64,000 nt of DNA, taken from positions 1 through 64,000 of the forward strand of contig JAGCDQ010000050.1 in NCBI GenBank assembly GCA_017651245.1, in the 5' to 3' direction. Numbering within the stretch: position 1 is the stretch's first letter; the number at the start of each line of letters is the position of its first letter. The notes beneath the pieces are model-generated. The model was not told the DNA's origin and did no database searches. It saw only the letters and a list, made by a program, of their open reading frames with translations. A program made the translations under genes and the position numbers. Positions 1 to 64,000 of this stretch are shown here, piece after piece. Origin of the DNA: Bacteroidaceae bacterium. GTDB lineage: Bacteria; Bacteroidota; Bacteroidia; Bacteroidales; Bacteroidaceae.

Positions 1-1
1 A

Positions 2-2062
2 AACAAACAACTAACGTGGTGGGGTGACGAATGTATTGAGCAGGATATCCACGAGTGCCGTATCATCAACAAGAAGGATGGTTCTCTCCAGACGCTCATC
101 ACGCTGGAGCAAATCAACAACATCCTTTTGGCTGCCGACAGGAAGTTAGTGCATCACTTATACTATACATCTTTCCCCTATGCAGAAAAATCGCTTGTGC
201 TCATTGCCGACAGCAGCAGGCGCACCCTCATCGACTGGAAGGAGAACAAGGTGGTGTGGAAAACAAACCTTGACCCCAAGGCGGGCAACGAGGATTGGAG
301 CAAGGATTCCCGTTCCTATGCCTACACCATTGACCACAATCTGTTTGTCCTCACAGCTGACGGCAAGATGCATCAGGTATCTTCCGATGGCAGCATCGAC
401 TTGGTGTATGGCGAGAGTGTGCATCGTGAAGAGTTCGGTATTTCAAAGGGCACTTTCTGGAGTCCTGACGGTTCCCTGCTTGCCTTCTACAAGATGGATC
501 AGAGCATGGTGTCCAAATTCCCACAAGTGAACACCACCCTGCCCGACTATTCTCAAACATCAAACCTCCAATCTCAAGACTCCCGTTGTGCCACCACCTC
601 GCCCGATCCTTATCCGATGGCTGGTGAGACTTCCCATAAAGTGTATGTGGGCATCTACAATCCCCAGACAGAGAAAACCCTCTATCTGAACACTGGTGAT
701 CCCACCGACCGCTACTTCACCAACATCGCTTGGGCACCCGACAATAAGAAACTCTATCTCATCGAACTGAATCGTGACCAGAATCATGGATCACTCGACG
801 AATATGATGCCACCACAGGCGAGAAACTTCGCACCCTCTTCACGGAGAACAACGAAAAATACTTTGAGCCCATGAACCCCATCCAGTTCCTTCCTTGGGA
901 TGAGGGCAAGTTCATCTATCAGACACGCAAGGATGGCTACAACCACATCTATTTATATAATAAGGAGGGGAAATGCCTCCAGCAACTCACTAAAGGAAGC
1001 TTCGAAGTCATCAAAGTGTTAGGCTTTAACAAGGAACAAAAGACCATCCTCTACACGTCCAACGAGGCACACCCTTTGCAGCAGAATGTGTTCAGTGTTG
1101 ATATGAAAGGGAAGCGCACCTTGCATGGCGACAAAACGGGTTGGCACACCCCCACCCCTTCCGAATCAGGTCATTACTTCATCGACAACTATTCATCACC
1201 CGAGGTTGCCCGCAATATTGACATTGTCTCAAGCGCTAAAGCCTCAACCCTGAACCTTCTCACGGCTCAAGATCCTTGGGATGAGTTCAAGGCACCAGAA
1301 ATCAAGACTGGCACCCTCAAGGCTGCCGACGGAGTGACCGACCTTTATTACCGACTGATTCTTCCTACGGATTTCGACCCCAACAAAAAATACCCAGCTG
1401 TCGTGTATGTCTATGGAGGGCCACACGCGCACAATATCGATGCTTCTCGCAACTGGGGTGCGAGAGGATGGGACATTTGGATGGCACAGCAAGGATATGT
1501 GATGTTCTGCCTTGACAATCGAGGTAGCGAGCACCGCGGACTTGCTTTTGAGCAAGCCACTTTCCGCCAGTTGGGAGTGGAAGAAATGAAAGACCAGCTG
1601 AAAGGTGTGGAATACCTCAAGAGTCTTCCTTACGTGGATGGTGAGCGTCTAGGCGTGCACGGTTGGAGCTTTGGTGGCTACATGACCACCAGCCTCATGA
1701 CTACCTATCCCGATGTCTTCAAGGTAGGTGTGGCAGGAGGTCCTGTCATCGACTGGCACTTCTACGAGGTGATGTATGGCGAACGCTACATGGACACTCC
1801 ACAAACCAATCCCGAAGGATACAGGAAAACCTCGCTTCTCAACAAAGCACAGAACCTAAAAGGTCGTCTCCTCGTCATCTACGGAGGAAACGACCCTATC
1901 TGTGTGCCTCAGCACACCCTTTCTTTCATGCGTGCCTGCATCGATGCCGATACCTACCCTGACCTCTTCACTTATCCAGGTGATGAACACAACATGATGG
2001 GTACTGACCGCGTGCATCTACACAACACCATCACCCGCTATTTTGAGGATCACCTGAAATAA
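2..2062 (+). CDS. Dipeptidyl peptidase IV (S9B family), 5' end outside the window
   Basis: Serine exopeptidase that removes X-Pro or X-Ala dipeptides from peptide N-termini; in Bacteroidales it works in the periplasm or at the cell surface in peptide feeding. The frame is already open at base 2, so the signal peptide and first propeller residues are missing; 686 residues are visible and the family usually has 720-760. The N-terminal two thirds look like the beta-propeller, and the EE pair in VHREEFGI (about residues 142-143 of the visible part) fits the double Glu that holds the substrate N-terminus. The C-terminal hydrolase domain carries Ser in GWSFGG, Asp in GGNDPICVP and His in GDEHNMMG, so the triad is intact. 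The gene converges on the kinase-like gene with a 7-bp gap and no visible terminator. Confidence 0.93.
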   Translation, partial: NKQLTWWGDECIEQDIHECRIINKKDGSLQTLITLEQINNILLAADRKLVHHLYYTSFPYAEKSLVLIADSSRRTLIDWKENKVVWKTNLDPKAGNEDWSKDSRSYAYTIDHNLFVLTADGKMHQVSSDGSIDLVYGESVHREEFGISKGTFWSPDGSLLAFYKMDQSMVSKFPQVNTTLPDYSQTSNLQSQDSRCATTSPDPYPMAGETSHKVYVGIYNPQTEKTLYLNTGDPTDRYFTNIAWAPDNKKLYLIELNRDQNHGSLDEYDATTGEKLRTLFTENNEKYFEPMNPIQFLPWDEGKFIYQTRKDGYNHIYLYNKEGKCLQQLTKGSFEVIKVLGFNKEQKTILYTSNEAHPLQQNVFSVDMKGKRTLHGDKTGWHTPTPSESGHYFIDNYSSPEVARNIDIVSSAKASTLNLLTAQDPWDEFKAPEIKTGTLKAADGVTDLYYRLILPTDFDPNKKYPAVVYVYGGPHAHNIDASRNWGARGWDIWMAQQGYVMFCLDNRGSEHRGLAFEQATFRQLGVEEMKDQLKGVEYLKSLPYVDGERLGVHGWSFGGYMTTSLMTTYPDVFKVGVAGGPVIDWHFYEVMYGERYMDTPQTNPEGYRKTSLLNKAQNLKGRLLVIYGGNDPICVPQHTLSFMRACIDADTYPDLFTYPGDEHNMMGTDRVHLHNTITRYFEDHLK

Positions 2063-2069
2063 AATCTTC

Positions 2070-3458
2070 TTAATCTGTCAGGTGAAGGACAAAGCGGACA
2101 CCTTTCGTGAAGGTAGGGTCAATGTCAAGGTCGCCGTTCATGTTGAGTGCCATGCGCTTGCAGATGGGTAGGCCAAGAGCGTCGCCTGTGGTGAGGTCAT
2201 GCACTTCGCGAAAAGCCTTGAACACCTCTTCGTGCAGTTCTTCTGGGATGGAACTACCTGTGTTCGACACCAGGAACTGATGCTTGTGCGCACCACGTTT
2301 CTTGTATTCCAAGGTGATGTGTCCCCCCTCAGGGGTGTAGTTGGCGGCATTCCCCAGCAAGTGCAGCAAGATGTGCGACACGTATTCCTTGTTGATTTTC
2401 ATCGTCATCTTAGGGGCATCAGCCTTCAACACCACGTTGCTCTTCACCTTGTCTTGCACTTTTTGTGTCAGTTCCTCACAGAAGGATGCCAATTGAATTT
2501 CCTCACGCTCCAGCGTTTCATTAGACTTTTCCAATTCGGAGAGGGTCTGAATATGGTCGGTGAAGTTCAGCAATGCCTTCACTTCCGGAGTGCTGCTATC
2601 CAGTTTCTGCAAGGTGGGGGCTAACTGAGCGGAGATATTGCTGATGAATTTTGCCTGTGAAGCATTGTTCTCGCTTAATTGACGGATGGTTTTCTTTTGC
2701 TTGCGGGTCAGGATGATAGAGCGCATCAACACGAGGGCACCTAGCACCAATGCAGCAGCCAAGATAGCGGCCAAGATGCTCAGACCGACAATCACAGCCT
2801 GACGAGCCGTCAGCGAACTGTCTTTTTCGGCAATATCGGCTTCGTTGTCGGCAATCTGTTTTTTCAGACCTTCCAATTTCTTCGCCACCTTCAATTCGCT
2901 GGCTTCATTCATTTTGTTCACCATCTCATTCAGCGTGGCATTCGCCTTTTCGTTCTGCCCCAAAGAGTAGAAATAAACTGATTGGTTGAAAAGATGGTCG
3001 TTTTTCAGGTCAATGTCATTCGCTTCATTGGCATATTTCGCCATGTTGTTGAGTTGCGCCAATGCCTCCTCGCCCTTCTTCTGTCTCGTATAAATATAGA
3101 AACGCTCTTTTGCCGTCTGATAGTGCAGAGCAGCCCGCTGTCCCTTGTCAGCTTTTGTATCAATGCTTTGATCAATACGGTGCAACAGGTCCAATCCCTC
3201 CTTGTAGAGGTTATCCCCCTGATAATACAATACTGTAGCCTTCAACCCACATGCCACACCTTCTTGCGTCTGTCCTTTTTTCACATAGTCTTCATAGGCA
3301 CGCAAATAGAATGCACGGGCATTCACCTTGTTACCCTTTCCATCTTCCCTTTCTGCTTGCATTTGCAGATTGCTTTTCTTCGCTTCCTGTGCATGAACAA
3401 AAGCACAGCAAAAGAACACACTCAGAAACAGAACTAAACATCTTATTTTCATATTCAT
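2070..3458 (-). CDS. TPR-containing sensor-histidine-kinase-like membrane protein with degenerate H-box
   Basis: Architecture of a Bacteroidota TPR sensor kinase: signal peptide (about residues 1-23), TPR-like helical repeats in the periplasm (about 30-190), one membrane helix (about 222-245), a dimerisation helix pair and a C-terminal HATPase domain. The usual H-box F-x-x-N-x-S-H-E is here FISNISAQLAP: the phospho-acceptor His is Ala (codon at 2628-2630). The N-box is recognisable (LLGNAANYTP), but the first glycine box reads VSNTGSSIP, with Asn for the adenine-binding Asp and Ser for Gly. Classical autophosphorylation is therefore unlikely. The start at 3458 (MNMKIRC) is chosen because it gives a normal signal peptide and lies about 18 nt after a consensus promoter. 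No response regulator is adjacent. Confidence 0.85.
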   Translation of the reverse strand: MNMKIRCLVLFLSVFFCCAFVHAQEAKKSNLQMQAEREDGKGNKVNARAFYLRAYEDYVKKGQTQEGVACGLKATVLYYQGDNLYKEGLDLLHRIDQSIDTKADKGQRAALHYQTAKERFYIYTRQKKGEEALAQLNNMAKYANEANDIDLKNDHLFNQSVYFYSLGQNEKANATLNEMVNKMNEASELKVAKKLEGLKKQIADNEADIAEKDSSLTARQAVIVGLSILAAILAAALVLGALVLMRSIILTRKQKKTIRQLSENNASQAKFISNISAQLAPTLQKLDSSTPEVKALLNFTDHIQTLSELEKSNETLEREEIQLASFCEELTQKVQDKVKSNVVLKADAPKMTMKINKEYVSHILLHLLGNAANYTPEGGHITLEYKKRGAHKHQFLVSNTGSSIPEELHEEVFKAFREVHDLTTGDALGLPICKRMALNMNGDLDIDPTFTKGVRFVLHLTD

Positions 3459-3482
3459 ATCAATTAAAAGGTTATTACGCCA

Positions 3483-3514
3483 CAAAATTAGCCTTTTATT
3501 TCATTTCCACCAAA
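3483..3514 (-). promoter_or_regulatory. Promoter of the kinase-like gene
   Basis: On the minus strand TTTG (3511-3514), 20 bp, then TAATTTTG (3483-3490): the Bacteroidota primary-sigma pattern with exact spacing. Transcription would start near 3476, leaving about 18 nt before the chosen ATG. Confidence 0.75.
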
Positions 3515-3598
3515 CATAAAGGCAAAAAAACGTCAGTAATCGTGCATTTCATTCCAATGACTTAAATGAGCAAGCACAGAAACGGTGTCTTTCAAAGA

Positions 3599-4435
3599 TT
3601 ATTTTACAAACCCCTTAGCTTGTAGCCACAACAGGAACTGCTGGCTCCAGGCTTCGGTTGTGGTGCGCCCCGTCTGGGGCATGAGGGTGTAAGGGCCTGT
3701 GCCGTCGCCATATAGATGTAGTTCCGCATTGGCACCTGCTTTTTTCCATTCAAGAAAAAGATTGACAAGTCCCGCTGCTACATTCTGATGATCCACTCGG
3801 GTCATGATGAGAAGAGGAGGTGCTTGGACTGGCACCTTGACAGGCATAAGGGAAGGACCGAAATTGGTACAGAGGAAGTCGGGACGCTCGGCGGGGTCGG
3901 TCGCTTGAATAGTGGCAGCAATGGCAACACCACCTCCTGCAGAGAAACCTAGAAAGCCGATTTTCTGGGTGTCGAGATGCCAAGCCTGCGCTTGTTGACG
4001 CACCATGCGGATGGCAGCTTTAGCATCGTTGGCCGCCAACTGCAAGATAGAATCCCCTGCCGGGTAATGAGCTGGATTGGCATCGGCTTGTGGAAAATGA
4101 TCAATATGGGTCACATCAACCATGGGCGACATCTTCATGCCTTGTGGAAAGGCACCCGTGTTGAGGTGGTACTTCAATCCGATGGCAGCGATACCACGTT
4201 CATTGAGGAAAGTCGCCATCTGCTCCACATCACTGTTCCACGAGAGGGCTCTCATGCCTCCACCTGGACACAAGATAACAGCACATCCGTTGGCTTTGTC
4301 TGCAGAAGGGAGAAAGACCTGAATGGAGGGATGATAGGGGTCGGATGGGGATGCGGGTAAATCAATCGTCTGCTGCGCCCAAGAAGTCATGCAGCAAAGC
4401 AGAAAAAGGAGGAAGGAGTAGGTTTTACGTATCAT
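3599..4435 (-). CDS. Secreted alpha/beta-hydrolase (acetyl-xylan-esterase-like fold), catalytic His not found
   Basis: Signal peptide at residues 1-20, then a small esterase/lipase fold of the type often annotated as acetyl-xylan or feruloyl esterase in gut Bacteroidales. Seen: oxyanion-hole motif CPGGG, nucleophile elbow GFSAGG, and the acid residue in MTRVDHQNV. Active relatives end with a GGHG-type motif holding the catalytic His; here the same place, after HLY, reads GDGTGPYTL, with no His (about 3689-3706). Either the triad is completed differently or this is a pseudoenzyme. The length of 278 residues is normal for the family, and I see no sign of a frameshift. Substrate unknown; no glycoside hydrolase is next to it. 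Confidence 0.75.
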   Translation of the reverse strand: MIRKTYSFLLFLLCCMTSWAQQTIDLPASPSDPYHPSIQVFLPSADKANGCAVILCPGGGMRALSWNSDVEQMATFLNERGIAAIGLKYHLNTGAFPQGMKMSPMVDVTHIDHFPQADANPAHYPAGDSILQLAANDAKAAIRMVRQQAQAWHLDTQKIGFLGFSAGGGVAIAATIQATDPAERPDFLCTNFGPSLMPVKVPVQAPPLLIMTRVDHQNVAAGLVNLFLEWKKAGANAELHLYGDGTGPYTLMPQTGRTTTEAWSQQFLLWLQAKGFVK

Positions 4436-4466
4436 AAATGTGTATTGTATAGGTTAGAAATTTTTG

Positions 4467-4474
4467 CAAAGATA
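4467..4474 (-). promoter_or_regulatory. Candidate -7 element of the esterase-fold gene
   Basis: TATCTTTG on the minus strand, 32 bp before the ATG. No TTTG at the expected upstream distance, so this is weaker than the other promoters. Confidence 0.4.
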
Positions 4475-4518
4475 GATAAAAGTTTGAAATTAGGAGTTAG
4501 GAATTAGGAGTTTTTTCG

Positions 4519-4526
4519 TAACTTTG
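4519..4526 (+). promoter_or_regulatory. ridA promoter, -7 element
   Basis: TAACTTTG, 23 bp before the ridA ATG. Just upstream AATTAGGAG occurs twice (4489-4497 and 4502-4510). No TTTG at the ideal spacing. Confidence 0.5.
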
Positions 4527-4549
4527 CATCATCATCAATATCAACAGGT

Positions 4550-4924
4550 ATGAAAGCTATCAGTACAACAAAGGCACCAGGGGCCATTGGTCCTTATAGC
4601 CAAGCCATTCAGGTAGGAGAATTTATCTATACATCGGGACAGTTGGGGCTTGACCCTGCAACAGGTGCATTCCCAGAAGGGGGCATCAGGGAGCAGACAC
4701 GCCAGTCATTGACCAATGTGGAAGCGATTCTGGAAGCAGCAGGGCTTTCAATGGCAAATGTGGTGAAGACCACCGTGTTTCTAGCAGACATGAACGACTT
4801 TGCTGAGATGAACAGCGTGTATGCCGAATTTTTTAAAGAGCCCTACCCTGCCCGTTCGGCTGTTGCAGCGAAGACATTACCCAAGAACGCATTGGTGGAA
4901 ATCGAGGTGGTGGCAACCAAGTAA
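4550..4924 (+). CDS. ridA: RidA family 2-iminobutanoate/2-iminopropanoate deaminase
   Basis: Cytosolic trimeric enzyme that hydrolyses reactive enamine/imine intermediates released by PLP enzymes such as threonine dehydratase, protecting other PLP enzymes from damage. 124 residues is the typical length. Family signatures are visible: an N-terminal block APGAIGPYSQAI, the middle GQLGLDPATG, and the C-terminal YPARSAV with the Arg that binds the substrate carboxylate, followed by LPKNALVEIE. It is a single-gene unit: its own promoter lies upstream and a strong hairpin terminator follows 4 bp after the stop codon. The gene on the left is divergent. Confidence 0.95.
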   Translation: MKAISTTKAPGAIGPYSQAIQVGEFIYTSGQLGLDPATGAFPEGGIREQTRQSLTNVEAILEAAGLSMANVVKTTVFLADMNDFAEMNSVYAEFFKEPYPARSAVAAKTLPKNALVEIEVVATK

Positions 4925-4928
4925 GAAT

Positions 4929-4970
4929 AAGGGAGGAGATGCAGCAGCATTTCCTCCCTTGCTTTTTTTA
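4929..4970 (+). terminator. Rho-independent terminator of ridA
   Basis: Stem AAGGGAGGA (4929-4937) pairs with TCCTCCCTT (4952-4960) and is followed by a run of seven T (4963-4969). Confidence 0.85.
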
Positions 4971-4982
4971 TGATAAGATAGT

Positions 4983-5942
4983 TTATTTCGTCTTCTCTTT
5001 CAAGTAGAAGGAAAGTTCCACCTTATATGTTTTGTTCTTCTCCTCAATGGTAGAAGCAAGAGTAAGCACATAATACTTCACCTTCTTAAATTCTCTTACA
5101 TCGAAAATGGCTTCTCCTCCATTCTTCATGAATTTGTTACCCATCTCCTCATCATTCCAATCGTAACTAAGGTAACCCTTACTGAGGTCGGTCCAATGCC
5201 ACGTTCCAATGTAGTGATTGCCATTTTCGAAGAAGAGGCAGAACTTGCCATTCTTCGTGAACTCAATGCTGGTGATGGTCGTACCTTCCTTCAAATCTTC
5301 GGTGATGGTAGCAACTGTCTTGGCATAATCAAGGATTGCATTCAAGCTGGCAGCAGAATCAGGATTCTCAAAATGTTTCACAGCGGTCACCCCATCCCTG
5401 TGGCGAAGACGTGTGCTCACAACTTCCCATTCTCGGCATAGTTTTGTGGAAACCACATCACCTGTGACTTTTTCTGTCACTTCCGCCTCAAATTCCTCAT
5501 CTAACGCCTCTATTTCACTACCACTCATCATGTGGATTTTAGCAGTCGTTTTCTGTCCTGTTTCCTTATTGGTCACCTCCACCGTACAATACTCTTCTCC
5601 ATCAACTGTGATAGTGTAGGTGTTATTTTTACCATTGAAAGTGTAAGTGCCAATGATGTAGTCTTCCTGATCGCTTCCAGAACGTCTTCTTGAAGTAGAT
5701 GGGATAGGCTTATTCTTTGTGAGAATAGCTTTCCTCGTTTCGGTCAGGGCTATTTCACTGAAAGGAGCTGAAGAATCAAAGAACCTGAGTGTAAGTGGTT
5801 CCACCAAGTCGGAACCAAGAGTTGGTGCAGATGAAGAAGAAGCGGATTCATTCGTCACACTGACATCATGACCATCAGTACTGCATGCTACAAATGCCAA
5901 TCCAATACAAATAGATGCTAAATAGATAAGTTTCTTTTTCAT
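4983..5942 (-). CDS. Lipoprotein with lipocalin-like C-terminal half, function unknown
   Basis: 319 residues. A type II signal peptide ends at LAFVAC (Cys about residue 20), so the protein is membrane-anchored and probably periplasmic or on the outer membrane. After a low-complexity Ser-rich linker the sequence has two beta-rich parts. The second half (pattern CREWEV, then SIEFTKNGKF, then YIGTWHW) resembles the short lipocalin-like proteins common in Bacteroidales. I do not recognise a named family. It lies 54 nt downstream of the outer-membrane barrel gene and is probably co-transcribed with it. Confidence 0.6.
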   Translation of the reverse strand: MKKKLIYLASICIGLAFVACSTDGHDVSVTNESASSSSAPTLGSDLVEPLTLRFFDSSAPFSEIALTETRKAILTKNKPIPSTSRRRSGSDQEDYIIGTYTFNGKNNTYTITVDGEEYCTVEVTNKETGQKTTAKIHMMSGSEIEALDEEFEAEVTEKVTGDVVSTKLCREWEVVSTRLRHRDGVTAVKHFENPDSAASLNAILDYAKTVATITEDLKEGTTITSIEFTKNGKFCLFFENGNHYIGTWHWTDLSKGYLSYDWNDEEMGNKFMKNGGEAIFDVREFKKVKYYVLTLASTIEEKNKTYKVELSFYLKEKTK

Positions 5943-5996
5943 GTCTTTTATGTTTTTAAAGGTTATCGATTTAAGTTTTCATTTATTTTGAATTTG

Positions 5997-6731
5997 TCAG
6001 AAGACATTATAATAGATTCTGAAATTGAGCACTGGATAAACTTTCACCCTCTCAATAATCTTCACAGCATCATGGAAGTCCTTATCATCTATATCATTCT
6101 TCTGCATACGAATCCACCCCTCCTCATCAGGTGAGTAAACCTTCAATGCTGGTGTTCCCCAGAACATCACACCAAGGTCAAATGCCACACTCACTTTGTG
6201 CTTGGAGGAAATGGGTCGACCAAAGCCCAATCCTGCATAGGGCTTGAAGCTGCTTGTCTGAAGCTTTAACCTCACCAGACCGTTATCATTTGGACGAACG
6301 AAAACATCACCGATTTCAAGACCTTCTCCCTCATCCACATCCAACAAGCCTGTATTATACACCGTGCCAAGATCTGGCAAACCTGCATAAAAACCGCCCG
6401 TCACATGGAAGGAACTGTGCTTGAAGGGATAAATGTCGGCCAAGAACTTATAATCCGACATATGTACACGTCCACGAACATCCACATTCTTTTTTTCTCC
6501 TTTAGTGGTGTAATTAATGTCGAAGTTAATGTTGAATCGAGGTAAAGTTGTAAATCCTGTACGGAAAGTGACATAATGAGTCAAGGGGATAGCTGCTTCA
6601 AAACCCCAACCTGTTGTACCCACTTCTGTACCGATAGACAGATGGTTGGCAAGTTGCCTGTCTTGCGCAGAAATATTAGTTGCCAGCAACATTGCGACAA
6701 CAAATCCCAATAATTGAAATACTTTTCTCAT
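5997..6731 (-). CDS. Outer-membrane beta-barrel (porin-like) protein, function unknown
   Basis: 244 residues with a normal signal peptide (cleavage after NISAQ or just before it). The mature part is rich in alternating aromatic/polar beta strands and ends in RIYYNVF; a final Phe preceded by alternating aromatics is the usual barrel end signal. Segments such as PYAGLGFGRPI and VAFDLGVMFWG are typical of the small OmpA/OmpW-like barrels in this phylum. No ligand can be named. It forms a two-gene set with the lipoprotein downstream; a 124-nt gap separates it from the kinase gene upstream. Confidence 0.65.
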   Translation of the reverse strand: MRKVFQLLGFVVAMLLATNISAQDRQLANHLSIGTEVGTTGWGFEAAIPLTHYVTFRTGFTTLPRFNINFDINYTTKGEKKNVDVRGRVHMSDYKFLADIYPFKHSSFHVTGGFYAGLPDLGTVYNTGLLDVDEGEGLEIGDVFVRPNDNGLVRLKLQTSSFKPYAGLGFGRPISSKHKVSVAFDLGVMFWGTPALKVYSPDEEGWIRMQKNDIDDKDFHDAVKIIERVKVYPVLNFRIYYNVF

Positions 6732-6855
6732 AAGGTTTGTTTTTAAGGTTATTATTTCGTTTTTATTTCTCTCTGAAGGTTCTAGCTCATCGAAACATGA
6801 CCATCTTTAAGAGCAGTTGGTATTGAGGTTGTCCTCTGCCACCCCGTCATGCAAA

Positions 6856-7488
6856 TCACACTGTCGCTTTGAGTCGGATGTAATCTTCTATGAAAGAAAC
6901 CACTTTCTCAGGCATCATACCAGTGACATTCAACACGAGGTCATAATTGTGGGCATCGAATCGCGACACGTCGGCAACATGCTTGATAAAATTATTGCGC
7001 TCTTTGTCTATGCGATCAACAACCTTGGCAGCCTCGTTGAGGGTAAGTTCCTGCTTCGTAGCGATACGGTTGATACGGGTATCACGATCTGCGATGATGA
7101 GCAGGTGTAACGCACCGGGGGTTTTCTGGAAAATATGGAAACCTGCACGACCAATAATAATGCAATTCTCTTTCTCAGCCACCTCACGTAGAAGACGCGC
7201 TTCAGCGCTATAGAGAGCCATCGGTGTTACCTCAGAACTAAGCTTTTCACCGCTCTGGAAAGAACCAAATTGTTGATAAAAATTGCAAATGTCATCCCAC
7301 CAATGAGGATTCTTCGCCTTTACGCGATCCATACTTTCAACAGTCATATTATACTGTTTGGCAATACATTCCAGAATAGTACGATCGTAAACCTTAATAC
7401 CCAATTTCTGACCGAGTAGGCGAGCAATTTCTCCACCACCGCTACCACACTCACGGTTGATGGTGATAATAATTTTTTGTTGATTCAT
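6856..7488 (-). CDS. Cytidylate-kinase-like family protein
   Basis: 210-residue P-loop protein of the cytidylate-kinase-like family (Pfam Cytidylate_kin2 type), common in Bacteroidales and Clostridia. It starts with IIITINRECGSGGGEIARLLG, where the glycine-rich GSGGGEIA loop replaces the ordinary Walker A. The lid region carries RDTRINRIA and the tail RFDAHNYDLVLN matches other members. True nucleotide specificity of this group is not settled, so I would not call it cmk. Transcribed from purD's direction; 34 nt separate it from purD. Confidence 0.85.
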   Translation of the reverse strand: MNQQKIIITINRECGSGGGEIARLLGQKLGIKVYDRTILECIAKQYNMTVESMDRVKAKNPHWWDDICNFYQQFGSFQSGEKLSSEVTPMALYSAEARLLREVAEKENCIIIGRAGFHIFQKTPGALHLLIIADRDTRINRIATKQELTLNEAAKVVDRIDKERNNFIKHVADVSRFDAHNYDLVLNVTGMMPEKVVSFIEDYIRLKATV

Positions 7489-7522
7489 CTGGCATTTGAT
7501 TAATAGTTAGTATCTTGTTATC

Positions 7523-8821
7523 TTATTTCAGCAAATCTTGTCCAATGTCACGACGGAAGTACTTGCCCTCGAAGTGAATCTTGCCAGCCTCGGTGAAGGA
7601 CTTGACAAGCGCTTCGTTTTGGGTGTTGCCATAGGAGCTGACCGCAATGACACGACCACCTGCTGTGACGACTTTGCCATCCTTGAGAGCTGTGCCTGCA
7701 TGGAACACCACGGAACCTTCCACGTCGTCGATGCCTGTGATTTCGAAACCCTTCTGGTAAGCTTGTGGATAACCGCCGCTGACCATCATGACACAAACAG
7801 CAGAACGAGAATCAAACTCCAAAGTGCGGGTGTCAAGGTTACCCTCTGCCACGCCCTCAAGCAAATCCACAAGGTCGCTCTTGATGCGGAGCATGACGGT
7901 CTCCGTTTCGGGGTCACCCATGCGGACATTGTATTCGATAACCACAGGATCACCAGCTTGGGCATAGGCATAATCACGATCTACCTTGATGAGTCCGAGG
8001 AAGATGAAGCCCTTGTAATCAATGCACTCAGCAGCCAATCCCTCGACAGTAGGTTTGACGATACGCTCTTCCACTTTCTTCATCCAAGCCTCATCAGCAA
8101 ATGGGACGGGAGAAACACTACCCATACCACCAGTGTTGAGACCGGTGTCACCCTCGCCAATGCGCTTGTAGTCCTTGGCTTCAGGCAGAATCTTGTAGTG
8201 GGTGCCATCGGTCAACACAAAAACAGAGCACTCGATGCCAGAGAGGAACTCCTCGATGACCACCGTAGCACTCGCCTCGCCAAACATGCCGTCGAGCATG
8301 CCACGAAACTCTTTCTTTGCTTCTTCGAGCGTAGGAACAATGAGCACTCCCTTACCGGCACAAAGTCCGTCAGCCTTAAGCACATAGGGTGCTTGGAGAG
8401 TCTCCAAGAAAGCGATACCCTCTTCGATGTTGGTGCCATTGAAGGAACGGTAAGCCGCTGTGGGAATGCCATGACGCTGCATGAATCCCTTGGCAAAATC
8501 CTTGCTGCCCTCAAGCACAGCACCAGCCTTGGAAGGACCTATCACGGGAATGTCCCTCAACTGGACATCCTGCTTGAAGAAGTCATACACGCCCTTCACC
8601 AATGGGTCTTCAGGACCTACCACGACCATATCGACTCCATTCGCCAAAACAAAAGTCTTGATGCCTTCGAAATCGTCAGCCTTCAGGGGTACATTCTCAC
8701 CCACGGAGGAAGTACCAGCATTGCCAGGGGCTATAAACAGTTTCTCAATCTTCTGGCTCTGAGCTATTTTCCAAGCCAAGGCGTGCTCTCTACCGCCGCT
8801 TCCAAGTAGTAAGATTTTCAT
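7523..8821 (-). CDS. purD: Phosphoribosylamine--glycine ligase
   Basis: ATP-grasp enzyme of step two of purine biosynthesis: phosphoribosylamine plus glycine plus ATP gives GAR. 432 residues, the usual length. N-terminal [16 protein letters not shown] and PGNAGT are the classic PurD opening; [11 protein letters not shown], the ATP-grasp GLCAGKGV and [14 protein letters not shown] follow in the right order. It has a full consensus promoter 33 bp upstream, back to back with the cysE promoter. No other purine gene is nearby, as is usual in this group. Confidence 0.97.
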
Positions 8822-8853
8822 GTCCTTTTACTTTTTCTATCCTTTTCGGGGTA

Positions 8854-8885
8854 CAAAGGTACGAATTAGCAGGCGAAAAGCCAAA
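8854..8885 (-). promoter_or_regulatory. purD promoter
   Basis: TTTG (8882-8885), 20 bp, TACCTTTG (8854-8861) on the minus strand; full Bacteroidota consensus. The 152-bp divergent region also holds the cysE promoter. Confidence 0.8.
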
Positions 8886-8936
8886 AGAAACTATGATTTT
8901 TTACTTTTCACTTCTTCACTATTCACTTCTTTTTCT

Positions 8937-8944
8937 TACCTTTG
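8937..8944 (+). promoter_or_regulatory. cysE promoter, -7 element
   Basis: TACCTTTG followed by CACC, 29 bp before the chosen cysE ATG. The upstream TTTG is not at the ideal distance. Its position argues for the start at 8974 rather than an in-frame ATG at 8893, which would lie upstream of the promoter. Confidence 0.6.
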
Positions 8945-8973
8945 CACCAAAATCTTTACACAATAGTAAGAAA

Positions 8974-9930
8974 ATGAGCGCAAGGACTCTTGCTGACACG
9001 TTGACACGAACCGTCGAAGAACTGGCACGACCAGAATCGTACAAGGATCTCTATCACGAGCACAATGACGGAACACCATTGCCTTCGGGCGAAGTGCTAA
9101 AACAAATCATTGACCTTGCCCGAGGAATCATCTTCCCCGGCTACTATGGTCGTTCGTGCATCAACAAGAACACGCTGAAGTATCACCTGGGGGTGGATAT
9201 TGAACAGCTCTATTCTCTCCTCGTTGCACAGATTCAGGCAGGCCTGGTATTCTCCAACTTCGAAGAGAGAACGGCTGTGTTTGCCGCTTACAGCCCCGAC
9301 ACCATCAACATGGAGATGCGTCGCATGGCTGAGGAACGTGCTGAGAAGTTCATCAACCGACTGCCTGAATTAAGGCGTGTACTGGCAACAGATGTAGTAG
9401 CTGCTTTCAATGGCGACCCTGCTGCCAAGAACTATGGCGAAATCATCAGCTGCTATCCTGTCATCAAGGAATTGACAGTGTATCGCATCGCCCATGAGCT
9501 GTGGAACCTTGACGTGCCACTCATTCCCCGCATGCTGACGGAGATAGCTCATTCGGAGACAGGTATCGACATCCATCCTGGCGCAACGATTGGCGAATAC
9601 TTCACCATCGACCATGGTACGGGTGTGGTGATTGGCGAGACAAGCATCATCGGCAATAACGTGAAGCTCTATCAAGGTGTGACACTGGGTGCCAAGAGTT
9701 TCCCTCTGGATGCCGACGGAAACCCAATCAAGGGCATTCCTCGCCATCCAATCCTGGAGGATGACGTGATTGTCTATTCCAATGCTTCCATCTTAGGAAG
9801 AATCACCATCGGAAAGGGTGCCGTGATTGGTGGCAACATCTGGGTGACCCACGATGTGCCTGCAGGCGAAAGCATTACACAACAAGCTCATGCGCTGGGC
9901 GAAGTGCGCCATTCGGACAGCAAACAATAA
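8974..9930 (+). CDS. cysE: Serine O-acetyltransferase
   Basis: Transfers acetyl from acetyl-CoA to L-serine, giving O-acetylserine, the first step of cysteine synthesis. 318 residues from MSARTLAD; an upstream in-frame ATG at 8893 is rejected because a promoter lies between. The N-terminal helical half is the SAT-specific domain; the C-terminal half is a left-handed beta-helix of hexapeptide repeats (GVVIGETSIIGNNVKL, later ASILGRITIGKGAVIGG) with the conserved DIHPGATIG and IDHGTG histidine motifs. It is followed after 10 nt by the RNA methyltransferase gene, so both are probably co-transcribed although the functions are unrelated. Confidence 0.93.
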   Translation: MSARTLADTLTRTVEELARPESYKDLYHEHNDGTPLPSGEVLKQIIDLARGIIFPGYYGRSCINKNTLKYHLGVDIEQLYSLLVAQIQAGLVFSNFEERTAVFAAYSPDTINMEMRRMAEERAEKFINRLPELRRVLATDVVAAFNGDPAAKNYGEIISCYPVIKELTVYRIAHELWNLDVPLIPRMLTEIAHSETGIDIHPGATIGEYFTIDHGTGVVIGETSIIGNNVKLYQGVTLGAKSFPLDADGNPIKGIPRHPILEDDVIVYSNASILGRITIGKGAVIGGNIWVTHDVPAGESITQQAHALGEVRHSDSKQ

Positions 9931-9940
9931 CAATAAGAAC

Positions 9941-11650
9941 ATGACTGAATTCAAGATAATCGCAAAGACCTTCCAAGGACTGGAAGAAGTGCTTGCAAAA
10001 GAACTGATCAATCTGGGGGCCAACAACGTCGAGATTGGTAGGAGAATGGTGGCTTTCACAGGTGACAAGGAGATGCTCTACAAGGCAAACTTCTGTACAC
10101 GAACAGCAGTGAAAATTCTGAAACCCATCAAGGAGTTCAAGGCAAACGATGCCGATGAGGTGTATGAGGCTGTGAAACTGATTGACTGGGAGAAGTACAT
10201 GGACGTGAAAAGCACGTTCTTGGTGGATTCCGTCATCTTCAGCGACAACTTCCGCCACTCGAAGTTTGTGGCATACCGTGTGAAGGATGCCATTGCTGAC
10301 TACTGGCGTGACAAGACAGGTGACCGTCCGAACGTAGGCATCAGTAACCCTGACCTGAGAGTCAACGTTCACATTGCGGAAGATGATGTGACCATCTCCC
10401 TCGATTCATCAGGTGAAAGCCTGCATCAACGTGGCTACAAAACTGCTACGGTACAAGCCCCACTGAACGAGGTATTGGCTGCTGGACTCATCATGCTGAC
10501 AGGTTGGGATGGTGAATGTGACCTAATTGACCCATTTTGTGGTTCAGGCACCATCCTGATTGAGGCGGCACTGATAGCACAAAATGTCTATCCGGGTGTG
10601 TTCCGCAAGGAGTATGCTTTCGAGAAGTGGAAGGACTTCGATGCAGACCTCTTCGACCGTATCTACAACGATGACAGTCAGGAGCGTGAATTTGACCATA
10701 AGATTTACGGCTACGACATCAACCGTCAGGTAGTGCAGATTGCCACTGACAACGTGTTGAATGCGGGTGTGAAGGACATTGTGAGCGTGGAGCAACGTGA
10801 CTTTTATGAGTTTGAGCAACCACTTGACAAAGCCATCATCATCACCAACCCACCCTATGGTGACCGCATCAGCACGGATGATATCTATGACCTTTATGAG
10901 ACCATCGGCAAGAACCTGAAACGCAACTTCGTGGGCAACGATGCCTGGATCATCTCCCACCACGAGGAATTGTTTGACAGGATTGGCTTCAGACCTTCCA
11001 CCAAATATGCGTTGTTCAACGGCTCGTTGGAATGCGAATTCCGCAAGTACCAAATATTTGACGGCAAACTGAAGGAACGTCGCGAAGAGGGATTGGACAT
11101 CAAGACGGATGAAGACCGACGCCACAACCTCAAATTCAAGCCTCACAAGAAGAATGAGGATGGTGAGTGGTCTGCCAGCAGAAAGACGGATGACGAGGAG
11201 CACTACTTCAAGTCGAAGCCTTTCAAAGAAAGACCTTCCAAGGATATCTCCTACGACGAGGAGGTGAACAGGAAATGGGGCAAGGACAGTCGTTGGAAGA
11301 TGTTCGAGGCAGAGGATGATGAAGAAGCAGAAATCATCAACCGCCATCTGGGCAAATGGGGCGATCGTATAGTGCGTGCAGGTGGTTCCCACAAGGGTAG
11401 AGATGACAGAAGAGGGGGTGAGGATCGTGAACGCTTCACAGATCGCGCCTCTCGTCAAGAAGCTAGAAAGTCATTCTTCACAGGTAAGGGTGTCAAGGAT
11501 TTTGGTGAGAAAAGAGATTCTTTCGAGGGTCGCAGAGGGGAACGAGACGAGCGACGTCCACGTCAAGATGGTGAGCGACCTGCTCGTAAATTCGACGGAC
11601 AGAGAAATGGAGATCGTCCGTTTCGAGATAAAAGGAACGGGAAGAAATAA
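9941..11650 (+). CDS. THUMP-domain class I rRNA/RNA methyltransferase (RlmL-like) with RG-rich tail
   Basis: 569 residues from MTEFKIIAK. A THUMP RNA-binding domain (about 45-155) precedes a Rossmann methyltransferase of the UPF0020/RlmL group (about 160-380) with DPFCGSGTILIEAA and the catalytic motif NPPYGDR near residue 303. E. coli RlmL makes m2G2445 in 23S rRNA; the same target is likely but inferred, and the RlmK half is absent. From about residue 390 the protein is a charged, low-complexity Arg/Gly/Asp tail, which may add RNA affinity. The last 158 bp lie antisense to the end of the tatD gene. Start: the ATG 10 nt after cysE; an upstream in-frame start would overlap cysE. Confidence 0.88.
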   Translation: MTEFKIIAKTFQGLEEVLAKELINLGANNVEIGRRMVAFTGDKEMLYKANFCTRTAVKILKPIKEFKANDADEVYEAVKLIDWEKYMDVKSTFLVDSVIFSDNFRHSKFVAYRVKDAIADYWRDKTGDRPNVGISNPDLRVNVHIAEDDVTISLDSSGESLHQRGYKTATVQAPLNEVLAAGLIMLTGWDGECDLIDPFCGSGTILIEAALIAQNVYPGVFRKEYAFEKWKDFDADLFDRIYNDDSQEREFDHKIYGYDINRQVVQIATDNVLNAGVKDIVSVEQRDFYEFEQPLDKAIIITNPPYGDRISTDDIYDLYETIGKNLKRNFVGNDAWIISHHEELFDRIGFRPSTKYALFNGSLECEFRKYQIFDGKLKERREEGLDIKTDEDRRHNLKFKPHKKNEDGEWSASRKTDDEEHYFKSKPFKERPSKDISYDEEVNRKWGKDSRWKMFEAEDDEEAEIINRHLGKWGDRIVRAGGSHKGRDDRRGGEDRERFTDRASRQEARKSFFTGKGVKDFGEKRDSFEGRRGERDERRPRQDGERPARKFDGQRNGDRPFRDKRNGKK

Positions 11651-12152
11651 AGACGGAACGTAAGGTTTCCAAGTTATATTGATGGCCGAAGGAGAGCAAC
11701 ATCCCTTTGGCCATCAGTTGTTTTGCCTGCTCTGGTTTCCCCCTGAAACCATGAATGACCCAAGGCTGTGGCTCACGCCCCTCTTTCTTGCAAGAGACTT
11801 CAAGTTCACGACGAAGCATGAGTAATTCATCAAAAGCCCTCACACAATGGATAATCATCGGCTTCCGTACTTCTTCGGCAAGGAGTATTTGAGCACGAAA
11901 TGCCTCCATCTGCAACGAAAGTGCCTCTCCTTTCGACTTATCTAATCCACACTCACCTATTGCCCACACATCAGCTCGTTGCGCTTCCTGATGAAGCGAA
12001 TCTATAACCCGGTGCCAATCAGCTTTCACTTTCCACGGATGCAAGCCTACCGAGAGCCACACCTGCTCAGGATAGGAAGGTCGCATATCCGCCACATCCA
12101 CATTCAACAGACACGCTTCTTCATCAATATGATATGTATGGAAATTGAACAT
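11493..12152 (-). CDS. TatD family metal-dependent hydrolase
   Basis: TIM-barrel hydrolase of the TatD group (putative DNase or other hydrolase). 219 residues, shorter than the usual 250-260. Metal ligands are visible: HTYH at the N-terminus instead of DTHxH, GECGLD, MIIHCVRA, VIHGFRG and LETDD. The ATG at 12152 is preferred over a TTG at 12161 because it follows the yidD stop by 2 nt. The end of the gene lies antisense over the tail of the RNA methyltransferase gene, and even the conserved ETDD is inside that overlap. Last gene of the metK operon. Confidence 0.82.
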   Translation of the reverse strand: MFNFHTYHIDEEACLLNVDVADMRPSYPEQVWLSVGLHPWKVKADWHRVIDSLHQEAQRADVWAIGECGLDKSKGEALSLQMEAFRAQILLAEEVRKPMIIHCVRAFDELLMLRRELEVSCKKEGREPQPWVIHGFRGKPEQAKQLMAKGMLLSFGHQYNLETLRSVFISSRSFYLETDDLHFSVRRIYEQVAHHLDVDVARLVPLCDPRKNLFSHQNP

Positions 12153-12154
12153 AC

Positions 12155-12394
12155 TCACCAATGAAACTCTTCTGGGACGGGATCATAACCGCTTCCTCCC
12201 CAGGGATGGCAACGCAAGATACGACGGCATGCCAAATAAAAACCTTTCAGGGGTCCATGCTTCTTGATAGCTTCCACTGCATAGCTGGAGCAGGTGGGGG
12301 TGAACCGACACGTTGGAGGTAACAATGGCGAGATACAAGCCCTATAGAAATAAATGGGAAGAAGGAGAAGAAAAGAGAAGAAAGAGGAAAGCAT
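12155..12394 (-). CDS. yidD: Membrane protein insertion efficiency factor YidD
   Basis: 79 residues, the usual size. YidD assists YidC-dependent insertion of inner-membrane proteins. The family core is intact: [31 protein letters not shown], then [13 protein letters not shown]. It sits next to rnpA as in most bacteria, 26 nt after the rnpA stop, and is followed closely by tatD. Confidence 0.95.
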
Positions 12395-12420
12395 TTGAGT
12401 TGAGGTTTGAAATTTGAGGT

Positions 12421-12846
12421 TTAGGGCTTGTTAGGGTTATCGTTAACACAAATCCTCTCCGCTATACGGGTGAGCGCCTTCTTCATACTCTTGTTGACGG
12501 TGTAGAAGGTGGGGAGGGCGTCGGTGATGCACACAAAAGCAAGGGCAATCCGAAAGTCTTTTCCCTCGAGTGCATCCCAAAGGATGTGCTTATTGAGGCG
12601 ATAGGATTCGCGTATGAGCCGTTTCATGCGGTTGCGGTCAACGGCATGGCGAAAGCGTTTTTTGGGCACAGAGACCAAAATAGATGTCAATGGCTCCCCT
12701 GTAACTGCTTCCCCACCCTGCTTCTCCATCTGCATATAAACAATTCGCAGGGGAAATGCCGCCATTGACGCATTCCCTCCTGCGAATAATTTTTCTATGA
12801 CAAGCTGGCTGGTGAGCCGCTCACTTTTTGTTAATGCATAAGGCAT
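12421..12846 (-). CDS. rnpA: Ribonuclease P protein component
   Basis: Basic protein subunit that, with the catalytic RNA, matures the 5' ends of tRNAs. 141 residues. The signature is [20 protein letters not shown], the RNR helix that contacts the RNA; the N-terminal TKSERL is also typical. Its ATG overlaps the hemD stop codon by one base (TAATG), suggesting translational coupling. rpmH, the usual neighbour in many bacteria, is not here. Confidence 0.95.
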
Positions 12847-13583
12847 TATTTCAGTGTTTTAGCATACGCTTCGATAATGGCAGGCACTGAACGAAGCTCT
12901 GGCGTGGGCTGATAATCCACGTGCAATCCTGCCTCTTCTGCTGCCTTAATGGTCTTTGTACCCAGACAAGCCACCTTGATGTCCTTCTGCTCGAAATCAG
13001 GAAAGTTCTTCATCAACGAATGGATACCTTCTGGAGAGAAGAACACCAACATATTGTAGTCAAAAGCCTCATCAGGCGTGAAATCATTTGCCACGGTGTA
13101 GTACATCACCGCCTCATCATGCTCCACACCAATTTCATCAAGCATACGACGCATATCATCCGTATGAGCAGATGACTGAGGTACGAAATATGTCTCTTTG
13201 TTGTGCTTAGCGATGATAGGCATCAAATCTGTCAGAAGACCTGTCTCTGGGAAAAAGTTCTTGCGCTTACGGTACTGCACATATTTTTGGATATAGAGTG
13301 ATACTTGTTCCGAAACGCAGAAATACTTCATATCATCAGGGATGCTCACGCGCAATTCCTTACAGAGGGCAAAGAAATGGTCAATAGCGTGACGTGATGT
13401 AAATACAATAGCTGTGTGACCAGGGATAGAGACCTTCTGCTGACGGAAATCCTTGGCAGACATGGGTTCTATTTTGATAAAAGGCCTGAAAACCAATTCT
13501 ATTTTGTATTTTTGTGCCACCTCAAAATAAGGAGACTTCTCCGTTTGAGGTTTTGGTTGAGATACTAAGATCTTTTTTGCCAT
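12846..13583 (-). CDS. hemD: Uroporphyrinogen-III synthase
   Basis: Cyclises hydroxymethylbilane to uroporphyrinogen III in tetrapyrrole synthesis. 245 residues, two-lobed fold. Sequence similarity within the family is low everywhere, but TAIVFTSRHAIDHFF, the linker and MLVFFSPEGIHSLM, then ACLGTKTIKAAEEAG are the characteristic alternate-lobe motifs. The Bacteroidales gene order DUF4271-hemD-rnpA-yidD supports the call. The start ATG at 13583 overlaps the stop of the upstream gene (TGATG), again implying coupled translation. Confidence 0.88.
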   Translation of the reverse strand: MAKKILVSQPKPQTEKSPYFEVAQKYKIELVFRPFIKIEPMSAKDFRQQKVSIPGHTAIVFTSRHAIDHFFALCKELRVSIPDDMKYFCVSEQVSLYIQKYVQYRKRKNFFPETGLLTDLMPIIAKHNKETYFVPQSSAHTDDMRRMLDEIGVEHDEAVMYYTVANDFTPDEAFDYNMLVFFSPEGIHSLMKNFPDFEQKDIKVACLGTKTIKAAEEAGLHVDYQPTPELRSVPAIIEAYAKTLK

Positions 13584-14386
13584 CAATATAAAATGTTTTT
13601 TACTATATAATTGTCACTATACCATACCGCCAAATGCCCAAATACAAGTGTCGGCAACAATTCGACGCTGCAAAAGTACAAAAAAATGAGCATATAGCCA
13701 TATTTTTTCACCTTAAAGTTAGCAATTAGCTTATAAAACAACAGTAATTCGTACAGGATCACTACCAAAATGGCACTCCAGATGACAATCTCATGACTTA
13801 AATGAGCAAACACGTTCAGCAGTGCAAGCGGGTAAAAAAGGAAGGCGGTCAATGAGGTCATCAGTAGGTATCCCGACATCCATTTCCGACTCGGTTCCCT
13901 GCTGAAAAACGTCCAGTTCACTATCGAATATAGACAAGACTTCGTGTAAATAAACACCTGAAGCACCAGCCATCCTGCAGCATACAGCCAATAGGGGAAT
14001 CCTATCTGGGAAATATAACTGCTCTTTGCAATCAAACCCTCAACGAATAGAAGAGAAAAGCAAAGTGTACTGACGCTCGTCAGCAAAAAAACATTAACCA
14101 TTTCACCCGAACTCTCCATCACATTTCCCTCCACATAAGTGCGTTTGGTCGTGAAGAAATCCTTCAGACGATTAAGCAACACATTCTTACTATTATACAG
14201 AACAAAAGCGAGGAAAAAGAACATGACCATCATACCTGCTACGATGTAATCATCTTTACCTAGCACATAGTCGCGCTGCTCCATCGGCACTGTGCGGTCG
14301 GGCAGAAGTAATCCTTGCTTATATAGCTCCGTCTGTCGAATGACGTCGGAGTCAGAAGCCAGCCATATGTTTTTCTCGTTGTTCAT
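13583..14386 (-). CDS. DUF4271 family membrane protein
   Basis: 267 residues. After a 45-residue soluble N-terminus there are about six or seven hydrophobic helices (for example VAGMMVMFFFLAFVLY and IWSAILVVILYELLLFY). The family is restricted to Bacteroidota and is always found in front of hemD; no function is established, although linkage to haem or membrane-protein biogenesis genes has been noted by position only. Starts 15 nt after the metK stop. Confidence 0.85.
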   Translation of the reverse strand: MNNEKNIWLASDSDVIRQTELYKQGLLLPDRTVPMEQRDYVLGKDDYIVAGMMVMFFFLAFVLYNSKNVLLNRLKDFFTTKRTYVEGNVMESSGEMVNVFLLTSVSTLCFSLLFVEGLIAKSSYISQIGFPYWLYAAGWLVLQVFIYTKSCLYSIVNWTFFSREPSRKWMSGYLLMTSLTAFLFYPLALLNVFAHLSHEIVIWSAILVVILYELLLFYKLIANFKVKKYGYMLIFLYFCSVELLPTLVFGHLAVWYSDNYIVKNILY

Positions 14387-14401
14387 GCTTAACTCTCAAC
14401 C

Positions 14402-15727
14402 CTACACGCCAAACTCTCTTTTAATCGCTTCCTGATACTTCTCTGTCTCTTCCCACGGGAACAGTGTCACCTCTATTTCACGGTCACCTTGATAGCGGTT
14501 CGTGAACTTCTTCATCACCCGCTCCGTCTTCCTTCCGAAATGCCCATAGGATGCCGTTTCCTGATAGATAGGCTTGCGCAAGTCAAAACGCTCCTCAATA
14601 GCTTTAGGCCTCAAGTCGAAGATTTTTTCAATCTTATTGGCAATCTCACCATCAGTCAACGCCACCTTCGCAGTATCATATGTATTCACATAGATGCTGA
14701 CAGGACGAGCCACACCAATAGCATAGCTTAACTGCACCAATATTTCATCTGCCACACCTGCCACCACCAAATTCTTAGCAATATGACGTGCTGCATAAGC
14801 TGCCGAACGGTCCACCTTGCTAGGGTCTTTGCCAGAAAAAGCACCACCACCATGCGCACCACGTCCCCCATAGGTATCTACAATTATCTTCCTGCCTGTC
14901 AACCCCGTATCGCCATGTGGACCACCAATCACAAACTTGCCCGTTGGATTAACATGATAGGTGATGCCTTCCTTGAACAGAGCACTCACTTTCTTATCAC
15001 CTATTTCAGCAATGACTCTTGGAATCAATATGTTGATGACATCCTGTTTGATCCTCGTCAACATTTGCTCATCTGCATCCTCTTGGGTAAGTCCATTTTG
15101 AGCATCGGGCACAATGAATTCGTCATGCTGGGTACTCACCACGATGGTATGGATGCGCTCCGGTTTGTTGTCATCGCCATATTGAATGGTCACCTGACTC
15201 TTGGCATCAGGACGCAAATATGTCACCTCCTTCCCGTTGGGACGTATATATGTCATCACCTTCCCCTCTCTTCTAATGTCAGCCAACACACGCAAGATTC
15301 GATGCGAAAGGTCGAGCGACAAAGGCATACAATTCTCCGTTTCGTTGGTGGCATAACCAAACATCATACCTTGGTCACCAGCACCCTGCTCCTCAGGGTT
15401 TTCACGTTCCACACCACGATTGATGTCACCACTCTGTTCGTGAATGGCATTCAGCACACCACAACTCTCACCGTCAAACTTGTAAGATGACTTCGTGTAA
15501 CCAATCTTGTTAATGGTATCACGAGCAATTTCCTGCAAGTCCACATAAGCATTGCTCTTGACCTCGCCAGCCACGACCACCTGACCCGTTGTGACCAACG
15601 TTTCGCAAGCCACTTTAGAGTCGGCATCATAAGCCAAAAGATTGTCCAGAACTGCGTCGCTGATCTGGTCAGCCACTTTGTCGGGATGTCCCTCTGACAC
15701 TGATTCTGATGTAAATAAATAACCCAT
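14402..15727 (-). CDS. metK: S-adenosylmethionine synthase
   Basis: Makes SAM from methionine and ATP. 441 residues; Bacteroidales MetK is longer than E. coli (384) because of insertions. Motifs seen: [46 protein letters not shown], and the phosphate loop [19 protein letters not shown]. The ATG at 15727 is chosen over a TTG two codons upstream. Heads the metK-DUF4271-hemD-rnpA-yidD-tatD operon; expression is probably SAM-controlled through the leader described separately. Confidence 0.97.
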
Positions 15728-15796
15728 AGTCAATTAAAAATTAAATGTTTAATAATTAATAATGTATGGGGAAAGAATTGGGGAAGATGCACAGAC

Positions 15797-15820
15797 AAAA
15801 ACACGCCTCAATAGTGAGGC
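15797..15820 (-). terminator. Hairpin with U run in the metK leader (candidate attenuator)
   Basis: On the minus strand GCCTCA and TGAGGC form a 6-bp stem with a CUAU loop (15805-15820), followed after three bases by five U (15797-15801). It lies directly after the SAM-II-like aptamer and 70 nt before the metK ATG, so it may be the expression platform. Confidence 0.6.
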
Positions 15821-15880
15821 TTTCCTTTGTCGTTTTAGCATTTTTTACTGTGGTTGCAAGCAGCCCAAATCTGTCCACAT
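15818..15880 (-). promoter_or_regulatory. SAM-II-like riboswitch upstream of metK
   Basis: The leader reads, on the minus strand: P1 strand TGTGG (15875-15879), then AGATTTGGG, then CTTGCAA directly followed by CCACA (15849-15853), which closes the P1 stem; next GTAAAAAATGCTAAAA. This is the same order and spacing as the SAM-II class: a short P1, a loop with GAUUU and UUGCAA, and a 3' A-rich strand with AAAUG and GCUAAAA that forms the pseudoknot. Position in front of metK agrees with SAM sensing. GGCT in the loop could pair with AGCC at 15818-15821, which overlaps the following hairpin. Confidence 0.85.
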
Positions 15881-15893
15881 TTGAATTCGGGTG

Positions 15894-15925
15894 CAAAGGT
15901 AGTGCAAAACGAGGGAAATACCAAA
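15894..15925 (-). promoter_or_regulatory. metK proximal promoter P1
   Basis: TTTG (15922-15925), 20 bp, TACCTTTG (15894-15901) on the minus strand; the -33 box is inside TTTGGTATTTCCCTC. RNA would begin about 15887, just before the riboswitch. Confidence 0.8.
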
Positions 15926-15978
15926 GGAAAAACTCTTTTTCTTTGTATTTCCGAGATGCAGCCTACTTTCGACGTAGT

Positions 15979-16010
15979 CAAAGTTACGAATAAGTGAGGG
16001 AAATACCAAA
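15979..16010 (-). promoter_or_regulatory. metK distal promoter P2, partial copy of P1
   Basis: TTTG (16007-16010), 20 bp, TAACTTTG (15979-15986) on the minus strand. The -33 region TTTGGTATTTCCCTC is identical to that of P1, exactly 85 bp away. The stretch between the two promoters has a small CTAC/GTAG hairpin. Confidence 0.7.
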
Positions 16011-16046
16011 ATTATTTGAGTTTTTCCGAGGGGGAACGGACATTTT

Positions 16047-16109
16047 AAAACAACGGCGTTCTTTTGACGAAACAACGGTGTAGGAAGCCCAAAACAACAG
16101 CGTTGTTTT
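16047..16109. repeat. Three GTTGTTTT-type short repeats between metK and the giant-protein operon
   Basis: AAAACAACGGCGTT (16047-16060), AAACAACGGTGT (about 16070-16081) and AAAACAACAGCGTTGTTTT (16091-16109). The last is a perfect palindrome with 8-bp arms and a 3-nt centre. It lies just after the end of the 34-kb operon and may act in termination or be a dispersed intergenic repeat. Confidence 0.6.
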
Positions 16110-16129
16110 AAAGCCGGTACGCCGTGGCA

Positions 16130-16894
16130 TTATAAGAGGGTCTTTAGTGCCTCCTCATTTCCACCCTTCAGCACCACACGTTTCTCCTTGTCAAGAAGAT
16201 AAAGTGACGGCGTGTGAGGCACATAATATTCCCCTTTCAGATCGTTCACATCCTTGCGTACCACCTTGAGATGAGGGTTCTGCATGATAAGGGGCTCTTG
16301 CTTCAGTTGGGCTTCCAACCGTTGACAACGTCGGCAGTCGGGATCATAGAAGATGAGCAATGTTTGCTCCGTCTTGATGTCATACAAACGCACCTGCTTC
16401 CCATCAGAAGTCTTCACAAGAATATCAGCCGCACGACCACCTACTTGATTCTTCGCCAACTGTTCCAAGAGCCAACTGCGCTGAGGCGTCTCAGGCAAAG
16501 CTCGCAACAGATGAGCATACACCACATCACTATACAAGGGCGAATCGGAATCATCCAAATAATGAGCCATCAACCCTTCAAAGAATAGCAAAGCAGAAGG
16601 ATGTGCTACTAACGAATCAGCCAAGACCTCAGCCGCATATCTAGCAGAAACAGAATCAGCATGTTGCATGAAATTCAAAAAATCCACCATTCCTTGCTCC
16701 CCCACTTCACGGTTCATTGCTGTGCTGTCAGCAAAGGCATAGTCCTGCCAGAAATGCTCCAGTAGATACGCCATCCTAGCCACTGGCTCTTCCACTTCAT
16801 CAGGAATCTTAGGATAAGGGAAGTCTGTCTCCTGTGCCCTGACACTCAGCACACAGAAGAGCAGCCCTAAAATGGTATAGATAGTCTTGTTCAT
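16130..16894 (-). CDS. DUF5106-like protein with C-terminal thioredoxin fold
   Basis: 254 residues. Signal peptide (about 1-20), an all-helical N-terminal region of the DUF5106 type (about 25-150), then a thioredoxin-like domain with the redox motif CRRC (in FYDPDCRRCQRLEAQL) and a later cis-Pro block PHTPSLYLLD. So a periplasmic thiol-disulfide protein. Its ATG is 2 nt after the stop of the 2880-residue giant protein, so it is the last gene of that operon. The giants contain scattered cysteines (for example YGGCRMANV, YCGGN), which makes a role in their folding possible but unproven. Confidence 0.8.
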   Translation of the reverse strand: MNKTIYTILGLLFCVLSVRAQETDFPYPKIPDEVEEPVARMAYLLEHFWQDYAFADSTAMNREVGEQGMVDFLNFMQHADSVSARYAAEVLADSLVAHPSALLFFEGLMAHYLDDSDSPLYSDVVYAHLLRALPETPQRSWLLEQLAKNQVGGRAADILVKTSDGKQVRLYDIKTEQTLLIFYDPDCRRCQRLEAQLKQEPLIMQNPHLKVVRKDVNDLKGEYYVPHTPSLYLLDKEKRVVLKGGNEEALKTLL

Positions 16895-16896
16895 AC

Positions 16897-19800
16897 TTAT
16901 GGACCTGGGGTTGGATCTGCTTCAGGTGTCGTAGATGTCTCTACCTTCTTTCCAATCTGCACATTCGTATCACCAGTCACCTCAGCATTATTACCACCAC
17001 CATAGATGTTACCACGAATATCGGCACCAAGGACTGTATGAGTTCGTTCCTCTGATGTTGTTGCACTTTCTACTCCTTGCACCACCTTTGTAAGAGGGGT
17101 TTCGAACACTACATCATCACCAGTTTGGCTACCAATATTCACATGCGTATTGCCCTTCACTTTGGCAGCATTACCGCCACCAAAAACATTGTAAATAGCA
17201 CCCATCTTATTAGCATCGTGACCAGGTAATATCACACTGATACTCTTTTCCTCAACAACTCTCTTTCCATCATTATCATGTACGAAGCTATCTTCACCTT
17301 CTCCATCCTTATTTCTTTGATATTCATTGAAAGTGATAGTCTTAGTTGTTTGGGTATAAGCATCTTTGGCGTACTTACCTTCAGACACGTTGATATTCAC
17401 GTAGGTATCACCCTCCACCACAGCAGTTTCTCCGTAGCCACCACCATAAATATCACCAATGCTGGTAAACGATTTCACGTTCAATGTTGGACCATGCTCA
17501 CCCGATGGTGCCGTGTAGGGAGCCTGATTACCACCGCCATAGAGTTGACCGATAATAAGAGGCTTACAACCCGTTTCTTCAATATTTACCGTAATTGTAC
17601 CCTGAATCTTTCCATTCACGTTGTTGCCACCAAACACTCGGTCGAAAGTGCCATTTGTAATAGTGAGCACCACATTATCTTGGATGTCAGCATCCTGTGC
17701 ACCGCCGTATGCCGCTTTTAATCCAGGGATACAAGCCATCAACAATTGCGCCTCAGCGTCCATCGGGGCACTTTTACCACCACCGTAGGCCTCATCCACA
17801 CAGAAATCACATCCCTCCAAATCTTGGAGCATGGTCACAGCTGTCTGGCGCACATTACCCTTTGTGTTCGATCCACCAAACACACGATGAATTTTTCCTC
17901 CATAAATCGTCACAGAAGCTTTACCTGAACCATAAACATAGTTTTCCACAAAACCACCTTCCGCACCTTCATCTTGTCTCTTTTCTTTAGTATCATAGGT
18001 GTCCTCTACCTCTGAATAATCTTTGAATCCCACATTGGCACCGGGATTTGGTTTTGTCTCACCATTCACAATAATATCATCTAAACCGTTTCCACCACCA
18101 AACACCTCTTCTATCTCATACGTGCCGTTAATGGTTACATTCGTGGCTGGCGTAGAGGCTGCATTACCACCACCATACACCTGTCTAATGCTAGTTTCTC
18201 CACAACCATCAATGATAACATGAGTCTGAGCAGTATCAGCAATCGCTTTCATGTCAGGCATGTAAGCAGCCAAATTTCCACCGCCATAGACAGCTTCCAC
18301 ATGGTAATTATGGTCACTATTATTCTCACTATCCAAGTTTTCAGAAAGGGTGCCCAAATGACCATCCCATCCCTGAGTCTTATAGACATGAACAGTTACA
18401 GCACTTTGTGGGCTACCATTCAGGTTATTGCAACCAAAGATATTCCCCTTCACCTTGCAATCTCCATAAGTGGTAGTTTGTCCTGATATCGTCGGTTTAT
18501 TCAGTGTCACAAACACATCACCATACACCTTAGCCTCAATAGGAGTTACAGCCGCTTGACCTCCTACTGCATCCTTAGCCAATTGCCCCAATCCACCACC
18601 ATAGACATTACGGTTGATTGTGCCACCCGTTAGATTGACGTTGGTTTTGAATATAGCATAATATGTGGCAGTTTCATTCGCAGGCGTTTCGTCTGTAATT
18701 AATGTATATGTATCACCAGACTTCGTATAATAGCCTTTTACCGGAGAACCATTTAACAATTCGGTAAGCGTCACGTATTTCGTGCGTTCACCATTATGCC
18801 AATGTGAGGAGTTCGTGTTAGCCAGTGCACCACCGCCATAAACTTCTTGGTTCACGATACCGCCATTGATGTTGACATCCACACCACCCAAGGTAACACC
18901 TCGCTGACCGCCGCCATAGACAGAGCCATTGACGGTGGTGCTACCACCAATAGTTACATAGGTATTGCTGGCTAAGCCCAGGGTTGGAAGGAACGCAAGA
19001 TATTCGTCCTCTGTTGTGTAATATACCCAAACAAACTTGGGTCCTTCATAATTATCGGGATAAGTTTCATAATAATCCCAATATGTACCTTGTTCTTTTA
19101 CTACTGGTTTGTTTGTTGTTGGATCTATTATAACTTCTCCTGTTTCAGGATCTATTTCTTTAGGAATATTTGCCTCGAGTTGCATGCTCTTTGATCTATC
19201 ATCACCAGAAGCCACATAAACAGGCGTGACTCCCTTGCAGGAACCAAAAACATTTCCTGTACCATCTACGCCACCTGTTCCTATGACAGCATTGTCTTTG
19301 ACAGTGACGATACATGTTCCACCACCTTTTGGCTTTGTCGGTAATCCGCCCTCGACTTTAAATCTTCCCACTGAAGCAATCTCACCACCACCATAGACAT
19401 TGACTCCTACCTTGGCAGCACCCTGAACGGTGACTTCAGAGTTGCCGCGTACCAAAGCCGAGTAGCCATGTGTCGCCAAGCCTGCTCCACCACCGAAAAC
19501 GCTGCCCGTGATGTTGGGTTTACCTGTTCCTGTTTCTTCAGATGTTCCTATCACCACCTTCGCATCATCTTCCACGCGACCCACTTCACCGCCGCCATAG
19601 ACAGTACCATATACCGTTCCATCAGTGATGCTGACATTAGTGGCGTATACGATAGCCTTCTCACACCACCATGTTTTATCAGAACCTCTGCCTGCTCCAA
19701 ACACATTGCCGTGCCTGGATGGATCTGAAGTACTCGCAAGACCTATCGTTCCACCAGAGATTATAACATTACATCTGCCAGTGTTAGTGTTAGTGCCAGT

Positions 19801-22800
19801 GATAGAGTTATTTCCAAGGATATTGGCGGTGCTGCCATCGTTCTTTTTCCACGTATAGTTGTAATCAGCACTCTTTGTGATATTACCCACATCACCTAAG
19901 CTTCCACCACCATAGACGTTACCATGAATTTCACCATCACTGATAGTGAGGTTGGTGTTTCTCTTCACTCGTCCAGCCTCGGCAAAAGAAGCAAGACCTT
20001 TTCCACCACCAAATACATCACCATCAATCTTGCCTTTCTTAATATTTACCTCAGTACTATAATACACAAAACCGCTCTCACTGCCGCCATAAACAGTGCC
20101 CTTAATGATAGGAGCATTCGAAGAAGTCGTGATGTTGCCTGCCGACTCTCCTGTCGTTTCCTTCTTTCCGCCAATAATCACATCAGTCTCAGAAGCTCTG
20201 GCCAGTGTCTCAACATACAGAAGGTAATCGTCGTTGGAATCAAAATATTCCCAAACATATCTGGTATCTTGATTTCCGTCTTTATCGACATAATAATCCC
20301 AAGAATCTGCATTGCTATCCGTATGATCCGTTGTTTTGTTAACCATACGCTTGGATCTGTTTTCATCACCTGAATTGTTATTCCAAGAAGGTCTGATTCC
20401 CTGACCAGCGCCATAGATGTCACCTGATTCTTCTACGTCATCTTTTCCGATAGTGGCAGCATCCAAAATATTGACAGTGCATTTACCACCGGCTTTCAAG
20501 GAATATGGCATTCCTACTTTTACTTCAGTATGTTGTGTGTCTCCTGGTAAACGAACATTATATCTACCTACAGACGCTTTCTCACCGCCGCCATGAACGT
20601 TTTGCCATACTTGAGCCTGACCCTGAATGGTGACAGTAGCGTTACCACGTACCAATGCTGAGTATCCATGAGTCTCTACACCTGCACCTGCACCAAACAC
20701 ATGACCTTTGATAACAGGTGTCAAAGTTGTATTACCTGCTTCTCCTATCGTTACCGAGGTATTCCTTTCCACACGACCTACCTCACCACCACCATAGACA
20801 TCACCTTCCACTGTTCCGTTAGTGATGTTAACAGTCGTACCACCATCCAACGGAATGTACGGATCATTTTCTGTTCCAGTACCAGAGATGCCTTCGTCAA
20901 CAACACCCACCATAGCTTTATCACATGTGAAATTGTCTGCTTTACCCTGACCGCCACCAAAGACATTCTGAGTGATAGTGCCACCACTGATGTTCACTTG
21001 CGTATTTCCTTCCACATTCGACTCCTCACCACCGCCATAGACGCTCTTACCAACGGTAGTAGTACCCGTGATATTGAGGGTAACATCTCCTGTGACCACA
21101 CCAAGGGTAGTGAGGTCAACAGTAGTATATATGTATTTATTAGTATCATCAAATTCACTGTCCTCAGAAACACTTGCGGCATGAGTCCATGTGTATTCTT
21201 CACCATCAGGATAAATACCGTCTGTAAACACACCAACACTTGCATTATAGGCAGGATTTACCTTCATCTTCGTTCCCAATGGCACTACGTTCACCTTTTC
21301 TACACTTGCAGAGAACCCTGCACCATATACATTCGCTCCAACAGTACAGTTGTTCAGCGTCGATGTGATGTCACCATCTACACGTCCCAATTTACCTCCG
21401 CCATAGAACGATCCTGTAATATGACAATCCTCCAACGTAGATTCCACATTTTTGGTCTCAGCCAAAGAGAGTGAAGCATATAATACATAAAAACGTCCTA
21501 CATAATTGGGCTGTCCACTTTGACCACCGGAATAAGGGATAAACTCACACTCGTATTCAGTAGATATACCTTTCCCAGTAGCATATTTTCTTGTATAGTG
21601 ACCAACCCATGTGTCCCAATCATTTCCTCCAGTTGCATCCTCGGCCATATCCCTAAAGTAGGAGGTTCCACCATAACCGGCACCATAGAAATTATCAAAT
21701 GTGGAGCCTTTTGCTTTTGTAGTAACCTTTTTGTTGGATTGCATATTGCCAAACTTAGGACCACCACAATAGAGCCCTACTTGACTATTGTTGATCTCAA
21801 CATAAATATTTCCCGTCACCGGTTTCTGACCATTGATACCACCACCATAGAAATTAGTAATATCAGCATGGTCTATCAACCATGTGACGTCGCCTTTCAG
21901 CTGTTCCTGACCGGCGCCAGCCATATCGCCAAACTTTCCGCCATTGATATAACATTCAGCATGGTCTGTTACTGAATTGACGTTTGGCTGGAAAGTTCCC
22001 GTCAGATAGAAAGATTCAAACTCTCCACCCGTCACAGAGATGGGGATATGACGTGTTGTATGTGAATTACCACCTGCTGTATGCAAACCATTGCAGAATT
22101 CCTTCATCCAGATATTGCTACCAAGGTGAATGTATTCTGTAGAGTTAGCGACATTTTGTCTCGCTGTTATAAACTGGTCATAGATACCGCCCAATAAGAT
22201 TAATGGTGAGCCAGCGGGTTTACTGCCTCTGTCATATTCAAACTGTGTGAACTGTATCAAAGTGGTATTCGTCACCTCGAACCATCCTAAAGGACACCAA
22301 ATGCCATGCTTCGGAATAGCATTATCTGTTTCCACCTTCTGTATCATACCTAAACCAGGTGAGTTGATAAAGTCGAAACGTATTGGGGAGATATTCTGAC
22401 GGGCTGTTCCGTGCTGAACGATAAAGCCATAGTCTGGCTCGCAGTCGTTATTCAAGTCGGCAGACATAATAGTGAATTTTTTTGATCCACTGGATGGAGA
22501 GTTTTGTCCCCAATAATGATGATAGTTGCCTACCAATACGATAGCATTGTCATATACGGTCCCAGAAGAACTGACTTGTCCCAAAGCACTAGAAAAAGCA
22601 GTATATACAACCTGATTATCATCATTGATGGATACTGTATTGCCCCCGACATATCTATCGCCCATATTTGATACAAATACGGCACTGGCATTATTATTAC
22701 CATAACCTTTAGGGTAGGCTACGTCGTATGTGGGGTCAGACAGATAGACTGCAGTACCCCAATAAGGCTCAATCGTTATTCCCGTTACACCTTCTGGTAC

Positions 22801-25539
22801 GTCGTAATAGGCACCTTGCGAAAATATGCGGCCACTAACCGAGTATTTATCTTTGTCAGTACAATAACGGTCAGCAAAGTTATAAGGTGGATATTCGTCC
22901 TCATCATGAGTCGTACCAGAATAGTCGAGAACATCCTTTATGAAATGTCCTTGAGTACCGCCAGAGAACCCAGTTATCTTCCAACCTGTGACCACTTTGT
23001 TTTTAGTACAGTTACCTGTGCCTACTTCATTATAATAGGGCAGACGGACTGTCCGGTAATTGAAATGATTGTGGGCTAAATCCTTGTCATAAACTGTAAG
23101 AGTAGTCGGATAATTTGAATTAATCGCGGCGCCAGTTGGCTTGTTCGCACCACCAGTTGTAGTGTTTGACTCGTTAATCGTTAACGATATCGTTCCTAAA
23201 GTCGGGGCATCTTCATAATTAATAACCGACGGATAATAGTCTTGCACTTTAAGTATAGGATACGGCTTGTCAGCAGGATCCAATACCCACTTCGCCATTT
23301 GACAGGCATTACCTATTCCTTTGCCTTTGTTGGGGTCGTCCGTAGCATACCACGCAGCTAACTCTCGGTTGCTGTTCAGTATATTACGGAAAAACTCAAA
23401 GCGTGTCAGGTATTTCTCTTCAGCTGCCAGGGCACAATTATAGGCAGTGATACGGTTGTTTCTGCTATAATCGGCATCGAAACGGTAGTAGTTGTAGCCA
23501 TTCAGATTGCTAACATTGGTGATTTTGGATCCGCCGTAAATAGGTGAAATGTTCGTGCCTGAAGTGATTTCACCATAAAACATACAGTTCATCACCATGG
23601 TGCGCAAATCGCTTCTTGTCGAGGAGAAGCTATTATAACCCACAATACCTGCACCCCAAGTATTGCCACTAACCGTTGCAAAACTATAACAGTTGATAAC
23701 ACGTGAGCTGCCATCAAGCCGACCTACGATACTACCGGCATTGGTGCCACTGATAGTACCGCTCTTTACGCCACAGTTATAGATGCGTGTGTCACCGCTT
23801 GCTTCATTGCAGATTGCCCCAACATTAGTACCACCACTGATAGAGACGTTGTCAAGGATCACGTTGTTAATCGTACCACCATTGACACTATTAAACAATG
23901 GTTTAGTGAGTCCACTAATAGTAAATAATCCACCATCAAAAGTGCCAGAGAAATTACTGATATCACCTGTATAACTGCTGGCATCGAAACTAGCGGTGAC
24001 TTTACAGTCGTCGGTCGCCATCATATTATTCAAGTCACCCACACTACTGATGTTAAGAGTAAACCTCACACTCATTTCACTTGGGCAAGACTCATCTTTT
24101 CCATCTTCTTTGGCGATGACCTTAATAGTAATTACTCCACTACTATTAGTTAAAGAAAATGGTGCCGTATAGTGCGTGCTATTGGTTGATGGCGAGCTCC
24201 CATCAAGTGTGTAATAGAAATTACCCAAGCCTGTTATGGAAATCTCGTTACCATTACGGATTATAGTTGGACTAAGAGTTTTAGCAGTAAAAGAAGAAGA
24301 CACGATATTTTCACATCTATTACTACTATAATAAGAAACAGCCCGAATGATTGTACTTGAATTCTGAACGAAAGGCTCAGAATAAAGCGTCCCATTCGTC
24401 TTACTCGGTTCCGTTCCATCCGTTGTATAATAAATGGCCGCCCCTTCTGATGTAATAGTAATCTCATTTGTACACTCGTCAGTGACTGTGATAATGGGGT
24501 CTGGTGGTGTTAAGGTTGTTGGTTCAATTGCTTTCGAAGCTACCTCTGTAAGCACCACTCCATAACGTTCCACGACAACTTTGAGAATTCCTGATGATTC
24601 AGCAGCATAAGTACCGGAATCTATGATAGGACTTGATGCTGTAGGATCCGCTTGTGTACCATCACCAAATTCGTAACGTATATTGTAACCTGCAGGTAAT
24701 CCATTATTTTCTGTAATAGTAACCATACCATAATTATCATCGTTGATGGTAGGAGCTTTAAGTAAATTAGAATGGAAAGACCATAGAGGCGTTCCAGAAG
24801 AATAAAACTGTATCAAACCTGGTCTGTCTTCTCCTGGTCGTGGAATTGTCGAATTACTAGTATTAGACCATGTCAGCCATGCCCTGTCAGCACCCTGTGC
24901 ACTATTAAATGAATAGCCCGACGTAGGGTTCACATTGTTCAGTCCTGGATATGGTGCTATTTTGTAAGGGCTACTACTATTATACAAAACGAGGTAGGTA
25001 AAATTGACATTACTAGGTATATCAGCAAGCCACACATCTCGGTCACCATATGCCTCCTTCTCTCGTATAACTACATACTTGTTCAGTTTAGGATTAATAA
25101 GCTGGATAGTATTAGGTTCTGAGGTGGCAATATTCTTAACGACCCAATGGGAATAAGTGTTATCAAAAGGGCCGTATTTGACTCCATTTTTATCAACTTC
25201 ATTCACTGATACATCATTGGAAGTAGTCAGATACTGATTTCCCGTTGTACTATTAACTGTAACAGATGGCCAAAGATACCAATTACCGTTATTGTTTTTG
25301 ATATAATAGACTCCGTCAGGCACTTTAGGTGTGGTCTGTCCCCACACATTCACGCCCATCAACATCAACATCAAAAACAGGAGTGTTCGGAGAACATAAG
25401 TTCCTTTAAAATAGGTTCTCAGTTGGGAAAAACTTTTTTTCCAGTTAGGAAAATATTTTTTCTCAGTTAGGAAATAAAAAAATCCCATCTTCATTTCTAT
25501 CTTATCATTCATATCGTATGTCATATCTTTCTTCTTCAT
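16897..25539 (-). CDS. Giant YGGG-repeat surface protein with chitobiase-type domains (2880 aa)
   Basis: N-terminal leader of unusual length: about 48 charged residues before the hydrophobic stretch (49-64) and a likely cleavage at VWG/Q (67). Then a lectin-like beta region opening DGVYYIKNNNGNWYLWPS, two CHB_HEX_C-type beta domains (about 345-420 and 425-490; YYTTDGTEPS and YYTLDGSSPS), a GLUG-like segment (about 510-650), an unassigned beta region, and from about residue 1200 to the end a solenoid of units like VYGGGExxxVxxNTxVxI. Ends in TSTTPEADPTPGP with no T9SS tail. The ATG overlaps the stop of the upstream giant by 4 nt (ATGA). Function unknown; an adhesin-like role is inference. Confidence 0.8.
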   Translation of the reverse strand: MKKKDMTYDMNDKIEMKMGFFYFLTEKKYFPNWKKSFSQLRTYFKGTYVLRTLLFLMLMLMGVNVWGQTTPKVPDGVYYIKNNNGNWYLWPSVTVNSTTGNQYLTTSNDVSVNEVDKNGVKYGPFDNTYSHWVVKNIATSEPNTIQLINPKLNKYVVIREKEAYGDRDVWLADIPSNVNFTYLVLYNSSSPYKIAPYPGLNNVNPTSGYSFNSAQGADRAWLTWSNTSNSTIPRPGEDRPGLIQFYSSGTPLWSFHSNLLKAPTINDDNYGMVTITENNGLPAGYNIRYEFGDGTQADPTASSPIIDSGTYAAESSGILKVVVERYGVVLTEVASKAIEPTTLTPPDPIITVTDECTNEITITSEGAAIYYTTDGTEPSKTNGTLYSEPFVQNSSTIIRAVSYYSSNRCENIVSSSFTAKTLSPTIIRNGNEISITGLGNFYYTLDGSSPSTNSTHYTAPFSLTNSSGVITIKVIAKEDGKDESCPSEMSVRFTLNISSVGDLNNMMATDDCKVTASFDASSYTGDISNFSGTFDGGLFTISGLTKPLFNSVNGGTINNVILDNVSISGGTNVGAICNEASGDTRIYNCGVKSGTISGTNAGSIVGRLDGSSRVINCYSFATVSGNTWGAGIVGYNSFSSTRSDLRTMVMNCMFYGEITSGTNISPIYGGSKITNVSNLNGYNYYRFDADYSRNNRITAYNCALAAEEKYLTRFEFFRNILNSNRELAAWYATDDPNKGKGIGNACQMAKWVLDPADKPYPILKVQDYYPSVINYEDAPTLGTISLTINESNTTTGGANKPTGAAINSNYPTTLTVYDKDLAHNHFNYRTVRLPYYNEVGTGNCTKNKVVTGWKITGFSGGTQGHFIKDVLDYSGTTHDEDEYPPYNFADRYCTDKDKYSVSGRIFSQGAYYDVPEGVTGITIEPYWGTAVYLSDPTYDVAYPKGYGNNNASAVFVSNMGDRYVGGNTVSINDDNQVVYTAFSSALGQVSSSGTVYDNAIVLVGNYHHYWGQNSPSSGSKKFTIMSADLNNDCEPDYGFIVQHGTARQNISPIRFDFINSPGLGMIQKVETDNAIPKHGIWCPLGWFEVTNTTLIQFTQFEYDRGSKPAGSPLILLGGIYDQFITARQNVANSTEYIHLGSNIWMKEFCNGLHTAGGNSHTTRHIPISVTGGEFESFYLTGTFQPNVNSVTDHAECYINGGKFGDMAGAGQEQLKGDVTWLIDHADITNFYGGGINGQKPVTGNIYVEINNSQVGLYCGGPKFGNMQSNKKVTTKAKGSTFDNFYGAGYGGTSYFRDMAEDATGGNDWDTWVGHYTRKYATGKGISTEYECEFIPYSGGQSGQPNYVGRFYVLYASLSLAETKNVESTLEDCHITGSFYGGGKLGRVDGDITSTLNNCTVGANVYGAGFSASVEKVNVVPLGTKMKVNPAYNASVGVFTDGIYPDGEEYTWTHAASVSEDSEFDDTNKYIYTTVDLTTLGVVTGDVTLNITGTTTVGKSVYGGGEESNVEGNTQVNISGGTITQNVFGGGQGKADNFTCDKAMVGVVDEGISGTGTENDPYIPLDGGTTVNITNGTVEGDVYGGGEVGRVERNTSVTIGEAGNTTLTPVIKGHVFGAGAGVETHGYSALVRGNATVTIQGQAQVWQNVHGGGEKASVGRYNVRLPGDTQHTEVKVGMPYSLKAGGKCTVNILDAATIGKDDVEESGDIYGAGQGIRPSWNNNSGDENRSKRMVNKTTDHTDSNADSWDYYVDKDGNQDTRYVWEYFDSNDDYLLYVETLARASETDVIIGGKKETTGESAGNITTSSNAPIIKGTVYGGSESGFVYYSTEVNIKKGKIDGDVFGGGKGLASFAEAGRVKRNTNLTISDGEIHGNVYGGGSLGDVGNITKSADYNYTWKKNDGSTANILGNNSITGTNTNTGRCNVIISGGTIGLASTSDPSRHGNVFGAGRGSDKTWWCEKAIVYATNVSITDGTVYGTVYGGGEVGRVEDDAKVVIGTSEETGTGKPNITGSVFGGGAGLATHGYSALVRGNSEVTVQGAAKVGVNVYGGGEIASVGRFKVEGGLPTKPKGGGTCIVTVKDNAVIGTGGVDGTGNVFGSCKGVTPVYVASGDDRSKSMQLEANIPKEIDPETGEVIIDPTTNKPVVKEQGTYWDYYETYPDNYEGPKFVWVYYTTEDEYLAFLPTLGLASNTYVTIGGSTTVNGSVYGGGQRGVTLGGVDVNINGGIVNQEVYGGGALANTNSSHWHNGERTKYVTLTELLNGSPVKGYYTKSGDTYTLITDETPANETATYYAIFKTNVNLTGGTINRNVYGGGLGQLAKDAVGGQAAVTPIEAKVYGDVFVTLNKPTISGQTTTYGDCKVKGNIFGCNNLNGSPQSAVTVHVYKTQGWDGHLGTLSENLDSENNSDHNYHVEAVYGGGNLAAYMPDMKAIADTAQTHVIIDGCGETSIRQVYGGGNAASTPATNVTINGTYEIEEVFGGGNGLDDIIVNGETKPNPGANVGFKDYSEVEDTYDTKEKRQDEGAEGGFVENYVYGSGKASVTIYGGKIHRVFGGSNTKGNVRQTAVTMLQDLEGCDFCVDEAYGGGKSAPMDAEAQLLMACIPGLKAAYGGAQDADIQDNVVLTITNGTFDRVFGGNNVNGKIQGTITVNIEETGCKPLIIGQLYGGGNQAPYTAPSGEHGPTLNVKSFTSIGDIYGGGYGETAVVEGDTYVNINVSEGKYAKDAYTQTTKTITFNEYQRNKDGEGEDSFVHDNDGKRVVEEKSISVILPGHDANKMGAIYNVFGGGNAAKVKGNTHVNIGSQTGDDVVFETPLTKVVQGVESATTSEERTHTVLGADIRGNIYGGGNNAEVTGDTNVQIGKKVETSTTPEADPTPGP
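18943..19602 (-). repeat. Internal supermodule, copy B, in the 2880-residue protein
   Basis: Coding repeat of about 220 residues, from VYGGGEVGRVE to TYVTIGG. Shares with copy A the order GAG-THGYSALVRGN, GGGExASVGR, CxVxxxDxAxIG, SGDxxRSKxM, WDYY, VWxY and a final IGG. Confidence 0.75.
20167..20801 (-). repeat. Internal supermodule, copy A, in the 2880-residue protein
   Basis: Diverged partner of copy B, about 1.2 kb away; HGYSALVRGN is identical in both. Between the two lie other VYGGG units. Confidence 0.75.
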
Positions 25540-28500
25540 TTCACCGTAATCTTTTTGTTATACTTGCCACCTGCAGCACGGATGATGTAAACACCTGTAT
25601 TTGGTATTTGAGTTTCGATGGTTTCACCTGGCTGGATGGTGAACGAAGCGATGGTCTGACCGCCAGTATTGATGATAAGCACGTCGGTCGCATCTTGGAG
25701 TGAAGACTCTACACCAACAAGGAGTTTCTGTGTGTAGAATCTCAATTCGCCACCAACTTCTCCCTTGGTCGGGTCGTGATCCTCGAAAGCGAATGATGTG
25801 TCACTCATATCGAAGACGATGCGTTCAGCCATTCTTCTCTTAGCACCATTACCCGTAGATGCCTCAACAAAGTATGGACGGAAGGCATCCACCTTGACGG
25901 CATCACCCTCTGCTGGCACCTTGTCGTAACTGCCACCATCCGATGCAAGCACATAGCTGTTCGTTCCAGCTTCCAACTCCATATTCAGATAACTTGGCAT
26001 AAAGGCATATTTGTCTTGTTGCACACCTGTAGCACCATCACTTACTTCAATCGTGGCATTCTCAGCCGATGCAAACGTAATCACCTGCTTGGCAAGATCC
26101 TTGTCAACTTTCGACCAGCCAGCGGTATGGGCAGGGCTAAAGTTGCCACTCAAGTCGAATTCATAGTAGGTCGCACCTGGGAATCCAATGATGTATGGTA
26201 TGCCTGATGTTAACCGGGCATAATCATTGTATGTACGCGAATCGTTATAATATGTTTGGTATGTGTCATTGTTGGCATCCTTGAGGTTATGACCCGCCTT
26301 CGCCTCATAATAGTAATCCCAGAGGAAGGTGTTGGTCACCGTCTTGTCATCATCAGCAGCAGTGCCCGTTGGGTACTCAAAGTTTGCTGTATAAACCTTA
26401 TTGTCTGACGAGAGGGTTCCTCCTTCCTTGAACTCACGCAACCAGTACTCATGGCCCACTTTGGTCTTCGAAGTCTTATCGACAGATGCGCTACCACTAT
26501 AGAAGTGGGTGATCTCACCCTTCACATTCGTAGTGACGATGTCGGCAGTGAATGGCAGGCTGACACCATCCCATCCCTTCTCAATATCCACGAATTTGTC
26601 AGGAGCGCGCTGGTACCACATACGCTTGTCACCCGTGAATTGGTATTTAATCGGTGCGTTAAAGTCATGCTTGTCCACCAGGAAGTGGTCGAGCGTGGAG
26701 ATGTAGCCATCACCTGACTTCTGTACCCAGTGACCCGACATCTGGTCATAATTTGAACTGCGGTCCCATTCAGCTACAGTGCGGTAAGTCTCCTTGCCTG
26801 CCACATAACCCTCACCAATGGCATCACCTTCCTCATATGCAAAGTCATGTAATTTGGCACTAACCACGTTGGCAGTCTTCAGAGAAGCGGTCAATGGTGC
26901 CTCGGAATCGGTGCTCTTTGCTGCTGTGTAAACGAGGAGGTTCTTCGTAAGATTTACATTCTGGAATGCCGTAAGGCCGCCATCGTCAAGCAGCGGAGGA
27001 TAGAAGGCGCCACCCTCTATATTGTTGTATGGTGCCGATGTTTGTAATCCAACCTTATAACCATTAGCCACTACATCGCCGTTACCTCCCGTAAAGTCGA
27101 TAGCCGTCATACCCTTGTGGGCAATCTTGGTAGCATCACCATTCATCGTCTGAGCAAAGACAGCATTTGAATTAAAATGAGTCATCTGCATCTTTCCGCT
27201 ACGGAAGTAAGCTGGTGCACGATAGACGCGATTACTGCCTTCAGTGGTCAATAGACGTTCGTTCGCCTTGTTGATGATGGATGGCAAATCTTGATGCGGA
27301 CTTCCTTCCACATAGCCATAAGTCAGCGTCTGTCCAAAGAAGAGGTAATCGTCTGGCCAGATAGGTGCCCAAGTGACAATCTTGTTACCATCGGCATCCA
27401 GGTCTCCACTTTCCTGACGGCGGATATTATAACCCTCTGGAATGGTGCCATCGGCATAGCGGAAGTCACCATCGTAGAAACGATGCTCCACATAACCCAA
27501 TTTAGGTGTCTCAGCGGTACCTTGAGCGGTACCTTGAGGAGTGTAATAGGTATAAGTGGCAGGATAGTACGACGTGCTGGTGACATTTTGAGTGCCAGTC
27601 TCATTCGTAGGCAACGTACCGTCAACATTTGCAGGGAAGTACTGATATGACTTGCCAGATGTGAGTCCACTACCATCATAATATCGCTTGCCAAGATAGA
27701 AACCATTTAAGTTATAAGTCAGTTCACCGTCATAGAATGCCTTGTCAGACATCTTGCGAGCATAATTGGCAGCAGAACCATTATCATTATAGAGCGCTGC
27801 ATTGCTTTCTGGATAGTAACAGTTCACTACTTGTGTACAGCCTGGATGTTCAGGATCATTTGGATTGCCAAATACGGCATTCACCTTCGAAGCACCATCA
27901 GGCAGTGCGGTTGCATCCGACTTCACCCAACAGTTCTCCACGAAACCATCACCAGCATCAGCCACACCAGCCGAAGTAAACGAGCCTGTAACGCCCAGGT
28001 TATAGACATTACCACAGAGTTTACCAAAGAGCGACGAGGTAAGACCACTGATGGTGTGACCATCACCATGGAGATTACCACCGAAACATGGATCCGTATC
28101 TTCTATGCCAGCAGCAATAGAAGTGCGAGCAGGAGATCCTTCTGGCACAGAGCCGTCTATGTCGGTGCGCAGAATGATATCAAGGTTCTCAGCACCTTTG
28201 ACATGACTGTCTAGAGGAGCATGACCTACAAAGGTCCCCGATTTGATCAGACCATTTTCATCTAACTCTGACTCCGATGGAGTGAGCAGACTCAAGTCGA
28301 AGAGGTTCTTCAGTTCATCAAGACCATTCTTGTCCTTACGTGGGTCGTCATTGGACAGAGATGAATAGTCATTGACGTATATCTTGCATGGACGATCCAC
28401 ATCAGCACGATCAATGTATAAGTGGTTCTCCTTATAACGCTCCATGATGTCACCCAAGTCGTGGTAGTTGGCCACGCGAACAGGCACACAGTTGGAGTAA

Positions 28501-31500
28501 GTCTTACCAAGGTAGGTCTTCGAGTAGAAGGCGATGTAATGATCCATGTTCTGATACCAATAGACAGGAGTGCTGTTGTTGACGAATGGTACACCATTAC
28601 GATGGTGGTCAGCATCATTCTTGTTGGAATAGAGTTCCCAACCATTGATGAGCACCTCATAAATACCCGCTCTTACTTCTGGACGATCCAGACCCACGGC
28701 ACTGCCTGGGAGCACGATAGGTGGTTCGTTGAGCGTTCCAATAGAAGGTGCACCGCTTTCCAACTGCAAGTGAATATTCACCACATGTAGTTCGTTGGTT
28801 AACTTGATGTCGCCATTATCACCATTCTCATAATAAGTATATTGATACACCACCGTGATGACCTTCTCCGTGGTCAAATCTCGGATGTCACTCTCACGGT
28901 TCACGTAAAGCGTTGTCGTCTCCGTAGGCTCCTGACCCTGAATGGTGAAGTATTGCTGGTCATCAATCAAGTCATTATTATATTTACTCTCGTCGATGCG
29001 GTTTCCTTCTTTGACTTCCGTACTACCTTCATTATGTTTCTCTAAGCAATAATACGTGGTCGTACCTGGTGTCAAGTCTGTTACTTGTTTCACCTTACCT
29101 GGATTAGCCGTATAAACATCCTCATCCACCACCTGCCCTCTACCATAAGGCTCTCCGTTATCGGTAAAGTTATCAATGGCAATGTAGGCTACCGTTGCCG
29201 TAGAACTGGTTTCTATACGGGCATAGTAACGCTTGTCATTACGAATGCTTTCAAACTCAGTTCTTGAAAGTGTAGCACCTTTTGTGAAGGTTCTTGTTGT
29301 ACCATCGGTGAAGTGCAATTCTCGTGATGTATCCTCCTTGTACACGGCACTATACTCTACAGGCACCAAGTCGCTGTAAGGCGAATGATAGGCCTGCTCG
29401 GTTGTCTTAATTTGAGTCTCATCATAGAAATCCAAGTAGTTCGGATCAGCAAAGAGGTCCAAGGCATCGTAGTTGAAAATGAACTTATCTTCACCTTCTT
29501 CGTCTATGCGGTCGCTCTCGGACAACGAGCACCATGATTCCTTCGCACTATAGTTATTAGTGGCGAAATATTTCTGTCCGCCATATTTTCCTGTCTCGGT
29601 ACAGATATAAGCCTCCGTAAAGACTGCATCAATCTCATCAGCAGGCACATCTGTATAGGTGGTCTTCAAAGCTGCTATCTCACCTGCTGTCAACAAGTCA
29701 CCATTCAACAAGTACTTTTCTTCTGCCAATTTCAAAGAACCGATGCAGACGAATGCTTTAGCGAAGGCACTCTGAACACTCTGAGCAGATGATGAAAGTG
29801 TATTATACTCTGCCAATGGGATAGCCGTACCTGGATTTACCGTCTTGTTGGTGCCTTTATAAGTATAGTTTACCGTTTCAGTAGCCACGTATGCCTCATC
29901 CATCTTCTCTTTACCGTAACCAGATTCCGTTTTATCATAAACGGCCTTAGTGACGATGTCGCCTTCCGCATAATCACGCTGACCATAGACATCCGTCGTT
30001 TTGGGGCTGAAGGTAGGACCTTCAACATAAGAATTCTTACCTGTAGTAAGAGCATCATATGCCACTTTCGTTATTCTGGTATCAGTTGTGCTATTTCCTG
30101 TATAGGTGCTCGCACCAGAAACAGGACTATACCAGTCATCCCACACCTTTGGCGTATCCATATCGAAGGTGAGCACATAACCTGAGTCATGACCAATGTT
30201 GTTCGACATGCGGAACAAGTCATCAACAACTGCATTATACGTCATAGCCTGACCCTGTTCGTTTTCAAAGGCATTACCTTCAACATCAGTGATGGTGTGG
30301 GTAGCTGTCTTGAACGTATTAATGTCTGTCGGCAGCATGACATACTCCCCGACGGCATACTCTGTACCATCAATCTTACATGGCTTGCAATTGACAACCG
30401 TCTCTGGCACAAACAGCTTCTTATCAGCCACAGAGAGGTTATTCCAATCCCACCAAGTGATGACATCGTTCAACTGATACATGTCGGAGTTATTATTCAC
30501 CCATGCCTTACCGTCATTACCGTTGGTACCAATCTTCTTACCCTCTTCGAAATAGTAGGCATATAGGTTGGGCTTCACATTCAACAATTTCAGGCGTCCG
30601 TTAGAAGCGGCTGTGATGGTGAGTGGTAGGTGTACATCCTTTGAATAGGCATTGGCACTACCCGTATAAGCTGACACCACCTGATCGTAAACATATACCG
30701 AACCTTTCACATACCAATAGTGAGCCTTAGAATAGGGGTCTTCACCGATGATATAGGCATTGTTAATAGGATAACAATCGTCAACGATACGCTTATTGCT
30801 GGGGTGGATAAAGTTACCAGAGGTCTCGATGTCCTGTTCCTTATATAGGTTTTCTTGCGTATCACCACTGATAATATAACTACCCGAACTTGTCCAATCA
30901 CCCTCTTGATCTGAAGAATAACGGTACTGCTTGTAGGTACGTGCTTCATCACGCAATTCTTGACCACTTATTATTTTTTGATTGTTATATTCCGAAAGAA
31001 TCACATTTTTCTTATTGGGATAGAATAATGGCACGCGGTGCTCATTCTTGGCATAGACGAAACCACCACCTTCGGTCGCCCGCTTCACATTGATCAGGTC
31101 AAGCTCTATCACACCTGTGATATAGCCGTACTCTTTTTCCTTGTTAGGATTAGTCTCCGTCTTCTCTGTAGTCAGTTCAAGGAACACGCCTGAAGCCAAT
31201 GCCACCTGATTGGGACTTGTACCATAGTTACGGTCGTTACCAGTAGGGCGTGCTTTCTTATAACTATAGTAAGTCTGTCCTGAAACCGTATGTCCGTCAC
31301 TATCAACGTATGGATCACCAAACTTCACGTCACTGGTCAGGTTGCCAAGGTAGTTCACGACGCTGTAGATACCAAAATAGTTGCCATGCTCGGCTTCTGC
31401 TCCTGTATCTGTAGATATCATAGAGCGTTGTTTGTTCAATGATAACTCGCCCACACGGTTAATGGTGTAGTCAATATCCTCACCGACCTCTGCCACACGG

Positions 31501-34500
31501 TCCTTGGCACCTTGCAGCACCATACGGCTACCATACACGCCACAGAAATCAGCACGCTGAATGGTGTTCAGCAAACGACCTGCATAGATGGAACAGAAAC
31601 CGAATTGCTCCCAATTGGCAGCATTGAAGCCGTCTTTATTTTTCAGTTTTTCAAAGTCATCTTCCTTTACACGTTGACCATTCTCGTAGAATTCCCCACC
31701 AATATAAACACCATATTTTGTGACATTATCCACAATCTTCTCAGCCACACCTCCTTTACAAACATACTCCAACTGGAAGTAGGCACGTTCACGATTCGAC
31801 AAATCTCGGTATTCCTCCAACGTAATACGGCTGGACAGTCCGTAATAGTCGGTACCATAATTGGTGACGTTCAATTCACGATAACCTTCCACCACCGACA
31901 GATTACCGCCACCATAAAGACCACCTGTATGTTCCGTACCCACAGTGATAAAGTCACGATGATAGCAATCGTAGAGCGTCGCTGTAGTATTACCAAATAC
32001 GGTTGTGGCATTGGCATAGTGAGTATCACTATTAGAAGACACGTTACCACCACCGAACACTGCATTGTGGATAAGAACACCACGCTCTTTCGTATCGTCA
32101 TTTGTAGTTTTATCACCAGTATACAAGTCTTTCCAGTCTAACTTGTCTTTCGACAACATATTCAGTTCGTCTGTCCCCACATAATCAAACTGTGGATGGG
32201 AATTAAAACCTGATGCAGCCTTCACCTGCAGATATGGCGATACAACGACCTTACAGTCTTCTATGAGTTTATCTTCATTTCCGTCATTATAATAATAGTA
32301 GTAGTGGTTAGGAGAACCCGTCTCTGTTTTTCGTGACAATTGATTGTCATAGCCCATGCTATAGACATAGCCCAAATCACCACCACCAAAGACATTACCA
32401 TAATTATAGCCTTCTCTTACCGCCTCCGAAGTACCTACCTCACCACCATGAATAAAGACTTCAGTTTGACCAAACACATAGCCATCAGTGTAAAGGTCAT
32501 TAGAACCACCGAATCCTAAGACATTATAACCCTTACCACCGCCAAAGATATTACGCAACACGTGACCATTATACATCTCCACGTGCGTCTTGCCGGCTCT
32601 ATATATGCCTTCAAATTCACGCACATGGTTAACATCACCACTCTCTTTTGTTGAACCACGTCCAACGGCAGCAATCTCTCCTCCACCATGCACACTACCA
32701 CGGATGATTCCACCCCATATTTTGATATTGGTCTCATCCACGTTACTCTTATCACTATAACCTCCACCAAAAATATTGCCATAATCTTTCAGACGACCGA
32801 TACTATCGCTCACCGTCCATGTCTCGTCATTCAATTTCTCAACAAAGTCATCATTCAAGTAATCATAACCAATACGACCATTGTTGAGCACCACGTTAGC
32901 TGTGCCAAACACAGCACCGCCACGGCCTCCCTTGCCTTCTTCACCCTCACCGCCACCATAGACGTTACGCTGGATGGCAGGCACACCATTGAAAAAGCCA
33001 TATTCAGTTCCATTCGTATTGGACTCACTGGTCACATAGTCCATTGCAGCCTGTTTGTTTGCTGCTGTCTGATCCTCCCGAATACCGATGATGACATTAG
33101 CTTGAGCTGGTATATCGCCTGTAGTAGAGGCATTCAGATCAGCATCCACTTCAATCATGACAGGCTGATTATTTTTATCCTTGACAACTTCACCGTCCTT
33201 CATAAGAGTAGTAGTAGTCTTGTGTTTTCCCACACTACCCATATAGCCACCACCAAACACGTTACGAACCACACCTGCAGCAACATAAACAGTGGTAGAG
33301 GCCTCGAATGGCTGACCGAAATCATCTGTCAAACCACCATACCGGTCAAACACTGACCCCACCGAACCTGCTGCCACAATATCCTTTTCCACATTTCCAC
33401 CCAGCAACGCAATATAAGTGGTACCATTCACATCACCACTTCGGTTTTTATTCGCAGAACCCATGCCGCCACCGTATGCATAGCCACCAGTAACTTGGAA
33501 TCCTGGTGTATATCCAGCAACATAAGATCCCACGATGGCACCTTTATTGATGATGACATTGGTGTTGTATTTCTTTCCGTCATGTCTTGGCTTGGCTAAA
33601 GCATTGGCAAGTCCGTTATCAGTATAGGTATAATGGTTTGTACCAACTATGTATTCATCGGCTATCTTCAGCTTGGCCTCTCCATATTCTTGCTTCGCCG
33701 TTGCCACATTAGACACACGGCCATTCTGACCACCCCCATAGACCATATAGACTTGAGTTCCCTTGTTAAGATTCACCTCTGTATATTGTGACCAACAGTT
33801 CTCACCAAAACCAGCGCCATAGACAGAGGCCATGTAACCTTTTTCAGTGTCAGACCATACAGGCGAATTGATGTTCACTCTTCCATAAAGTGTACGGCGC
33901 GCATTATTGTTGCCCCCATAGATGGATCCGACACGACCTTCGACACTGCTCCAGGTCACATTGGTCTCGTAGACATCACAAACAGTATTATTGTCAATAC
34001 CATATGCACCTCCGAAGAGTTTATTGAGTTTAATCGTCGATTTCGCAGGTACATTCACCACCGTACGGCGAGTGAAGCCCTCTTCGTAACTGCCACCATA
34101 GACTGCATTAATCTGACCACGAGGCAAGTCAATAATGGCAGACACTTTGTCAAGAGCCGCTTTCTCTGTTGCATCAGGCGTCGCCGTTGGAGCCACGTAT
34201 GTTCTCATGCCCAATCCACTCCAAGCTCCTGCACCGAACACTTCCATACTAGAATAATTAGTCATGGTTTGTGGAATATCAATGAGAATGTAACTACGAT
34301 CCTGCATGATATCTCGGTCACTGTCACCTGGATAACCCTGACCCGAACCATAAATCTTAGTGACTTTGTTGTTGGAGTTACTCAGCAGTGCATTACTCAG
34401 CGTCGGACGGAAATTGACAAAAGCATTGTCCATACGAGGCTTGGTGTAGCCAGACTTAGCGATGCCATCAGCATTAAAGAATTCACGATATTCACTATCC

Positions 34501-37500
34501 GTATAATCGTATGTACCATAACAACCTCCAAAGAGACCAAGCGCATGTCCTTGAGCATATTCCATATAAGCGGACACCTCCTTGGCGGCATCTTGACCTG
34601 GCAGTGTCAATCCTGCCACCTCATTGCGTATCCTATTAGTAAAGTCTGCTGTATTGAGAATCCTTCCACCAAGGTCATTACCGCCATACACATAATCTCG
34701 AACAAATGGAAATCCTCCTGTCACTGTGCCATTATCCTGAATCTGACGACCCACATAGGTTTCTGTATGACCCAGAATATCGGCATTACAAGAGCCTGCA
34801 AAAGAATTGAACAGACGTCCATTACCCAAATTCACAATGGTATTGCCGCAGATGGGACCTAAGAAACCACCACCATAAATGAATTCGCAATCAGCCATAT
34901 CGGGATGGTTTTCTGTACTCGTCTTTGACACACCTGCCTGACCACCTTTCAGATTGACAGTACAACTATAGTTCGCATCATTTTCATATTGCTTTCCATT
35001 AAAAGCGTATTTACCAGTAGCTTCATCATACGTATAATCGTCCGCAGTAGATGTACCAGTGGACTTTCCAATAACACCTTCCTCACTACCACCAAAAATC
35101 TGGAAGGTATATCCCTTGTTCAGATTAATGGTAGTGCTACCCCATATCTCGGTACCCTTACCTTTACCACCACCAAATACATTGAGGGCAGAACCAAGCA
35201 CGTCCATACCCTGACGTCCCAGGATAACACCCGTACGACGCTCCTCGATGTTATATTTCATCTCATCCTGCTCCAACACATTGTCACCATAGAGTACGGC
35301 CTCACCTTCACTATCTTCCGTCACCTTGTCGAAGAGCACGTTGGGATCCATCAAGGCGGCATTGATGTTGATGATGACATTACCATTCACATGACCACTA
35401 CTATAACAGCCACCATAAATATTACCTCCCAGCAAACGACGATTCAAGTCATCTTCCGTACTCTTGCCATCCGTAGGAATAGTTGTCGGAGTCTCGTCTT
35501 TTTCATTCGTACCCACCTTGACCACATTCCATTCCAACAATTTTGACTTGTCATTTGGATCCTTCCAGCGCATAGGTCGGATTTCCAAGCCAGAGAGGTT
35601 CAGGGTCAACTTATTGCCTATCTTACCCTCTGCAGCATCATCAGGAGAACCGATGAGGCCACCATCATAGGCTGCATTCAATTTCGTTTCTCCATCATAT
35701 TGCTCTGGCACATAAGCATTATTACAACCACCCACCAACTTATTATAGATAATAACATTATAGTGGAAGTCAACCGTATTCATACCATCAGTCATGACAC
35801 TACCCACGTTGCCACCACAATAGAACGAACCAAAATAAGTACTATAATTAACATAGTCTGGGTCAAAAACCACACGAGGCTTGATATCCATCTCACAGCC
35901 TTTCATATAGGTCTTCATCTGGTCGGACTCCGTCAAGTCAATTTTACTGAAAGGATAGCTTGTTCCATTGATGGTCACCGATGCTTTGAATTGCTTCAAC
36001 ACATCTTCGGTTATCATATTCTCACCGTTACTGCCAAGGAACACGTTGTCAGCATAAACGTAAGCACCAATCTTCAACTCGGCTCTTGCCTCGCTACTCG
36101 ACGATTGCAAGGTGGCACTATTTCCACCACAATAGACAGAACCGCCAATAATGGTAGGCTTCGATTTCGTTCCAATCAGTCTCACAGATACCGCCTCGGC
36201 ATTGGGACGATAATCGTTGAGAGCCTCAACGGAACTCTTCCCTGAAGGCGTTGGATAATAGAAATCACGATAGAGATCGGATGATTGCAAGTCGGAATTA
36301 TCCGTATAGTAATAAGATCCGTTACCACCACCATAAACATTGCCTTTGATGCTGCTATGGATACCGACGGCATTGCCACCATAAATCATACCAGAAATAT
36401 CGTTACCTCCATAGACATTGTCGATTTTTCCACCACCAATATGCACACGAGCAGCATAGCCTGCAGGACAGTCAACACCTTCAATTTTTTCCGCTGTAAT
36501 AGTGCGCTTATCTGGATTCACATTGGCCATACGACAACCGCCATAGACATTGCCAACCTCCATATCATCTGAATTGACAGCCAAGAAAATACCATTCTCG
36601 TGGGTCATATCACCAGCATTACCGCCAGAGTAGAGGTCTCGGATTTTACCGCTCAACAGCCCCCAAGTAGGTCGGATGTCCATTGCCACCTTGTTATTTC
36701 CACCAAAGACACGGCCAAACTGGTATGCTGCACTATTGGCATGTATCTGCGTGGTGTTGATGCCCATTGCCTTCAAGCGAGTTCCTGCTGCATCATTCAA
36801 TATATCCGTTCCACTTGCATCCGTGATGCTTGTCGTCACATCACTCGTATTGTCAATACAGATGGTAGTGTTCTTCTTTACCGTAGCAGCATTACCGCCA
36901 CCATATACATGGGCAATGGTGCCGCCATTCAGTTCAAGATAAGCCTTGTCGATTTCTGGCAGGGCATCGACAGCGGCAGCCACCTCTGTAGTTGTTTCGT
37001 TCTCTGTTTTCGTTACCCTATACTTTCCTGCATTCTCGCCATCAGTAATTTTTGTGTAGTCATAATCACCATTGCCTCCACCATAGAGTTGACCGATGAA
37101 TATCTTGTAAGGTTGTGTCGTAGATGCCGACTGACCTTCTCCTGTCGTCACTTTTCTTTCAGATGTCGTTTGGATAAAAGCATTATACGTATAGTCAATA
37201 GCTGTTGTCTTCGGGGTAAATGGAGTGGTCGTTGACTCGTTATTCACATGTTTTATGATTCCCGATATATCGTTACCACCATAGACATAATTGATGAGGA
37301 TGTCACCACTCATGCGTGCACCATCGATATTAACGAAGGTTTGCCCATCCACATTCGCCATACGGGCACCACCAAAAACACTACCATTGATGTCGCCTGC
37401 ATACACGGTAACAGTCGTATTACCCATCATATCACCTGCATTACCACCACCATACACGTTTCCACCAATAGTGATTTGTGCCTGCATCAGCGATACAGAC

Positions 37501-37535
37501 AAACAAAGCAGTAATATGGTCAATATCTTTTTCAT
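25536..37535 (-). CDS. Giant YGGG-repeat surface protein with T9SS-type sorting tail (3999 aa)
   Basis: Normal signal peptide (residues 1-19, cleavage at MQA/Q). The mature protein begins at once with solenoid units (GGNVYGGGNAGDMMGNTTVTV), which continue to about residue 1880. A middle part without YGGG follows, including about five diverged modules of some 45 residues (about 2530-2815). A GLUG-like segment starts near 3155 (GDGHTISGL). The last 80 residues look like a type A T9SS C-terminal domain: IINTGGQTIASF, then PNTGVYIIRAAGGKYNKKI. So the protein should cross the outer membrane by T9SS and be anchored or released there. 43 nt downstream of a fimbrillin gene and overlapping the next giant. 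Biological role unknown. Confidence 0.82.
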   Translation of the reverse strand: MKKILTILLLCLSVSLMQAQITIGGNVYGGGNAGDMMGNTTVTVYAGDINGSVFGGARMANVDGQTFVNIDGARMSGDILINYVYGGNDISGIIKHVNNESTTTPFTPKTTAIDYTYNAFIQTTSERKVTTGEGQSASTTQPYKIFIGQLYGGGNGDYDYTKITDGENAGKYRVTKTENETTTEVAAAVDALPEIDKAYLELNGGTIAHVYGGGNAATVKKNTTICIDNTSDVTTSITDASGTDILNDAAGTRLKAMGINTTQIHANSAAYQFGRVFGGNNKVAMDIRPTWGLLSGKIRDLYSGGNAGDMTHENGIFLAVNSDDMEVGNVYGGCRMANVNPDKRTITAEKIEGVDCPAGYAARVHIGGGKIDNVYGGNDISGMIYGGNAVGIHSSIKGNVYGGGNGSYYYTDNSDLQSSDLYRDFYYPTPSGKSSVEALNDYRPNAEAVSVRLIGTKSKPTIIGGSVYCGGNSATLQSSSSEARAELKIGAYVYADNVFLGSNGENMITEDVLKQFKASVTINGTSYPFSKIDLTESDQMKTYMKGCEMDIKPRVVFDPDYVNYSTYFGSFYCGGNVGSVMTDGMNTVDFHYNVIIYNKLVGGCNNAYVPEQYDGETKLNAAYDGGLIGSPDDAAEGKIGNKLTLNLSGLEIRPMRWKDPNDKSKLLEWNVVKVGTNEKDETPTTIPTDGKSTEDDLNRRLLGGNIYGGCYSSGHVNGNVIININAALMDPNVLFDKVTEDSEGEAVLYGDNVLEQDEMKYNIEERRTGVILGRQGMDVLGSALNVFGGGKGKGTEIWGSTTINLNKGYTFQIFGGSEEGVIGKSTGTSTADDYTYDEATGKYAFNGKQYENDANYSCTVNLKGGQAGVSKTSTENHPDMADCEFIYGGGFLGPICGNTIVNLGNGRLFNSFAGSCNADILGHTETYVGRQIQDNGTVTGGFPFVRDYVYGGNDLGGRILNTADFTNRIRNEVAGLTLPGQDAAKEVSAYMEYAQGHALGLFGGCYGTYDYTDSEYREFFNADGIAKSGYTKPRMDNAFVNFRPTLSNALLSNSNNKVTKIYGSGQGYPGDSDRDIMQDRSYILIDIPQTMTNYSSMEVFGAGAWSGLGMRTYVAPTATPDATEKAALDKVSAIIDLPRGQINAVYGGSYEEGFTRRTVVNVPAKSTIKLNKLFGGAYGIDNNTVCDVYETNVTWSSVEGRVGSIYGGNNNARRTLYGRVNINSPVWSDTEKGYMASVYGAGFGENCWSQYTEVNLNKGTQVYMVYGGGQNGRVSNVATAKQEYGEAKLKIADEYIVGTNHYTYTDNGLANALAKPRHDGKKYNTNVIINKGAIVGSYVAGYTPGFQVTGGYAYGGGMGSANKNRSGDVNGTTYIALLGGNVEKDIVAAGSVGSVFDRYGGLTDDFGQPFEASTTVYVAAGVVRNVFGGGYMGSVGKHKTTTTLMKDGEVVKDKNNQPVMIEVDADLNASTTGDIPAQANVIIGIREDQTAANKQAAMDYVTSESNTNGTEYGFFNGVPAIQRNVYGGGEGEEGKGGRGGAVFGTANVVLNNGRIGYDYLNDDFVEKLNDETWTVSDSIGRLKDYGNIFGGGYSDKSNVDETNIKIWGGIIRGSVHGGGEIAAVGRGSTKESGDVNHVREFEGIYRAGKTHVEMYNGHVLRNIFGGGKGYNVLGFGGSNDLYTDGYVFGQTEVFIHGGEVGTSEAVREGYNYGNVFGGGDLGYVYSMGYDNQLSRKTETGSPNHYYYYYNDGNEDKLIEDCKVVVSPYLQVKAASGFNSHPQFDYVGTDELNMLSKDKLDWKDLYTGDKTTNDDTKERGVLIHNAVFGGGNVSSNSDTHYANATTVFGNTTATLYDCYHRDFITVGTEHTGGLYGGGNLSVVEGYRELNVTNYGTDYYGLSSRITLEEYRDLSNRERAYFQLEYVCKGGVAEKIVDNVTKYGVYIGGEFYENGQRVKEDDFEKLKNKDGFNAANWEQFGFCSIYAGRLLNTIQRADFCGVYGSRMVLQGAKDRVAEVGEDIDYTINRVGELSLNKQRSMISTDTGAEAEHGNYFGIYSVVNYLGNLTSDVKFGDPYVDSDGHTVSGQTYYSYKKARPTGNDRNYGTSPNQVALASGVFLELTTEKTETNPNKEKEYGYITGVIELDLINVKRATEGGGFVYAKNEHRVPLFYPNKKNVILSEYNNQKIISGQELRDEARTYKQYRYSSDQEGDWTSSGSYIISGDTQENLYKEQDIETSGNFIHPSNKRIVDDCYPINNAYIIGEDPYSKAHYWYVKGSVYVYDQVVSAYTGSANAYSKDVHLPLTITAASNGRLKLLNVKPNLYAYYFEEGKKIGTNGNDGKAWVNNNSDMYQLNDVITWWDWNNLSVADKKLFVPETVVNCKPCKIDGTEYAVGEYVMLPTDINTFKTATHTITDVEGNAFENEQGQAMTYNAVVDDLFRMSNNIGHDSGYVLTFDMDTPKVWDDWYSPVSGASTYTGNSTTDTRITKVAYDALTTGKNSYVEGPTFSPKTTDVYGQRDYAEGDIVTKAVYDKTESGYGKEKMDEAYVATETVNYTYKGTNKTVNPGTAIPLAEYNTLSSSAQSVQSAFAKAFVCIGSLKLAEEKYLLNGDLLTAGEIAALKTTYTDVPADEIDAVFTEAYICTETGKYGGQKYFATNNYSAKESWCSLSESDRIDEEGEDKFIFNYDALDLFADPNYLDFYDETQIKTTEQAYHSPYSDLVPVEYSAVYKEDTSRELHFTDGTTRTFTKGATLSRTEFESIRNDKRYYARIETSSTATVAYIAIDNFTDNGEPYGRGQVVDEDVYTANPGKVKQVTDLTPGTTTYYCLEKHNEGSTEVKEGNRIDESKYNNDLIDDQQYFTIQGQEPTETTTLYVNRESDIRDLTTEKVITVVYQYTYYENGDNGDIKLTNELHVVNIHLQLESGAPSIGTLNEPPIVLPGSAVGLDRPEVRAGIYEVLINGWELYSNKNDADHHRNGVPFVNNSTPVYWYQNMDHYIAFYSKTYLGKTYSNCVPVRVANYHDLGDIMERYKENHLYIDRADVDRPCKIYVNDYSSLSNDDPRKDKNGLDELKNLFDLSLLTPSESELDENGLIKSGTFVGHAPLDSHVKGAENLDIILRTDIDGSVPEGSPARTSIAAGIEDTDPCFGGNLHGDGHTISGLTSSLFGKLCGNVYNLGVTGSFTSAGVADAGDGFVENCWVKSDATALPDGASKVNAVFGNPNDPEHPGCTQVVNCYYPESNAALYNDNGSAANYARKMSDKAFYDGELTYNLNGFYLGKRYYDGSGLTSGKSYQYFPANVDGTLPTNETGTQNVTSTSYYPATYTYYTPQGTAQGTAETPKLGYVEHRFYDGDFRYADGTIPEGYNIRRQESGDLDADGNKIVTWAPIWPDDYLFFGQTLTYGYVEGSPHQDLPSIINKANERLLTTEGSNRVYRAPAYFRSGKMQMTHFNSNAVFAQTMNGDATKIAHKGMTAIDFTGGNGDVVANGYKVGLQTSAPYNNIEGGAFYPPLLDDGGLTAFQNVNLTKNLLVYTAAKSTDSEAPLTASLKTANVVSAKLHDFAYEEGDAIGEGYVAGKETYRTVAEWDRSSNYDQMSGHWVQKSGDGYISTLDHFLVDKHDFNAPIKYQFTGDKRMWYQRAPDKFVDIEKGWDGVSLPFTADIVTTNVKGEITHFYSGSASVDKTSKTKVGHEYWLREFKEGGTLSSDNKVYTANFEYPTGTAADDDKTVTNTFLWDYYYEAKAGHNLKDANNDTYQTYYNDSRTYNDYARLTSGIPYIIGFPGATYYEFDLSGNFSPAHTAGWSKVDKDLAKQVITFASAENATIEVSDGATGVQQDKYAFMPSYLNMELEAGTNSYVLASDGGSYDKVPAEGDAVKVDAFRPYFVEASTGNGAKRRMAERIVFDMSDTSFAFEDHDPTKGEVGGELRFYTQKLLVGVESSLQDATDVLIINTGGQTIASFTIQPGETIETQIPNTGVYIIRAAGGKYNKKITVK

Positions 37536-37578
37536 CTTCTTTTCTATAACCTTAACGTTAATCCTCTACTCTCAACCT

Positions 37579-38688
37579 TTAATTATAATCTAATACCGGT
37601 GGGTTATCCAAATCTGGGTCTGACAATACATTGAGGAAAGTGGGATTCACCGTCAGATTGACGGTTTTCCATTCACCTCGCGTTATATATCCATTAGGCA
37701 GTTTATTCTCTACCTTGCAATCTTCACGAATCAAGTTTCCCTTCCTGTCATAAACATCATATGTACAAAGAAGAACTAATGAGTTGATGTTGGTAGGTGC
37801 TGGTAATACCATCATCTTCTTTATTTCTTCCGAATTGGGCTCTGTTAAAACCTTTGCAGTAGTCGTTAATTCTAACCCCTCATGTTCAAAAAATGTAACA
37901 TTATTATTCCCTTCTCCTTTAAAATATGTAATATTGTCGATTGGCTTATCATCGGAAGGTTTCAAAGTAATTGCGGCTGAATAGGAGGAAGGCACGTCTT
38001 TTAGTTCCAGCTTCTTCAATCTAATTGTACGCAATTGGCTATAAGTTTCATCTATCTTAATGGTGAAACTAAGTGCGCCATAGAAATGGTGCAACAGCAT
38101 ATAAGCAAAATTCTGATTTTTAGGCTTTCCTTCGTATTTATAACTACCTGGCTTAAAATTGGCAGATACCGCTACTTGTTCAGATTCAGCCTGCTCAACA
38201 CCAACGATGAGACAGATATCTTTATCCGAAACAGCCTCTAATCCTTCCAACGTCATAATTGCACCATTAGCATAATAACTGCTGCTTCCTGCTAAATAAT
38301 CAATGGATGAACCTGTTACTGCAGAGGAGGGTGTGAAACCATAAATATAATAGGTTTCGCCCTCTTGTATCTTAAAGGCAGAACTCCATTTTGTTGTCGT
38401 TGCACTATATCTGAATGTAGCTTTAGCCGCACTTGGTTGTTCCCCGATGGTTGTCATATAGGCTGTAATGGGTGCGTCTGTATAAAAATGATAGTCTGAA
38501 GTGGCACGTGTCCCTAAACTTTCTCCGTTTCCATAGTTCTGTGAATAGGCAAACAGCTGGAGCGTTTCCTCTTCTTGCCGATCCTGCTCGGGGTCTTCAG
38601 AGCACGCAAACAGCAGACAGACCATCCCAGTCATGAGAAGTCCTGCCAGCATTTTGCTGTACCATTGTTCTATTTGTTTCCTATTCAT
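37579..38688 (-). CDS. Fimbrillin family lipoprotein
   Basis: 369 residues from MNRKQIEQW. Lipobox LLFAC (Cys 29), then an acidic linker and the motif GTRAT with Arg 61, the position at which fimbrillins of the Bacteroidales type V pili are cut by an Arg-specific protease. The following beta-rich body with YYIYGFTP and FYGALSFTIKID is typical of the Bacteroides fimbrillin-like superfamily (FimA/Mfa-like). Starts 22 nt after the preceding fimbrillin and is followed by the first giant gene, so it may be a tip or adaptor subunit; that is inference from order only. Confidence 0.78.
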   Translation of the reverse strand: MNRKQIEQWYSKMLAGLLMTGMVCLLFACSEDPEQDRQEEETLQLFAYSQNYGNGESLGTRATSDYHFYTDAPITAYMTTIGEQPSAAKATFRYSATTTKWSSAFKIQEGETYYIYGFTPSSAVTGSSIDYLAGSSSYYANGAIMTLEGLEAVSDKDICLIVGVEQAESEQVAVSANFKPGSYKYEGKPKNQNFAYMLLHHFYGALSFTIKIDETYSQLRTIRLKKLELKDVPSSYSAAITLKPSDDKPIDNITYFKGEGNNNVTFFEHEGLELTTTAKVLTEPNSEEIKKMMVLPAPTNINSLVLLCTYDVYDRKGNLIREDCKVENKLPNGYITRGEWKTVNLTVNPTFLNVLSDPDLDNPPVLDYN

Positions 38689-38710
38689 ACTTATTCTCTT
38701 GTATTCTTTT

Positions 38711-39922
38711 TCACCAATTATACAACTCACGGTTGTCTGTCACTTCTGTCCAAGGCTTCACAAAGACGGTCAGCACATCCAATCCTCCAGAACCATAGTA
38801 GGCGTAGACAATCCAAGAGTGATTGCGACTAAAACCGAGAGGCGTCACCATGGAGAAAGTCTTCGTCTGCTCGGTTCCCTCCTCCCCCATCTGATAAGAA
38901 ATGGTGCCACGAAGCATTTTATTAGTCTCACGAAAATAGAAAGGACCTATCTGGGTGAGTTCTTTTTTATCAGGTTCAGACACCGTTCCATTCACACCAC
39001 CATCAATCTTATCTTCATAATCTTGTGCTGTGGAGAAAACCAATGGGTCATAGACATAATTCGAAGGGTCTTCACTTTCTTTAATGGACGAAAGCGGATC
39101 TGAGCTGTCTATCAATGTTGTTACACCAGATACGTAAGTGCTCCCTATTCTATATGCGTTTCCATCATTTCCCAAGAAGAAATATTCTTCGGTTGGAAAA
39201 CCATAATCAACTTCCTCCACTTTACCATTCAAGGTAAGGCCTGTAATAATCAGTTTCTCGCTCTCTTCGACACCCTGCTGCTGACTAAATACAAAACGTA
39301 CCTTTGATACAGCTCGCTGAAGTTGCACTTTTGCCATACCTTCATAACTATCTGTTCCTATTCGGAGGACAGGATTCGTACCCACCACTTCCTGATTCAG
39401 CAAAACACCCGACATGGGCAGACCTGCTGTGGGCACAGACGACACTAACGTTGTCGTTGTCGTTCCAAAGTAATTAGTACCTATCATCGCGGCATCAAGT
39501 GTTGCACGAGTGGTCTCTCCGTCAAACGTCAGATTCACCGCAGCCGTATTAGCAGCCACATAAACATCCACATTGGGTTTGGTGGCTGCGTCTGCAAACT
39601 CCTTGCTCACAGCCATCTGATAAACCTTACCATCGGCTGTTGGCAATTCCGTTGGGCATAAATAGCCCACCAATTTCCCATCGTCATGCGCAAACACCCA
39701 AATCTGGAGCGAAGTGATGGCACTCTCACCCTCAATCGGATTCACCAACAGATCTCCCGCACGAGTGGGCATCGGTCTTTCAGGAGCATAGACATAGAAA
39801 GTGATGACTGTCGGACGTTCTTCCACCCCATTGTTATCATCATGATGAGAAGAACAAGCGGTCAGGAGCAGCATCAGCATGCTGCCCAACAACCATCCAA
39901 TATGTTTTGTCTCACACTTCAT
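38711..39922 (-). CDS. Fimbrillin family lipoprotein
   Basis: 403 residues from MKCETKHIG. Lipobox LLLTAC (Cys 23) and MPTRAG with Arg 54 as likely maturation site. N-terminal domain pattern ITSLQIWVFAHDDGKLVGY and VYVAANT is the usual FimA/Mfa-like N-terminal beta-sandwich; VQLQRAVSKVRF is the shared central motif of this superfamily. An in-frame start 57 nt upstream is rejected because it lies inside the preceding gene region and gives no signal peptide. Spacing to its neighbours is 17 and 22 nt. Likely an accessory or tip subunit. Confidence 0.8.
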   Translation of the reverse strand: MKCETKHIGWLLGSMLMLLLTACSSHHDDNNGVEERPTVITFYVYAPERPMPTRAGDLLVNPIEGESAITSLQIWVFAHDDGKLVGYLCPTELPTADGKVYQMAVSKEFADAATKPNVDVYVAANTAAVNLTFDGETTRATLDAAMIGTNYFGTTTTTLVSSVPTAGLPMSGVLLNQEVVGTNPVLRIGTDSYEGMAKVQLQRAVSKVRFVFSQQQGVEESEKLIITGLTLNGKVEEVDYGFPTEEYFFLGNDGNAYRIGSTYVSGVTTLIDSSDPLSSIKESEDPSNYVYDPLVFSTAQDYEDKIDGGVNGTVSEPDKKELTQIGPFYFRETNKMLRGTISYQMGEEGTEQTKTFSMVTPLGFSRNHSWIVYAYYGSGGLDVLTVFVKPWTEVTDNRELYNW

Positions 39923-39939
39923 CGCTTTAAACTCCTCTT

Positions 39940-41646
39940 TTAATCTAATTGTATATAGACAGGTTCTGTCTGTATCCATTTATTGACCAACTGCACCCCG
40001 ATTTCCAAACGAGGCGATAACAGATTAGGCATTACATTATAGGCACGCTTTAATGAGTTCTCTTCATCGAATTTCATCTTCACCTCTGTCACACGGTCTT
40101 GCGTAAACACACGATCCTTGTAAGCTATCTCAGTTGACTTATCAGCAGGATCCAATTTACCTATCAAGTAAAACTTTGTGTTGGGATAGATGATACCATC
40201 TTTACCCTCAAATGATTGTCCTGTTTTGTTTTCAAACTCAAGGATAATGGTCACTTTCTCGTTATTATGCGACTGCAAGACCAAAGTATTGGAAATGTGA
40301 CCACTGACATTATTATCATAGATAAATCGAAGGTCAAAATCTGTACTTTCTTCACCTTCTGGTTCTATTGGTTTAAAGTCATAACCCACAGTATGCTGCC
40401 CGCCAATGATGATACCTGTCAAAGGCATAGTTGCTTGGTAATAGGTGATGTCGTTTTCCTTACTATCCTTCAAGATCTTACCATCAGCTGCTTCCAACGT
40501 CATTTTCAATCGAGCTACCCCATACTGGATAGGGTCTTTCAGTGCCACCGCTTTGGTATTGCCACTCACAGGACTTCTGCCGGGATAGTTGGCTAATACT
40601 TGATTCCAAGTCTCCGTTGACGTTGAGCTATAGACACTCTTGGCTACCTCTTCATTCGATGTGTACAATTGACTGTTACCAAAATAGTAAAGCTCTGCAG
40701 GATAAGTAAAGCGAGCAATGGAATTGATGGCTACCTCCGTAGTGGCAATAATCTGCGGAACGAAAGCACCCTTGATATTATTCAACATCGCTTCGCTGTC
40801 CCATTTGAGCGCAGCAGCACCATCTGGCAAACCTATGCTGGCAGGATAGTTGCCAAGACTGGGAGTGCCAATGGCAGTAAGAATGGCGGTCTTAATATCG
40901 CTATCGTCCAACTTCTCTATTTCAGTCTTCAATTCATTCACGTAAGCGGTTACACTGGCTGAAGAACCTGCCAAAAGAGCATTGCTCTGATTGCCCTGAC
41001 CCGTGAAGTTCAGGTAGAAGGCACGCAGTTTAGAATCAGTCGTCGTTGACCAACCTGTTGCACGAGCAATGGTCGTCATATAATCTGCAATGGTCTGTGC
41101 ACCTGTGGGAGCACTTGTTCCCGTGTACATCTGTTCCAGTTCAAAAGAGATATTGGCAGGAAACATGTCAGTTGGATAAGTTGCTTTGAGTGTACCATTA
41201 TAAGCCTTATTGGTCATCTCTGTATTCGTTGATGAAACAGAAGGAATGGCTCTACCATAAAACAGCACAGCGTTCGTGCCCCTCATGAAAGAACAGTTGT
41301 TATAATAGTAAAACCAACTAACCGACTTTGGGTAGTTATCTTCTGCCAGTCCACTCACAAAGAAGGCTTTCGGTCGATCGGTCTTTTGCACCCCATTGGC
41401 TGGATTGCTTACCGCAAAGGGAATGATCATGACATCCTGCATGCCACGATAGGGAGTGCTTTCAATCTGTAGCACCTCATTGGCCATACGAGTCTGAGGT
41501 TGGGCAGATTGCGACAAAGAGAAAGCTACACTGACATCGACACGGTCCTCCACTCCGTCATTGGGGGTATCATCAGACATACACGAACTGAGTGCCTGCA
41601 CTACCAGCACAGGCATCAGCATCATGTATGTTGTCCATCTTCTCAT
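39940..41646 (-). CDS. Mfa1-like fimbrial lipoprotein, accessory copy
   Basis: 568 residues from MRRWTTYMM. Signal peptide with lipobox ALSSC (Cys 22) and the maturation motif PQTRMA (Arg 53). It belongs to the same paralogue set as the genes at 41671, 43772 and 46809: a YRGMQDV block near residue 70, NNCSFMRGTNAVLFYGRA, then NYPASIGLPDGAAALKW, and GIIIGGQHTVGYDF. Ends KWIQTEPVYIQLD. Together with its paralogues it would form shaft or tip parts of one fimbria. Gap to the next gene 17 nt. Confidence 0.8.
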   Translation of the reverse strand: MRRWTTYMMLMPVLVVQALSSCMSDDTPNDGVEDRVDVSVAFSLSQSAQPQTRMANEVLQIESTPYRGMQDVMIIPFAVSNPANGVQKTDRPKAFFVSGLAEDNYPKSVSWFYYYNNCSFMRGTNAVLFYGRAIPSVSSTNTEMTNKAYNGTLKATYPTDMFPANISFELEQMYTGTSAPTGAQTIADYMTTIARATGWSTTTDSKLRAFYLNFTGQGNQSNALLAGSSASVTAYVNELKTEIEKLDDSDIKTAILTAIGTPSLGNYPASIGLPDGAAALKWDSEAMLNNIKGAFVPQIIATTEVAINSIARFTYPAELYYFGNSQLYTSNEEVAKSVYSSTSTETWNQVLANYPGRSPVSGNTKAVALKDPIQYGVARLKMTLEAADGKILKDSKENDITYYQATMPLTGIIIGGQHTVGYDFKPIEPEGEESTDFDLRFIYDNNVSGHISNTLVLQSHNNEKVTIILEFENKTGQSFEGKDGIIYPNTKFYLIGKLDPADKSTEIAYKDRVFTQDRVTEVKMKFDEENSLKRAYNVMPNLLSPRLEIGVQLVNKWIQTEPVYIQLD

Positions 41647-41670
41647 CACAAGTTCCCCCAAAATGATGGA

Positions 41671-43728
41671 TTAAATTTCAGGATTCAGCGTCAGGCCTTC
41701 CTTCCATTCGAGGTTGACAGAAGTACCCAACTCAATACCAGGACTAGTCAAGTCAGGAACACCATTGGTGGCATTGCCCAGACCTTCTGGAATAGGAGGC
41801 ACATCTGGATAGTTACCGTCAGCATCAGGAACAATGGGGAGATCTACTTCACCATCATTATCAGTATCCCAACCAGGACCACCATGAGCAGGATCTGAGA
41901 TAAATTTATCATTCTTACCATCACCATTGATATCATAGTCCTCATCTGCCACGCCATCACCATTTTTATCAACACCTATGATATTATCATCCTCATCTTT
42001 CAGATACACATCTGGAATATCATCATCGTTACGGTCCACAGAAGTGGAACCATTCTTGATGGTGACCGTCAATTTCGTCACATAATCCTGCTGTATGATT
42101 TTATCAAGCGTACCAGCCTGATAGTTGCCTGCATCATGTGGGTCAAGTCTCACTGCCATATAGAAAGTTCCACCTGCAGGAATGACACCGTCGGCACCTA
42201 CAAACTCTGCACCACCATTGACCAACTCAATAGCAGCGTAAACCACTTGGTTGGCTTCTGTTTCGAGAGCCAACGTCTGATTGGCAAATGTCGTATAGTT
42301 AGGCTTGGCAATAATGTTGTCACCCGACATCTCCCTATCATAAATTGTCATGTAGTCGGCATCTGTAGGACGGAAATTATAGCCCACACTGGTCTGACCA
42401 CCAATCAGGATACCTGTCAACTTATAACCATCACCTACATTCACTTCCTTACCACGAGCATCACGGAAGACTGATTCTTCACCCATCTTGACTTTGGTCT
42501 CAATACGGCCCACACCATATTCGGCTGGATACTGGAGCGCAATAGATTGCGTACCAGCTTTCACCTCATCAGCTGCATTATTATAGACACTGCTGATTAC
42601 CTCTTCCCATTTACTTGCTTTATCATACTTGTCAGACTTTATGTCGAAAGCAGCCTTCAATGGTGTGTTCACATAGTACCATAAAGCAGGAGGGTAAACA
42701 TAATCCGTCAACTTCAAGTCAAAGTTTCTGGTATAACGAACCGACACATCCTTGAATTTCTTGTCAGTGGAATTCCAACGAACACGCACCGCACCATCAG
42801 GCAGACCTATATTAGCTGGGTAACCTTTATATTCACTCTTCAACGATACAGGCTCACCATTGACAGGTGCTGAATTGGGATCACACGCATTCTCAATCTT
42901 TTTCTTGATGGCATTCACGATAGCACGAGCTGGATCATTGTTCTGGACGAAGTCCATTGAAAAATACAACTTACCCAACAAAACTGCGAGATTGTCAGAC
43001 GAATAAGTCGAGATGCAGGTGAATCGCTTATAAAGGGTCGCCAAGGTCAGATTAGTAGTAGTGCGCCATTCATTGTGCTCTGCATCTATGCCTTCCACCT
43101 TCGTGTTAGCCAAATCATTCAGCAAGTTTACGATGTTTTTTCCTATCGCATTATTGGCTTGCTCTGCTTCGCTGGTATTAATCTGCTCCAGATAGAACTT
43201 GATATCATTAGGTTTGGTGAACTCCTCTTCCGTCAGTCCCTCAGCATGCAGAATGCCATAATGGAATTTTTCGTCCATCGTGCTGATAGCCACTTCTTCT
43301 TCCTTGTCAATAGCCTTGCCATAGAACAGGAAGTTTTTAGTGCCCACAGGAACAAACTGGTTAGCATAAACCTTGTAGTTGACGGCACCAGGACTGTTCA
43401 ATGCATTGACAGCACTCAGATTCAGAATATCTGAAATTTTTTCTGTTGACTTCGTTGGCTCTTTATCAAAAGGAATGAGACGTATGTTGTCGATTCCTCG
43501 GAAATCCGCCACTTTACCAGAACTTTGGGTCACAGCGTCACTCATACGGGTACCCACCACTGTACGAGGGATGGAAAGAACAAACTCTGACTTCACGCCA
43601 ACATTGCCATTGTCATCGATAACCACTTGGTTGTTCTCTCCTACATCGCTGGAGGAACAAGCCGTGAATGCTGTTGTGCCTACGAAAGCTATCGCGATCA
43701 TCAAGGCAGAAGATTGAATCTTTTTCAT
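41671..43728 (-). CDS. Mfa1-like fimbrial lipoprotein with Asp-rich calcium-binding-like segment
   Basis: 685 residues. Lipobox FTAC (Cys 24), maturation motif GTRMSD (Arg 61), then FRGIDNIRLIPFD. Central blocks GYPANIGLPDGAVRVRW and GILIGGQTSVGYNFRP are shared with the neighbouring paralogues. Near the C-terminus lies a segment with DRNDDDIPD, DKNGDGVADEDYD, INGDGKNDK and DTDNDGEVD, the D-x-D/N-x-D-G pattern of dockerin/thrombospondin-3-like calcium loops. It ends in the family tail GTSVNLEWKEGLTL. The calcium idea is by motif only. Confidence 0.8.
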   Translation of the reverse strand: MKKIQSSALMIAIAFVGTTAFTACSSSDVGENNQVVIDDNGNVGVKSEFVLSIPRTVVGTRMSDAVTQSSGKVADFRGIDNIRLIPFDKEPTKSTEKISDILNLSAVNALNSPGAVNYKVYANQFVPVGTKNFLFYGKAIDKEEEVAISTMDEKFHYGILHAEGLTEEEFTKPNDIKFYLEQINTSEAEQANNAIGKNIVNLLNDLANTKVEGIDAEHNEWRTTTNLTLATLYKRFTCISTYSSDNLAVLLGKLYFSMDFVQNNDPARAIVNAIKKKIENACDPNSAPVNGEPVSLKSEYKGYPANIGLPDGAVRVRWNSTDKKFKDVSVRYTRNFDLKLTDYVYPPALWYYVNTPLKAAFDIKSDKYDKASKWEEVISSVYNNAADEVKAGTQSIALQYPAEYGVGRIETKVKMGEESVFRDARGKEVNVGDGYKLTGILIGGQTSVGYNFRPTDADYMTIYDREMSGDNIIAKPNYTTFANQTLALETEANQVVYAAIELVNGGAEFVGADGVIPAGGTFYMAVRLDPHDAGNYQAGTLDKIIQQDYVTKLTVTIKNGSTSVDRNDDDIPDVYLKDEDDNIIGVDKNGDGVADEDYDINGDGKNDKFISDPAHGGPGWDTDNDGEVDLPIVPDADGNYPDVPPIPEGLGNATNGVPDLTSPGIELGTSVNLEWKEGLTLNPEI

Positions 43729-43771
43729 ACTTATTACGTTTTGATTTTTATTCTATTCCTATTTATCTATA

Positions 43772-45679
43772 CTATAATTCAACATCGTCAAACCAAAGTC
43801 CTTCCCCCCAAGAGAGATCCACACTCACTCCTACTGTGGGATGCGGAATATCCAGATTGGGCAGACCATACGTCGCTGTCGCCAACCCGTTAAGAGGCTT
43901 CGGATCACCGTGCTCGTCCAAATCGGGATCGGGGATACCATCACCGTTCTTGTCGCGCCACCCTGGGGTGATAGTCAAGTTCACACGTGTAGCACGTTCC
44001 CTACTGAAAATCTGGTTGAGGGTAGTGCTATAGTTGGCACCTTCTTGGGGCACCATATCTGCCACTAAATAGAAAGTGGAACCATGAAGAATCATACCAT
44101 CAGCTCCTTGGAAGTCTGGTCCATTATTCACCAACTCCAAAGCCAGATAGATGTTCTTATCAGCAGCCGTACCCAAACCAAGAATATAGTTAAACTCGTC
44201 ATCGTCACTCCAAGTGCGTCTAACCACACTTCGCGTTCCTTCATTCAGGTCGGTATCATAAATGGCGTACAATTTACTATCCGACACAGGCTGAAAGTTA
44301 TAATCTACCTCACGCTGTCCGCCAACAATGTAACTTTTCAATGTAAATCCTTTCGACACATCCACCCGCTGCCCTTTGGCATCATAGATTTCATCACGAC
44401 TGATTCTGGCACGGAGGGCAAGACGCCCTACGGCATACTGCACCTGTTGCACCATCGCCACCGACTGAGTCGTTCCTTTTACCACTTTCGATGCATCATC
44501 ATAACCTTCATGAATCAACTCATCCCAATTCTTATATGACGTGCCCTCCTCCTCTGGATCCGGACTTTCCTCTTCTGCACGAAAGACAACCTTTTCATCA
44601 GATGCCACGATATCAGAGAATATCTGGTATTGCAAGTTCATCGGATAAACATAATCATTCACCGATATGACATTCAGTTCTTTGCCATAAGCCTGCACAT
44701 CGACTGGCTCAAAGCAATGCTTATCCTCCTTCCACTGGATACGGGCTGCTCCAGCTGGTAAGTGTATATCATCAGGATAACCCAGATAGTCTTCCTTCAG
44801 CGTAATCTGGTCATCGGTGGGCAGAGGAGCCTCTGCACAACAACTGGCTATCTTCTCCGTGATGGCAGCAGCCAACTGTTGTCCTTGTTCATCGGGACCT
44901 TCCATATTCACCATTTTGTTGATGACACCCAACAAAACCTGCACATTCATCGAGGAAAGCGTCTTCAACTGTTTCAGTCGCTCATAAGCCTCATTCAGAT
45001 AGAGGTTGTTCACCGTGGAAAGCTTATCGTTGGGAGCCGCTTCCGGACCCTTCATATTCATGATGTCGTTCAGAAGGTTGAGCAACGCATGTCCACGCGC
45101 ACTGCCTCCCAAGGCATCTGATGACGTACAGATAGGCACGGGACGGAATCGGATGCTACTGTTACCCGAATAGGATTTTCTGTTCAGTCCCACTGTCTCA
45201 ATCACCCCATAGTGCATGCGCTCCTCATGTGTTTTAGGCGCATCGGCAGCACGGGCATAGAAAGCAAAGTAGGAAGTGCCTACTGGTACATGTATTTCTT
45301 GACAGAGCGAATAGTCCTCTTCTGTCACATCTTCCATCACATCCTCTCCAGAGGTTTTCATCTCGATGACATTGCCGAGATTGTCAGAGGCTGCAGTCGG
45401 ATAATGATCAAAGCAGAAAAGATGGATATCATCTATACCTCTGAAACCTTCCTCAGTCCCACTTTCCTGCACCACATCCGATGTCATACGGGTCATCTGA
45501 GACAACCGTTTGCCGATGATGGAATTCGGCAATGAGAAGTTCATCTGAGCAGTGACCGTTGGCACAGGCTTCTCTATTTCTGCCCCCAAGTCATCACTGC
45601 TGGAGCATGCCACCAAGAGAAGCATTGCCAACAGCCATGCTTCTATCAATCTCATGCTATGTCTGAACTCCCTACACAT
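43772..45679 (-). CDS. Mfa1-like fimbrial lipoprotein with short Asp-rich segment
   Basis: 635 residues from the first ATG; a start at 45655 (MRLIEAW) is equally possible and gives a cleaner signal peptide. Lipobox LLVAC, maturation motif MTRMTSD (Arg 64 from the first ATG), then GFRGIDDIHLFCFD. Same body blocks as the paralogues (LGYPDDIHLPAGAARIQW, YIVGGQREVDYNFQP). Before the tail stands DKNGDGIPDPDLDEHGD, a shorter version of the Asp-rich loop of the neighbour. Ends VGVSVDLSWGEGLWFDD. 16 nt downstream of the FimB-like gene. Confidence 0.8.
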   Translation of the reverse strand: MCREFRHSMRLIEAWLLAMLLLVACSSSDDLGAEIEKPVPTVTAQMNFSLPNSIIGKRLSQMTRMTSDVVQESGTEEGFRGIDDIHLFCFDHYPTAASDNLGNVIEMKTSGEDVMEDVTEEDYSLCQEIHVPVGTSYFAFYARAADAPKTHEERMHYGVIETVGLNRKSYSGNSSIRFRPVPICTSSDALGGSARGHALLNLLNDIMNMKGPEAAPNDKLSTVNNLYLNEAYERLKQLKTLSSMNVQVLLGVINKMVNMEGPDEQGQQLAAAITEKIASCCAEAPLPTDDQITLKEDYLGYPDDIHLPAGAARIQWKEDKHCFEPVDVQAYGKELNVISVNDYVYPMNLQYQIFSDIVASDEKVVFRAEEESPDPEEEGTSYKNWDELIHEGYDDASKVVKGTTQSVAMVQQVQYAVGRLALRARISRDEIYDAKGQRVDVSKGFTLKSYIVGGQREVDYNFQPVSDSKLYAIYDTDLNEGTRSVVRRTWSDDDEFNYILGLGTAADKNIYLALELVNNGPDFQGADGMILHGSTFYLVADMVPQEGANYSTTLNQIFSRERATRVNLTITPGWRDKNGDGIPDPDLDEHGDPKPLNGLATATYGLPNLDIPHPTVGVSVDLSWGEGLWFDDVEL

Positions 45680-45695
45680 TATTTATATATATATA

Positions 45696-46739
45696 TTAAT
45701 ATTCTATTTCAAGTCCTGATTTCCAATCAAGCGTCACAGAGGTAGCCACCTCTGAATTATCCGTCCTGACACTACCATCCCTGTCTAACTGCCCGACAAC
45801 AAGTTTGAACTCACCTGCGCACAAAGGCTCAGAGATTTTCAAAATGGTCTCAGTAACAGTGCCATCAGCAAGGGTCACATAAACTCGGTATTCCCACAAG
45901 GGTTCATCACCCTCCGCTTGGTCACGCGATGGGAAGTTGACCGCACAGAAACACAACATATTGTCTATGCCAGTGTCCACTGGTTGGGCATGCACCAAAG
46001 GCGAATCACCCACAAAGGTATAGGTGTTGGTGTTCACTTGGAATCCTGTTGCAAAACCTGTGGCATACACCTGAATATCCTTCACCTCTACACCTTCGGG
46101 ATTCTCTATCACCAAAGCCGTTGCACAATTGGCCATCAAGAGCTTCACATGGAAGGTCTGATCCACACCTTCCAGCACATCCATATCAGCACGGGCAGAG
46201 AAGATGCCTGTTTCATGAGATTCAATCGTCTCACCCTGCTTCTGCTCCAATGCCAAAGTATTGCTTTGTTCTCTGCCCGTCACACCTACCCAAGAGTTAC
46301 CCTGCAGGTTTGCCAAAGCCAGATGGCGATACTTCTGCATGGGTAAAAAGAGTTGATAGCTCTTTTCGTTGTCATTCATCAATTGACTCTCATAATGCAG
46401 CAAGTTTGCCTCTTTCCCCGTATCGTAGAAAGAGAGGTCGATGTCACGGGCAAAGGCGGTAAAGATATTAGCAAGATGTTCGCGCAAGGCATCAGCCACA
46501 CGCATTTCCGCCTGAGTGGTCAACTGGGTCTGCAGTTCTGTCTCGATGTTCGTGATCAACTGCAGCTCGTACTCCATCTCATATTCATTGCCACAGTCGG
46601 ACAAATCCTCATCAATGGAGGAACAAGACGTGAAAAGGGAAAGTGATGATAGGACACACAGCAGAAGAGACAAAAATCCCTTGTGACAAGACATTTTTGC
46701 CCTCTCAATCCTATTTCCTATCATCATATTCCTTTTCAT
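45696..46739 (-). CDS. FimB/Mfa2 family fimbrial anchor lipoprotein
   Basis: 347 residues from the first ATG; the ATG at 46694 (MSCHKGF), behind GAGAGGG, is an alternative with a shorter signal peptide. Lipobox LFTSC followed by SSIDEDLSDCGNEYEMEYEL, the hallmark opening of the FimB/Mfa2 family. In Porphyromonas, FimB and Mfa2 sit at the fimbria base, anchor it in the outer membrane and limit its length. No TRM/TRA cleavage motif, as expected for an anchor. Directly downstream of the largest fimbrillin, the classical major-subunit/anchor order; an 11-bp hairpin lies between. Confidence 0.88.
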   Translation of the reverse strand: MKRNMMIGNRIERAKMSCHKGFLSLLLCVLSSLSLFTSCSSIDEDLSDCGNEYEMEYELQLITNIETELQTQLTTQAEMRVADALREHLANIFTAFARDIDLSFYDTGKEANLLHYESQLMNDNEKSYQLFLPMQKYRHLALANLQGNSWVGVTGREQSNTLALEQKQGETIESHETGIFSARADMDVLEGVDQTFHVKLLMANCATALVIENPEGVEVKDIQVYATGFATGFQVNTNTYTFVGDSPLVHAQPVDTGIDNMLCFCAVNFPSRDQAEGDEPLWEYRVYVTLADGTVTETILKISEPLCAGEFKLVVGQLDRDGSVRTDNSEVATSVTLDWKSGLEIEY

Positions 46740-46752
46740 ACTCTATAGAGGA

Positions 46753-46784
46753 GAGTTAACCCCTTTGATGATTGGGGTTAACTC
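46753..46784 (-). other. Perfect 11-bp hairpin between the major fimbrillin and the anchor gene
   Basis: GAGTTAACCCC (46753-46763) and GGGGTTAACTC (46774-46784) around a 10-nt loop. In the minus-strand transcript no U run follows, so it is not a standard terminator; it would suit a 3'-stabilising or processing structure. T6 follows on the plus strand only, where no gene ends. Confidence 0.7.
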
Positions 46785-46808
46785 ACCATTTTTTACGTCA
46801 ATGTAATA

Positions 46809-49109
46809 TTATTGTCCAAGAATAATATCATCAAAACTCAAACCTGTAGACCATTGTACATCCACAGAAAGACCCAAAGACATCTGGGCAGAGCGTAAGT
46901 CTGGAACAGCCACCAATGCATGCTGTAAAGACGTAGCATCAAGTGCAAAGTTGGCGGTTGTCATATAATCCTGAATGAAAACACGACGCTCCTTAATAGT
47001 ACTGCCGTCTGCATTATAAGGAGGAAGGGCATAATTCGTAGGCCATTCTATTCCTTCAGAACGTGAACTATAATTAGTATTATCAGCCTTCTTGTTTGGA
47101 TTCAATTGACCAACGATATAGAAAGTTCCTTGGTTGCGGATGAGGTTATTCTGACCCCAGAAATCCTTACCAGTAAGGTTCTTGAACTCAAGTGCTATAT
47201 ATACGATTCTTTGATCATTTCCTTTGTACTTTTCATCCCAGTTGTCCCAAACAAGGGTATAGCAAGGAGTTGAGGCATCTCCTCCAGTCGCAGAAGAGGC
47301 TGCAGGAATAGCAGTAGAAGGAAGATCTTTGTCATAAACCATCGCAGCAAAACTGGGTTCGGCTGATTTTGCGACATAGTTCCATCCCATGACTGCTTCT
47401 TGACCACCTATAAGGACACCTGTAAGTTCAAATTGACCAGCCTTTGTAACATCAAATGTATTATTTAATTCATTCGCACCTGATCGGGCCTCTTGAATAT
47501 TGTGGTTATTGTCTTGCAATTCGTTTGTTTTATATCTGACAGTTGTCTTCAGCAAAGCTGTACCATAATTGATGTTATCTTTCATAGCTACACTACGGGT
47601 AGAAGAAAGCACATGCTTATCCTTATCCCAAGCCTTTGACCCTGTGCCAGTCATACCTTCTGCCCATGAGGCATCATCAACCCAAGTGGCAGGACCATCA
47701 GGATAGTCGGTTGTTGCATGTGTATCATCGGTTGTACGAATGGTACTATTTCCAAAATAGCAAAGTTCTGGTGGATACATATAATTCTTGGGATCAAAAG
47801 AACCTGCTGCTCCAGGCGTATTGCCACCCATAGCATATGTCGGAACATTATCCTTATAATGATAGATATATTTGTTCTCACCATCTTTGCTGAAATTCAA
47901 AATGGTTGCGCCTGCTGGTAAATTGAAATTAAGAGGGAAGTTGTTCAAATCTTCTGTCACCAAATTGATGGCGGAAGCCTCTAATCCTGCTAATCCCGCA
48001 ATAGAAGTTTTGTCTGTGTTTGAAGTAATATCCTTAAATTCACAAGCTGATTCGGGATTTTTGAATGCCCTTTCAATGTTTGCAGTAATACCTTTTGCCA
48101 CCTCCTTAGCAACGGCTTCACTCAAGCTCGTTGGAGTACAATTAGCCACTTTATTGATAGCTGTATAGAGGTCGCCAATCATACGTGTGACGGCAGCACT
48201 ACTACCAGCACGGAGTTCGTCTGGATAAATCGTGTTGAAAGTAACAAATGCTTTACCAAGAATCTCACCTGCCGTGGACATTTCCTCATCGGTGGTAGCA
48301 GGGTCATTGGCTTGGATCTTCAAGTGAAAGGTTCCAGGCTCGGTGGTTCCCTCTTCCACATAGTCTGACCACAGCAACGTTCCACTCTTGCTTTGGCCTT
48401 GATAGGTTACATTGTATTCAACAGATGTTTGAACAATCTTTGACAATACACTTGCTATCAAATTCTCATATTGTTCAAACGCTGTTCGACCATGAGTAGC
48501 AGGAGTTCCACTAACTGGGTCATTGTCTACAATTCTGACAAGTCTGAACTCATTCTGGGAAATATCCTTGTTAACATTCCAAGTGATTTCACCTTGTTTG
48601 TTACTAGATTCTGTTTTGATTGCCTTTCCCCAAAACATCAAGTTATTGGTTCCTGTAGGTAAAGCCAACTCTATAACACGTCGTGATTTAGGCTTAGATT
48701 GATCTGTATTGTCTGGATCAATAGATTCCGCACCCATAATAGTTCCTAACGTAAAATACTTATCAGCAACTGTTGGGGTTGTGACGGCTTGATCACCTGT
48801 CCCTGTTGTGACGGAAGAAACAGCGACAGTTTTTCCATCAGTAGGCAGTTTAAAGGCCATCAGTTGAACATCCTCAATACCACGGAATTTTTCGGCAATA
48901 GTTGCCTGCGTGTTAGCAGAAGTCATACGTGTCGTGGTGGTGTTGCCAGTTGAGATATTAAACACAAAGTCCACTGGTACCTCTCCCGTTTCAGAGTTAT
49001 AGCCAGGGTTCACATTTGTCAAATCCTCGTTGTCTGCACAAGAGGTGAATCCCATTGTACCTGTGAGTGCTATCGCGCCCATCAAAGCGTAGATAAAATT
49101 CGTTTTCAT
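46809..49109 (-). CDS. Mfa1-like fimbrillin, probable major subunit
   Basis: 766 residues, the largest paralogue and the first of the series. Lipobox GFTSC (Cys 24), maturation motif TTTTRMTS (Arg 61), then FRGIEDVQLMAFKLP. Shared blocks follow: FPLNFNLPAGATILNF, MYPPELCYFGNS, GVLIGGQEAVMGWNY and the tail LGLSVDVQWSTGLSFDD. In type V pili the major subunit is cut after the Arg and polymerises by strand exchange with its C-terminal strand. It precedes the FimB-type anchor, which suggests the shaft protein; not proven. 55 nt after the DUF3575 gene. Confidence 0.82.
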   Translation of the reverse strand: MKTNFIYALMGAIALTGTMGFTSCADNEDLTNVNPGYNSETGEVPVDFVFNISTGNTTTTRMTSANTQATIAEKFRGIEDVQLMAFKLPTDGKTVAVSSVTTGTGDQAVTTPTVADKYFTLGTIMGAESIDPDNTDQSKPKSRRVIELALPTGTNNLMFWGKAIKTESSNKQGEITWNVNKDISQNEFRLVRIVDNDPVSGTPATHGRTAFEQYENLIASVLSKIVQTSVEYNVTYQGQSKSGTLLWSDYVEEGTTEPGTFHLKIQANDPATTDEEMSTAGEILGKAFVTFNTIYPDELRAGSSAAVTRMIGDLYTAINKVANCTPTSLSEAVAKEVAKGITANIERAFKNPESACEFKDITSNTDKTSIAGLAGLEASAINLVTEDLNNFPLNFNLPAGATILNFSKDGENKYIYHYKDNVPTYAMGGNTPGAAGSFDPKNYMYPPELCYFGNSTIRTTDDTHATTDYPDGPATWVDDASWAEGMTGTGSKAWDKDKHVLSSTRSVAMKDNINYGTALLKTTVRYKTNELQDNNHNIQEARSGANELNNTFDVTKAGQFELTGVLIGGQEAVMGWNYVAKSAEPSFAAMVYDKDLPSTAIPAASSATGGDASTPCYTLVWDNWDEKYKGNDQRIVYIALEFKNLTGKDFWGQNNLIRNQGTFYIVGQLNPNKKADNTNYSSRSEGIEWPTNYALPPYNADGSTIKERRVFIQDYMTTANFALDATSLQHALVAVPDLRSAQMSLGLSVDVQWSTGLSFDDIILGQ

Positions 49110-49164
49110 ACTTTTGAAAATTTTGTTATTTGTTTATACTCTATTTCGTTCTATATTCGTTTGA

Positions 49165-50724
49165 TTATCTTGTCAGTTTCCTTAGGTTTTCTTGTGCATC
49201 AGCATTGCCTTGTTGGGCAGCGAGACGGAAATAGTTGAGGGCGGCATCCCTGGCACCAGTGTTCCAAAGAGCGACGGCGAGTGCGTTCCATGAACGCGCG
49301 TCACCTTGCACAGAACGAAGCAAAGGAAGTGCTTCTTCGTATCGCTTCTGTTGGATAAGTTGGGTGGCTTGATTGATGGTCTTCGCCGCTGTGTCAGGCA
49401 CGTAATCGAAGTAAATACGCAGATAACCTGAGTTGCGTTGGTCAGCCAACAGATGTTGCTTGATGTAGTTGAAGGTGCGACCACCATTCAATTGACGGAG
49501 TTGACGTTCACGACGTGTGAGGTCTGACTCAATGTCGATAATACGAATGGCCTCACGCAAGTCTGCCCGACGACCACCATCGGCTTCCGTCACACTCGCT
49601 CCTGCGGCATACACGATGTCGTTGAGTTGGTCGCGCAATTCAGCCCAAGCTTCACCTCCGTTCGCCACATCGAAGAGAGAATCGGCAGCTTCTGGTATCT
49701 GCTGCTGCACATATTGCTTAAGCGCGCTGGCACGATTGACAGACAGTTTCTCGTTGACAGCGACTGGTCCTTCGATGGAAGCCAAACCCACAATCTGGAT
49801 GCGACGCACGTTGCTGGTCGTGTCCGCCATAATCTGGCGTGTGATGTCCACGATGCGGTCAAGCGTAGCGGCATTGTCGCGGAAATCGCGACTCAAGAGG
49901 CTCTTGCCGACTGGGAAGTGGACATAGAGTGCACCTTTTTCCTTGCGCAGCACACGGGTTCGATCATAAGGACGATACCCTGACACATGCTCCAACACTG
50001 GGTTCTCACGTTGCAACACACCAGCCTTGCCTGTATTATCAACCACTGGATGAACCGCCAAAACGGGGACAGGAGGCGGTGTGGTGTCGATAGGCGTGAT
50101 GATGATTGGCTCCTTCTGCTTCTTGGGAACCTTCTGATAGACAACATTAAGCGTCAGCTTGGGAATCAGGAATGGCTTGTTCTGACGTCCTTCGTAAGCA
50201 CCACAATGTGCGCACGCATACTTTTTTGCCCAAGTGTAGCCAACGCCCAGACCAAGTTCACCTTCCAAACGGAAGTAGCGATTGAGTCGCCAAGAACGCC
50301 CATAGAACGCACCCAGACCGACAAGATCACCCTGTACACGATGATCGCGTACTGTCTGGTAGAGGCTGAATGGGAAAGTGACATGTCCTACATTGTAGTG
50401 ACTATAAAATACATTCGTTCCCCAATAAGAACGGTGGAAAGTGCTGTCGGTCCAATAGCGCAGTTCTGGTGCAATAAGGAAATGCTTCCACTTGCGAGTC
50501 GTCTTGTCGTCAAGAGGCCAAGGACGGTAACCAGCATTGAGACCCAGCGTCCAATGCTGCGAGATTCGAGCATCCAAACCGATGTTTGGCGTTCCCGAAA
50601 TGTCATAAATCAAGTTATTGCGCACAGCAAAGTTCTCTTGTGCGTAGCTCTTGCCGCCCCATAGCAAGAAGAACACTATCATTAGAAGGACGACATTCTG
50701 AGTTGTCTTTTTTTCTCTTTTCAA
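49165..50724 (-). CDS. DUF3575 outer-membrane protein with OmpA-like and TPR-like regions
   Basis: 519 residues. Signal peptide to about 28 (SYAQ), a DUF3575 barrel-like domain (about 31-190; NLIYDISGTPNIGLDARIS and YRPWPLDD are typical), a Pro-rich linker, an OmpA-type peptidoglycan-binding-like domain (about 275-360; IVGLASIEGP, NEKLSVNRASALKQYV) and a short TPR-like end (about 455-515). The family often stands at the head of fimbrial operons in Bacteroidales and may tie the structure to the cell wall. The first codon is TTG, 5 nt after GGGGAAGG; the next ATG (50682) would cut into the signal peptide. Confidence 0.82.
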   Translation of the reverse strand: MKREKKTTQNVVLLMIVFFLLWGGKSYAQENFAVRNNLIYDISGTPNIGLDARISQHWTLGLNAGYRPWPLDDKTTRKWKHFLIAPELRYWTDSTFHRSYWGTNVFYSHYNVGHVTFPFSLYQTVRDHRVQGDLVGLGAFYGRSWRLNRYFRLEGELGLGVGYTWAKKYACAHCGAYEGRQNKPFLIPKLTLNVVYQKVPKKQKEPIIITPIDTTPPPVPVLAVHPVVDNTGKAGVLQRENPVLEHVSGYRPYDRTRVLRKEKGALYVHFPVGKSLLSRDFRDNAATLDRIVDITRQIMADTTSNVRRIQIVGLASIEGPVAVNEKLSVNRASALKQYVQQQIPEAADSLFDVANGGEAWAELRDQLNDIVYAAGASVTEADGGRRADLREAIRIIDIESDLTRRERQLRQLNGGRTFNYIKQHLLADQRNSGYLRIYFDYVPDTAAKTINQATQLIQQKRYEEALPLLRSVQGDARSWNALAVALWNTGARDAALNYFRLAAQQGNADAQENLRKLTR

Positions 50725-50770
50725 AACCTTCCCCGTTTTTCTTGGTGTAAGTCAAATACTTACTATTCAC

Positions 50771-50793
50771 TTGATTAATCAAATACAAAAATA
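50771..50793 (-). promoter_or_regulatory. Candidate promoter and palindrome at the head of the fimbrial operon
   Basis: TATTTTTG (50786-50793) as -7 box; the transcript would start about 50779, inside the perfect palindrome TTGATTAATCAA (50771-50782). The upstream TTTG is missing, so an activator may be needed. Confidence 0.45.
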
Positions 50794-51074
50794 CGGCTTT
50801 TTTATCATATGAAAGAAAAGAATCCACCTTTCACCCCCCCGTTAACATCATTTAACATAAATTACACCAAAATAGGTCATTCTAAGCGAAAAATTTGTTA
50901 AAGGCGAAGAGCGCTCGATTCCATTTGTCATGCGTTTTCTCCATTTTGTTTGATAAAGCCTTCCCTCCCCTTTCTCTCAGCTATCAATTCTCATTTACTT
51001 CATTTTGATTGTATTTCGTTATTTTTTTCTTTTCCCCTTGCAATAAATGTTATTTCACTTAATTGTTTTTTATG
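50794..51074. other. Non-coding, AT-rich stretch upstream of the fimbrial operon
   Basis: No convincing gene. It contains a run of seven C (50834-50840) and T-rich tracts, but no flanking inverted repeats of the invertible-promoter kind that I can see. Confidence 0.5.
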
Positions 51075-51201
51075 TTTCAAAGTTTGGAACGTACGTTTCT
51101 AAGCTTGGAACATACATTCCAAAGTTTGAAATATACGTTCCAAGCTTTGGAATATAAGTTTTCCTTAATACTTAGAACATTTATCCTTAGTACCTGGAAC
51201 A
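51075..51201. repeat. 21-bp periodic array of palindrome-like units
   Basis: Six consecutive units of 21, 21, 21, 21, 21 and 22 bp start at 51075, 51096, 51117, 51138, 51159 and 51180. Core: TTyCAAAGyTTGGAA followed by yrTAyr. Units 1-4 are clear, each core an imperfect palindrome; units 5 and 6 are decayed but keep the phase (TTAGAACA, CTGGAACA). Not coding in any frame that I find credible. Confidence 0.8.
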
Positions 51202-51317
51202 TTTTGAGCTAAGATCCATCACTTTTAAAACTTGGGTGGAAATCTTCTCTAAGGGAGGGAAGGGGAAAAATCCCCATCACAATTAGGGTTTTTACGCGTC
51301 CATTTAGGGGAAAAGGC

Positions 51318-51349
51318 TTTGCTTACCCCCCAAATACCCCTTAACTTTG
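51318..51349 (+). promoter_or_regulatory. Promoter of the small lipoprotein gene
   Basis: TTTG (51318-51321), 20 bp, TAACTTTG (51342-51349); full consensus. Leader of about 42 nt before the ATG. Confidence 0.8.
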
Positions 51350-51397
51350 CATCGACAACAAAAAAATATTGTTTCACTCTTAAATATATTTTGCCTT

Positions 51398-51550
51398 ATG
51401 AAGAAGTTAATTATTCTGCTCACAGTGATTCTCGGTTCACTCCTGATGCAATCCTGCCTTTGCGACTGCTGGCTCTTCGACGACTACGGATATGGTGCTC
51501 CGCCACCACCTCCTCCTCCACCACACAGAGCGCGCGTCATTGTCTGGTGA
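51398..51550 (+). CDS. 50-residue proline-rich lipoprotein
   Basis: Signal peptide MKKLIILLTVILGSLLMQSC with lipobox LMQSC (Cys 20), then CDCWLFDDYGYG, a run of eight Pro and a basic end HRARVIVW. The mature part is only 31 residues. Three Cys in a row of five at the lipid-anchored end are unusual. I do not recognise the family. Reality as a gene is supported by its own consensus promoter and by a strong terminator after it. The start at 51398 is preferred to an upstream in-frame ATG at 51347 because it gives a normal lipoprotein leader and the upstream ATG falls in the promoter. Isolated, on the opposite strand to both neighbours. Confidence 0.75.
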   Translation: MKKLIILLTVILGSLLMQSCLCDCWLFDDYGYGAPPPPPPPPHRARVIVW

Positions 51551-51626
51551 TCAAGTTCCTACACGGGCAAACCGTACAACGTAAAAAGTATTTTTCTCTC
51601 AACATAATTATTGGTTAGTTTTTAAT

Positions 51627-51671
51627 GAGGAAAGGCTGCATCAAGTCGTTGATGCAGCCTCCTCTCTTTTT
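51627..51671 (+). terminator. Rho-independent terminator of the small lipoprotein gene
   Basis: AGGCTGCATCAA/TTGATGCAGCCT, a 12-bp perfect stem with GUCG loop, extended by GAGG/CCTC, then TCTTTTTAT. The minus side has no U run, so it serves mainly the plus strand. Confidence 0.85.
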
Positions 51672-51690
51672 ATGCTTTAAGTTGTCTTTC

Positions 51691-53883
51691 TTACTCTAAG
51701 TAAAGCTCTTTAATCAGCCGTTTGGCATGACTGTAGTCGTCCATCACGGAGAGCACATAGCGAATGTCCACTCCGATGCAACGCTGGAGGGCATTGTCAA
51801 ACTTCAGGTCGCCTGACATCGCTTCCCAGTTGCCATCAAAAGCAAGACCAATGAGGCGTCCCTTACCGTCGAACATTCCAGAACCAGAGTTGCCGCCCGT
51901 GATGTCGTTCGTGGTGAGGAAACAAAGGGGAAGTTGACCTGTCCGCTTGTCAAGATACTGCGGAGAGAACTTTCCTTTCTTCATCCACTTATAGACAGGC
52001 GGAATGAGGCGATAGTCATAGTTATCTGGATTCTGCTCGTGCTTGTTGAGGAAAGAACGCGGAGTCGTGATCATGCTGGTGGCTTCTTCCTTCAGACCTG
52101 TGGTTCCAGGCGCAAAGTCATCTTCGATGCGTTTTCCTTGCGACTCGGAAGAGCTCAAGCCAGCTTGACTCTTCTCTCGCTGCGCAGAAAAGTCGATAGG
52201 TTTGCAAAGCCCATAGCTGAGACGCATCGTGAAGTTGGCATCAGGATAGTATTCGTGGTCGTGATTCATCTCACGGATGCCTTCGCCCAACAATCGTTCG
52301 TAGTTCTCCACATCGCCTCGCCAACGCCACATGGAAAGGAATGCCTTGAGCACATCAGCAGCAGCATCACACATCGGGTCATCTCTGAGTTCACCAAAAT
52401 CATGCACTTTCTTCAAATCGTCAGGACGGGCAAAGATGGAACGCGCATAGAGGTCATCCACATAGCGGGAATAGTCGCCTTGCCAAAGAGAATCGACAAT
52501 ATGAACGATTTCCTTCACTTGGAAATCCTCGCTGGGAACGTGTTGGATGTAGTTCTGAAGGAGGGCAAGGAACACTTTCTTGTCTGTGGCGACATCGATG
52601 TCTCGATATTGCTTTTCCACATACTCCTGAAAGTCGTCCTCACGAGGACGCATCACGTTGCGCAACACAAAGCTGAAGATGTCGCTACCACTATAGAAGG
52701 ATTCAATCGAAAGGTTGCGAGCATAGAGGGTTTCAAAGTTCTCCGTGTAGTAACCTTCCAAGGCTTCGAGCACACCCAGATAGCGACCTCGAGCCAACTT
52801 ATCTTCTTCCACCCACTCCATCAGTTCCTTCTCCAACTGCTGTTTCTCCTCAATCACCTTCAGGTTGTCGAGGGCTGTGTTCTGCCCCAACGAGAACTTC
52901 CAATAGTTGGAACTGCTGGCATATTTGGATGCATACATGATACGAAGGGCATCGCTTTGCTTCATCGCCTCATCAAGAATGGCAAGCTTCACGCCTCGCA
53001 CCTGATAACGAACGTCATTGATGGTGCGCATCGTGCTTTCAATACCATAGGAGGAGAGATAACGATCCGTGCTGCCTGGATAACCCAAGGTCATCGCATA
53101 GGAACCATCATGATAACCTTGCGTGCTGACATGAGCGAATTTGCGGGGATGGTAAGGCACATTGTCCTTGCTGTATTCAGCAGGATTGTTGTCTTTGTCT
53201 GCATAGATACGGAAGACGCTGAAATCGCAGGTTTGACGAGGCCACATCCAGTTGTCGGTATCGCCTCCATACTTGCCCAAACACTGGGGAGGAGCATACA
53301 CCAGACGAATATCATCATAGCGTTGATAGACAGACAGATAGTACTTGCTACCCTTATAGAAAGCATTCACCTCACTCTCGATGCCTTTGCCACTATAATC
53401 CACCATTTCCATCAGTTTCTGAGAAACTGCATCAATGATGGAATCGACCTGAAAAGCATTGGCTCCCTCAGGAATAGCACTCAACAAAAGGTCGGTCACA
53501 TCAACGGTCTTGATGTGAAAAAGGACATAAAGATCCTCGTTCGGCAATTCTTCTGCAAAGGATTTGGCGTAGAAACCATTCTTCAAGTAATCGTGCTTGG
53601 GAGTCGAATGGTCTTGGATGGCATCGAAACCACAATGATGGTTGGTGAACATCAATCCATCAGGGCTGACCACCACACCTGAGCAGAAGCCGCCCAATTG
53701 CACAATAGCATCGTTCAGCGACGGTGTCTCCGTACTGTAGAGTTCTTCAGGTGTCAGTTCCAAGCCTAAACTGCGAAGGATGGAATCCGTCTTCGCAGAG
53801 AAATTGCCCATCACCCACATACCTTCATCCGCTTTGGCAGTCAGGCAGAGGATGGATAATAGGAGGAATACGATTCGTTTCAT
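51691..53883 (-). CDS. S46 family dipeptidyl peptidase, DPP7-like
   Basis: Secreted or periplasmic serine dipeptidyl peptidase that feeds peptide catabolism. 730 residues from MKRIVFLLL, usual length. Signal peptide to about 19; catalytic His in FTNHHCG and Ser in TGGNSGSG; GGDTDNWMWPRQTCDF carries the Asn-Trp pair that holds the substrate N-terminus. The residue 18 after the catalytic Ser, which decides P1 preference (Gly in DPP7, Arg in DPP11), is Gly (LAFDGNWEAMSGD), so hydrophobic P1 is expected. Last gene of the topA operon, 7 nt after the flippase stop. Complements the DPP IV at the left edge. Confidence 0.92.
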   Translation of the reverse strand: MKRIVFLLLSILCLTAKADEGMWVMGNFSAKTDSILRSLGLELTPEELYSTETPSLNDAIVQLGGFCSGVVVSPDGLMFTNHHCGFDAIQDHSTPKHDYLKNGFYAKSFAEELPNEDLYVLFHIKTVDVTDLLLSAIPEGANAFQVDSIIDAVSQKLMEMVDYSGKGIESEVNAFYKGSKYYLSVYQRYDDIRLVYAPPQCLGKYGGDTDNWMWPRQTCDFSVFRIYADKDNNPAEYSKDNVPYHPRKFAHVSTQGYHDGSYAMTLGYPGSTDRYLSSYGIESTMRTINDVRYQVRGVKLAILDEAMKQSDALRIMYASKYASSSNYWKFSLGQNTALDNLKVIEEKQQLEKELMEWVEEDKLARGRYLGVLEALEGYYTENFETLYARNLSIESFYSGSDIFSFVLRNVMRPREDDFQEYVEKQYRDIDVATDKKVFLALLQNYIQHVPSEDFQVKEIVHIVDSLWQGDYSRYVDDLYARSIFARPDDLKKVHDFGELRDDPMCDAAADVLKAFLSMWRWRGDVENYERLLGEGIREMNHDHEYYPDANFTMRLSYGLCKPIDFSAQREKSQAGLSSSESQGKRIEDDFAPGTTGLKEEATSMITTPRSFLNKHEQNPDNYDYRLIPPVYKWMKKGKFSPQYLDKRTGQLPLCFLTTNDITGGNSGSGMFDGKGRLIGLAFDGNWEAMSGDLKFDNALQRCIGVDIRYVLSVMDDYSHAKRLIKELYLE

Positions 53884-53890
53884 ATATCGA

Positions 53891-55336
53891 TTATTTCTTA
53901 AACTTCTTTCCAATCACAGGAAGGCTGTGCAGGGGCAAGTCTCTGTGGATGATTTCGAGGAGGAAGAGGATGATAAGGATGGTGTTGAGGAGGATACGAA
54001 GCCATACGGGCCAAGTATCAGGCAAGAAAATCATCGCCACAAAAAGGGCTGCCGCTAAGAGGATATAGATGAAGATGCCCTTGAGGTCGTACTGAATGGG
54101 GTTGAGCCGCTGACCCACGAAATAGCTGAGCGTCATCGCTGTCGCATACCCAGCAAAACCTCCCCAGGCACAAGCCATATAGCCGTATTTTGGAATGAAA
54201 ATGACATTGATGGTGACGAGTACAGCACAACCTGTCAAAGAGAACCAAGCCCCCCAGATTGTCTTGTCAATGAGCTTGTACCAGAAAGAAAGGTTGAAGT
54301 AAATGCCCATCATGATTTCTGCAGCCATCACGATAGGAACTGTGACAAGTCCCTCACGATATTCTTCACCAATGATATGTTTGAGGATATCCATATATCC
54401 CATCACACAAAGGAAGGCGAAAAGAGTGAAGATGATGAAATACTTCATCGCCACAGCATAGTACTCCTTGCTGTCCTTGTCCTTGGCTTTCGAGAACACA
54501 ATCGGCTCGTAAGCATAACGGAATGCCTGGGTGATCATCGCCATAATCATCGCCACTTTCACACAAGCACCATACACACCCAACTGTGCTTTGGCATCCG
54601 CTTCGCTACAAACCAACGGGAAGATGATTTTATCGACTGTCTGGTTGAGCACACCTGCTATCGCCAAAACTAAAATGGGCCAAGAATAAGAAAGCATTCG
54701 CTTCAACAAAGCGAAGTCAAACTGCCACTTCACCTTGATGAAATCAGGGATGAAGAAGAAGGAAATAAGACCTGTACACCACAGATTGATACAGAACACA
54801 TAGAACACCTCCGTCTTCTCCAACACCACAAAATAAAGGACATTCAGACCGATGTTGAGAAAGATGAACAGCATCTTCAGCGAGGCAAACTTGATGGGAC
54901 GCTTTTGGAAACGCAAATAACTGAACGGCATCGCCTGAATGGAATCAAGCACCACCACCGTTGCCATCATCAAAATATACTCTGGATGGTCAGCATAGCC
55001 AAGAGATTCGCTGATAGGCGTAATAAAGCCAAAGATGGAAGCAAGGAATATAGCAGAAAGCACACTCACTACCGTAATAGCAGTAGTGAACACAGTATCA
55101 GGTTTCTCGCCTTCTTTATTGGCAAAGCGGAAAAGCGTTGTCTCCATACCAAAAGTAAGGATTGCCAATGCCAACGCCGTATAGGCATAGATATTGACGC
55201 TCACACCATAATCGCCCGAATCTTTCGGCATATAGTTGGTGTAGAGCGGCACGAGCAGGTAATTGAGGAAACGTCCTACAATACTACTCATTCCATAGAT
55301 AGCTGTGTCCTTCGCTAAACCTTTGAGATTTGCCAT
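53891..55336 (-). CDS. Polysaccharide/lipid-linked oligosaccharide flippase (Wzx/MATE superfamily)
   Basis: 481 residues with about 12-14 membrane helices, starting LAKDTAIYGMSSIVGRFLNY, a typical opening of Bacteroidales lipopolysaccharide-biosynthesis flippases. Such proteins move undecaprenyl-linked repeat units across the inner membrane. No glycosyltransferase or Wzy gene is nearby, so the glycan is unknown; a general cell-envelope role is possible. Its ATG follows directly on the speA stop codon (TAAATG). Confidence 0.85.
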   Translation of the reverse strand: MANLKGLAKDTAIYGMSSIVGRFLNYLLVPLYTNYMPKDSGDYGVSVNIYAYTALALAILTFGMETTLFRFANKEGEKPDTVFTTAITVVSVLSAIFLASIFGFITPISESLGYADHPEYILMMATVVVLDSIQAMPFSYLRFQKRPIKFASLKMLFIFLNIGLNVLYFVVLEKTEVFYVFCINLWCTGLISFFFIPDFIKVKWQFDFALLKRMLSYSWPILVLAIAGVLNQTVDKIIFPLVCSEADAKAQLGVYGACVKVAMIMAMITQAFRYAYEPIVFSKAKDKDSKEYYAVAMKYFIIFTLFAFLCVMGYMDILKHIIGEEYREGLVTVPIVMAAEIMMGIYFNLSFWYKLIDKTIWGAWFSLTGCAVLVTINVIFIPKYGYMACAWGGFAGYATAMTLSYFVGQRLNPIQYDLKGIFIYILLAAALFVAMIFLPDTWPVWLRILLNTILIILFLLEIIHRDLPLHSLPVIGKKFKK

Positions 55337-57232
55337 TTATTCGAGATATGTATACCCGTATAATCCACTTCGATAAGTATCAAGGAACTCCTTACCCTCT
55401 TCGAGCGTAATCTTGCCCTCCTTGATAGCTTGCTTTGCCCACACCTCAAGGCTTCGAACGAGTTTCTTGGGTTCGTACTGCACATAGCTGAGCACATCGG
55501 CAACCGTCTCACCATCAATGATGTTCTTGATGTGGTAACCATCTTTATCTGTCGTGACGTGAATGGCATTCGTATCACCAAAGAGGTTGTGCATATCACC
55601 CAGAATCTCCTGATAAGCACCTACCAAGAATACACCAATATAGTAAGACCCCTTCTTTTTCTCCAATGAATGGAGTGGGATGAAGTGGCTGACTCCTGTT
55701 TCTGTGGCAAACTGTGCTATCTTTCCATCAGAATCGCAGGTGATATCCTGCAACGTGGCGTTACGGTCAGGGCGCTCATTGAGTCGCTGAATCGGCATGA
55801 TGGGGAAGATCTGGTCAATCGCCCAAGCATCAGGCAATGAATGGAAGAGGGAGAAGTTGCAGAAATACTTGTCTGCCAAGAGTTTATCCAACGAATGGAA
55901 CTCTTCAGGCACGTGCTTCATCGTATGCACCAACGTGTTGATTTCTCGTGCCACCGCCCAATACATTCTTTCAATTTCCGCACGAGTACGCAAATCAAGC
56001 ATACCATGCGAGAAGAGATCAAGGGCTTCCTCACGAATCTGCTGGGCATCGTGCCAGTTCTCCAACATATTGCGCACATTGATGTTGCACCAGATATCAT
56101 AAAGGTCTTTTGCCAATTGGTGGTCATCTTCCTTTACCTCAAACTCGTCTGGCATCGCTGGAACTTCCGTGGTTTCCAGCACTTCCATGATGAGTACAGA
56201 ATGATGAGCAGCCAAGGAACGTCCACCCTCTGTGATGATGTTGGGATGAGGTATTTCGTTAGCATTCGCTGCCTCCACAAAAGTATAGACACAGTTGTTC
56301 ACATACTCCTGAATGGAGTAATTGACAGAACTCTCGCTGTTGCTCGAACGGCTGCCATCGTAATCAACACCCAAACCACCTCCACAATCGACAAACTGCA
56401 CGCCATAGCCCATCTTGTGCAACTGCACGTAGAACATACTCGCCTCACGCAAGGCATTCTGAATACGACGAATCTTCGTAATCTGGCTACCAATGTGGAA
56501 ATGAATGAGTTTCAGGCAATCCTTCATGTCATTCTCCTCAATATATTGGAGTGCCGTCAGAAGTTCACCAGAAGTCAAACCAAACTTGCTGGCATCGCCA
56601 CCACTCTCTTCCCACTTGCCAGAACCTGATGCCGCCAATTTGATGCGGATACCCATATTGGGACGCACTCCCAGTTTCTTGGCTGTGCGAGTGATGATTT
56701 CCAACTCATTGAACTTCTCCACCACAATGAAGATACGCTTACCCATCTTTTGGGCAAGCAACGCCAATTCGATGTAATCCTGGTCTTTATAGCCATTACA
56801 GATGATGAGGGAGTCGCTGTTCATGTTGACAGCCAACACAGCATGGAGCTCAGGCTTCGAACCCGCCTCCAAACCCAGGTTGAACTTCTTTCCGTGCTTG
56901 ATGACTTCCTCCACCACAGGACTAATCTGGTTGACCTTGATGGGGTATATGATGAAGTTTTCTCCATTGTAGCCATATTCATTGGCTGCCTTCTTGAAGC
57001 AGGTGGAAGTCTTCTCGATACGATTGTCGATGATGTCGGGAAAACGCACCAATACAGGTGCCGACACATCGCGAAGCGCTAGGTCGTCCATCACTTCCTT
57101 CAGATCGACCTCAACACCATCCTTACGTGGTGTCACTGCCACATTTCCTTTATCGTTGATACGGAAATAGTTGACTCCCCAGCCTGAGATGCCGTACAAT
57201 TCGTTGGAGTCTTCAATGCGCCATTTTCTCAT
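55337..57232 (-). CDS. speA: Biosynthetic arginine decarboxylase
   Basis: PLP enzyme converting arginine to agmatine, first step of polyamine synthesis by the agmatine route. 631 residues, the long SpeA type. Lys of YPIKVNQ binds PLP; FHIGSQIT and the phosphate-binding DCGGGLGVDYDG follow in fold-III order; the C-terminal ESYHSxxD-like region is diverged but FSLFHSLPDAWAIDQ is the SpeA signature. The ATG overlaps the aroK stop by four bases. No agmatine deiminase is in the window. Confidence 0.96.
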   Translation of the reverse strand: MRKWRIEDSNELYGISGWGVNYFRINDKGNVAVTPRKDGVEVDLKEVMDDLALRDVSAPVLVRFPDIIDNRIEKTSTCFKKAANEYGYNGENFIIYPIKVNQISPVVEEVIKHGKKFNLGLEAGSKPELHAVLAVNMNSDSLIICNGYKDQDYIELALLAQKMGKRIFIVVEKFNELEIITRTAKKLGVRPNMGIRIKLAASGSGKWEESGGDASKFGLTSGELLTALQYIEENDMKDCLKLIHFHIGSQITKIRRIQNALREASMFYVQLHKMGYGVQFVDCGGGLGVDYDGSRSSNSESSVNYSIQEYVNNCVYTFVEAANANEIPHPNIITEGGRSLAAHHSVLIMEVLETTEVPAMPDEFEVKEDDHQLAKDLYDIWCNINVRNMLENWHDAQQIREEALDLFSHGMLDLRTRAEIERMYWAVAREINTLVHTMKHVPEEFHSLDKLLADKYFCNFSLFHSLPDAWAIDQIFPIMPIQRLNERPDRNATLQDITCDSDGKIAQFATETGVSHFIPLHSLEKKKGSYYIGVFLVGAYQEILGDMHNLFGDTNAIHVTTDKDGYHIKNIIDGETVADVLSYVQYEPKKLVRSLEVWAKQAIKEGKITLEEGKEFLDTYRSGLYGYTYLE

Positions 57233-57750
57233 ATTAAACCGATGATTTGGTTGACGTAATTCTTGATTTGTTCTTTGGTGTGAATCACCTCTATCTTGAG
57301 AGTGTGCTTCGCCTTCTGATAATAAGGCAAACGCTTCTGAAGCGACTCTTCAATGTAAGCAATCAACTCTTCTTCTGTCTTGCCCTGAATGAGCGGACGC
57401 ACCGTCTTTCCCATCTGCAGGTGTTCCTTTAACACCTGTGGTGCTGCATCCAGAAAGATGGTCTCACCACGCGTATTCATATACTCCATGTTGTCGAAGA
57501 AGCAAGGGGTTCCACCCCCACACGAGATGATGACATTCTCGAACTCTGCCACTTCATGCAACATTTTCCTTTCCACCTCACGAAAACCTTCCTCTCCTTG
57601 TTCGGCAAAGATGTCAGGAATTTTCTGATGGAAACGGTCCTCGATGTAATTATCAAGGTCGTAGAACTCCATTCCCATTTCACGTGCCAAAACCTTACCA
57701 ATCGTGGTCTTGCCCGCTCCCATGTAGCCTATCAGAATAATGCGTGTCAT
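57229..57750 (-). CDS. aroK: Shikimate kinase
   Basis: Phosphorylates shikimate at O3 in aromatic amino acid synthesis. 173 residues. Walker A GYMGAGKTTIGK, shikimate-binding FYDLDNYIEDR, and the GGGTPC loop, then MGKTVRPLIQG in the lid. Overlaps topA upstream and speA downstream by 4 nt each (ATGA), so the three are translated as a chain. Confidence 0.96.
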   Translation of the reverse strand: MTRIILIGYMGAGKTTIGKVLAREMGMEFYDLDNYIEDRFHQKIPDIFAEQGEEGFREVERKMLHEVAEFENVIISCGGGTPCFFDNMEYMNTRGETIFLDAAPQVLKEHLQMGKTVRPLIQGKTEEELIAYIEESLQKRLPYYQKAKHTLKIEVIHTKEQIKNYVNQIIGLI

Positions 57751-60080
57751 GCTTTTGTCGTTCTTCTACCACGTTTTGTGGTGGTCTTTCCTTCTGCTGG
57801 AGTCTTTTCTGCCTTCTCCACAAAAGCCATGCATTCCTCATAGGTGAGATTGGCTGGGTCTTTGATGCTCTTTGGCAGCTTGTAGTTCGCACCTTTATAC
57901 TTCAGATAAGGACCGAAACGACCATTCATCACCTCCATTTCAGCATCTTCCTCGAAAGTCTTCAAGTGTGCTGAAGCTTCTGTCTTTTTCCTTTCTTCTA
58001 TCAGTTTGATGGCATCCTCCAAATCCATTTCCATAGGGTCAGTTCCCTTGGGGATAGACACATATTTCTTTTGATGCAGCACATAAGGACCAAATCGACC
58101 AGCTCCCACCGACACCTCGTCTCCTTCGTATTCACCCAAGGTACGAGGCAACTTGAAGAGTTCTAACGCATCCTCCAAAGTAATAGTGGCGATGCTCTGA
58201 CCCTTATTCAACTGAGCAAAGCGTGGCTTCTCCGTTTCGTCAGCCACACCAATCTGCACCATCGGTCCGAAACGTCCAATCTTCACACTTACAGGCTTGC
58301 CTGTTTTGGGGTCATCACCCAAATAACGCTCACCCACTTTATGTTCGTTCTTCTCATGAAGCGTGGCATCCACCATAGGTTCCAGCTTCGCATAGAAGTC
58401 ACGCATCACCTGTTGCCAATTCTCCTTGCCGTCAGCAATTTCATCGAAGTCTTTCTCCACATTGGCTGTGAAATTATAATCAACAATCTCAGGGAAAGCC
58501 TGGATGAGGAAGTCATTCACCACCGTTCCAATGTCAGTTGGCAGAAGTTTTCCTTTCTCCTTGCCCACCACTTCCTTCTTGGTTGACTTCTTAATCTTTC
58601 CGTTCGAGAGCTTCAGTACTTCATAGTTTCTTTCTTTCCCCTTCTTGTCGCCCTTCTCCACATAGTCACGCTGCTGAATGGTGGAAATGGTTGGGGCATA
58701 AGTGGAAGGACGGCCAATGCCGAGTTCCTCCAATTTCTTCACCAAACTTGCCTCTGTATAGCGCAATGGATGCTGGCTGAAACGCTGAGTTGCCACCATC
58801 TCCTGCATCTTCAGATGTTCACCCTTCTTCACGGCTGGCAGCAATCCTTCTGCCTCATCTTGCTGCACATCATCATCATAGGATTCGCGATACACACGCA
58901 AGAAACCATCGAACGTAATGACCTCACCTGTTGCTGTGAAGTTCACATCATCGGCAGAAATGGTGATGGTCGTCTTTTCTGCTTCTGCATCCGCCATCTG
59001 ACAAGCAATCGTGCGTTTCCAAATCAGGTCGTAAAGACGCTTTTCCTGTGAATTGCCTGATACCTCATGTTCAGAGATATAAGTAGGACGGATTGCTTCG
59101 TGTGCCTCTTGTGCTCCCTTCGAACTAGTATGGAACTGACGAGGCTTTGAGTATTTCTCACCATGTATCTTGATGATTTCCTCCTTCGTCGTGTTGAGGC
59201 AGAGGGAAGACAAGTTCACAGAGTCCGTTCTCATGTAAGTGATATGTCCCGATTCATACAGATGCTGTGCCACCATCATAGTTTGGCTAACGGTGAAGCC
59301 TAACTTGCGAGCTGCTTCCTGCTGAAGGGTGGAAGTAGTGAATGGAGGGGCTGGGCTCTTCTTCACAGGCTTCTTGTCGATATCTGTAATCGTAAACTCC
59401 TTGTCCTTGCAAGATTCCAGGAACGCCTCAGCTTCCTCTTCTGTCTTGAAACCACGTGCCAACGATGCCTTGATGGGCTGTCCATCCACCATGAAGACAG
59501 CGCTGACTCTATATATCGACTCGCTCTTGAAGGTCTCAATTTCCTTCTCACGTTCTACAATCAGTCGTACTGCCACACTCTGTACACGACCTGCCGAAAG
59601 GCTTGGTTTCAGTTTCTTCCACAACACGGGTGAAATCTTGAAACCTACAATTCTATCCAAAACTCGACGTGCCTGTTGTGCATTCACCAGACCCATATCG
59701 ATGGTGCGAGGGGTCTCGATGGCCTTCAGGATGGCACTCTTTGTGATTTCGTGGAAAACAATTCTTTTTGCCGCTTTGGGGTCTAGTCCTAACACTTGGC
59801 TCAAGTGCCAAGAAATGGCTTCTCCCTCACGGTCTTCATCGGATGCCAGCCAAATGGTATCTGCTTTCTTTGCCTCGTTACGAAGACTCTTAACCACGCT
59901 CTCCTTATCTGAAGGTATCTCATACTCTGGTGAAAAATCATCCAGATTTACACTCATCTCCTTCTTTTTCAGGTCACGGATGTGTCCATACGAGGACATC
60001 ACCTTGTAATCTTGGCCGAGAAATTTCTCCAATGTTTTTGCCTTCGCTGGAGACTCGACAATCACTAAATTCTTTTGCAT
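57747..60080 (-). CDS. topA: DNA topoisomerase I
   Basis: Type IA topoisomerase that relaxes negative supercoils. 777 residues. Toprim start LVIVESPAKAKTLEKFLG with DEDREGEAISWHL; active-site Tyr in SGHITYMRTDSVNLS. In place of the four-Cys zinc fingers of E. coli it has several Cys-free topo C-terminal repeats (RFGPYVLHQ, RFGPYLKYK) and a basic tail KTTTKRGRRTTKA, as usual in Bacteroidota. First gene of the operon, 41 bp behind a TACCTTTG box. Confidence 0.97.
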   Translation of the reverse strand: MQKNLVIVESPAKAKTLEKFLGQDYKVMSSYGHIRDLKKKEMSVNLDDFSPEYEIPSDKESVVKSLRNEAKKADTIWLASDEDREGEAISWHLSQVLGLDPKAAKRIVFHEITKSAILKAIETPRTIDMGLVNAQQARRVLDRIVGFKISPVLWKKLKPSLSAGRVQSVAVRLIVEREKEIETFKSESIYRVSAVFMVDGQPIKASLARGFKTEEEAEAFLESCKDKEFTITDIDKKPVKKSPAPPFTTSTLQQEAARKLGFTVSQTMMVAQHLYESGHITYMRTDSVNLSSLCLNTTKEEIIKIHGEKYSKPRQFHTSSKGAQEAHEAIRPTYISEHEVSGNSQEKRLYDLIWKRTIACQMADAEAEKTTITISADDVNFTATGEVITFDGFLRVYRESYDDDVQQDEAEGLLPAVKKGEHLKMQEMVATQRFSQHPLRYTEASLVKKLEELGIGRPSTYAPTISTIQQRDYVEKGDKKGKERNYEVLKLSNGKIKKSTKKEVVGKEKGKLLPTDIGTVVNDFLIQAFPEIVDYNFTANVEKDFDEIADGKENWQQVMRDFYAKLEPMVDATLHEKNEHKVGERYLGDDPKTGKPVSVKIGRFGPMVQIGVADETEKPRFAQLNKGQSIATITLEDALELFKLPRTLGEYEGDEVSVGAGRFGPYVLHQKKYVSIPKGTDPMEMDLEDAIKLIEERKKTEASAHLKTFEEDAEMEVMNGRFGPYLKYKGANYKLPKSIKDPANLTYEECMAFVEKAEKTPAEGKTTTKRGRRTTKA

Positions 60081-60121
60081 GTATCGTTGTTTTATTTACT
60101 TCCGTTTATGAAAATCGGGTG

Positions 60122-60129
60122 CAAAGGTA
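60122..60129 (-). promoter_or_regulatory. topA promoter, -7 element
   Basis: TACCTTTG followed by CACC on the minus strand, as at purD, metK and the U32 gene. No TTTG at the -33 distance. Confidence 0.55.
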
Positions 60130-60173
60130 AGCAAAAAAAACATTACGCTATATATATAATGTGTAAATTTTTC

Positions 60174-60205
60174 AAAAAAAGCCTCTTCGTTAATCGAAAA
60201 GGCTT
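60174..60205 (-). terminator. Rho-independent terminator of ruvB, partly inside the coding end
   Basis: The 11-bp stem AAGCCTTTTCG/CGAAGAGGCTT (60179-60189 with 60195-60205, one G-U pair) is followed by a U run (60174-60180). The upstream arm encodes the last residues of RuvB and the stop codon lies in the loop. Confidence 0.85.
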
Positions 60206-61230
60206 CCCATTCCTGTCTTATCGTTAGGATTGATCCATGGATTCTTTCCCAAATGTCGATAAGCTAATTCTGTGACTTCGCGACCTCGTGGAGTACGCTT
60301 GATGAAGCCTTCCTTGATGAGGAACGGCTCATACACTTCTTCTATCGTGCCCGTATCCTCACCTATCGCTGTGGCAATCGTACCAAGACCTACAGGACCA
60401 CCCTTGAACTTATCAATAATGGTGGTGAGAATCTTATTGTCAATCTCGTCAAGACCAAATTTGTCAATGTTCAACGCCTCCAATGCCATGTGGGCAATAG
60501 GAAGGTCAATCGTACCATTTCCCTTCACTTGGGCAAAGTCACGCACACGCCTCAACAAAGCGTTGGCAATACGAGGAGTGCCACGACTGCGACCTGCAAT
60601 CTCGCCTGCAGCATCGAAATCACAAGGGATGCCAAGCAGTTTGGCAGAACGTAGCACAATCTTGGTCAGCACGTCAGCATCGTAGTATTCCAAGTGCAGG
60701 TTGATGCCAAAACGAGCACGAAGGGGCGCTGTCAGCAATCCGCTACGTGTGGTGGCACCCACCAATGTGAAGGGGCTGAGGTCTATTTGGATGCTACGTG
60801 CCGAAGGACCTTTGTCAATCATGATATCGATGCGGTAATCCTCCATCGCACTATACAGATATTCCTCCACTACAGGGGAGAGGCGATGGATCTCGTCGAT
60901 GAACAGCACATCATTCTCCTCCAACGAAGTGAGGATGCCTGCTAAGTCGCCTGGTTTGTCCAACACAGGACCCGATGTGACCTTGAAGCCCACACCCAAC
61001 TCATTGGCAATGATGTTGCTGAGCGTCGTCTTACCCAATCCTGGAGGACCATGCAGGAGCGTATGGTCAAGAGGTTCGCCACGAAAACGGGCAGCCTCCA
61101 CAAAGACACTTAGGTTCTCCACCACCTTGGTTTGTCCGCTGAAATCGTCAAACCGCAAAGGACGCAAGGCATTCTCAAAATCCTTGTCCTTCACGTTTCG
61201 CTGCTCTCTTATGTCAAAATCTTCTGCCAT
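60190..61230 (-). CDS. ruvB: Holliday junction branch migration ATPase RuvB
   Basis: AAA+ motor that, with RuvA, drives branch migration at Holliday junctions. 346 residues. Walker [16 protein letters not shown], Walker [11 protein letters not shown], sensor 1 [11 protein letters not shown], arginine finger region PLRARFGI, and the C-terminal winged helix [16 protein letters not shown]. 31 nt downstream of the U32 gene, so probably transcribed from that promoter; ruvA and ruvC are not here. Confidence 0.97.
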
Positions 61231-61261
61231 CTATATCTTCAATTTTTCAATCCTTCCACTC

Positions 61262-62518
61262 TCATTGTTGTGTCAATCTATCTGCTGGCTGGAGCACATA
61301 CAACTTGTCATTCACACGCACTCGCTCGTCTACCTTGATGCTGATATGCTGCCCTCTCGTTGCTGTCTCCACAGGTTCCAAGTCGAAGCGGATTTCCTCA
61401 CAAGGCTGGATGAGTGCTCCTGTCGTGGTGCCTGTAATCAAGAGCTTATCACCTACATGCAAGTCCTCATTCTCAATCAGGAACTCAGCCACACCAATTT
61501 TTGAGAAATACTTCATGCACTTGCCCACATACACCTTCTTCTCCGTTGCCCTGCTGCCATACACCTCACACCATTCACCCAACTTCTGTCCCTGGTAGTA
61601 TCCGTCCCAGAAACCACGATTGAAAACCGTGCTCAGCTGCTCATCCCACTTATCTTTCTTCTCATCCGTGAAACTGCCGTCAAGAACGGCATTAATTGCC
61701 TCATCATACGCCTTCACAACTGTATAGACATACTCTGGTCCTCGTGCCCTACCCTCTATCTTCATCACTCTCACACCAGCATTCATCATCACATCCATGA
61801 AACGTATCGTCTTCAGGTCACGAGGCGACATGATGTACTTGTTGTCCACCTTCAGTTGCGTGCCTGTCTCCAAGTCCGTTACCTCATAGCCTCGCCTGCA
61901 AATCTGAACACACTCCCCTCGGTTCGCACTCCTGCCTGCATTCTGCAAGGACAGGTAGCACTTGCCGCTAATCGCCATACACAACGCTCCATGACAGAAC
62001 ATCTCGATACGAATCAGCTCACCCTTAGGTCCTCGAATGTCCTGTTCCACAATCTGCTGGTAGATATCCCTCACCTGCCACATATTCAGTTCTCTTGCCA
62101 GCACCACCACATCGGCAAACTGGGCATAGAACTTCAGCGCTTCAATGTTCGAGATGTTCAATTGAGTGCTCAGATGCACCTCCATCCCCACCTGATTGCA
62201 ATACGTCATCACAGCCACATCACAAGCAATCACAGCCGATATCTTTGCCTCCACAGCCGCATCCACAATCTCGTGCATCGTCTCAATATCCTCGCCATAG
62301 ATGATCGTATTGACCGTCAAATACGACTGCACCCCATTTTCATGACAAATCGCTGCAATCTCCTTCAAATCCTCAATAGTGAAATCGTTGGCACTGTGGC
62401 TCCGCATGTTCAGTTTTCCGATACCAAAATACACCGAATTAGCCCCAGCTTTCAGCGCCGCAGCCAAACTCTCTCGGCTTCCCACAGGAGCCATGATTTC
62501 AAAATCAGAACGTTTCAT
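61262..62518 (-). CDS. U32 family protein (TrhP/YegQ-like tRNA hydroxylation factor)
   Basis: 418 residues from MKRSDFEIMAPVG. The U32 signature EMFCHGALCMAISGKCYLS is complete, with GRSANRGECVQICR after it; these cysteines hold the iron-sulfur cluster in characterised members. The length fits the short TrhP group, which takes part in prephenate-dependent hydroxylation of U34 in tRNA, rather than the longer RlhA group acting on 23S rRNA; the assignment is by length and is not firm. The older name peptidase is misleading. The promoter box ends 5 bp before this ATG. Confidence 0.88.
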   Translation of the reverse strand: MKRSDFEIMAPVGSRESLAAALKAGANSVYFGIGKLNMRSHSANDFTIEDLKEIAAICHENGVQSYLTVNTIIYGEDIETMHEIVDAAVEAKISAVIACDVAVMTYCNQVGMEVHLSTQLNISNIEALKFYAQFADVVVLARELNMWQVRDIYQQIVEQDIRGPKGELIRIEMFCHGALCMAISGKCYLSLQNAGRSANRGECVQICRRGYEVTDLETGTQLKVDNKYIMSPRDLKTIRFMDVMMNAGVRVMKIEGRARGPEYVYTVVKAYDEAINAVLDGSFTDEKKDKWDEQLSTVFNRGFWDGYYQGQKLGEWCEVYGSRATEKKVYVGKCMKYFSKIGVAEFLIENEDLHVGDKLLITGTTTGALIQPCEEIRFDLEPVETATRGQHISIKVDERVRVNDKLYVLQPADRLTQQ

Positions 62519-62523
62519 GGGTG

Positions 62524-62555
62524 CAAAGGTACGATTAAGTGAGAGAAAAAACAAA
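62524..62555 (-). promoter_or_regulatory. Promoter of the U32-ruvB operon
   Basis: TTTG (62552-62555), 20 bp, TACCTTTG (62524-62531), then CACCC and the ATG at 62518. Full consensus, with practically no room for a 5' leader. Confidence 0.85.
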
Positions 62556-62593
62556 AATATTCGATTTTTTCCGAAAGAAAAAACTTTAATCTC

Positions 62594-62649
62594 TTGTCAG
62601 CATGACAAAGTCTCCGCGAAAATGAAAATGAGTTTTGTCAGCGTGACAA
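62594..62649. repeat. Pair of TTGTCA-n3-TGACAA palindromes
   Basis: TTGTCAGCATGACAA (62594-62608) and TTGTCAGCGTGACAA (62635-62649), start-to-start 41 bp, about four helical turns. They lie 38 bp and more upstream of the U32 promoter and may be operators. Confidence 0.7.
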
Positions 62650-62784
62650 CGCATCAACCCCATCACGTCATCACGACGTAACAGGGTTTCAGCGCCTATA
62701 GGTCTTTCAAACGAAAAAACTTCGTTTAATTTAATTACTAACTAATTATTAACTTCTTACAAAAATAGTTTTTCCTGCGGAAGT

Positions 62785-63279
62785 TTACTTGAACATCGTC
62801 TGCTTAATGGCCTGCTGAACGTCGGCAGGGGTTTCCTTCGTCTTGCAGCAATCCATGATGTACTTCACCGCTTTGTCTGGCAGGGAGATTTTCTTCCAGA
62901 TGTCATGACGCTTCTGCCAGGTGCCTTTAGTGGTTGTCTTATCCACCCAGACAATGGCATCTTTGATGGCAGGTCTTCCCATTTCTGAATACCAACCGTC
63001 CTTGAACGTGTATTTTCCATATTCGTGAGGCATCACCACAATCTTACCGTCCTTGGTCAGGGCAAGTTCCGCACAGGCATATTCGCCATCAGCACCATAG
63101 AACTTGAACTGTGTGTAACCAGTAGCTTTGCCACACATGGTTTTCTTCTCGCCCTCCCACTGCATGGATTCCATCATCCAGATACCCACGAGATCCTTGT
63201 CCGTAGGTTTCGCGTTTTGGGCATTCACTTGCACGGCACTCATGAGCGCCACTGCAATTACTAATAACATTTTCTTCAT
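62785..63279 (-). CDS. Secreted DUF4488-like (lipocalin-like) protein
   Basis: 164 residues. Signal peptide MKKMLLVIAVALMSAVQVNA, then a compact beta-rich body: LVGIWMMESMQWEG, YTQFKFYGADGEYACAEL and a conserved-looking W in GTWQKRHDIWKKIS. This layout, a GxW opening followed by an FKFY strand, is that of the small lipocalin-like DUF4488 proteins of Bacteroidales; no ligand is known. A helical C-terminus (ADVQQAIKQTMFK) follows. Single gene with its own candidate promoter. Confidence 0.7.
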   Translation of the reverse strand: MKKMLLVIAVALMSAVQVNAQNAKPTDKDLVGIWMMESMQWEGEKKTMCGKATGYTQFKFYGADGEYACAELALTKDGKIVVMPHEYGKYTFKDGWYSEMGRPAIKDAIVWVDKTTTKGTWQKRHDIWKKISLPDKAVKYIMDCCKTKETPADVQQAIKQTMFK

Positions 63280-63327
63280 AAGGCTTCATTTTTTTAGAGG
63301 TTAAACATAAAGTGAATAAAATCGCTG

Positions 63328-63335
63328 CAAAAGTA
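63328..63335 (-). promoter_or_regulatory. Candidate promoter of the DUF4488-like gene
   Basis: TACTTTTG on the minus strand, 48 bp before the ATG; CTTG instead of TTTG at the upstream position. Confidence 0.5.
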
Positions 63336-63412
63336 CAGGCTTTTCATCATCCCGCCAAGCTTTTGAGTTTGCATTCACTTTGCATTGAGTTTGCAATTTG
63401 TTTGCATCCTTT

Positions 63413-64000
63413 CTACGTGCCGATGGAAAGGATGAAGTCATCCCACTCTTTGGTTCCTCCCTTTTTGCCAAACACCTTCTGATAGAGTCGACTGCGCACA
63501 GTACTGATGGTGCTTGCATCACGTGCCAAGATGGCGGCGATGTCCGATGGTGCTATCCTAAGTTTAATCAGCAGGCACACTTGGTATTCCAGTTCAGACA
63601 GGGTGTAAAGACCACGCAACTGACTGCTGAAGCCTGGATACACTTTCTTGATTTGGTTCTCTATGTCGCTCCAGTCGTCATCTTTCAGTCGTTGCCCTGT
63701 AGCTATGCGGCGTTGCAGGGTTTGGTATTCGTCCGATGAAAAATAAGTCGTCTCCACCGATTCAATGGCTTGCTTGACAGAAAGCGGACGCTCTTCTTTT
63801 ACTTCCTGAATCTGCTGTAGTTGCAACTGAAGCCTACACCTTTGCTTACGATTGTCGATGGCAACCCGAGCCATGAGCACCAAGATGAGGATGATGCCTA
63901 TGGTGGAGAAGATAAACCCATGAATCATATTGGCCTGTTGACGCTCTTTGGCAGAAAGCATGTAGCGCTGCCGCTCTCCTTCCTTGTTGTTCCAGGCATC
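63413..64000 (-). CDS. Membrane-bound HTH regulator (TPR/LuxR-like type), 5' end outside the window
   Basis: The frame stays open to base 64000, so only the C-terminal 195 residues are visible. Seen: the end of a soluble domain (NKEGERQRYMLSAKER), one membrane helix FIFSTIGIILILVLMARV, a charged coiled-coil-like linker, and a C-terminal DNA-binding helix-turn-helix (YTLSELEYQVCLLIKLRIAP, ASTISTVRSRLYQKVFGKKG). Bacteroidales have many such proteins with N-terminal TPRs in the periplasm and a LuxR-like HTH in the cytosol; the TPR part is inferred. Targets unknown. Confidence 0.8.
   Translation of the reverse strand, partial: DAWNNKEGERQRYMLSAKERQQANMIHGFIFSTIGIILILVLMARVAIDNRKQRCRLQLQLQQIQEVKEERPLSVKQAIESVETTYFSSDEYQTLQRRIATGQRLKDDDWSDIENQIKKVYPGFSSQLRGLYTLSELEYQVCLLIKLRIAPSDIAAILARDASTISTVRSRLYQKVFGKKGGTKEWDDFILSIGT

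Follow-up and report, generated by a model that had tools for sequence, protein, structure and literature searches.

In a gut bacterium related to Prevotella, genes resembling those of a type V pilus run straight into genes for two giant, glycine-rich repeat proteins. Do pilus and giants build a single surface structure, or are they neighbors with separate functions? As far as sequence comparison can tell, the locus may encode one surface-fiber system, in which the operon of a type V (Mfa/Fim-type) pilus closes with a giant T9SS-exported adhesin of two polypeptides, and we favor this answer tentatively, with a confidence that stays just below even. The window, by which we mean the whole 64-kb stretch of DNA analyzed, holds a single cluster of 11 long open reading frames on the minus strand (16130-50724; Table 1). 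The genes are tightly packed: gB and gA overlap by 4 nt, f8 and gA are 43 nt apart, and the widest gap, between f2 and f3, is 69 nt. This agrees with the original prediction, which described eleven same-strand genes with gaps from -4 to 69 nt. Overlaps between f7 and f8 (20 nt) and between f6 and f7 (40 nt) appear only with the longest reading frames, which use upstream starts. There is a promoter-like site just before gA (37610-37582), in a scan whose total of 29, against 27.3 in shuffled sequences, indicates no enrichment.

Table 1. Features of the cluster in transcription order, with positions in the window
Feature	Position	Strand	Evidence
DUF3575 protein, first gene, 519 aa, weak OmpA-like and TPR-like C-terminal parts	49165..50724	-	PF12099, 9e-47
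f2, large lipoprotein, 766 aa, putative pilus subunit; unnamed family common to f2 and f4-f6	46809..49109	-	Lipobox C24, R61
f3, Mfa2/FimB-type anchor, 347 aa	45696..46739	-	6/17 alignment members match PF08842
f4, large lipoprotein, f2 family, 635 aa	43772..45679	-	Lipobox and R61; weak NF038041 match
f5, large lipoprotein, f2 family, 685 aa	41671..43728	-	phmmer match to f4, ~280 bits
f6, large lipoprotein, f2 family, 573 aa	39940..41661	-	f2-f6 profile comparison; lipobox, R58
f7, FimA/Mfa-family fimbrillin, 422 aa, perhaps tip-type	38711..39979	-	PF06321, 2.2e-6 (above cut-off)
f8, fimbrillin-like lipoprotein, 383 aa, proposed adaptor	37579..38730	-	R75; adjoins gA in 79/80 and 33/34 loci
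gA, giant YGGG-repeat protein, 3,999 aa	25536..37535	-	Repeats; aligned whole-length with orthologs
gA C-terminal T9SS type A sorting domain	25539..25715	-	TIGR04183, 25.5 bits (cut-off 23)
gB, giant YGGG-repeat protein, 2,880 aa	16897..25539	-	Repeats, Fn3_assoc, short M26_N-like stretch
DUF5106 and thioredoxin-like protein, 254 aa, facultative member	16130..16894	-	PF17127, 1.4e-24

Putative pilus genes and their predicted processing signals

The reading of the upstream genes as a type V pilus holds in outline, with support for the DUF3575 protein, the FimA-family f7 and the Mfa2/FimB-type f3. The first gene had been called DUF3575/OmpA; the DUF3575 assignment is firm, whereas the OmpA match (0.01) falls below the curated cut-off, as does a TPR match (7e-4). 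Similarly, the last gene, described before as a thioredoxin-fold protein, proved to contain DUF5106, with a thioredoxin-like part that is present but below cut-off, and 8 of the 18 further clusters compared contain a homolog. Besides its FimA-family match, f7 hits the models NF038041 (2.3e-13) and FimD tip NF052322 (1.2e-12), both below cut-off, and gives weak matches to fimbrial proteins among solved structures (best 0.0016). Taken alone, f3 matches no family, the whole-genome PF08842 search included; the predicted FimB anchor is nevertheless supported by the alignment members that match the Mfa2 model (best 7.8e-8). For f8 the evidence is weak, as one of 17 alignment members matches Mfa_like_1 (2.6e-5). 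At E<0.001, neither NCBIfam nor Pfam gave a fimbrial family for any of the large lipoproteins f2, f4, f5 and f6; only f4 shows, at its N terminus, a weak match to NF038041, the model of the Mfa1 family (0.0038, below cut-off). Profile comparison joins f2 to f6 with a probability of 100. Comparisons with f7 aligned only the leader region for f2 (probability 34), f4/f5 (88) and f8 (96), and f3 reached 64. Searches of solved structures with the f3, f2 and f6 profiles returned nothing useful.

Type V pilins carry a lipobox followed by a conserved downstream arginine, which the anchor lacks, and the pilus is further characterized by two-domain beta-sandwich subunits that polymerize by strand exchange. 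In the alignments of f2, f3, f4/f5, f6, f7 and f8, 85% or more of the members keep a cysteine in lipobox context, and all of these alignments except that of f3 show a conserved arginine 31-37 residues further on. In the f2 alignment C24 is invariant and R61 is found in 47/47 members; the corresponding arginines are R61 in 18/19 members of the joint f4/f5 alignment, R58 in 16/17 for f6, R73 in 17/17 for f7 and R75 in 16/17 for f8. In f3, no arginine column is conserved at 70% or more and 17/17 members are without TR, while 13/17 have some arginine in the same stretch. Because f2 and f4-f6 lack a fimbrial family match, it is these processing signals that speak for the "major Mfa1-like subunit" of the original prediction; the signals were found, and a family match above threshold was not.

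Linkage of the giants to the pilus genes

In a sample of 399 genomes from the family, 63 encode giants of the gA type, spread over 9 of 30 genera. Their immediate upstream neighbor is f8 at 79 of 80 named loci and, outside the genus, at 33 of 34 (the two sets have six records in common), and this adjacency holds also where the profiles made from the window recognize few other upstream genes. Of 22 genomes in which gA has a match, the window included, 19 carry the DUF3575 gene upstream of it on that contig and strand. As DUF3575 is present in 300 of the 399 genomes it is a weak marker by itself, and we therefore used adjacency and f8 instead. The linkage thus goes beyond local chance. The original prediction named, as a finding that would refute it, giants that stand mostly without fimbrial neighbors in other genomes; for gA-type giants this check did not refute it. 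A chance neighborhood is ruled out by an order conserved in so many species, and since this order recurs, pilus and giants are probably parts of one surface structure. Among the best 80 named gA homologs, 67 are labelled Prevotella or Prevotellaceae and 13 Bacteroidales or Bacteroidaceae, and the titles of many of these records name the rumen, the reticulum or other ruminant sources. The carriers include the cultured Prevotella communis E15-14 and Prevotella sp. tc2-28.

The cluster is flanked on one side by genes for an S46 peptidase, a polysaccharide biosynthesis protein, arginine decarboxylase and topoisomerase and on the other by genes for S-adenosylmethionine synthetase, DUF4271 and HemD. 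Several of these recur beside related clusters, and the idea of a mobile island found no support in them.

Gene position is no proof of a single transcript, as mfa5 of P. gingivalis is reported to be transcribed apart from mfa1-4 (PMC5954841). Somewhat less probable than our preferred reading is that gA, alone or together with gB, acts independently as a T9SS adhesin bound to A-LPS and is merely coregulated with the pilus, so that the linkage would reflect shared expression and not co-assembly. The type A sorting domain of gA fits this possibility: A-LPS attachment is described as common for such cargo (PMC10202324), and it would keep gA at the cell and off the pilus. In one genome (G004) a gB-type gene is accompanied by neither gA nor labelled pilus genes within the 31 kb read, and in another (G029) a fused giant gene is placed before its DUF3575 gene and not after it. 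These observations also count against a single fiber, as does the fact that the fused giants come from a divergent lineage. Independent adhesins would, however, leave the near-invariant f8 neighbor to be explained, even at loci where most other upstream genes go unrecognized, and Mfa5 provides a precedent for a T9SS protein as a pilus component (PMC5954841, PMC7835359, PMC8313007).

Ends of the giant proteins

The two giants differ in their ends. Protein gA has a leader peptide and its first repeat motif at residue 27, that is, a bare YGGG repeat at the start; it contains 16 [YFH]GGG motifs and is conserved over its whole length, with every 200-aa bin aligned in 16/16 of the orthologs compared. 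Its sorting domain, above cut-off in Table 1, falls short of it (17.4 bits) in a scan of the full-length protein. We found no enzymatic domain in gA with Pfam or NCBIfam and no match among solved structures. In gB, which has 22 such motifs, the repeats run to near the C terminus and the protein ends within a repeat, with no sorting domain detected by NCBIfam at E up to 1 or by Pfam at E up to 0.1. Its N terminus is variable and its C terminus constant: residues 1-200 align in 4 of 13 compared orthologs and residues 2201-2880 in 13/13. A stretch at residues 519-618 aligns with the solved IgA1 protease at its positions 141-242 (4.4e-7), and Pfam and NCBIfam searches gave no peptidase catalytic domain in gB. 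From the repeat, a solenoid is plausible for both giants.

Reciprocal open ends were seen, partly by eye, in 40 of 42 untruncated giants. Twenty of the 42 have a sorting domain, and in 19 of these the first repeat starts no later than residue 51; the 21 without a sorting domain all end in a repeat; one was unclassifiable, and seven were reclassified by eye from their C termini. Moreover, G033 encodes a B protein of 2,171 aa and an A protein of 3,229 aa that align, one after the other, along a single chain of 6,296 aa in G030 and likewise along one of 6,341 aa in G029. These fused genes represent a single divergent lineage (49.8% identical to each other), and their B half resembles the window's gB at the repeat level only, so that for gB the one-chain argument is an analogy. 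A single giant split by a frameshift is unlikely in the window and in G033, as each downstream giant has, by eye, its own leader-like start. Separately, the gB of G003 spans three overlapping frames and may be a frameshift artifact.

A profile of the first repeat of gA, built from 75 named loci and scored among repeats beyond residue 100, finds its best place near the C terminus in 16 of 23 gB-type proteins, compared to 5/23 for a generic internal-repeat profile. The mean relative ranks were 0.12 and 0.22, respectively, over 24 rows; the gA of G014 was then dropped as misclassified, and 2 of the remaining 23 are cut by contig starts. We give this result little weight because the gB-type proteins are orthologs and not independent events. 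For the same reason the 16/23 would not trouble the view that gA and gB fold separately, their repeat ends being the ordinary edges of repeat proteins, with gB leaving the cell by another route or with an unrecognized signal. The lack of a recognized sorting domain in gB at those thresholds, although one of an unfamiliar type may be present, and the fairly high rank of the generic profile near the gB C terminus (rank 1 in 5/23) agree with separate folding. We consider it unlikely, as reciprocal open ends recur across the giants, one-chain homologs exist and the gB C terminus is uniformly conserved.

We thus favor one surface-fiber system, on the combined basis of the f8 and DUF3575 linkage, the conserved arginines, the sorting domain together with SprA (2645 bits; the T9SS translocon component searched) and a clostripain (PF03415, 157.8 bits) encoded in the genome, the open ends, the one-chain form and the Mfa5 precedent. 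Under this model, f2 and f4-f8 would reach the surface as lipoproteins and then be cut at the conserved arginine, probably by the clostripain, whereas f3 would keep its lipid and anchor the pilus. The T9SS would export gA by means of its C-terminal sorting domain, and the N terminus of gA would offer an open repeat edge; on this edge the C-terminal repeat edge of gB, which has no recognized sorting signal, may stack to form one fiber of solenoids, with gB exported along with gA. The variable N-terminal domains of gB would face outward as the binding, presumably adhesive, end. The most likely connector of giant and pilus would be f8, in the role proposed for Mfa3 toward Mfa5 in P. gingivalis. 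Should both giants prove to be pilus components, type V pili can have tip complexes that run to thousands of residues. Should gB exit together with gA, a protein that lacks a sorting signal can be exported by the T9SS as the partner of another. Whether Bacteroidota more widely build long composite fibers, in which giant solenoid polypeptides stack by open repeat edges, only the base protein has a T9SS signal and exports signal-less partners, interchangeable tips give binding variety and a dedicated adaptor mounts the fiber on or beside a type V pilus, seems to us rather doubtful at present.

Comparison with known systems

We found no description of this cluster in the open-licence PMC papers searched. 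The original prediction held that known mfa loci end after accessory or tip subunits and took the giants as a sign of an undescribed organelle. The statement on where mfa loci end is not supported as worded, for in P. gingivalis the mfa genes end in mfa5, sometimes in two tandem copies, which encodes a 1,228-aa T9SS-exported ancillary tip protein with a variable N-terminal part and a common C-terminal half (PMC7835359, PMC8313007). A large T9SS protein that closes a pilus locus therefore has a precedent and, with Mfa5 as the closest one, the cluster is best regarded as a variant of a known pilus type and not as a new kind of system. Compared by description, gA shares with Mfa5 the position after accessory fimbrillin genes and the sorting domain, and the variable and constant parts and tandem arrangement of Mfa5 recall gA and gB. 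Mfa5, however, is described with vWF and Ig-like domains, for which Pfam and NCBIfam gave no match in gA or gB, and the much longer giants consist of YGGG repeats. Moreover, here there are two proteins, one of them without a sorting domain.

With the type V pili in general (FimA-E, Mfa1-5 and the Bacteroides fimbriae) the cluster shares lipoprotein precursors, a conserved arginine, an arginine-less FimB/Mfa2-type anchor and a FimA-family fimbrillin. It differs in that f2 and f4-f6, of 573-766 aa, lie outside the fimbrillin families searched and in that the cluster is led by a DUF3575 gene and closed by the giants. The likeness of gB to the N-terminal region of IgA1 protease (M26_N) covers only about 100 residues, in a protein without the catalytic domain. 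Finally, gA resembles T9SS type A cargo in its leader peptide, its C-terminal sorting domain and the presence of SprA in the genome, but it stands apart from such cargo by its lack of a detected enzymatic domain, its near-invariant link to f8 and a partner, gB, that has no recognized sorting domain.

Layout of the cluster and its linkage to gA

The original prediction placed eleven genes in a row on one strand, and ORF calling recovered this arrangement over the same span. From the DUF3575/OmpA gene, transcription runs through seven pilus-type genes (f2 to f8), the giant YGGG-repeat genes gA (3,999 aa) and gB (2,880 aa) and a thioredoxin-like gene. The ORFs are tightly spaced, gB and gA overlapping by 4 nt and the widest gap being 69 nt. 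The scan found no terminator-like site on the minus strand in the 43-nt gap between f8 and gA. It did return a promoter-like site immediately 5' of gA, and the scanned region contained 29 such sites against 27.3 in shuffles.

Features in and around the cluster (window coordinates)
Feature	Position	Strand	Remark
Eleven-gene cluster	16130-50724	minus	eleven long ORFs
Promoter-like site	37610-37582	minus	immediately 5' of gA
Four head-to-tail 21-nt units, each palindromic	51054-51160		in the 966-bp intergenic region 5' of the cluster; may be binding sites for a regulator
SAM-II riboswitch	15825-15884	minus	56 bits; 5' of the S-adenosylmethionine synthetase gene
S-adenosylmethionine synthetase gene	14402-15733		straight after the cluster

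A gA match was present in 22 of 101 genomes, including that of the window; 19 of these 22 also carry, upstream of gA and on its contig and strand, a match to DUF3575. One of the three exceptions (G001) has a contig that starts within a DUF3575-OmpA homolog, and the other two (G014 and G039) have f8 upstream and no DUF3575 on that contig stretch. We drew the clusters of 18 of the gA-positive genomes and of the window, and f8 and DUF3575 were counted with a single profile set. Among the 18 drawn clusters matching the gA N-terminal profile, which G030 does not match, f8 is immediately upstream of gA in 16 and a DUF3575-OmpA homolog is upstream in 17; in the two f8 exceptions, G029 and G033, a B-type (gB-like) giant lies in between. 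Of the 18 non-window clusters, 15 have an ORF labelled gB-type on the 3' side of gA, in G054 with one ORF in between, and the divergent clusters of G029, G030, and G033 mostly carry no labels from the window's proteins. We take the gene between gA and gB in G014 (L161-L162) and G054 (L065) to resemble a REP-associated/IS200-type transposase.

The genome collection gave 399 pattern-matched stretches, 356 of them coding for a relative, and the best 80 of these were used. In 79 of these 80 loci f8 is directly upstream of gA; the exception, L149, has an opposite-strand ORF at the f8 position, perhaps an ORF-calling artefact. As the loci extend only about 10 kb upstream, DUF3575 falls within 52 of the best 80. 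Across 399 genomes from the family, counting that of the window, the gA C-terminal module (E of 1e-30 or better) occurs in 63, and these fall in 9 of 30 genera. Outside the window's genus, 49 match rows yielded 34 loci with a long frame clear of the contig start, once G054 (already drawn) and 14 shorter pieces or contig-edge rows were left out; f8 directly precedes gA in 33 of them, the exception being L208, and DUF3575 can be seen in 18. Six of these 34 loci and seven stretches from the window's genus are also among the 80, so these are not independent locus sets. Many upstream genes of the out-of-genus loci have no match to the window's profiles; ten such proteins from three loci comprised six Mfa_like_1, one DUF3575, one DUF5119, and two without a match. 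Giants found mostly without fimbrial neighbours would have spoken against the original prediction. For gA this is not what we see: f8 adjoins gA in all but one of the 80 loci and all but one of the 34. One observation counts against linkage: G004 (L158-L159) encodes a gB-type giant of 3,265 aa with the usual open repeat end, and no gA or labelled pilus gene was found within the 31 kb read.

The pilus-type genes

The DUF3575 identity of the first gene is firm, and f7 is a fimbrillin of the FimA family. Recognition of f3 as an Mfa2/FimB-type anchor came through 6 of the 17 members of its alignment, the window's own f3 protein having no anchor-family match. The sequence evidence that f8 is fimbrillin-like is weak (E of 0.12 to the fimbrial protein 3sy6). 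The f2, f4, f5, and f6 proteins form one family (f2 against f6, profile probability 100; f4-f5 and f5-f6 via phmmer), with no above-threshold match in the libraries searched.

The leaders bear the type V pilin signature, a lipobox cysteine followed 31 to 37 residues on by a conserved arginine, which is present in f2 (47/47), f4/f5 (18/19), f6 (16/17), f7 (17/17), and f8 (16/17). The anchor f3 has no conserved arginine column, and 13 of 17 f3 proteins have some arginine in the same stretch. Motifs were also counted more crudely, by regular expression, in three locus sets that overlap in part. Of the 661 same-strand ORFs of at least 250 aa lying 5' of a gA-type start, 346 had a lipobox plus TR; none of the 73 opposite-strand ORFs did, though 3 had a lipobox plus TK. 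The script recognised the gA start in 75/80, 23/34, and 18/19 loci, and among these 12, 3, and 0, respectively, had no upstream lipobox-plus-TR gene. According to the review PMC12632263, a surface clostripain cuts type V pilins; in the window's genome there is a single match to the clostripain family (157.8 bits).

Reciprocal ends and fusion of the giants

In gA, the first repeat starts at residue 27, straight behind a leader that by eye resembles a signal peptide, and the C-terminus is a type A sorting domain of type IX secretion (T9SS) (25.5 bits, cut-off 23; 17.4 bits in the whole-protein scan). SprA is encoded in the same genome. In gB, an N-terminal leader is followed by Fn3_assoc domains and a stretch resembling the IgA1 protease N-terminal region, and then by repeats, with 31 residues between the end of the last motif and the C-terminus; family-library scans found no sorting domain. 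All 16 compared gA orthologs align over the full length. For gB, the C-terminus (residues 2201-2880) aligns in 13/13 orthologs and the N-terminus (1-200) in 4/13, in a comparison that omitted split genes (for example in G003, G026, and G036). The G003 gene (L043) is spread over three overlapping frames of 856, 546, and 1556 aa, through decay of the gene or else through errors in the assembly.

The list of repeat giants has 45 entries, and 42 of these were free of locus-end cuts. The script assigned 18 to a class with both sorting domain and repeat start, 15 and 2 to classes without the domain that end at most 40 residues from a repeat motif, and 4 and 3 to others. These last seven were reclassified by eye from printed C-termini: the gA-type proteins of G030 and G054 have a sorting domain, a GAG-type repeat ends proteins of G015, G029, G054, and G036, and G039 was unclassifiable. 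Partly by eye, then, 20 of the 42 have a sorting domain, with the repeats starting by residue 51 in all of these except the fused G030 protein (19/20), and 21 have a repeat end without one, including a piece of the three-frame G003 gene. Giants open on both sides occur in G024, G026, and G036. G034 and G013 have an extra protein (1,158 or 1,198 aa) whose N-terminus is gB-like and whose end, by eye, resembles a sorting domain of its own.

In G033, a B protein (2,171 aa) and an A protein (3,229 aa, gA type) lie downstream of a DUF3575 gene and a same-strand ORF run, one ORF of which matches f8 weakly. Single proteins of G030 (6,296 aa) and of G029 contig C18 (6,341 aa) match B and then A in the same order. 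The former matches B 1-1523 (47% identity, 1305 bits) and A 680-2296 and 2294-3229 (27-29%, 448 and 337 bits), and the latter B 30-2167 (42%, 1589 bits) and A 33-2301 and 2294-3229 (24-27%, 498 and 334 bits). The fused proteins share 49.8% identity and so were counted as one lineage. The fusions are evidence, direct for the G029/G030/G033 lineage, suggesting that the B C-terminus adjoins the A N-terminus. The window's gA is related to the G033 A protein, and its gB resembles the B protein in the repeats only. In G030 (L071-L073) the fused giant is followed by another giant, 4,515 aa long, with a different N-terminus. On contig C18 (L172-L173) the fused giant precedes, rather than follows, the DUF3575 gene and lipoprotein-like ORFs, after which comes another long ORF.

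Proposed assembly and comparison with Mfa5

Our tentative reading, to which we give nearly an even chance, is a type V (Mfa/Fim-type) pilus with a T9SS-exported two-part giant. The two parts would leave the cell by T9SS, and f8 would join them to the pilus, at its end or alongside. The main rival, an independent A-LPS-bound giant that is merely co-regulated with the pilus, appears somewhat less probable.

We found no description of such a system in open-licence PMC text. The nearest known system to gA is Mfa5 of Porphyromonas gingivalis. Mfa5 is reported to be a 1,228-aa ancillary tip protein, encoded last of the mfa genes and exported by T9SS, and Mfa3 binds it in vitro and is its proposed adaptor (PMC5954841, PMC7835359, PMC8313007); mfa5 is reported to be transcribed separately from mfa1-4 (PMC5954841). 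Position and export are common to gA and Mfa5, but Mfa5 has vWF and Ig-like domains and gA has neither, and therefore we do not class gA as Mfa5. What is new compared with Mfa5 is the size, the type of repeat, the split into two chains, and a gB chain that has no recognised sorting signal.
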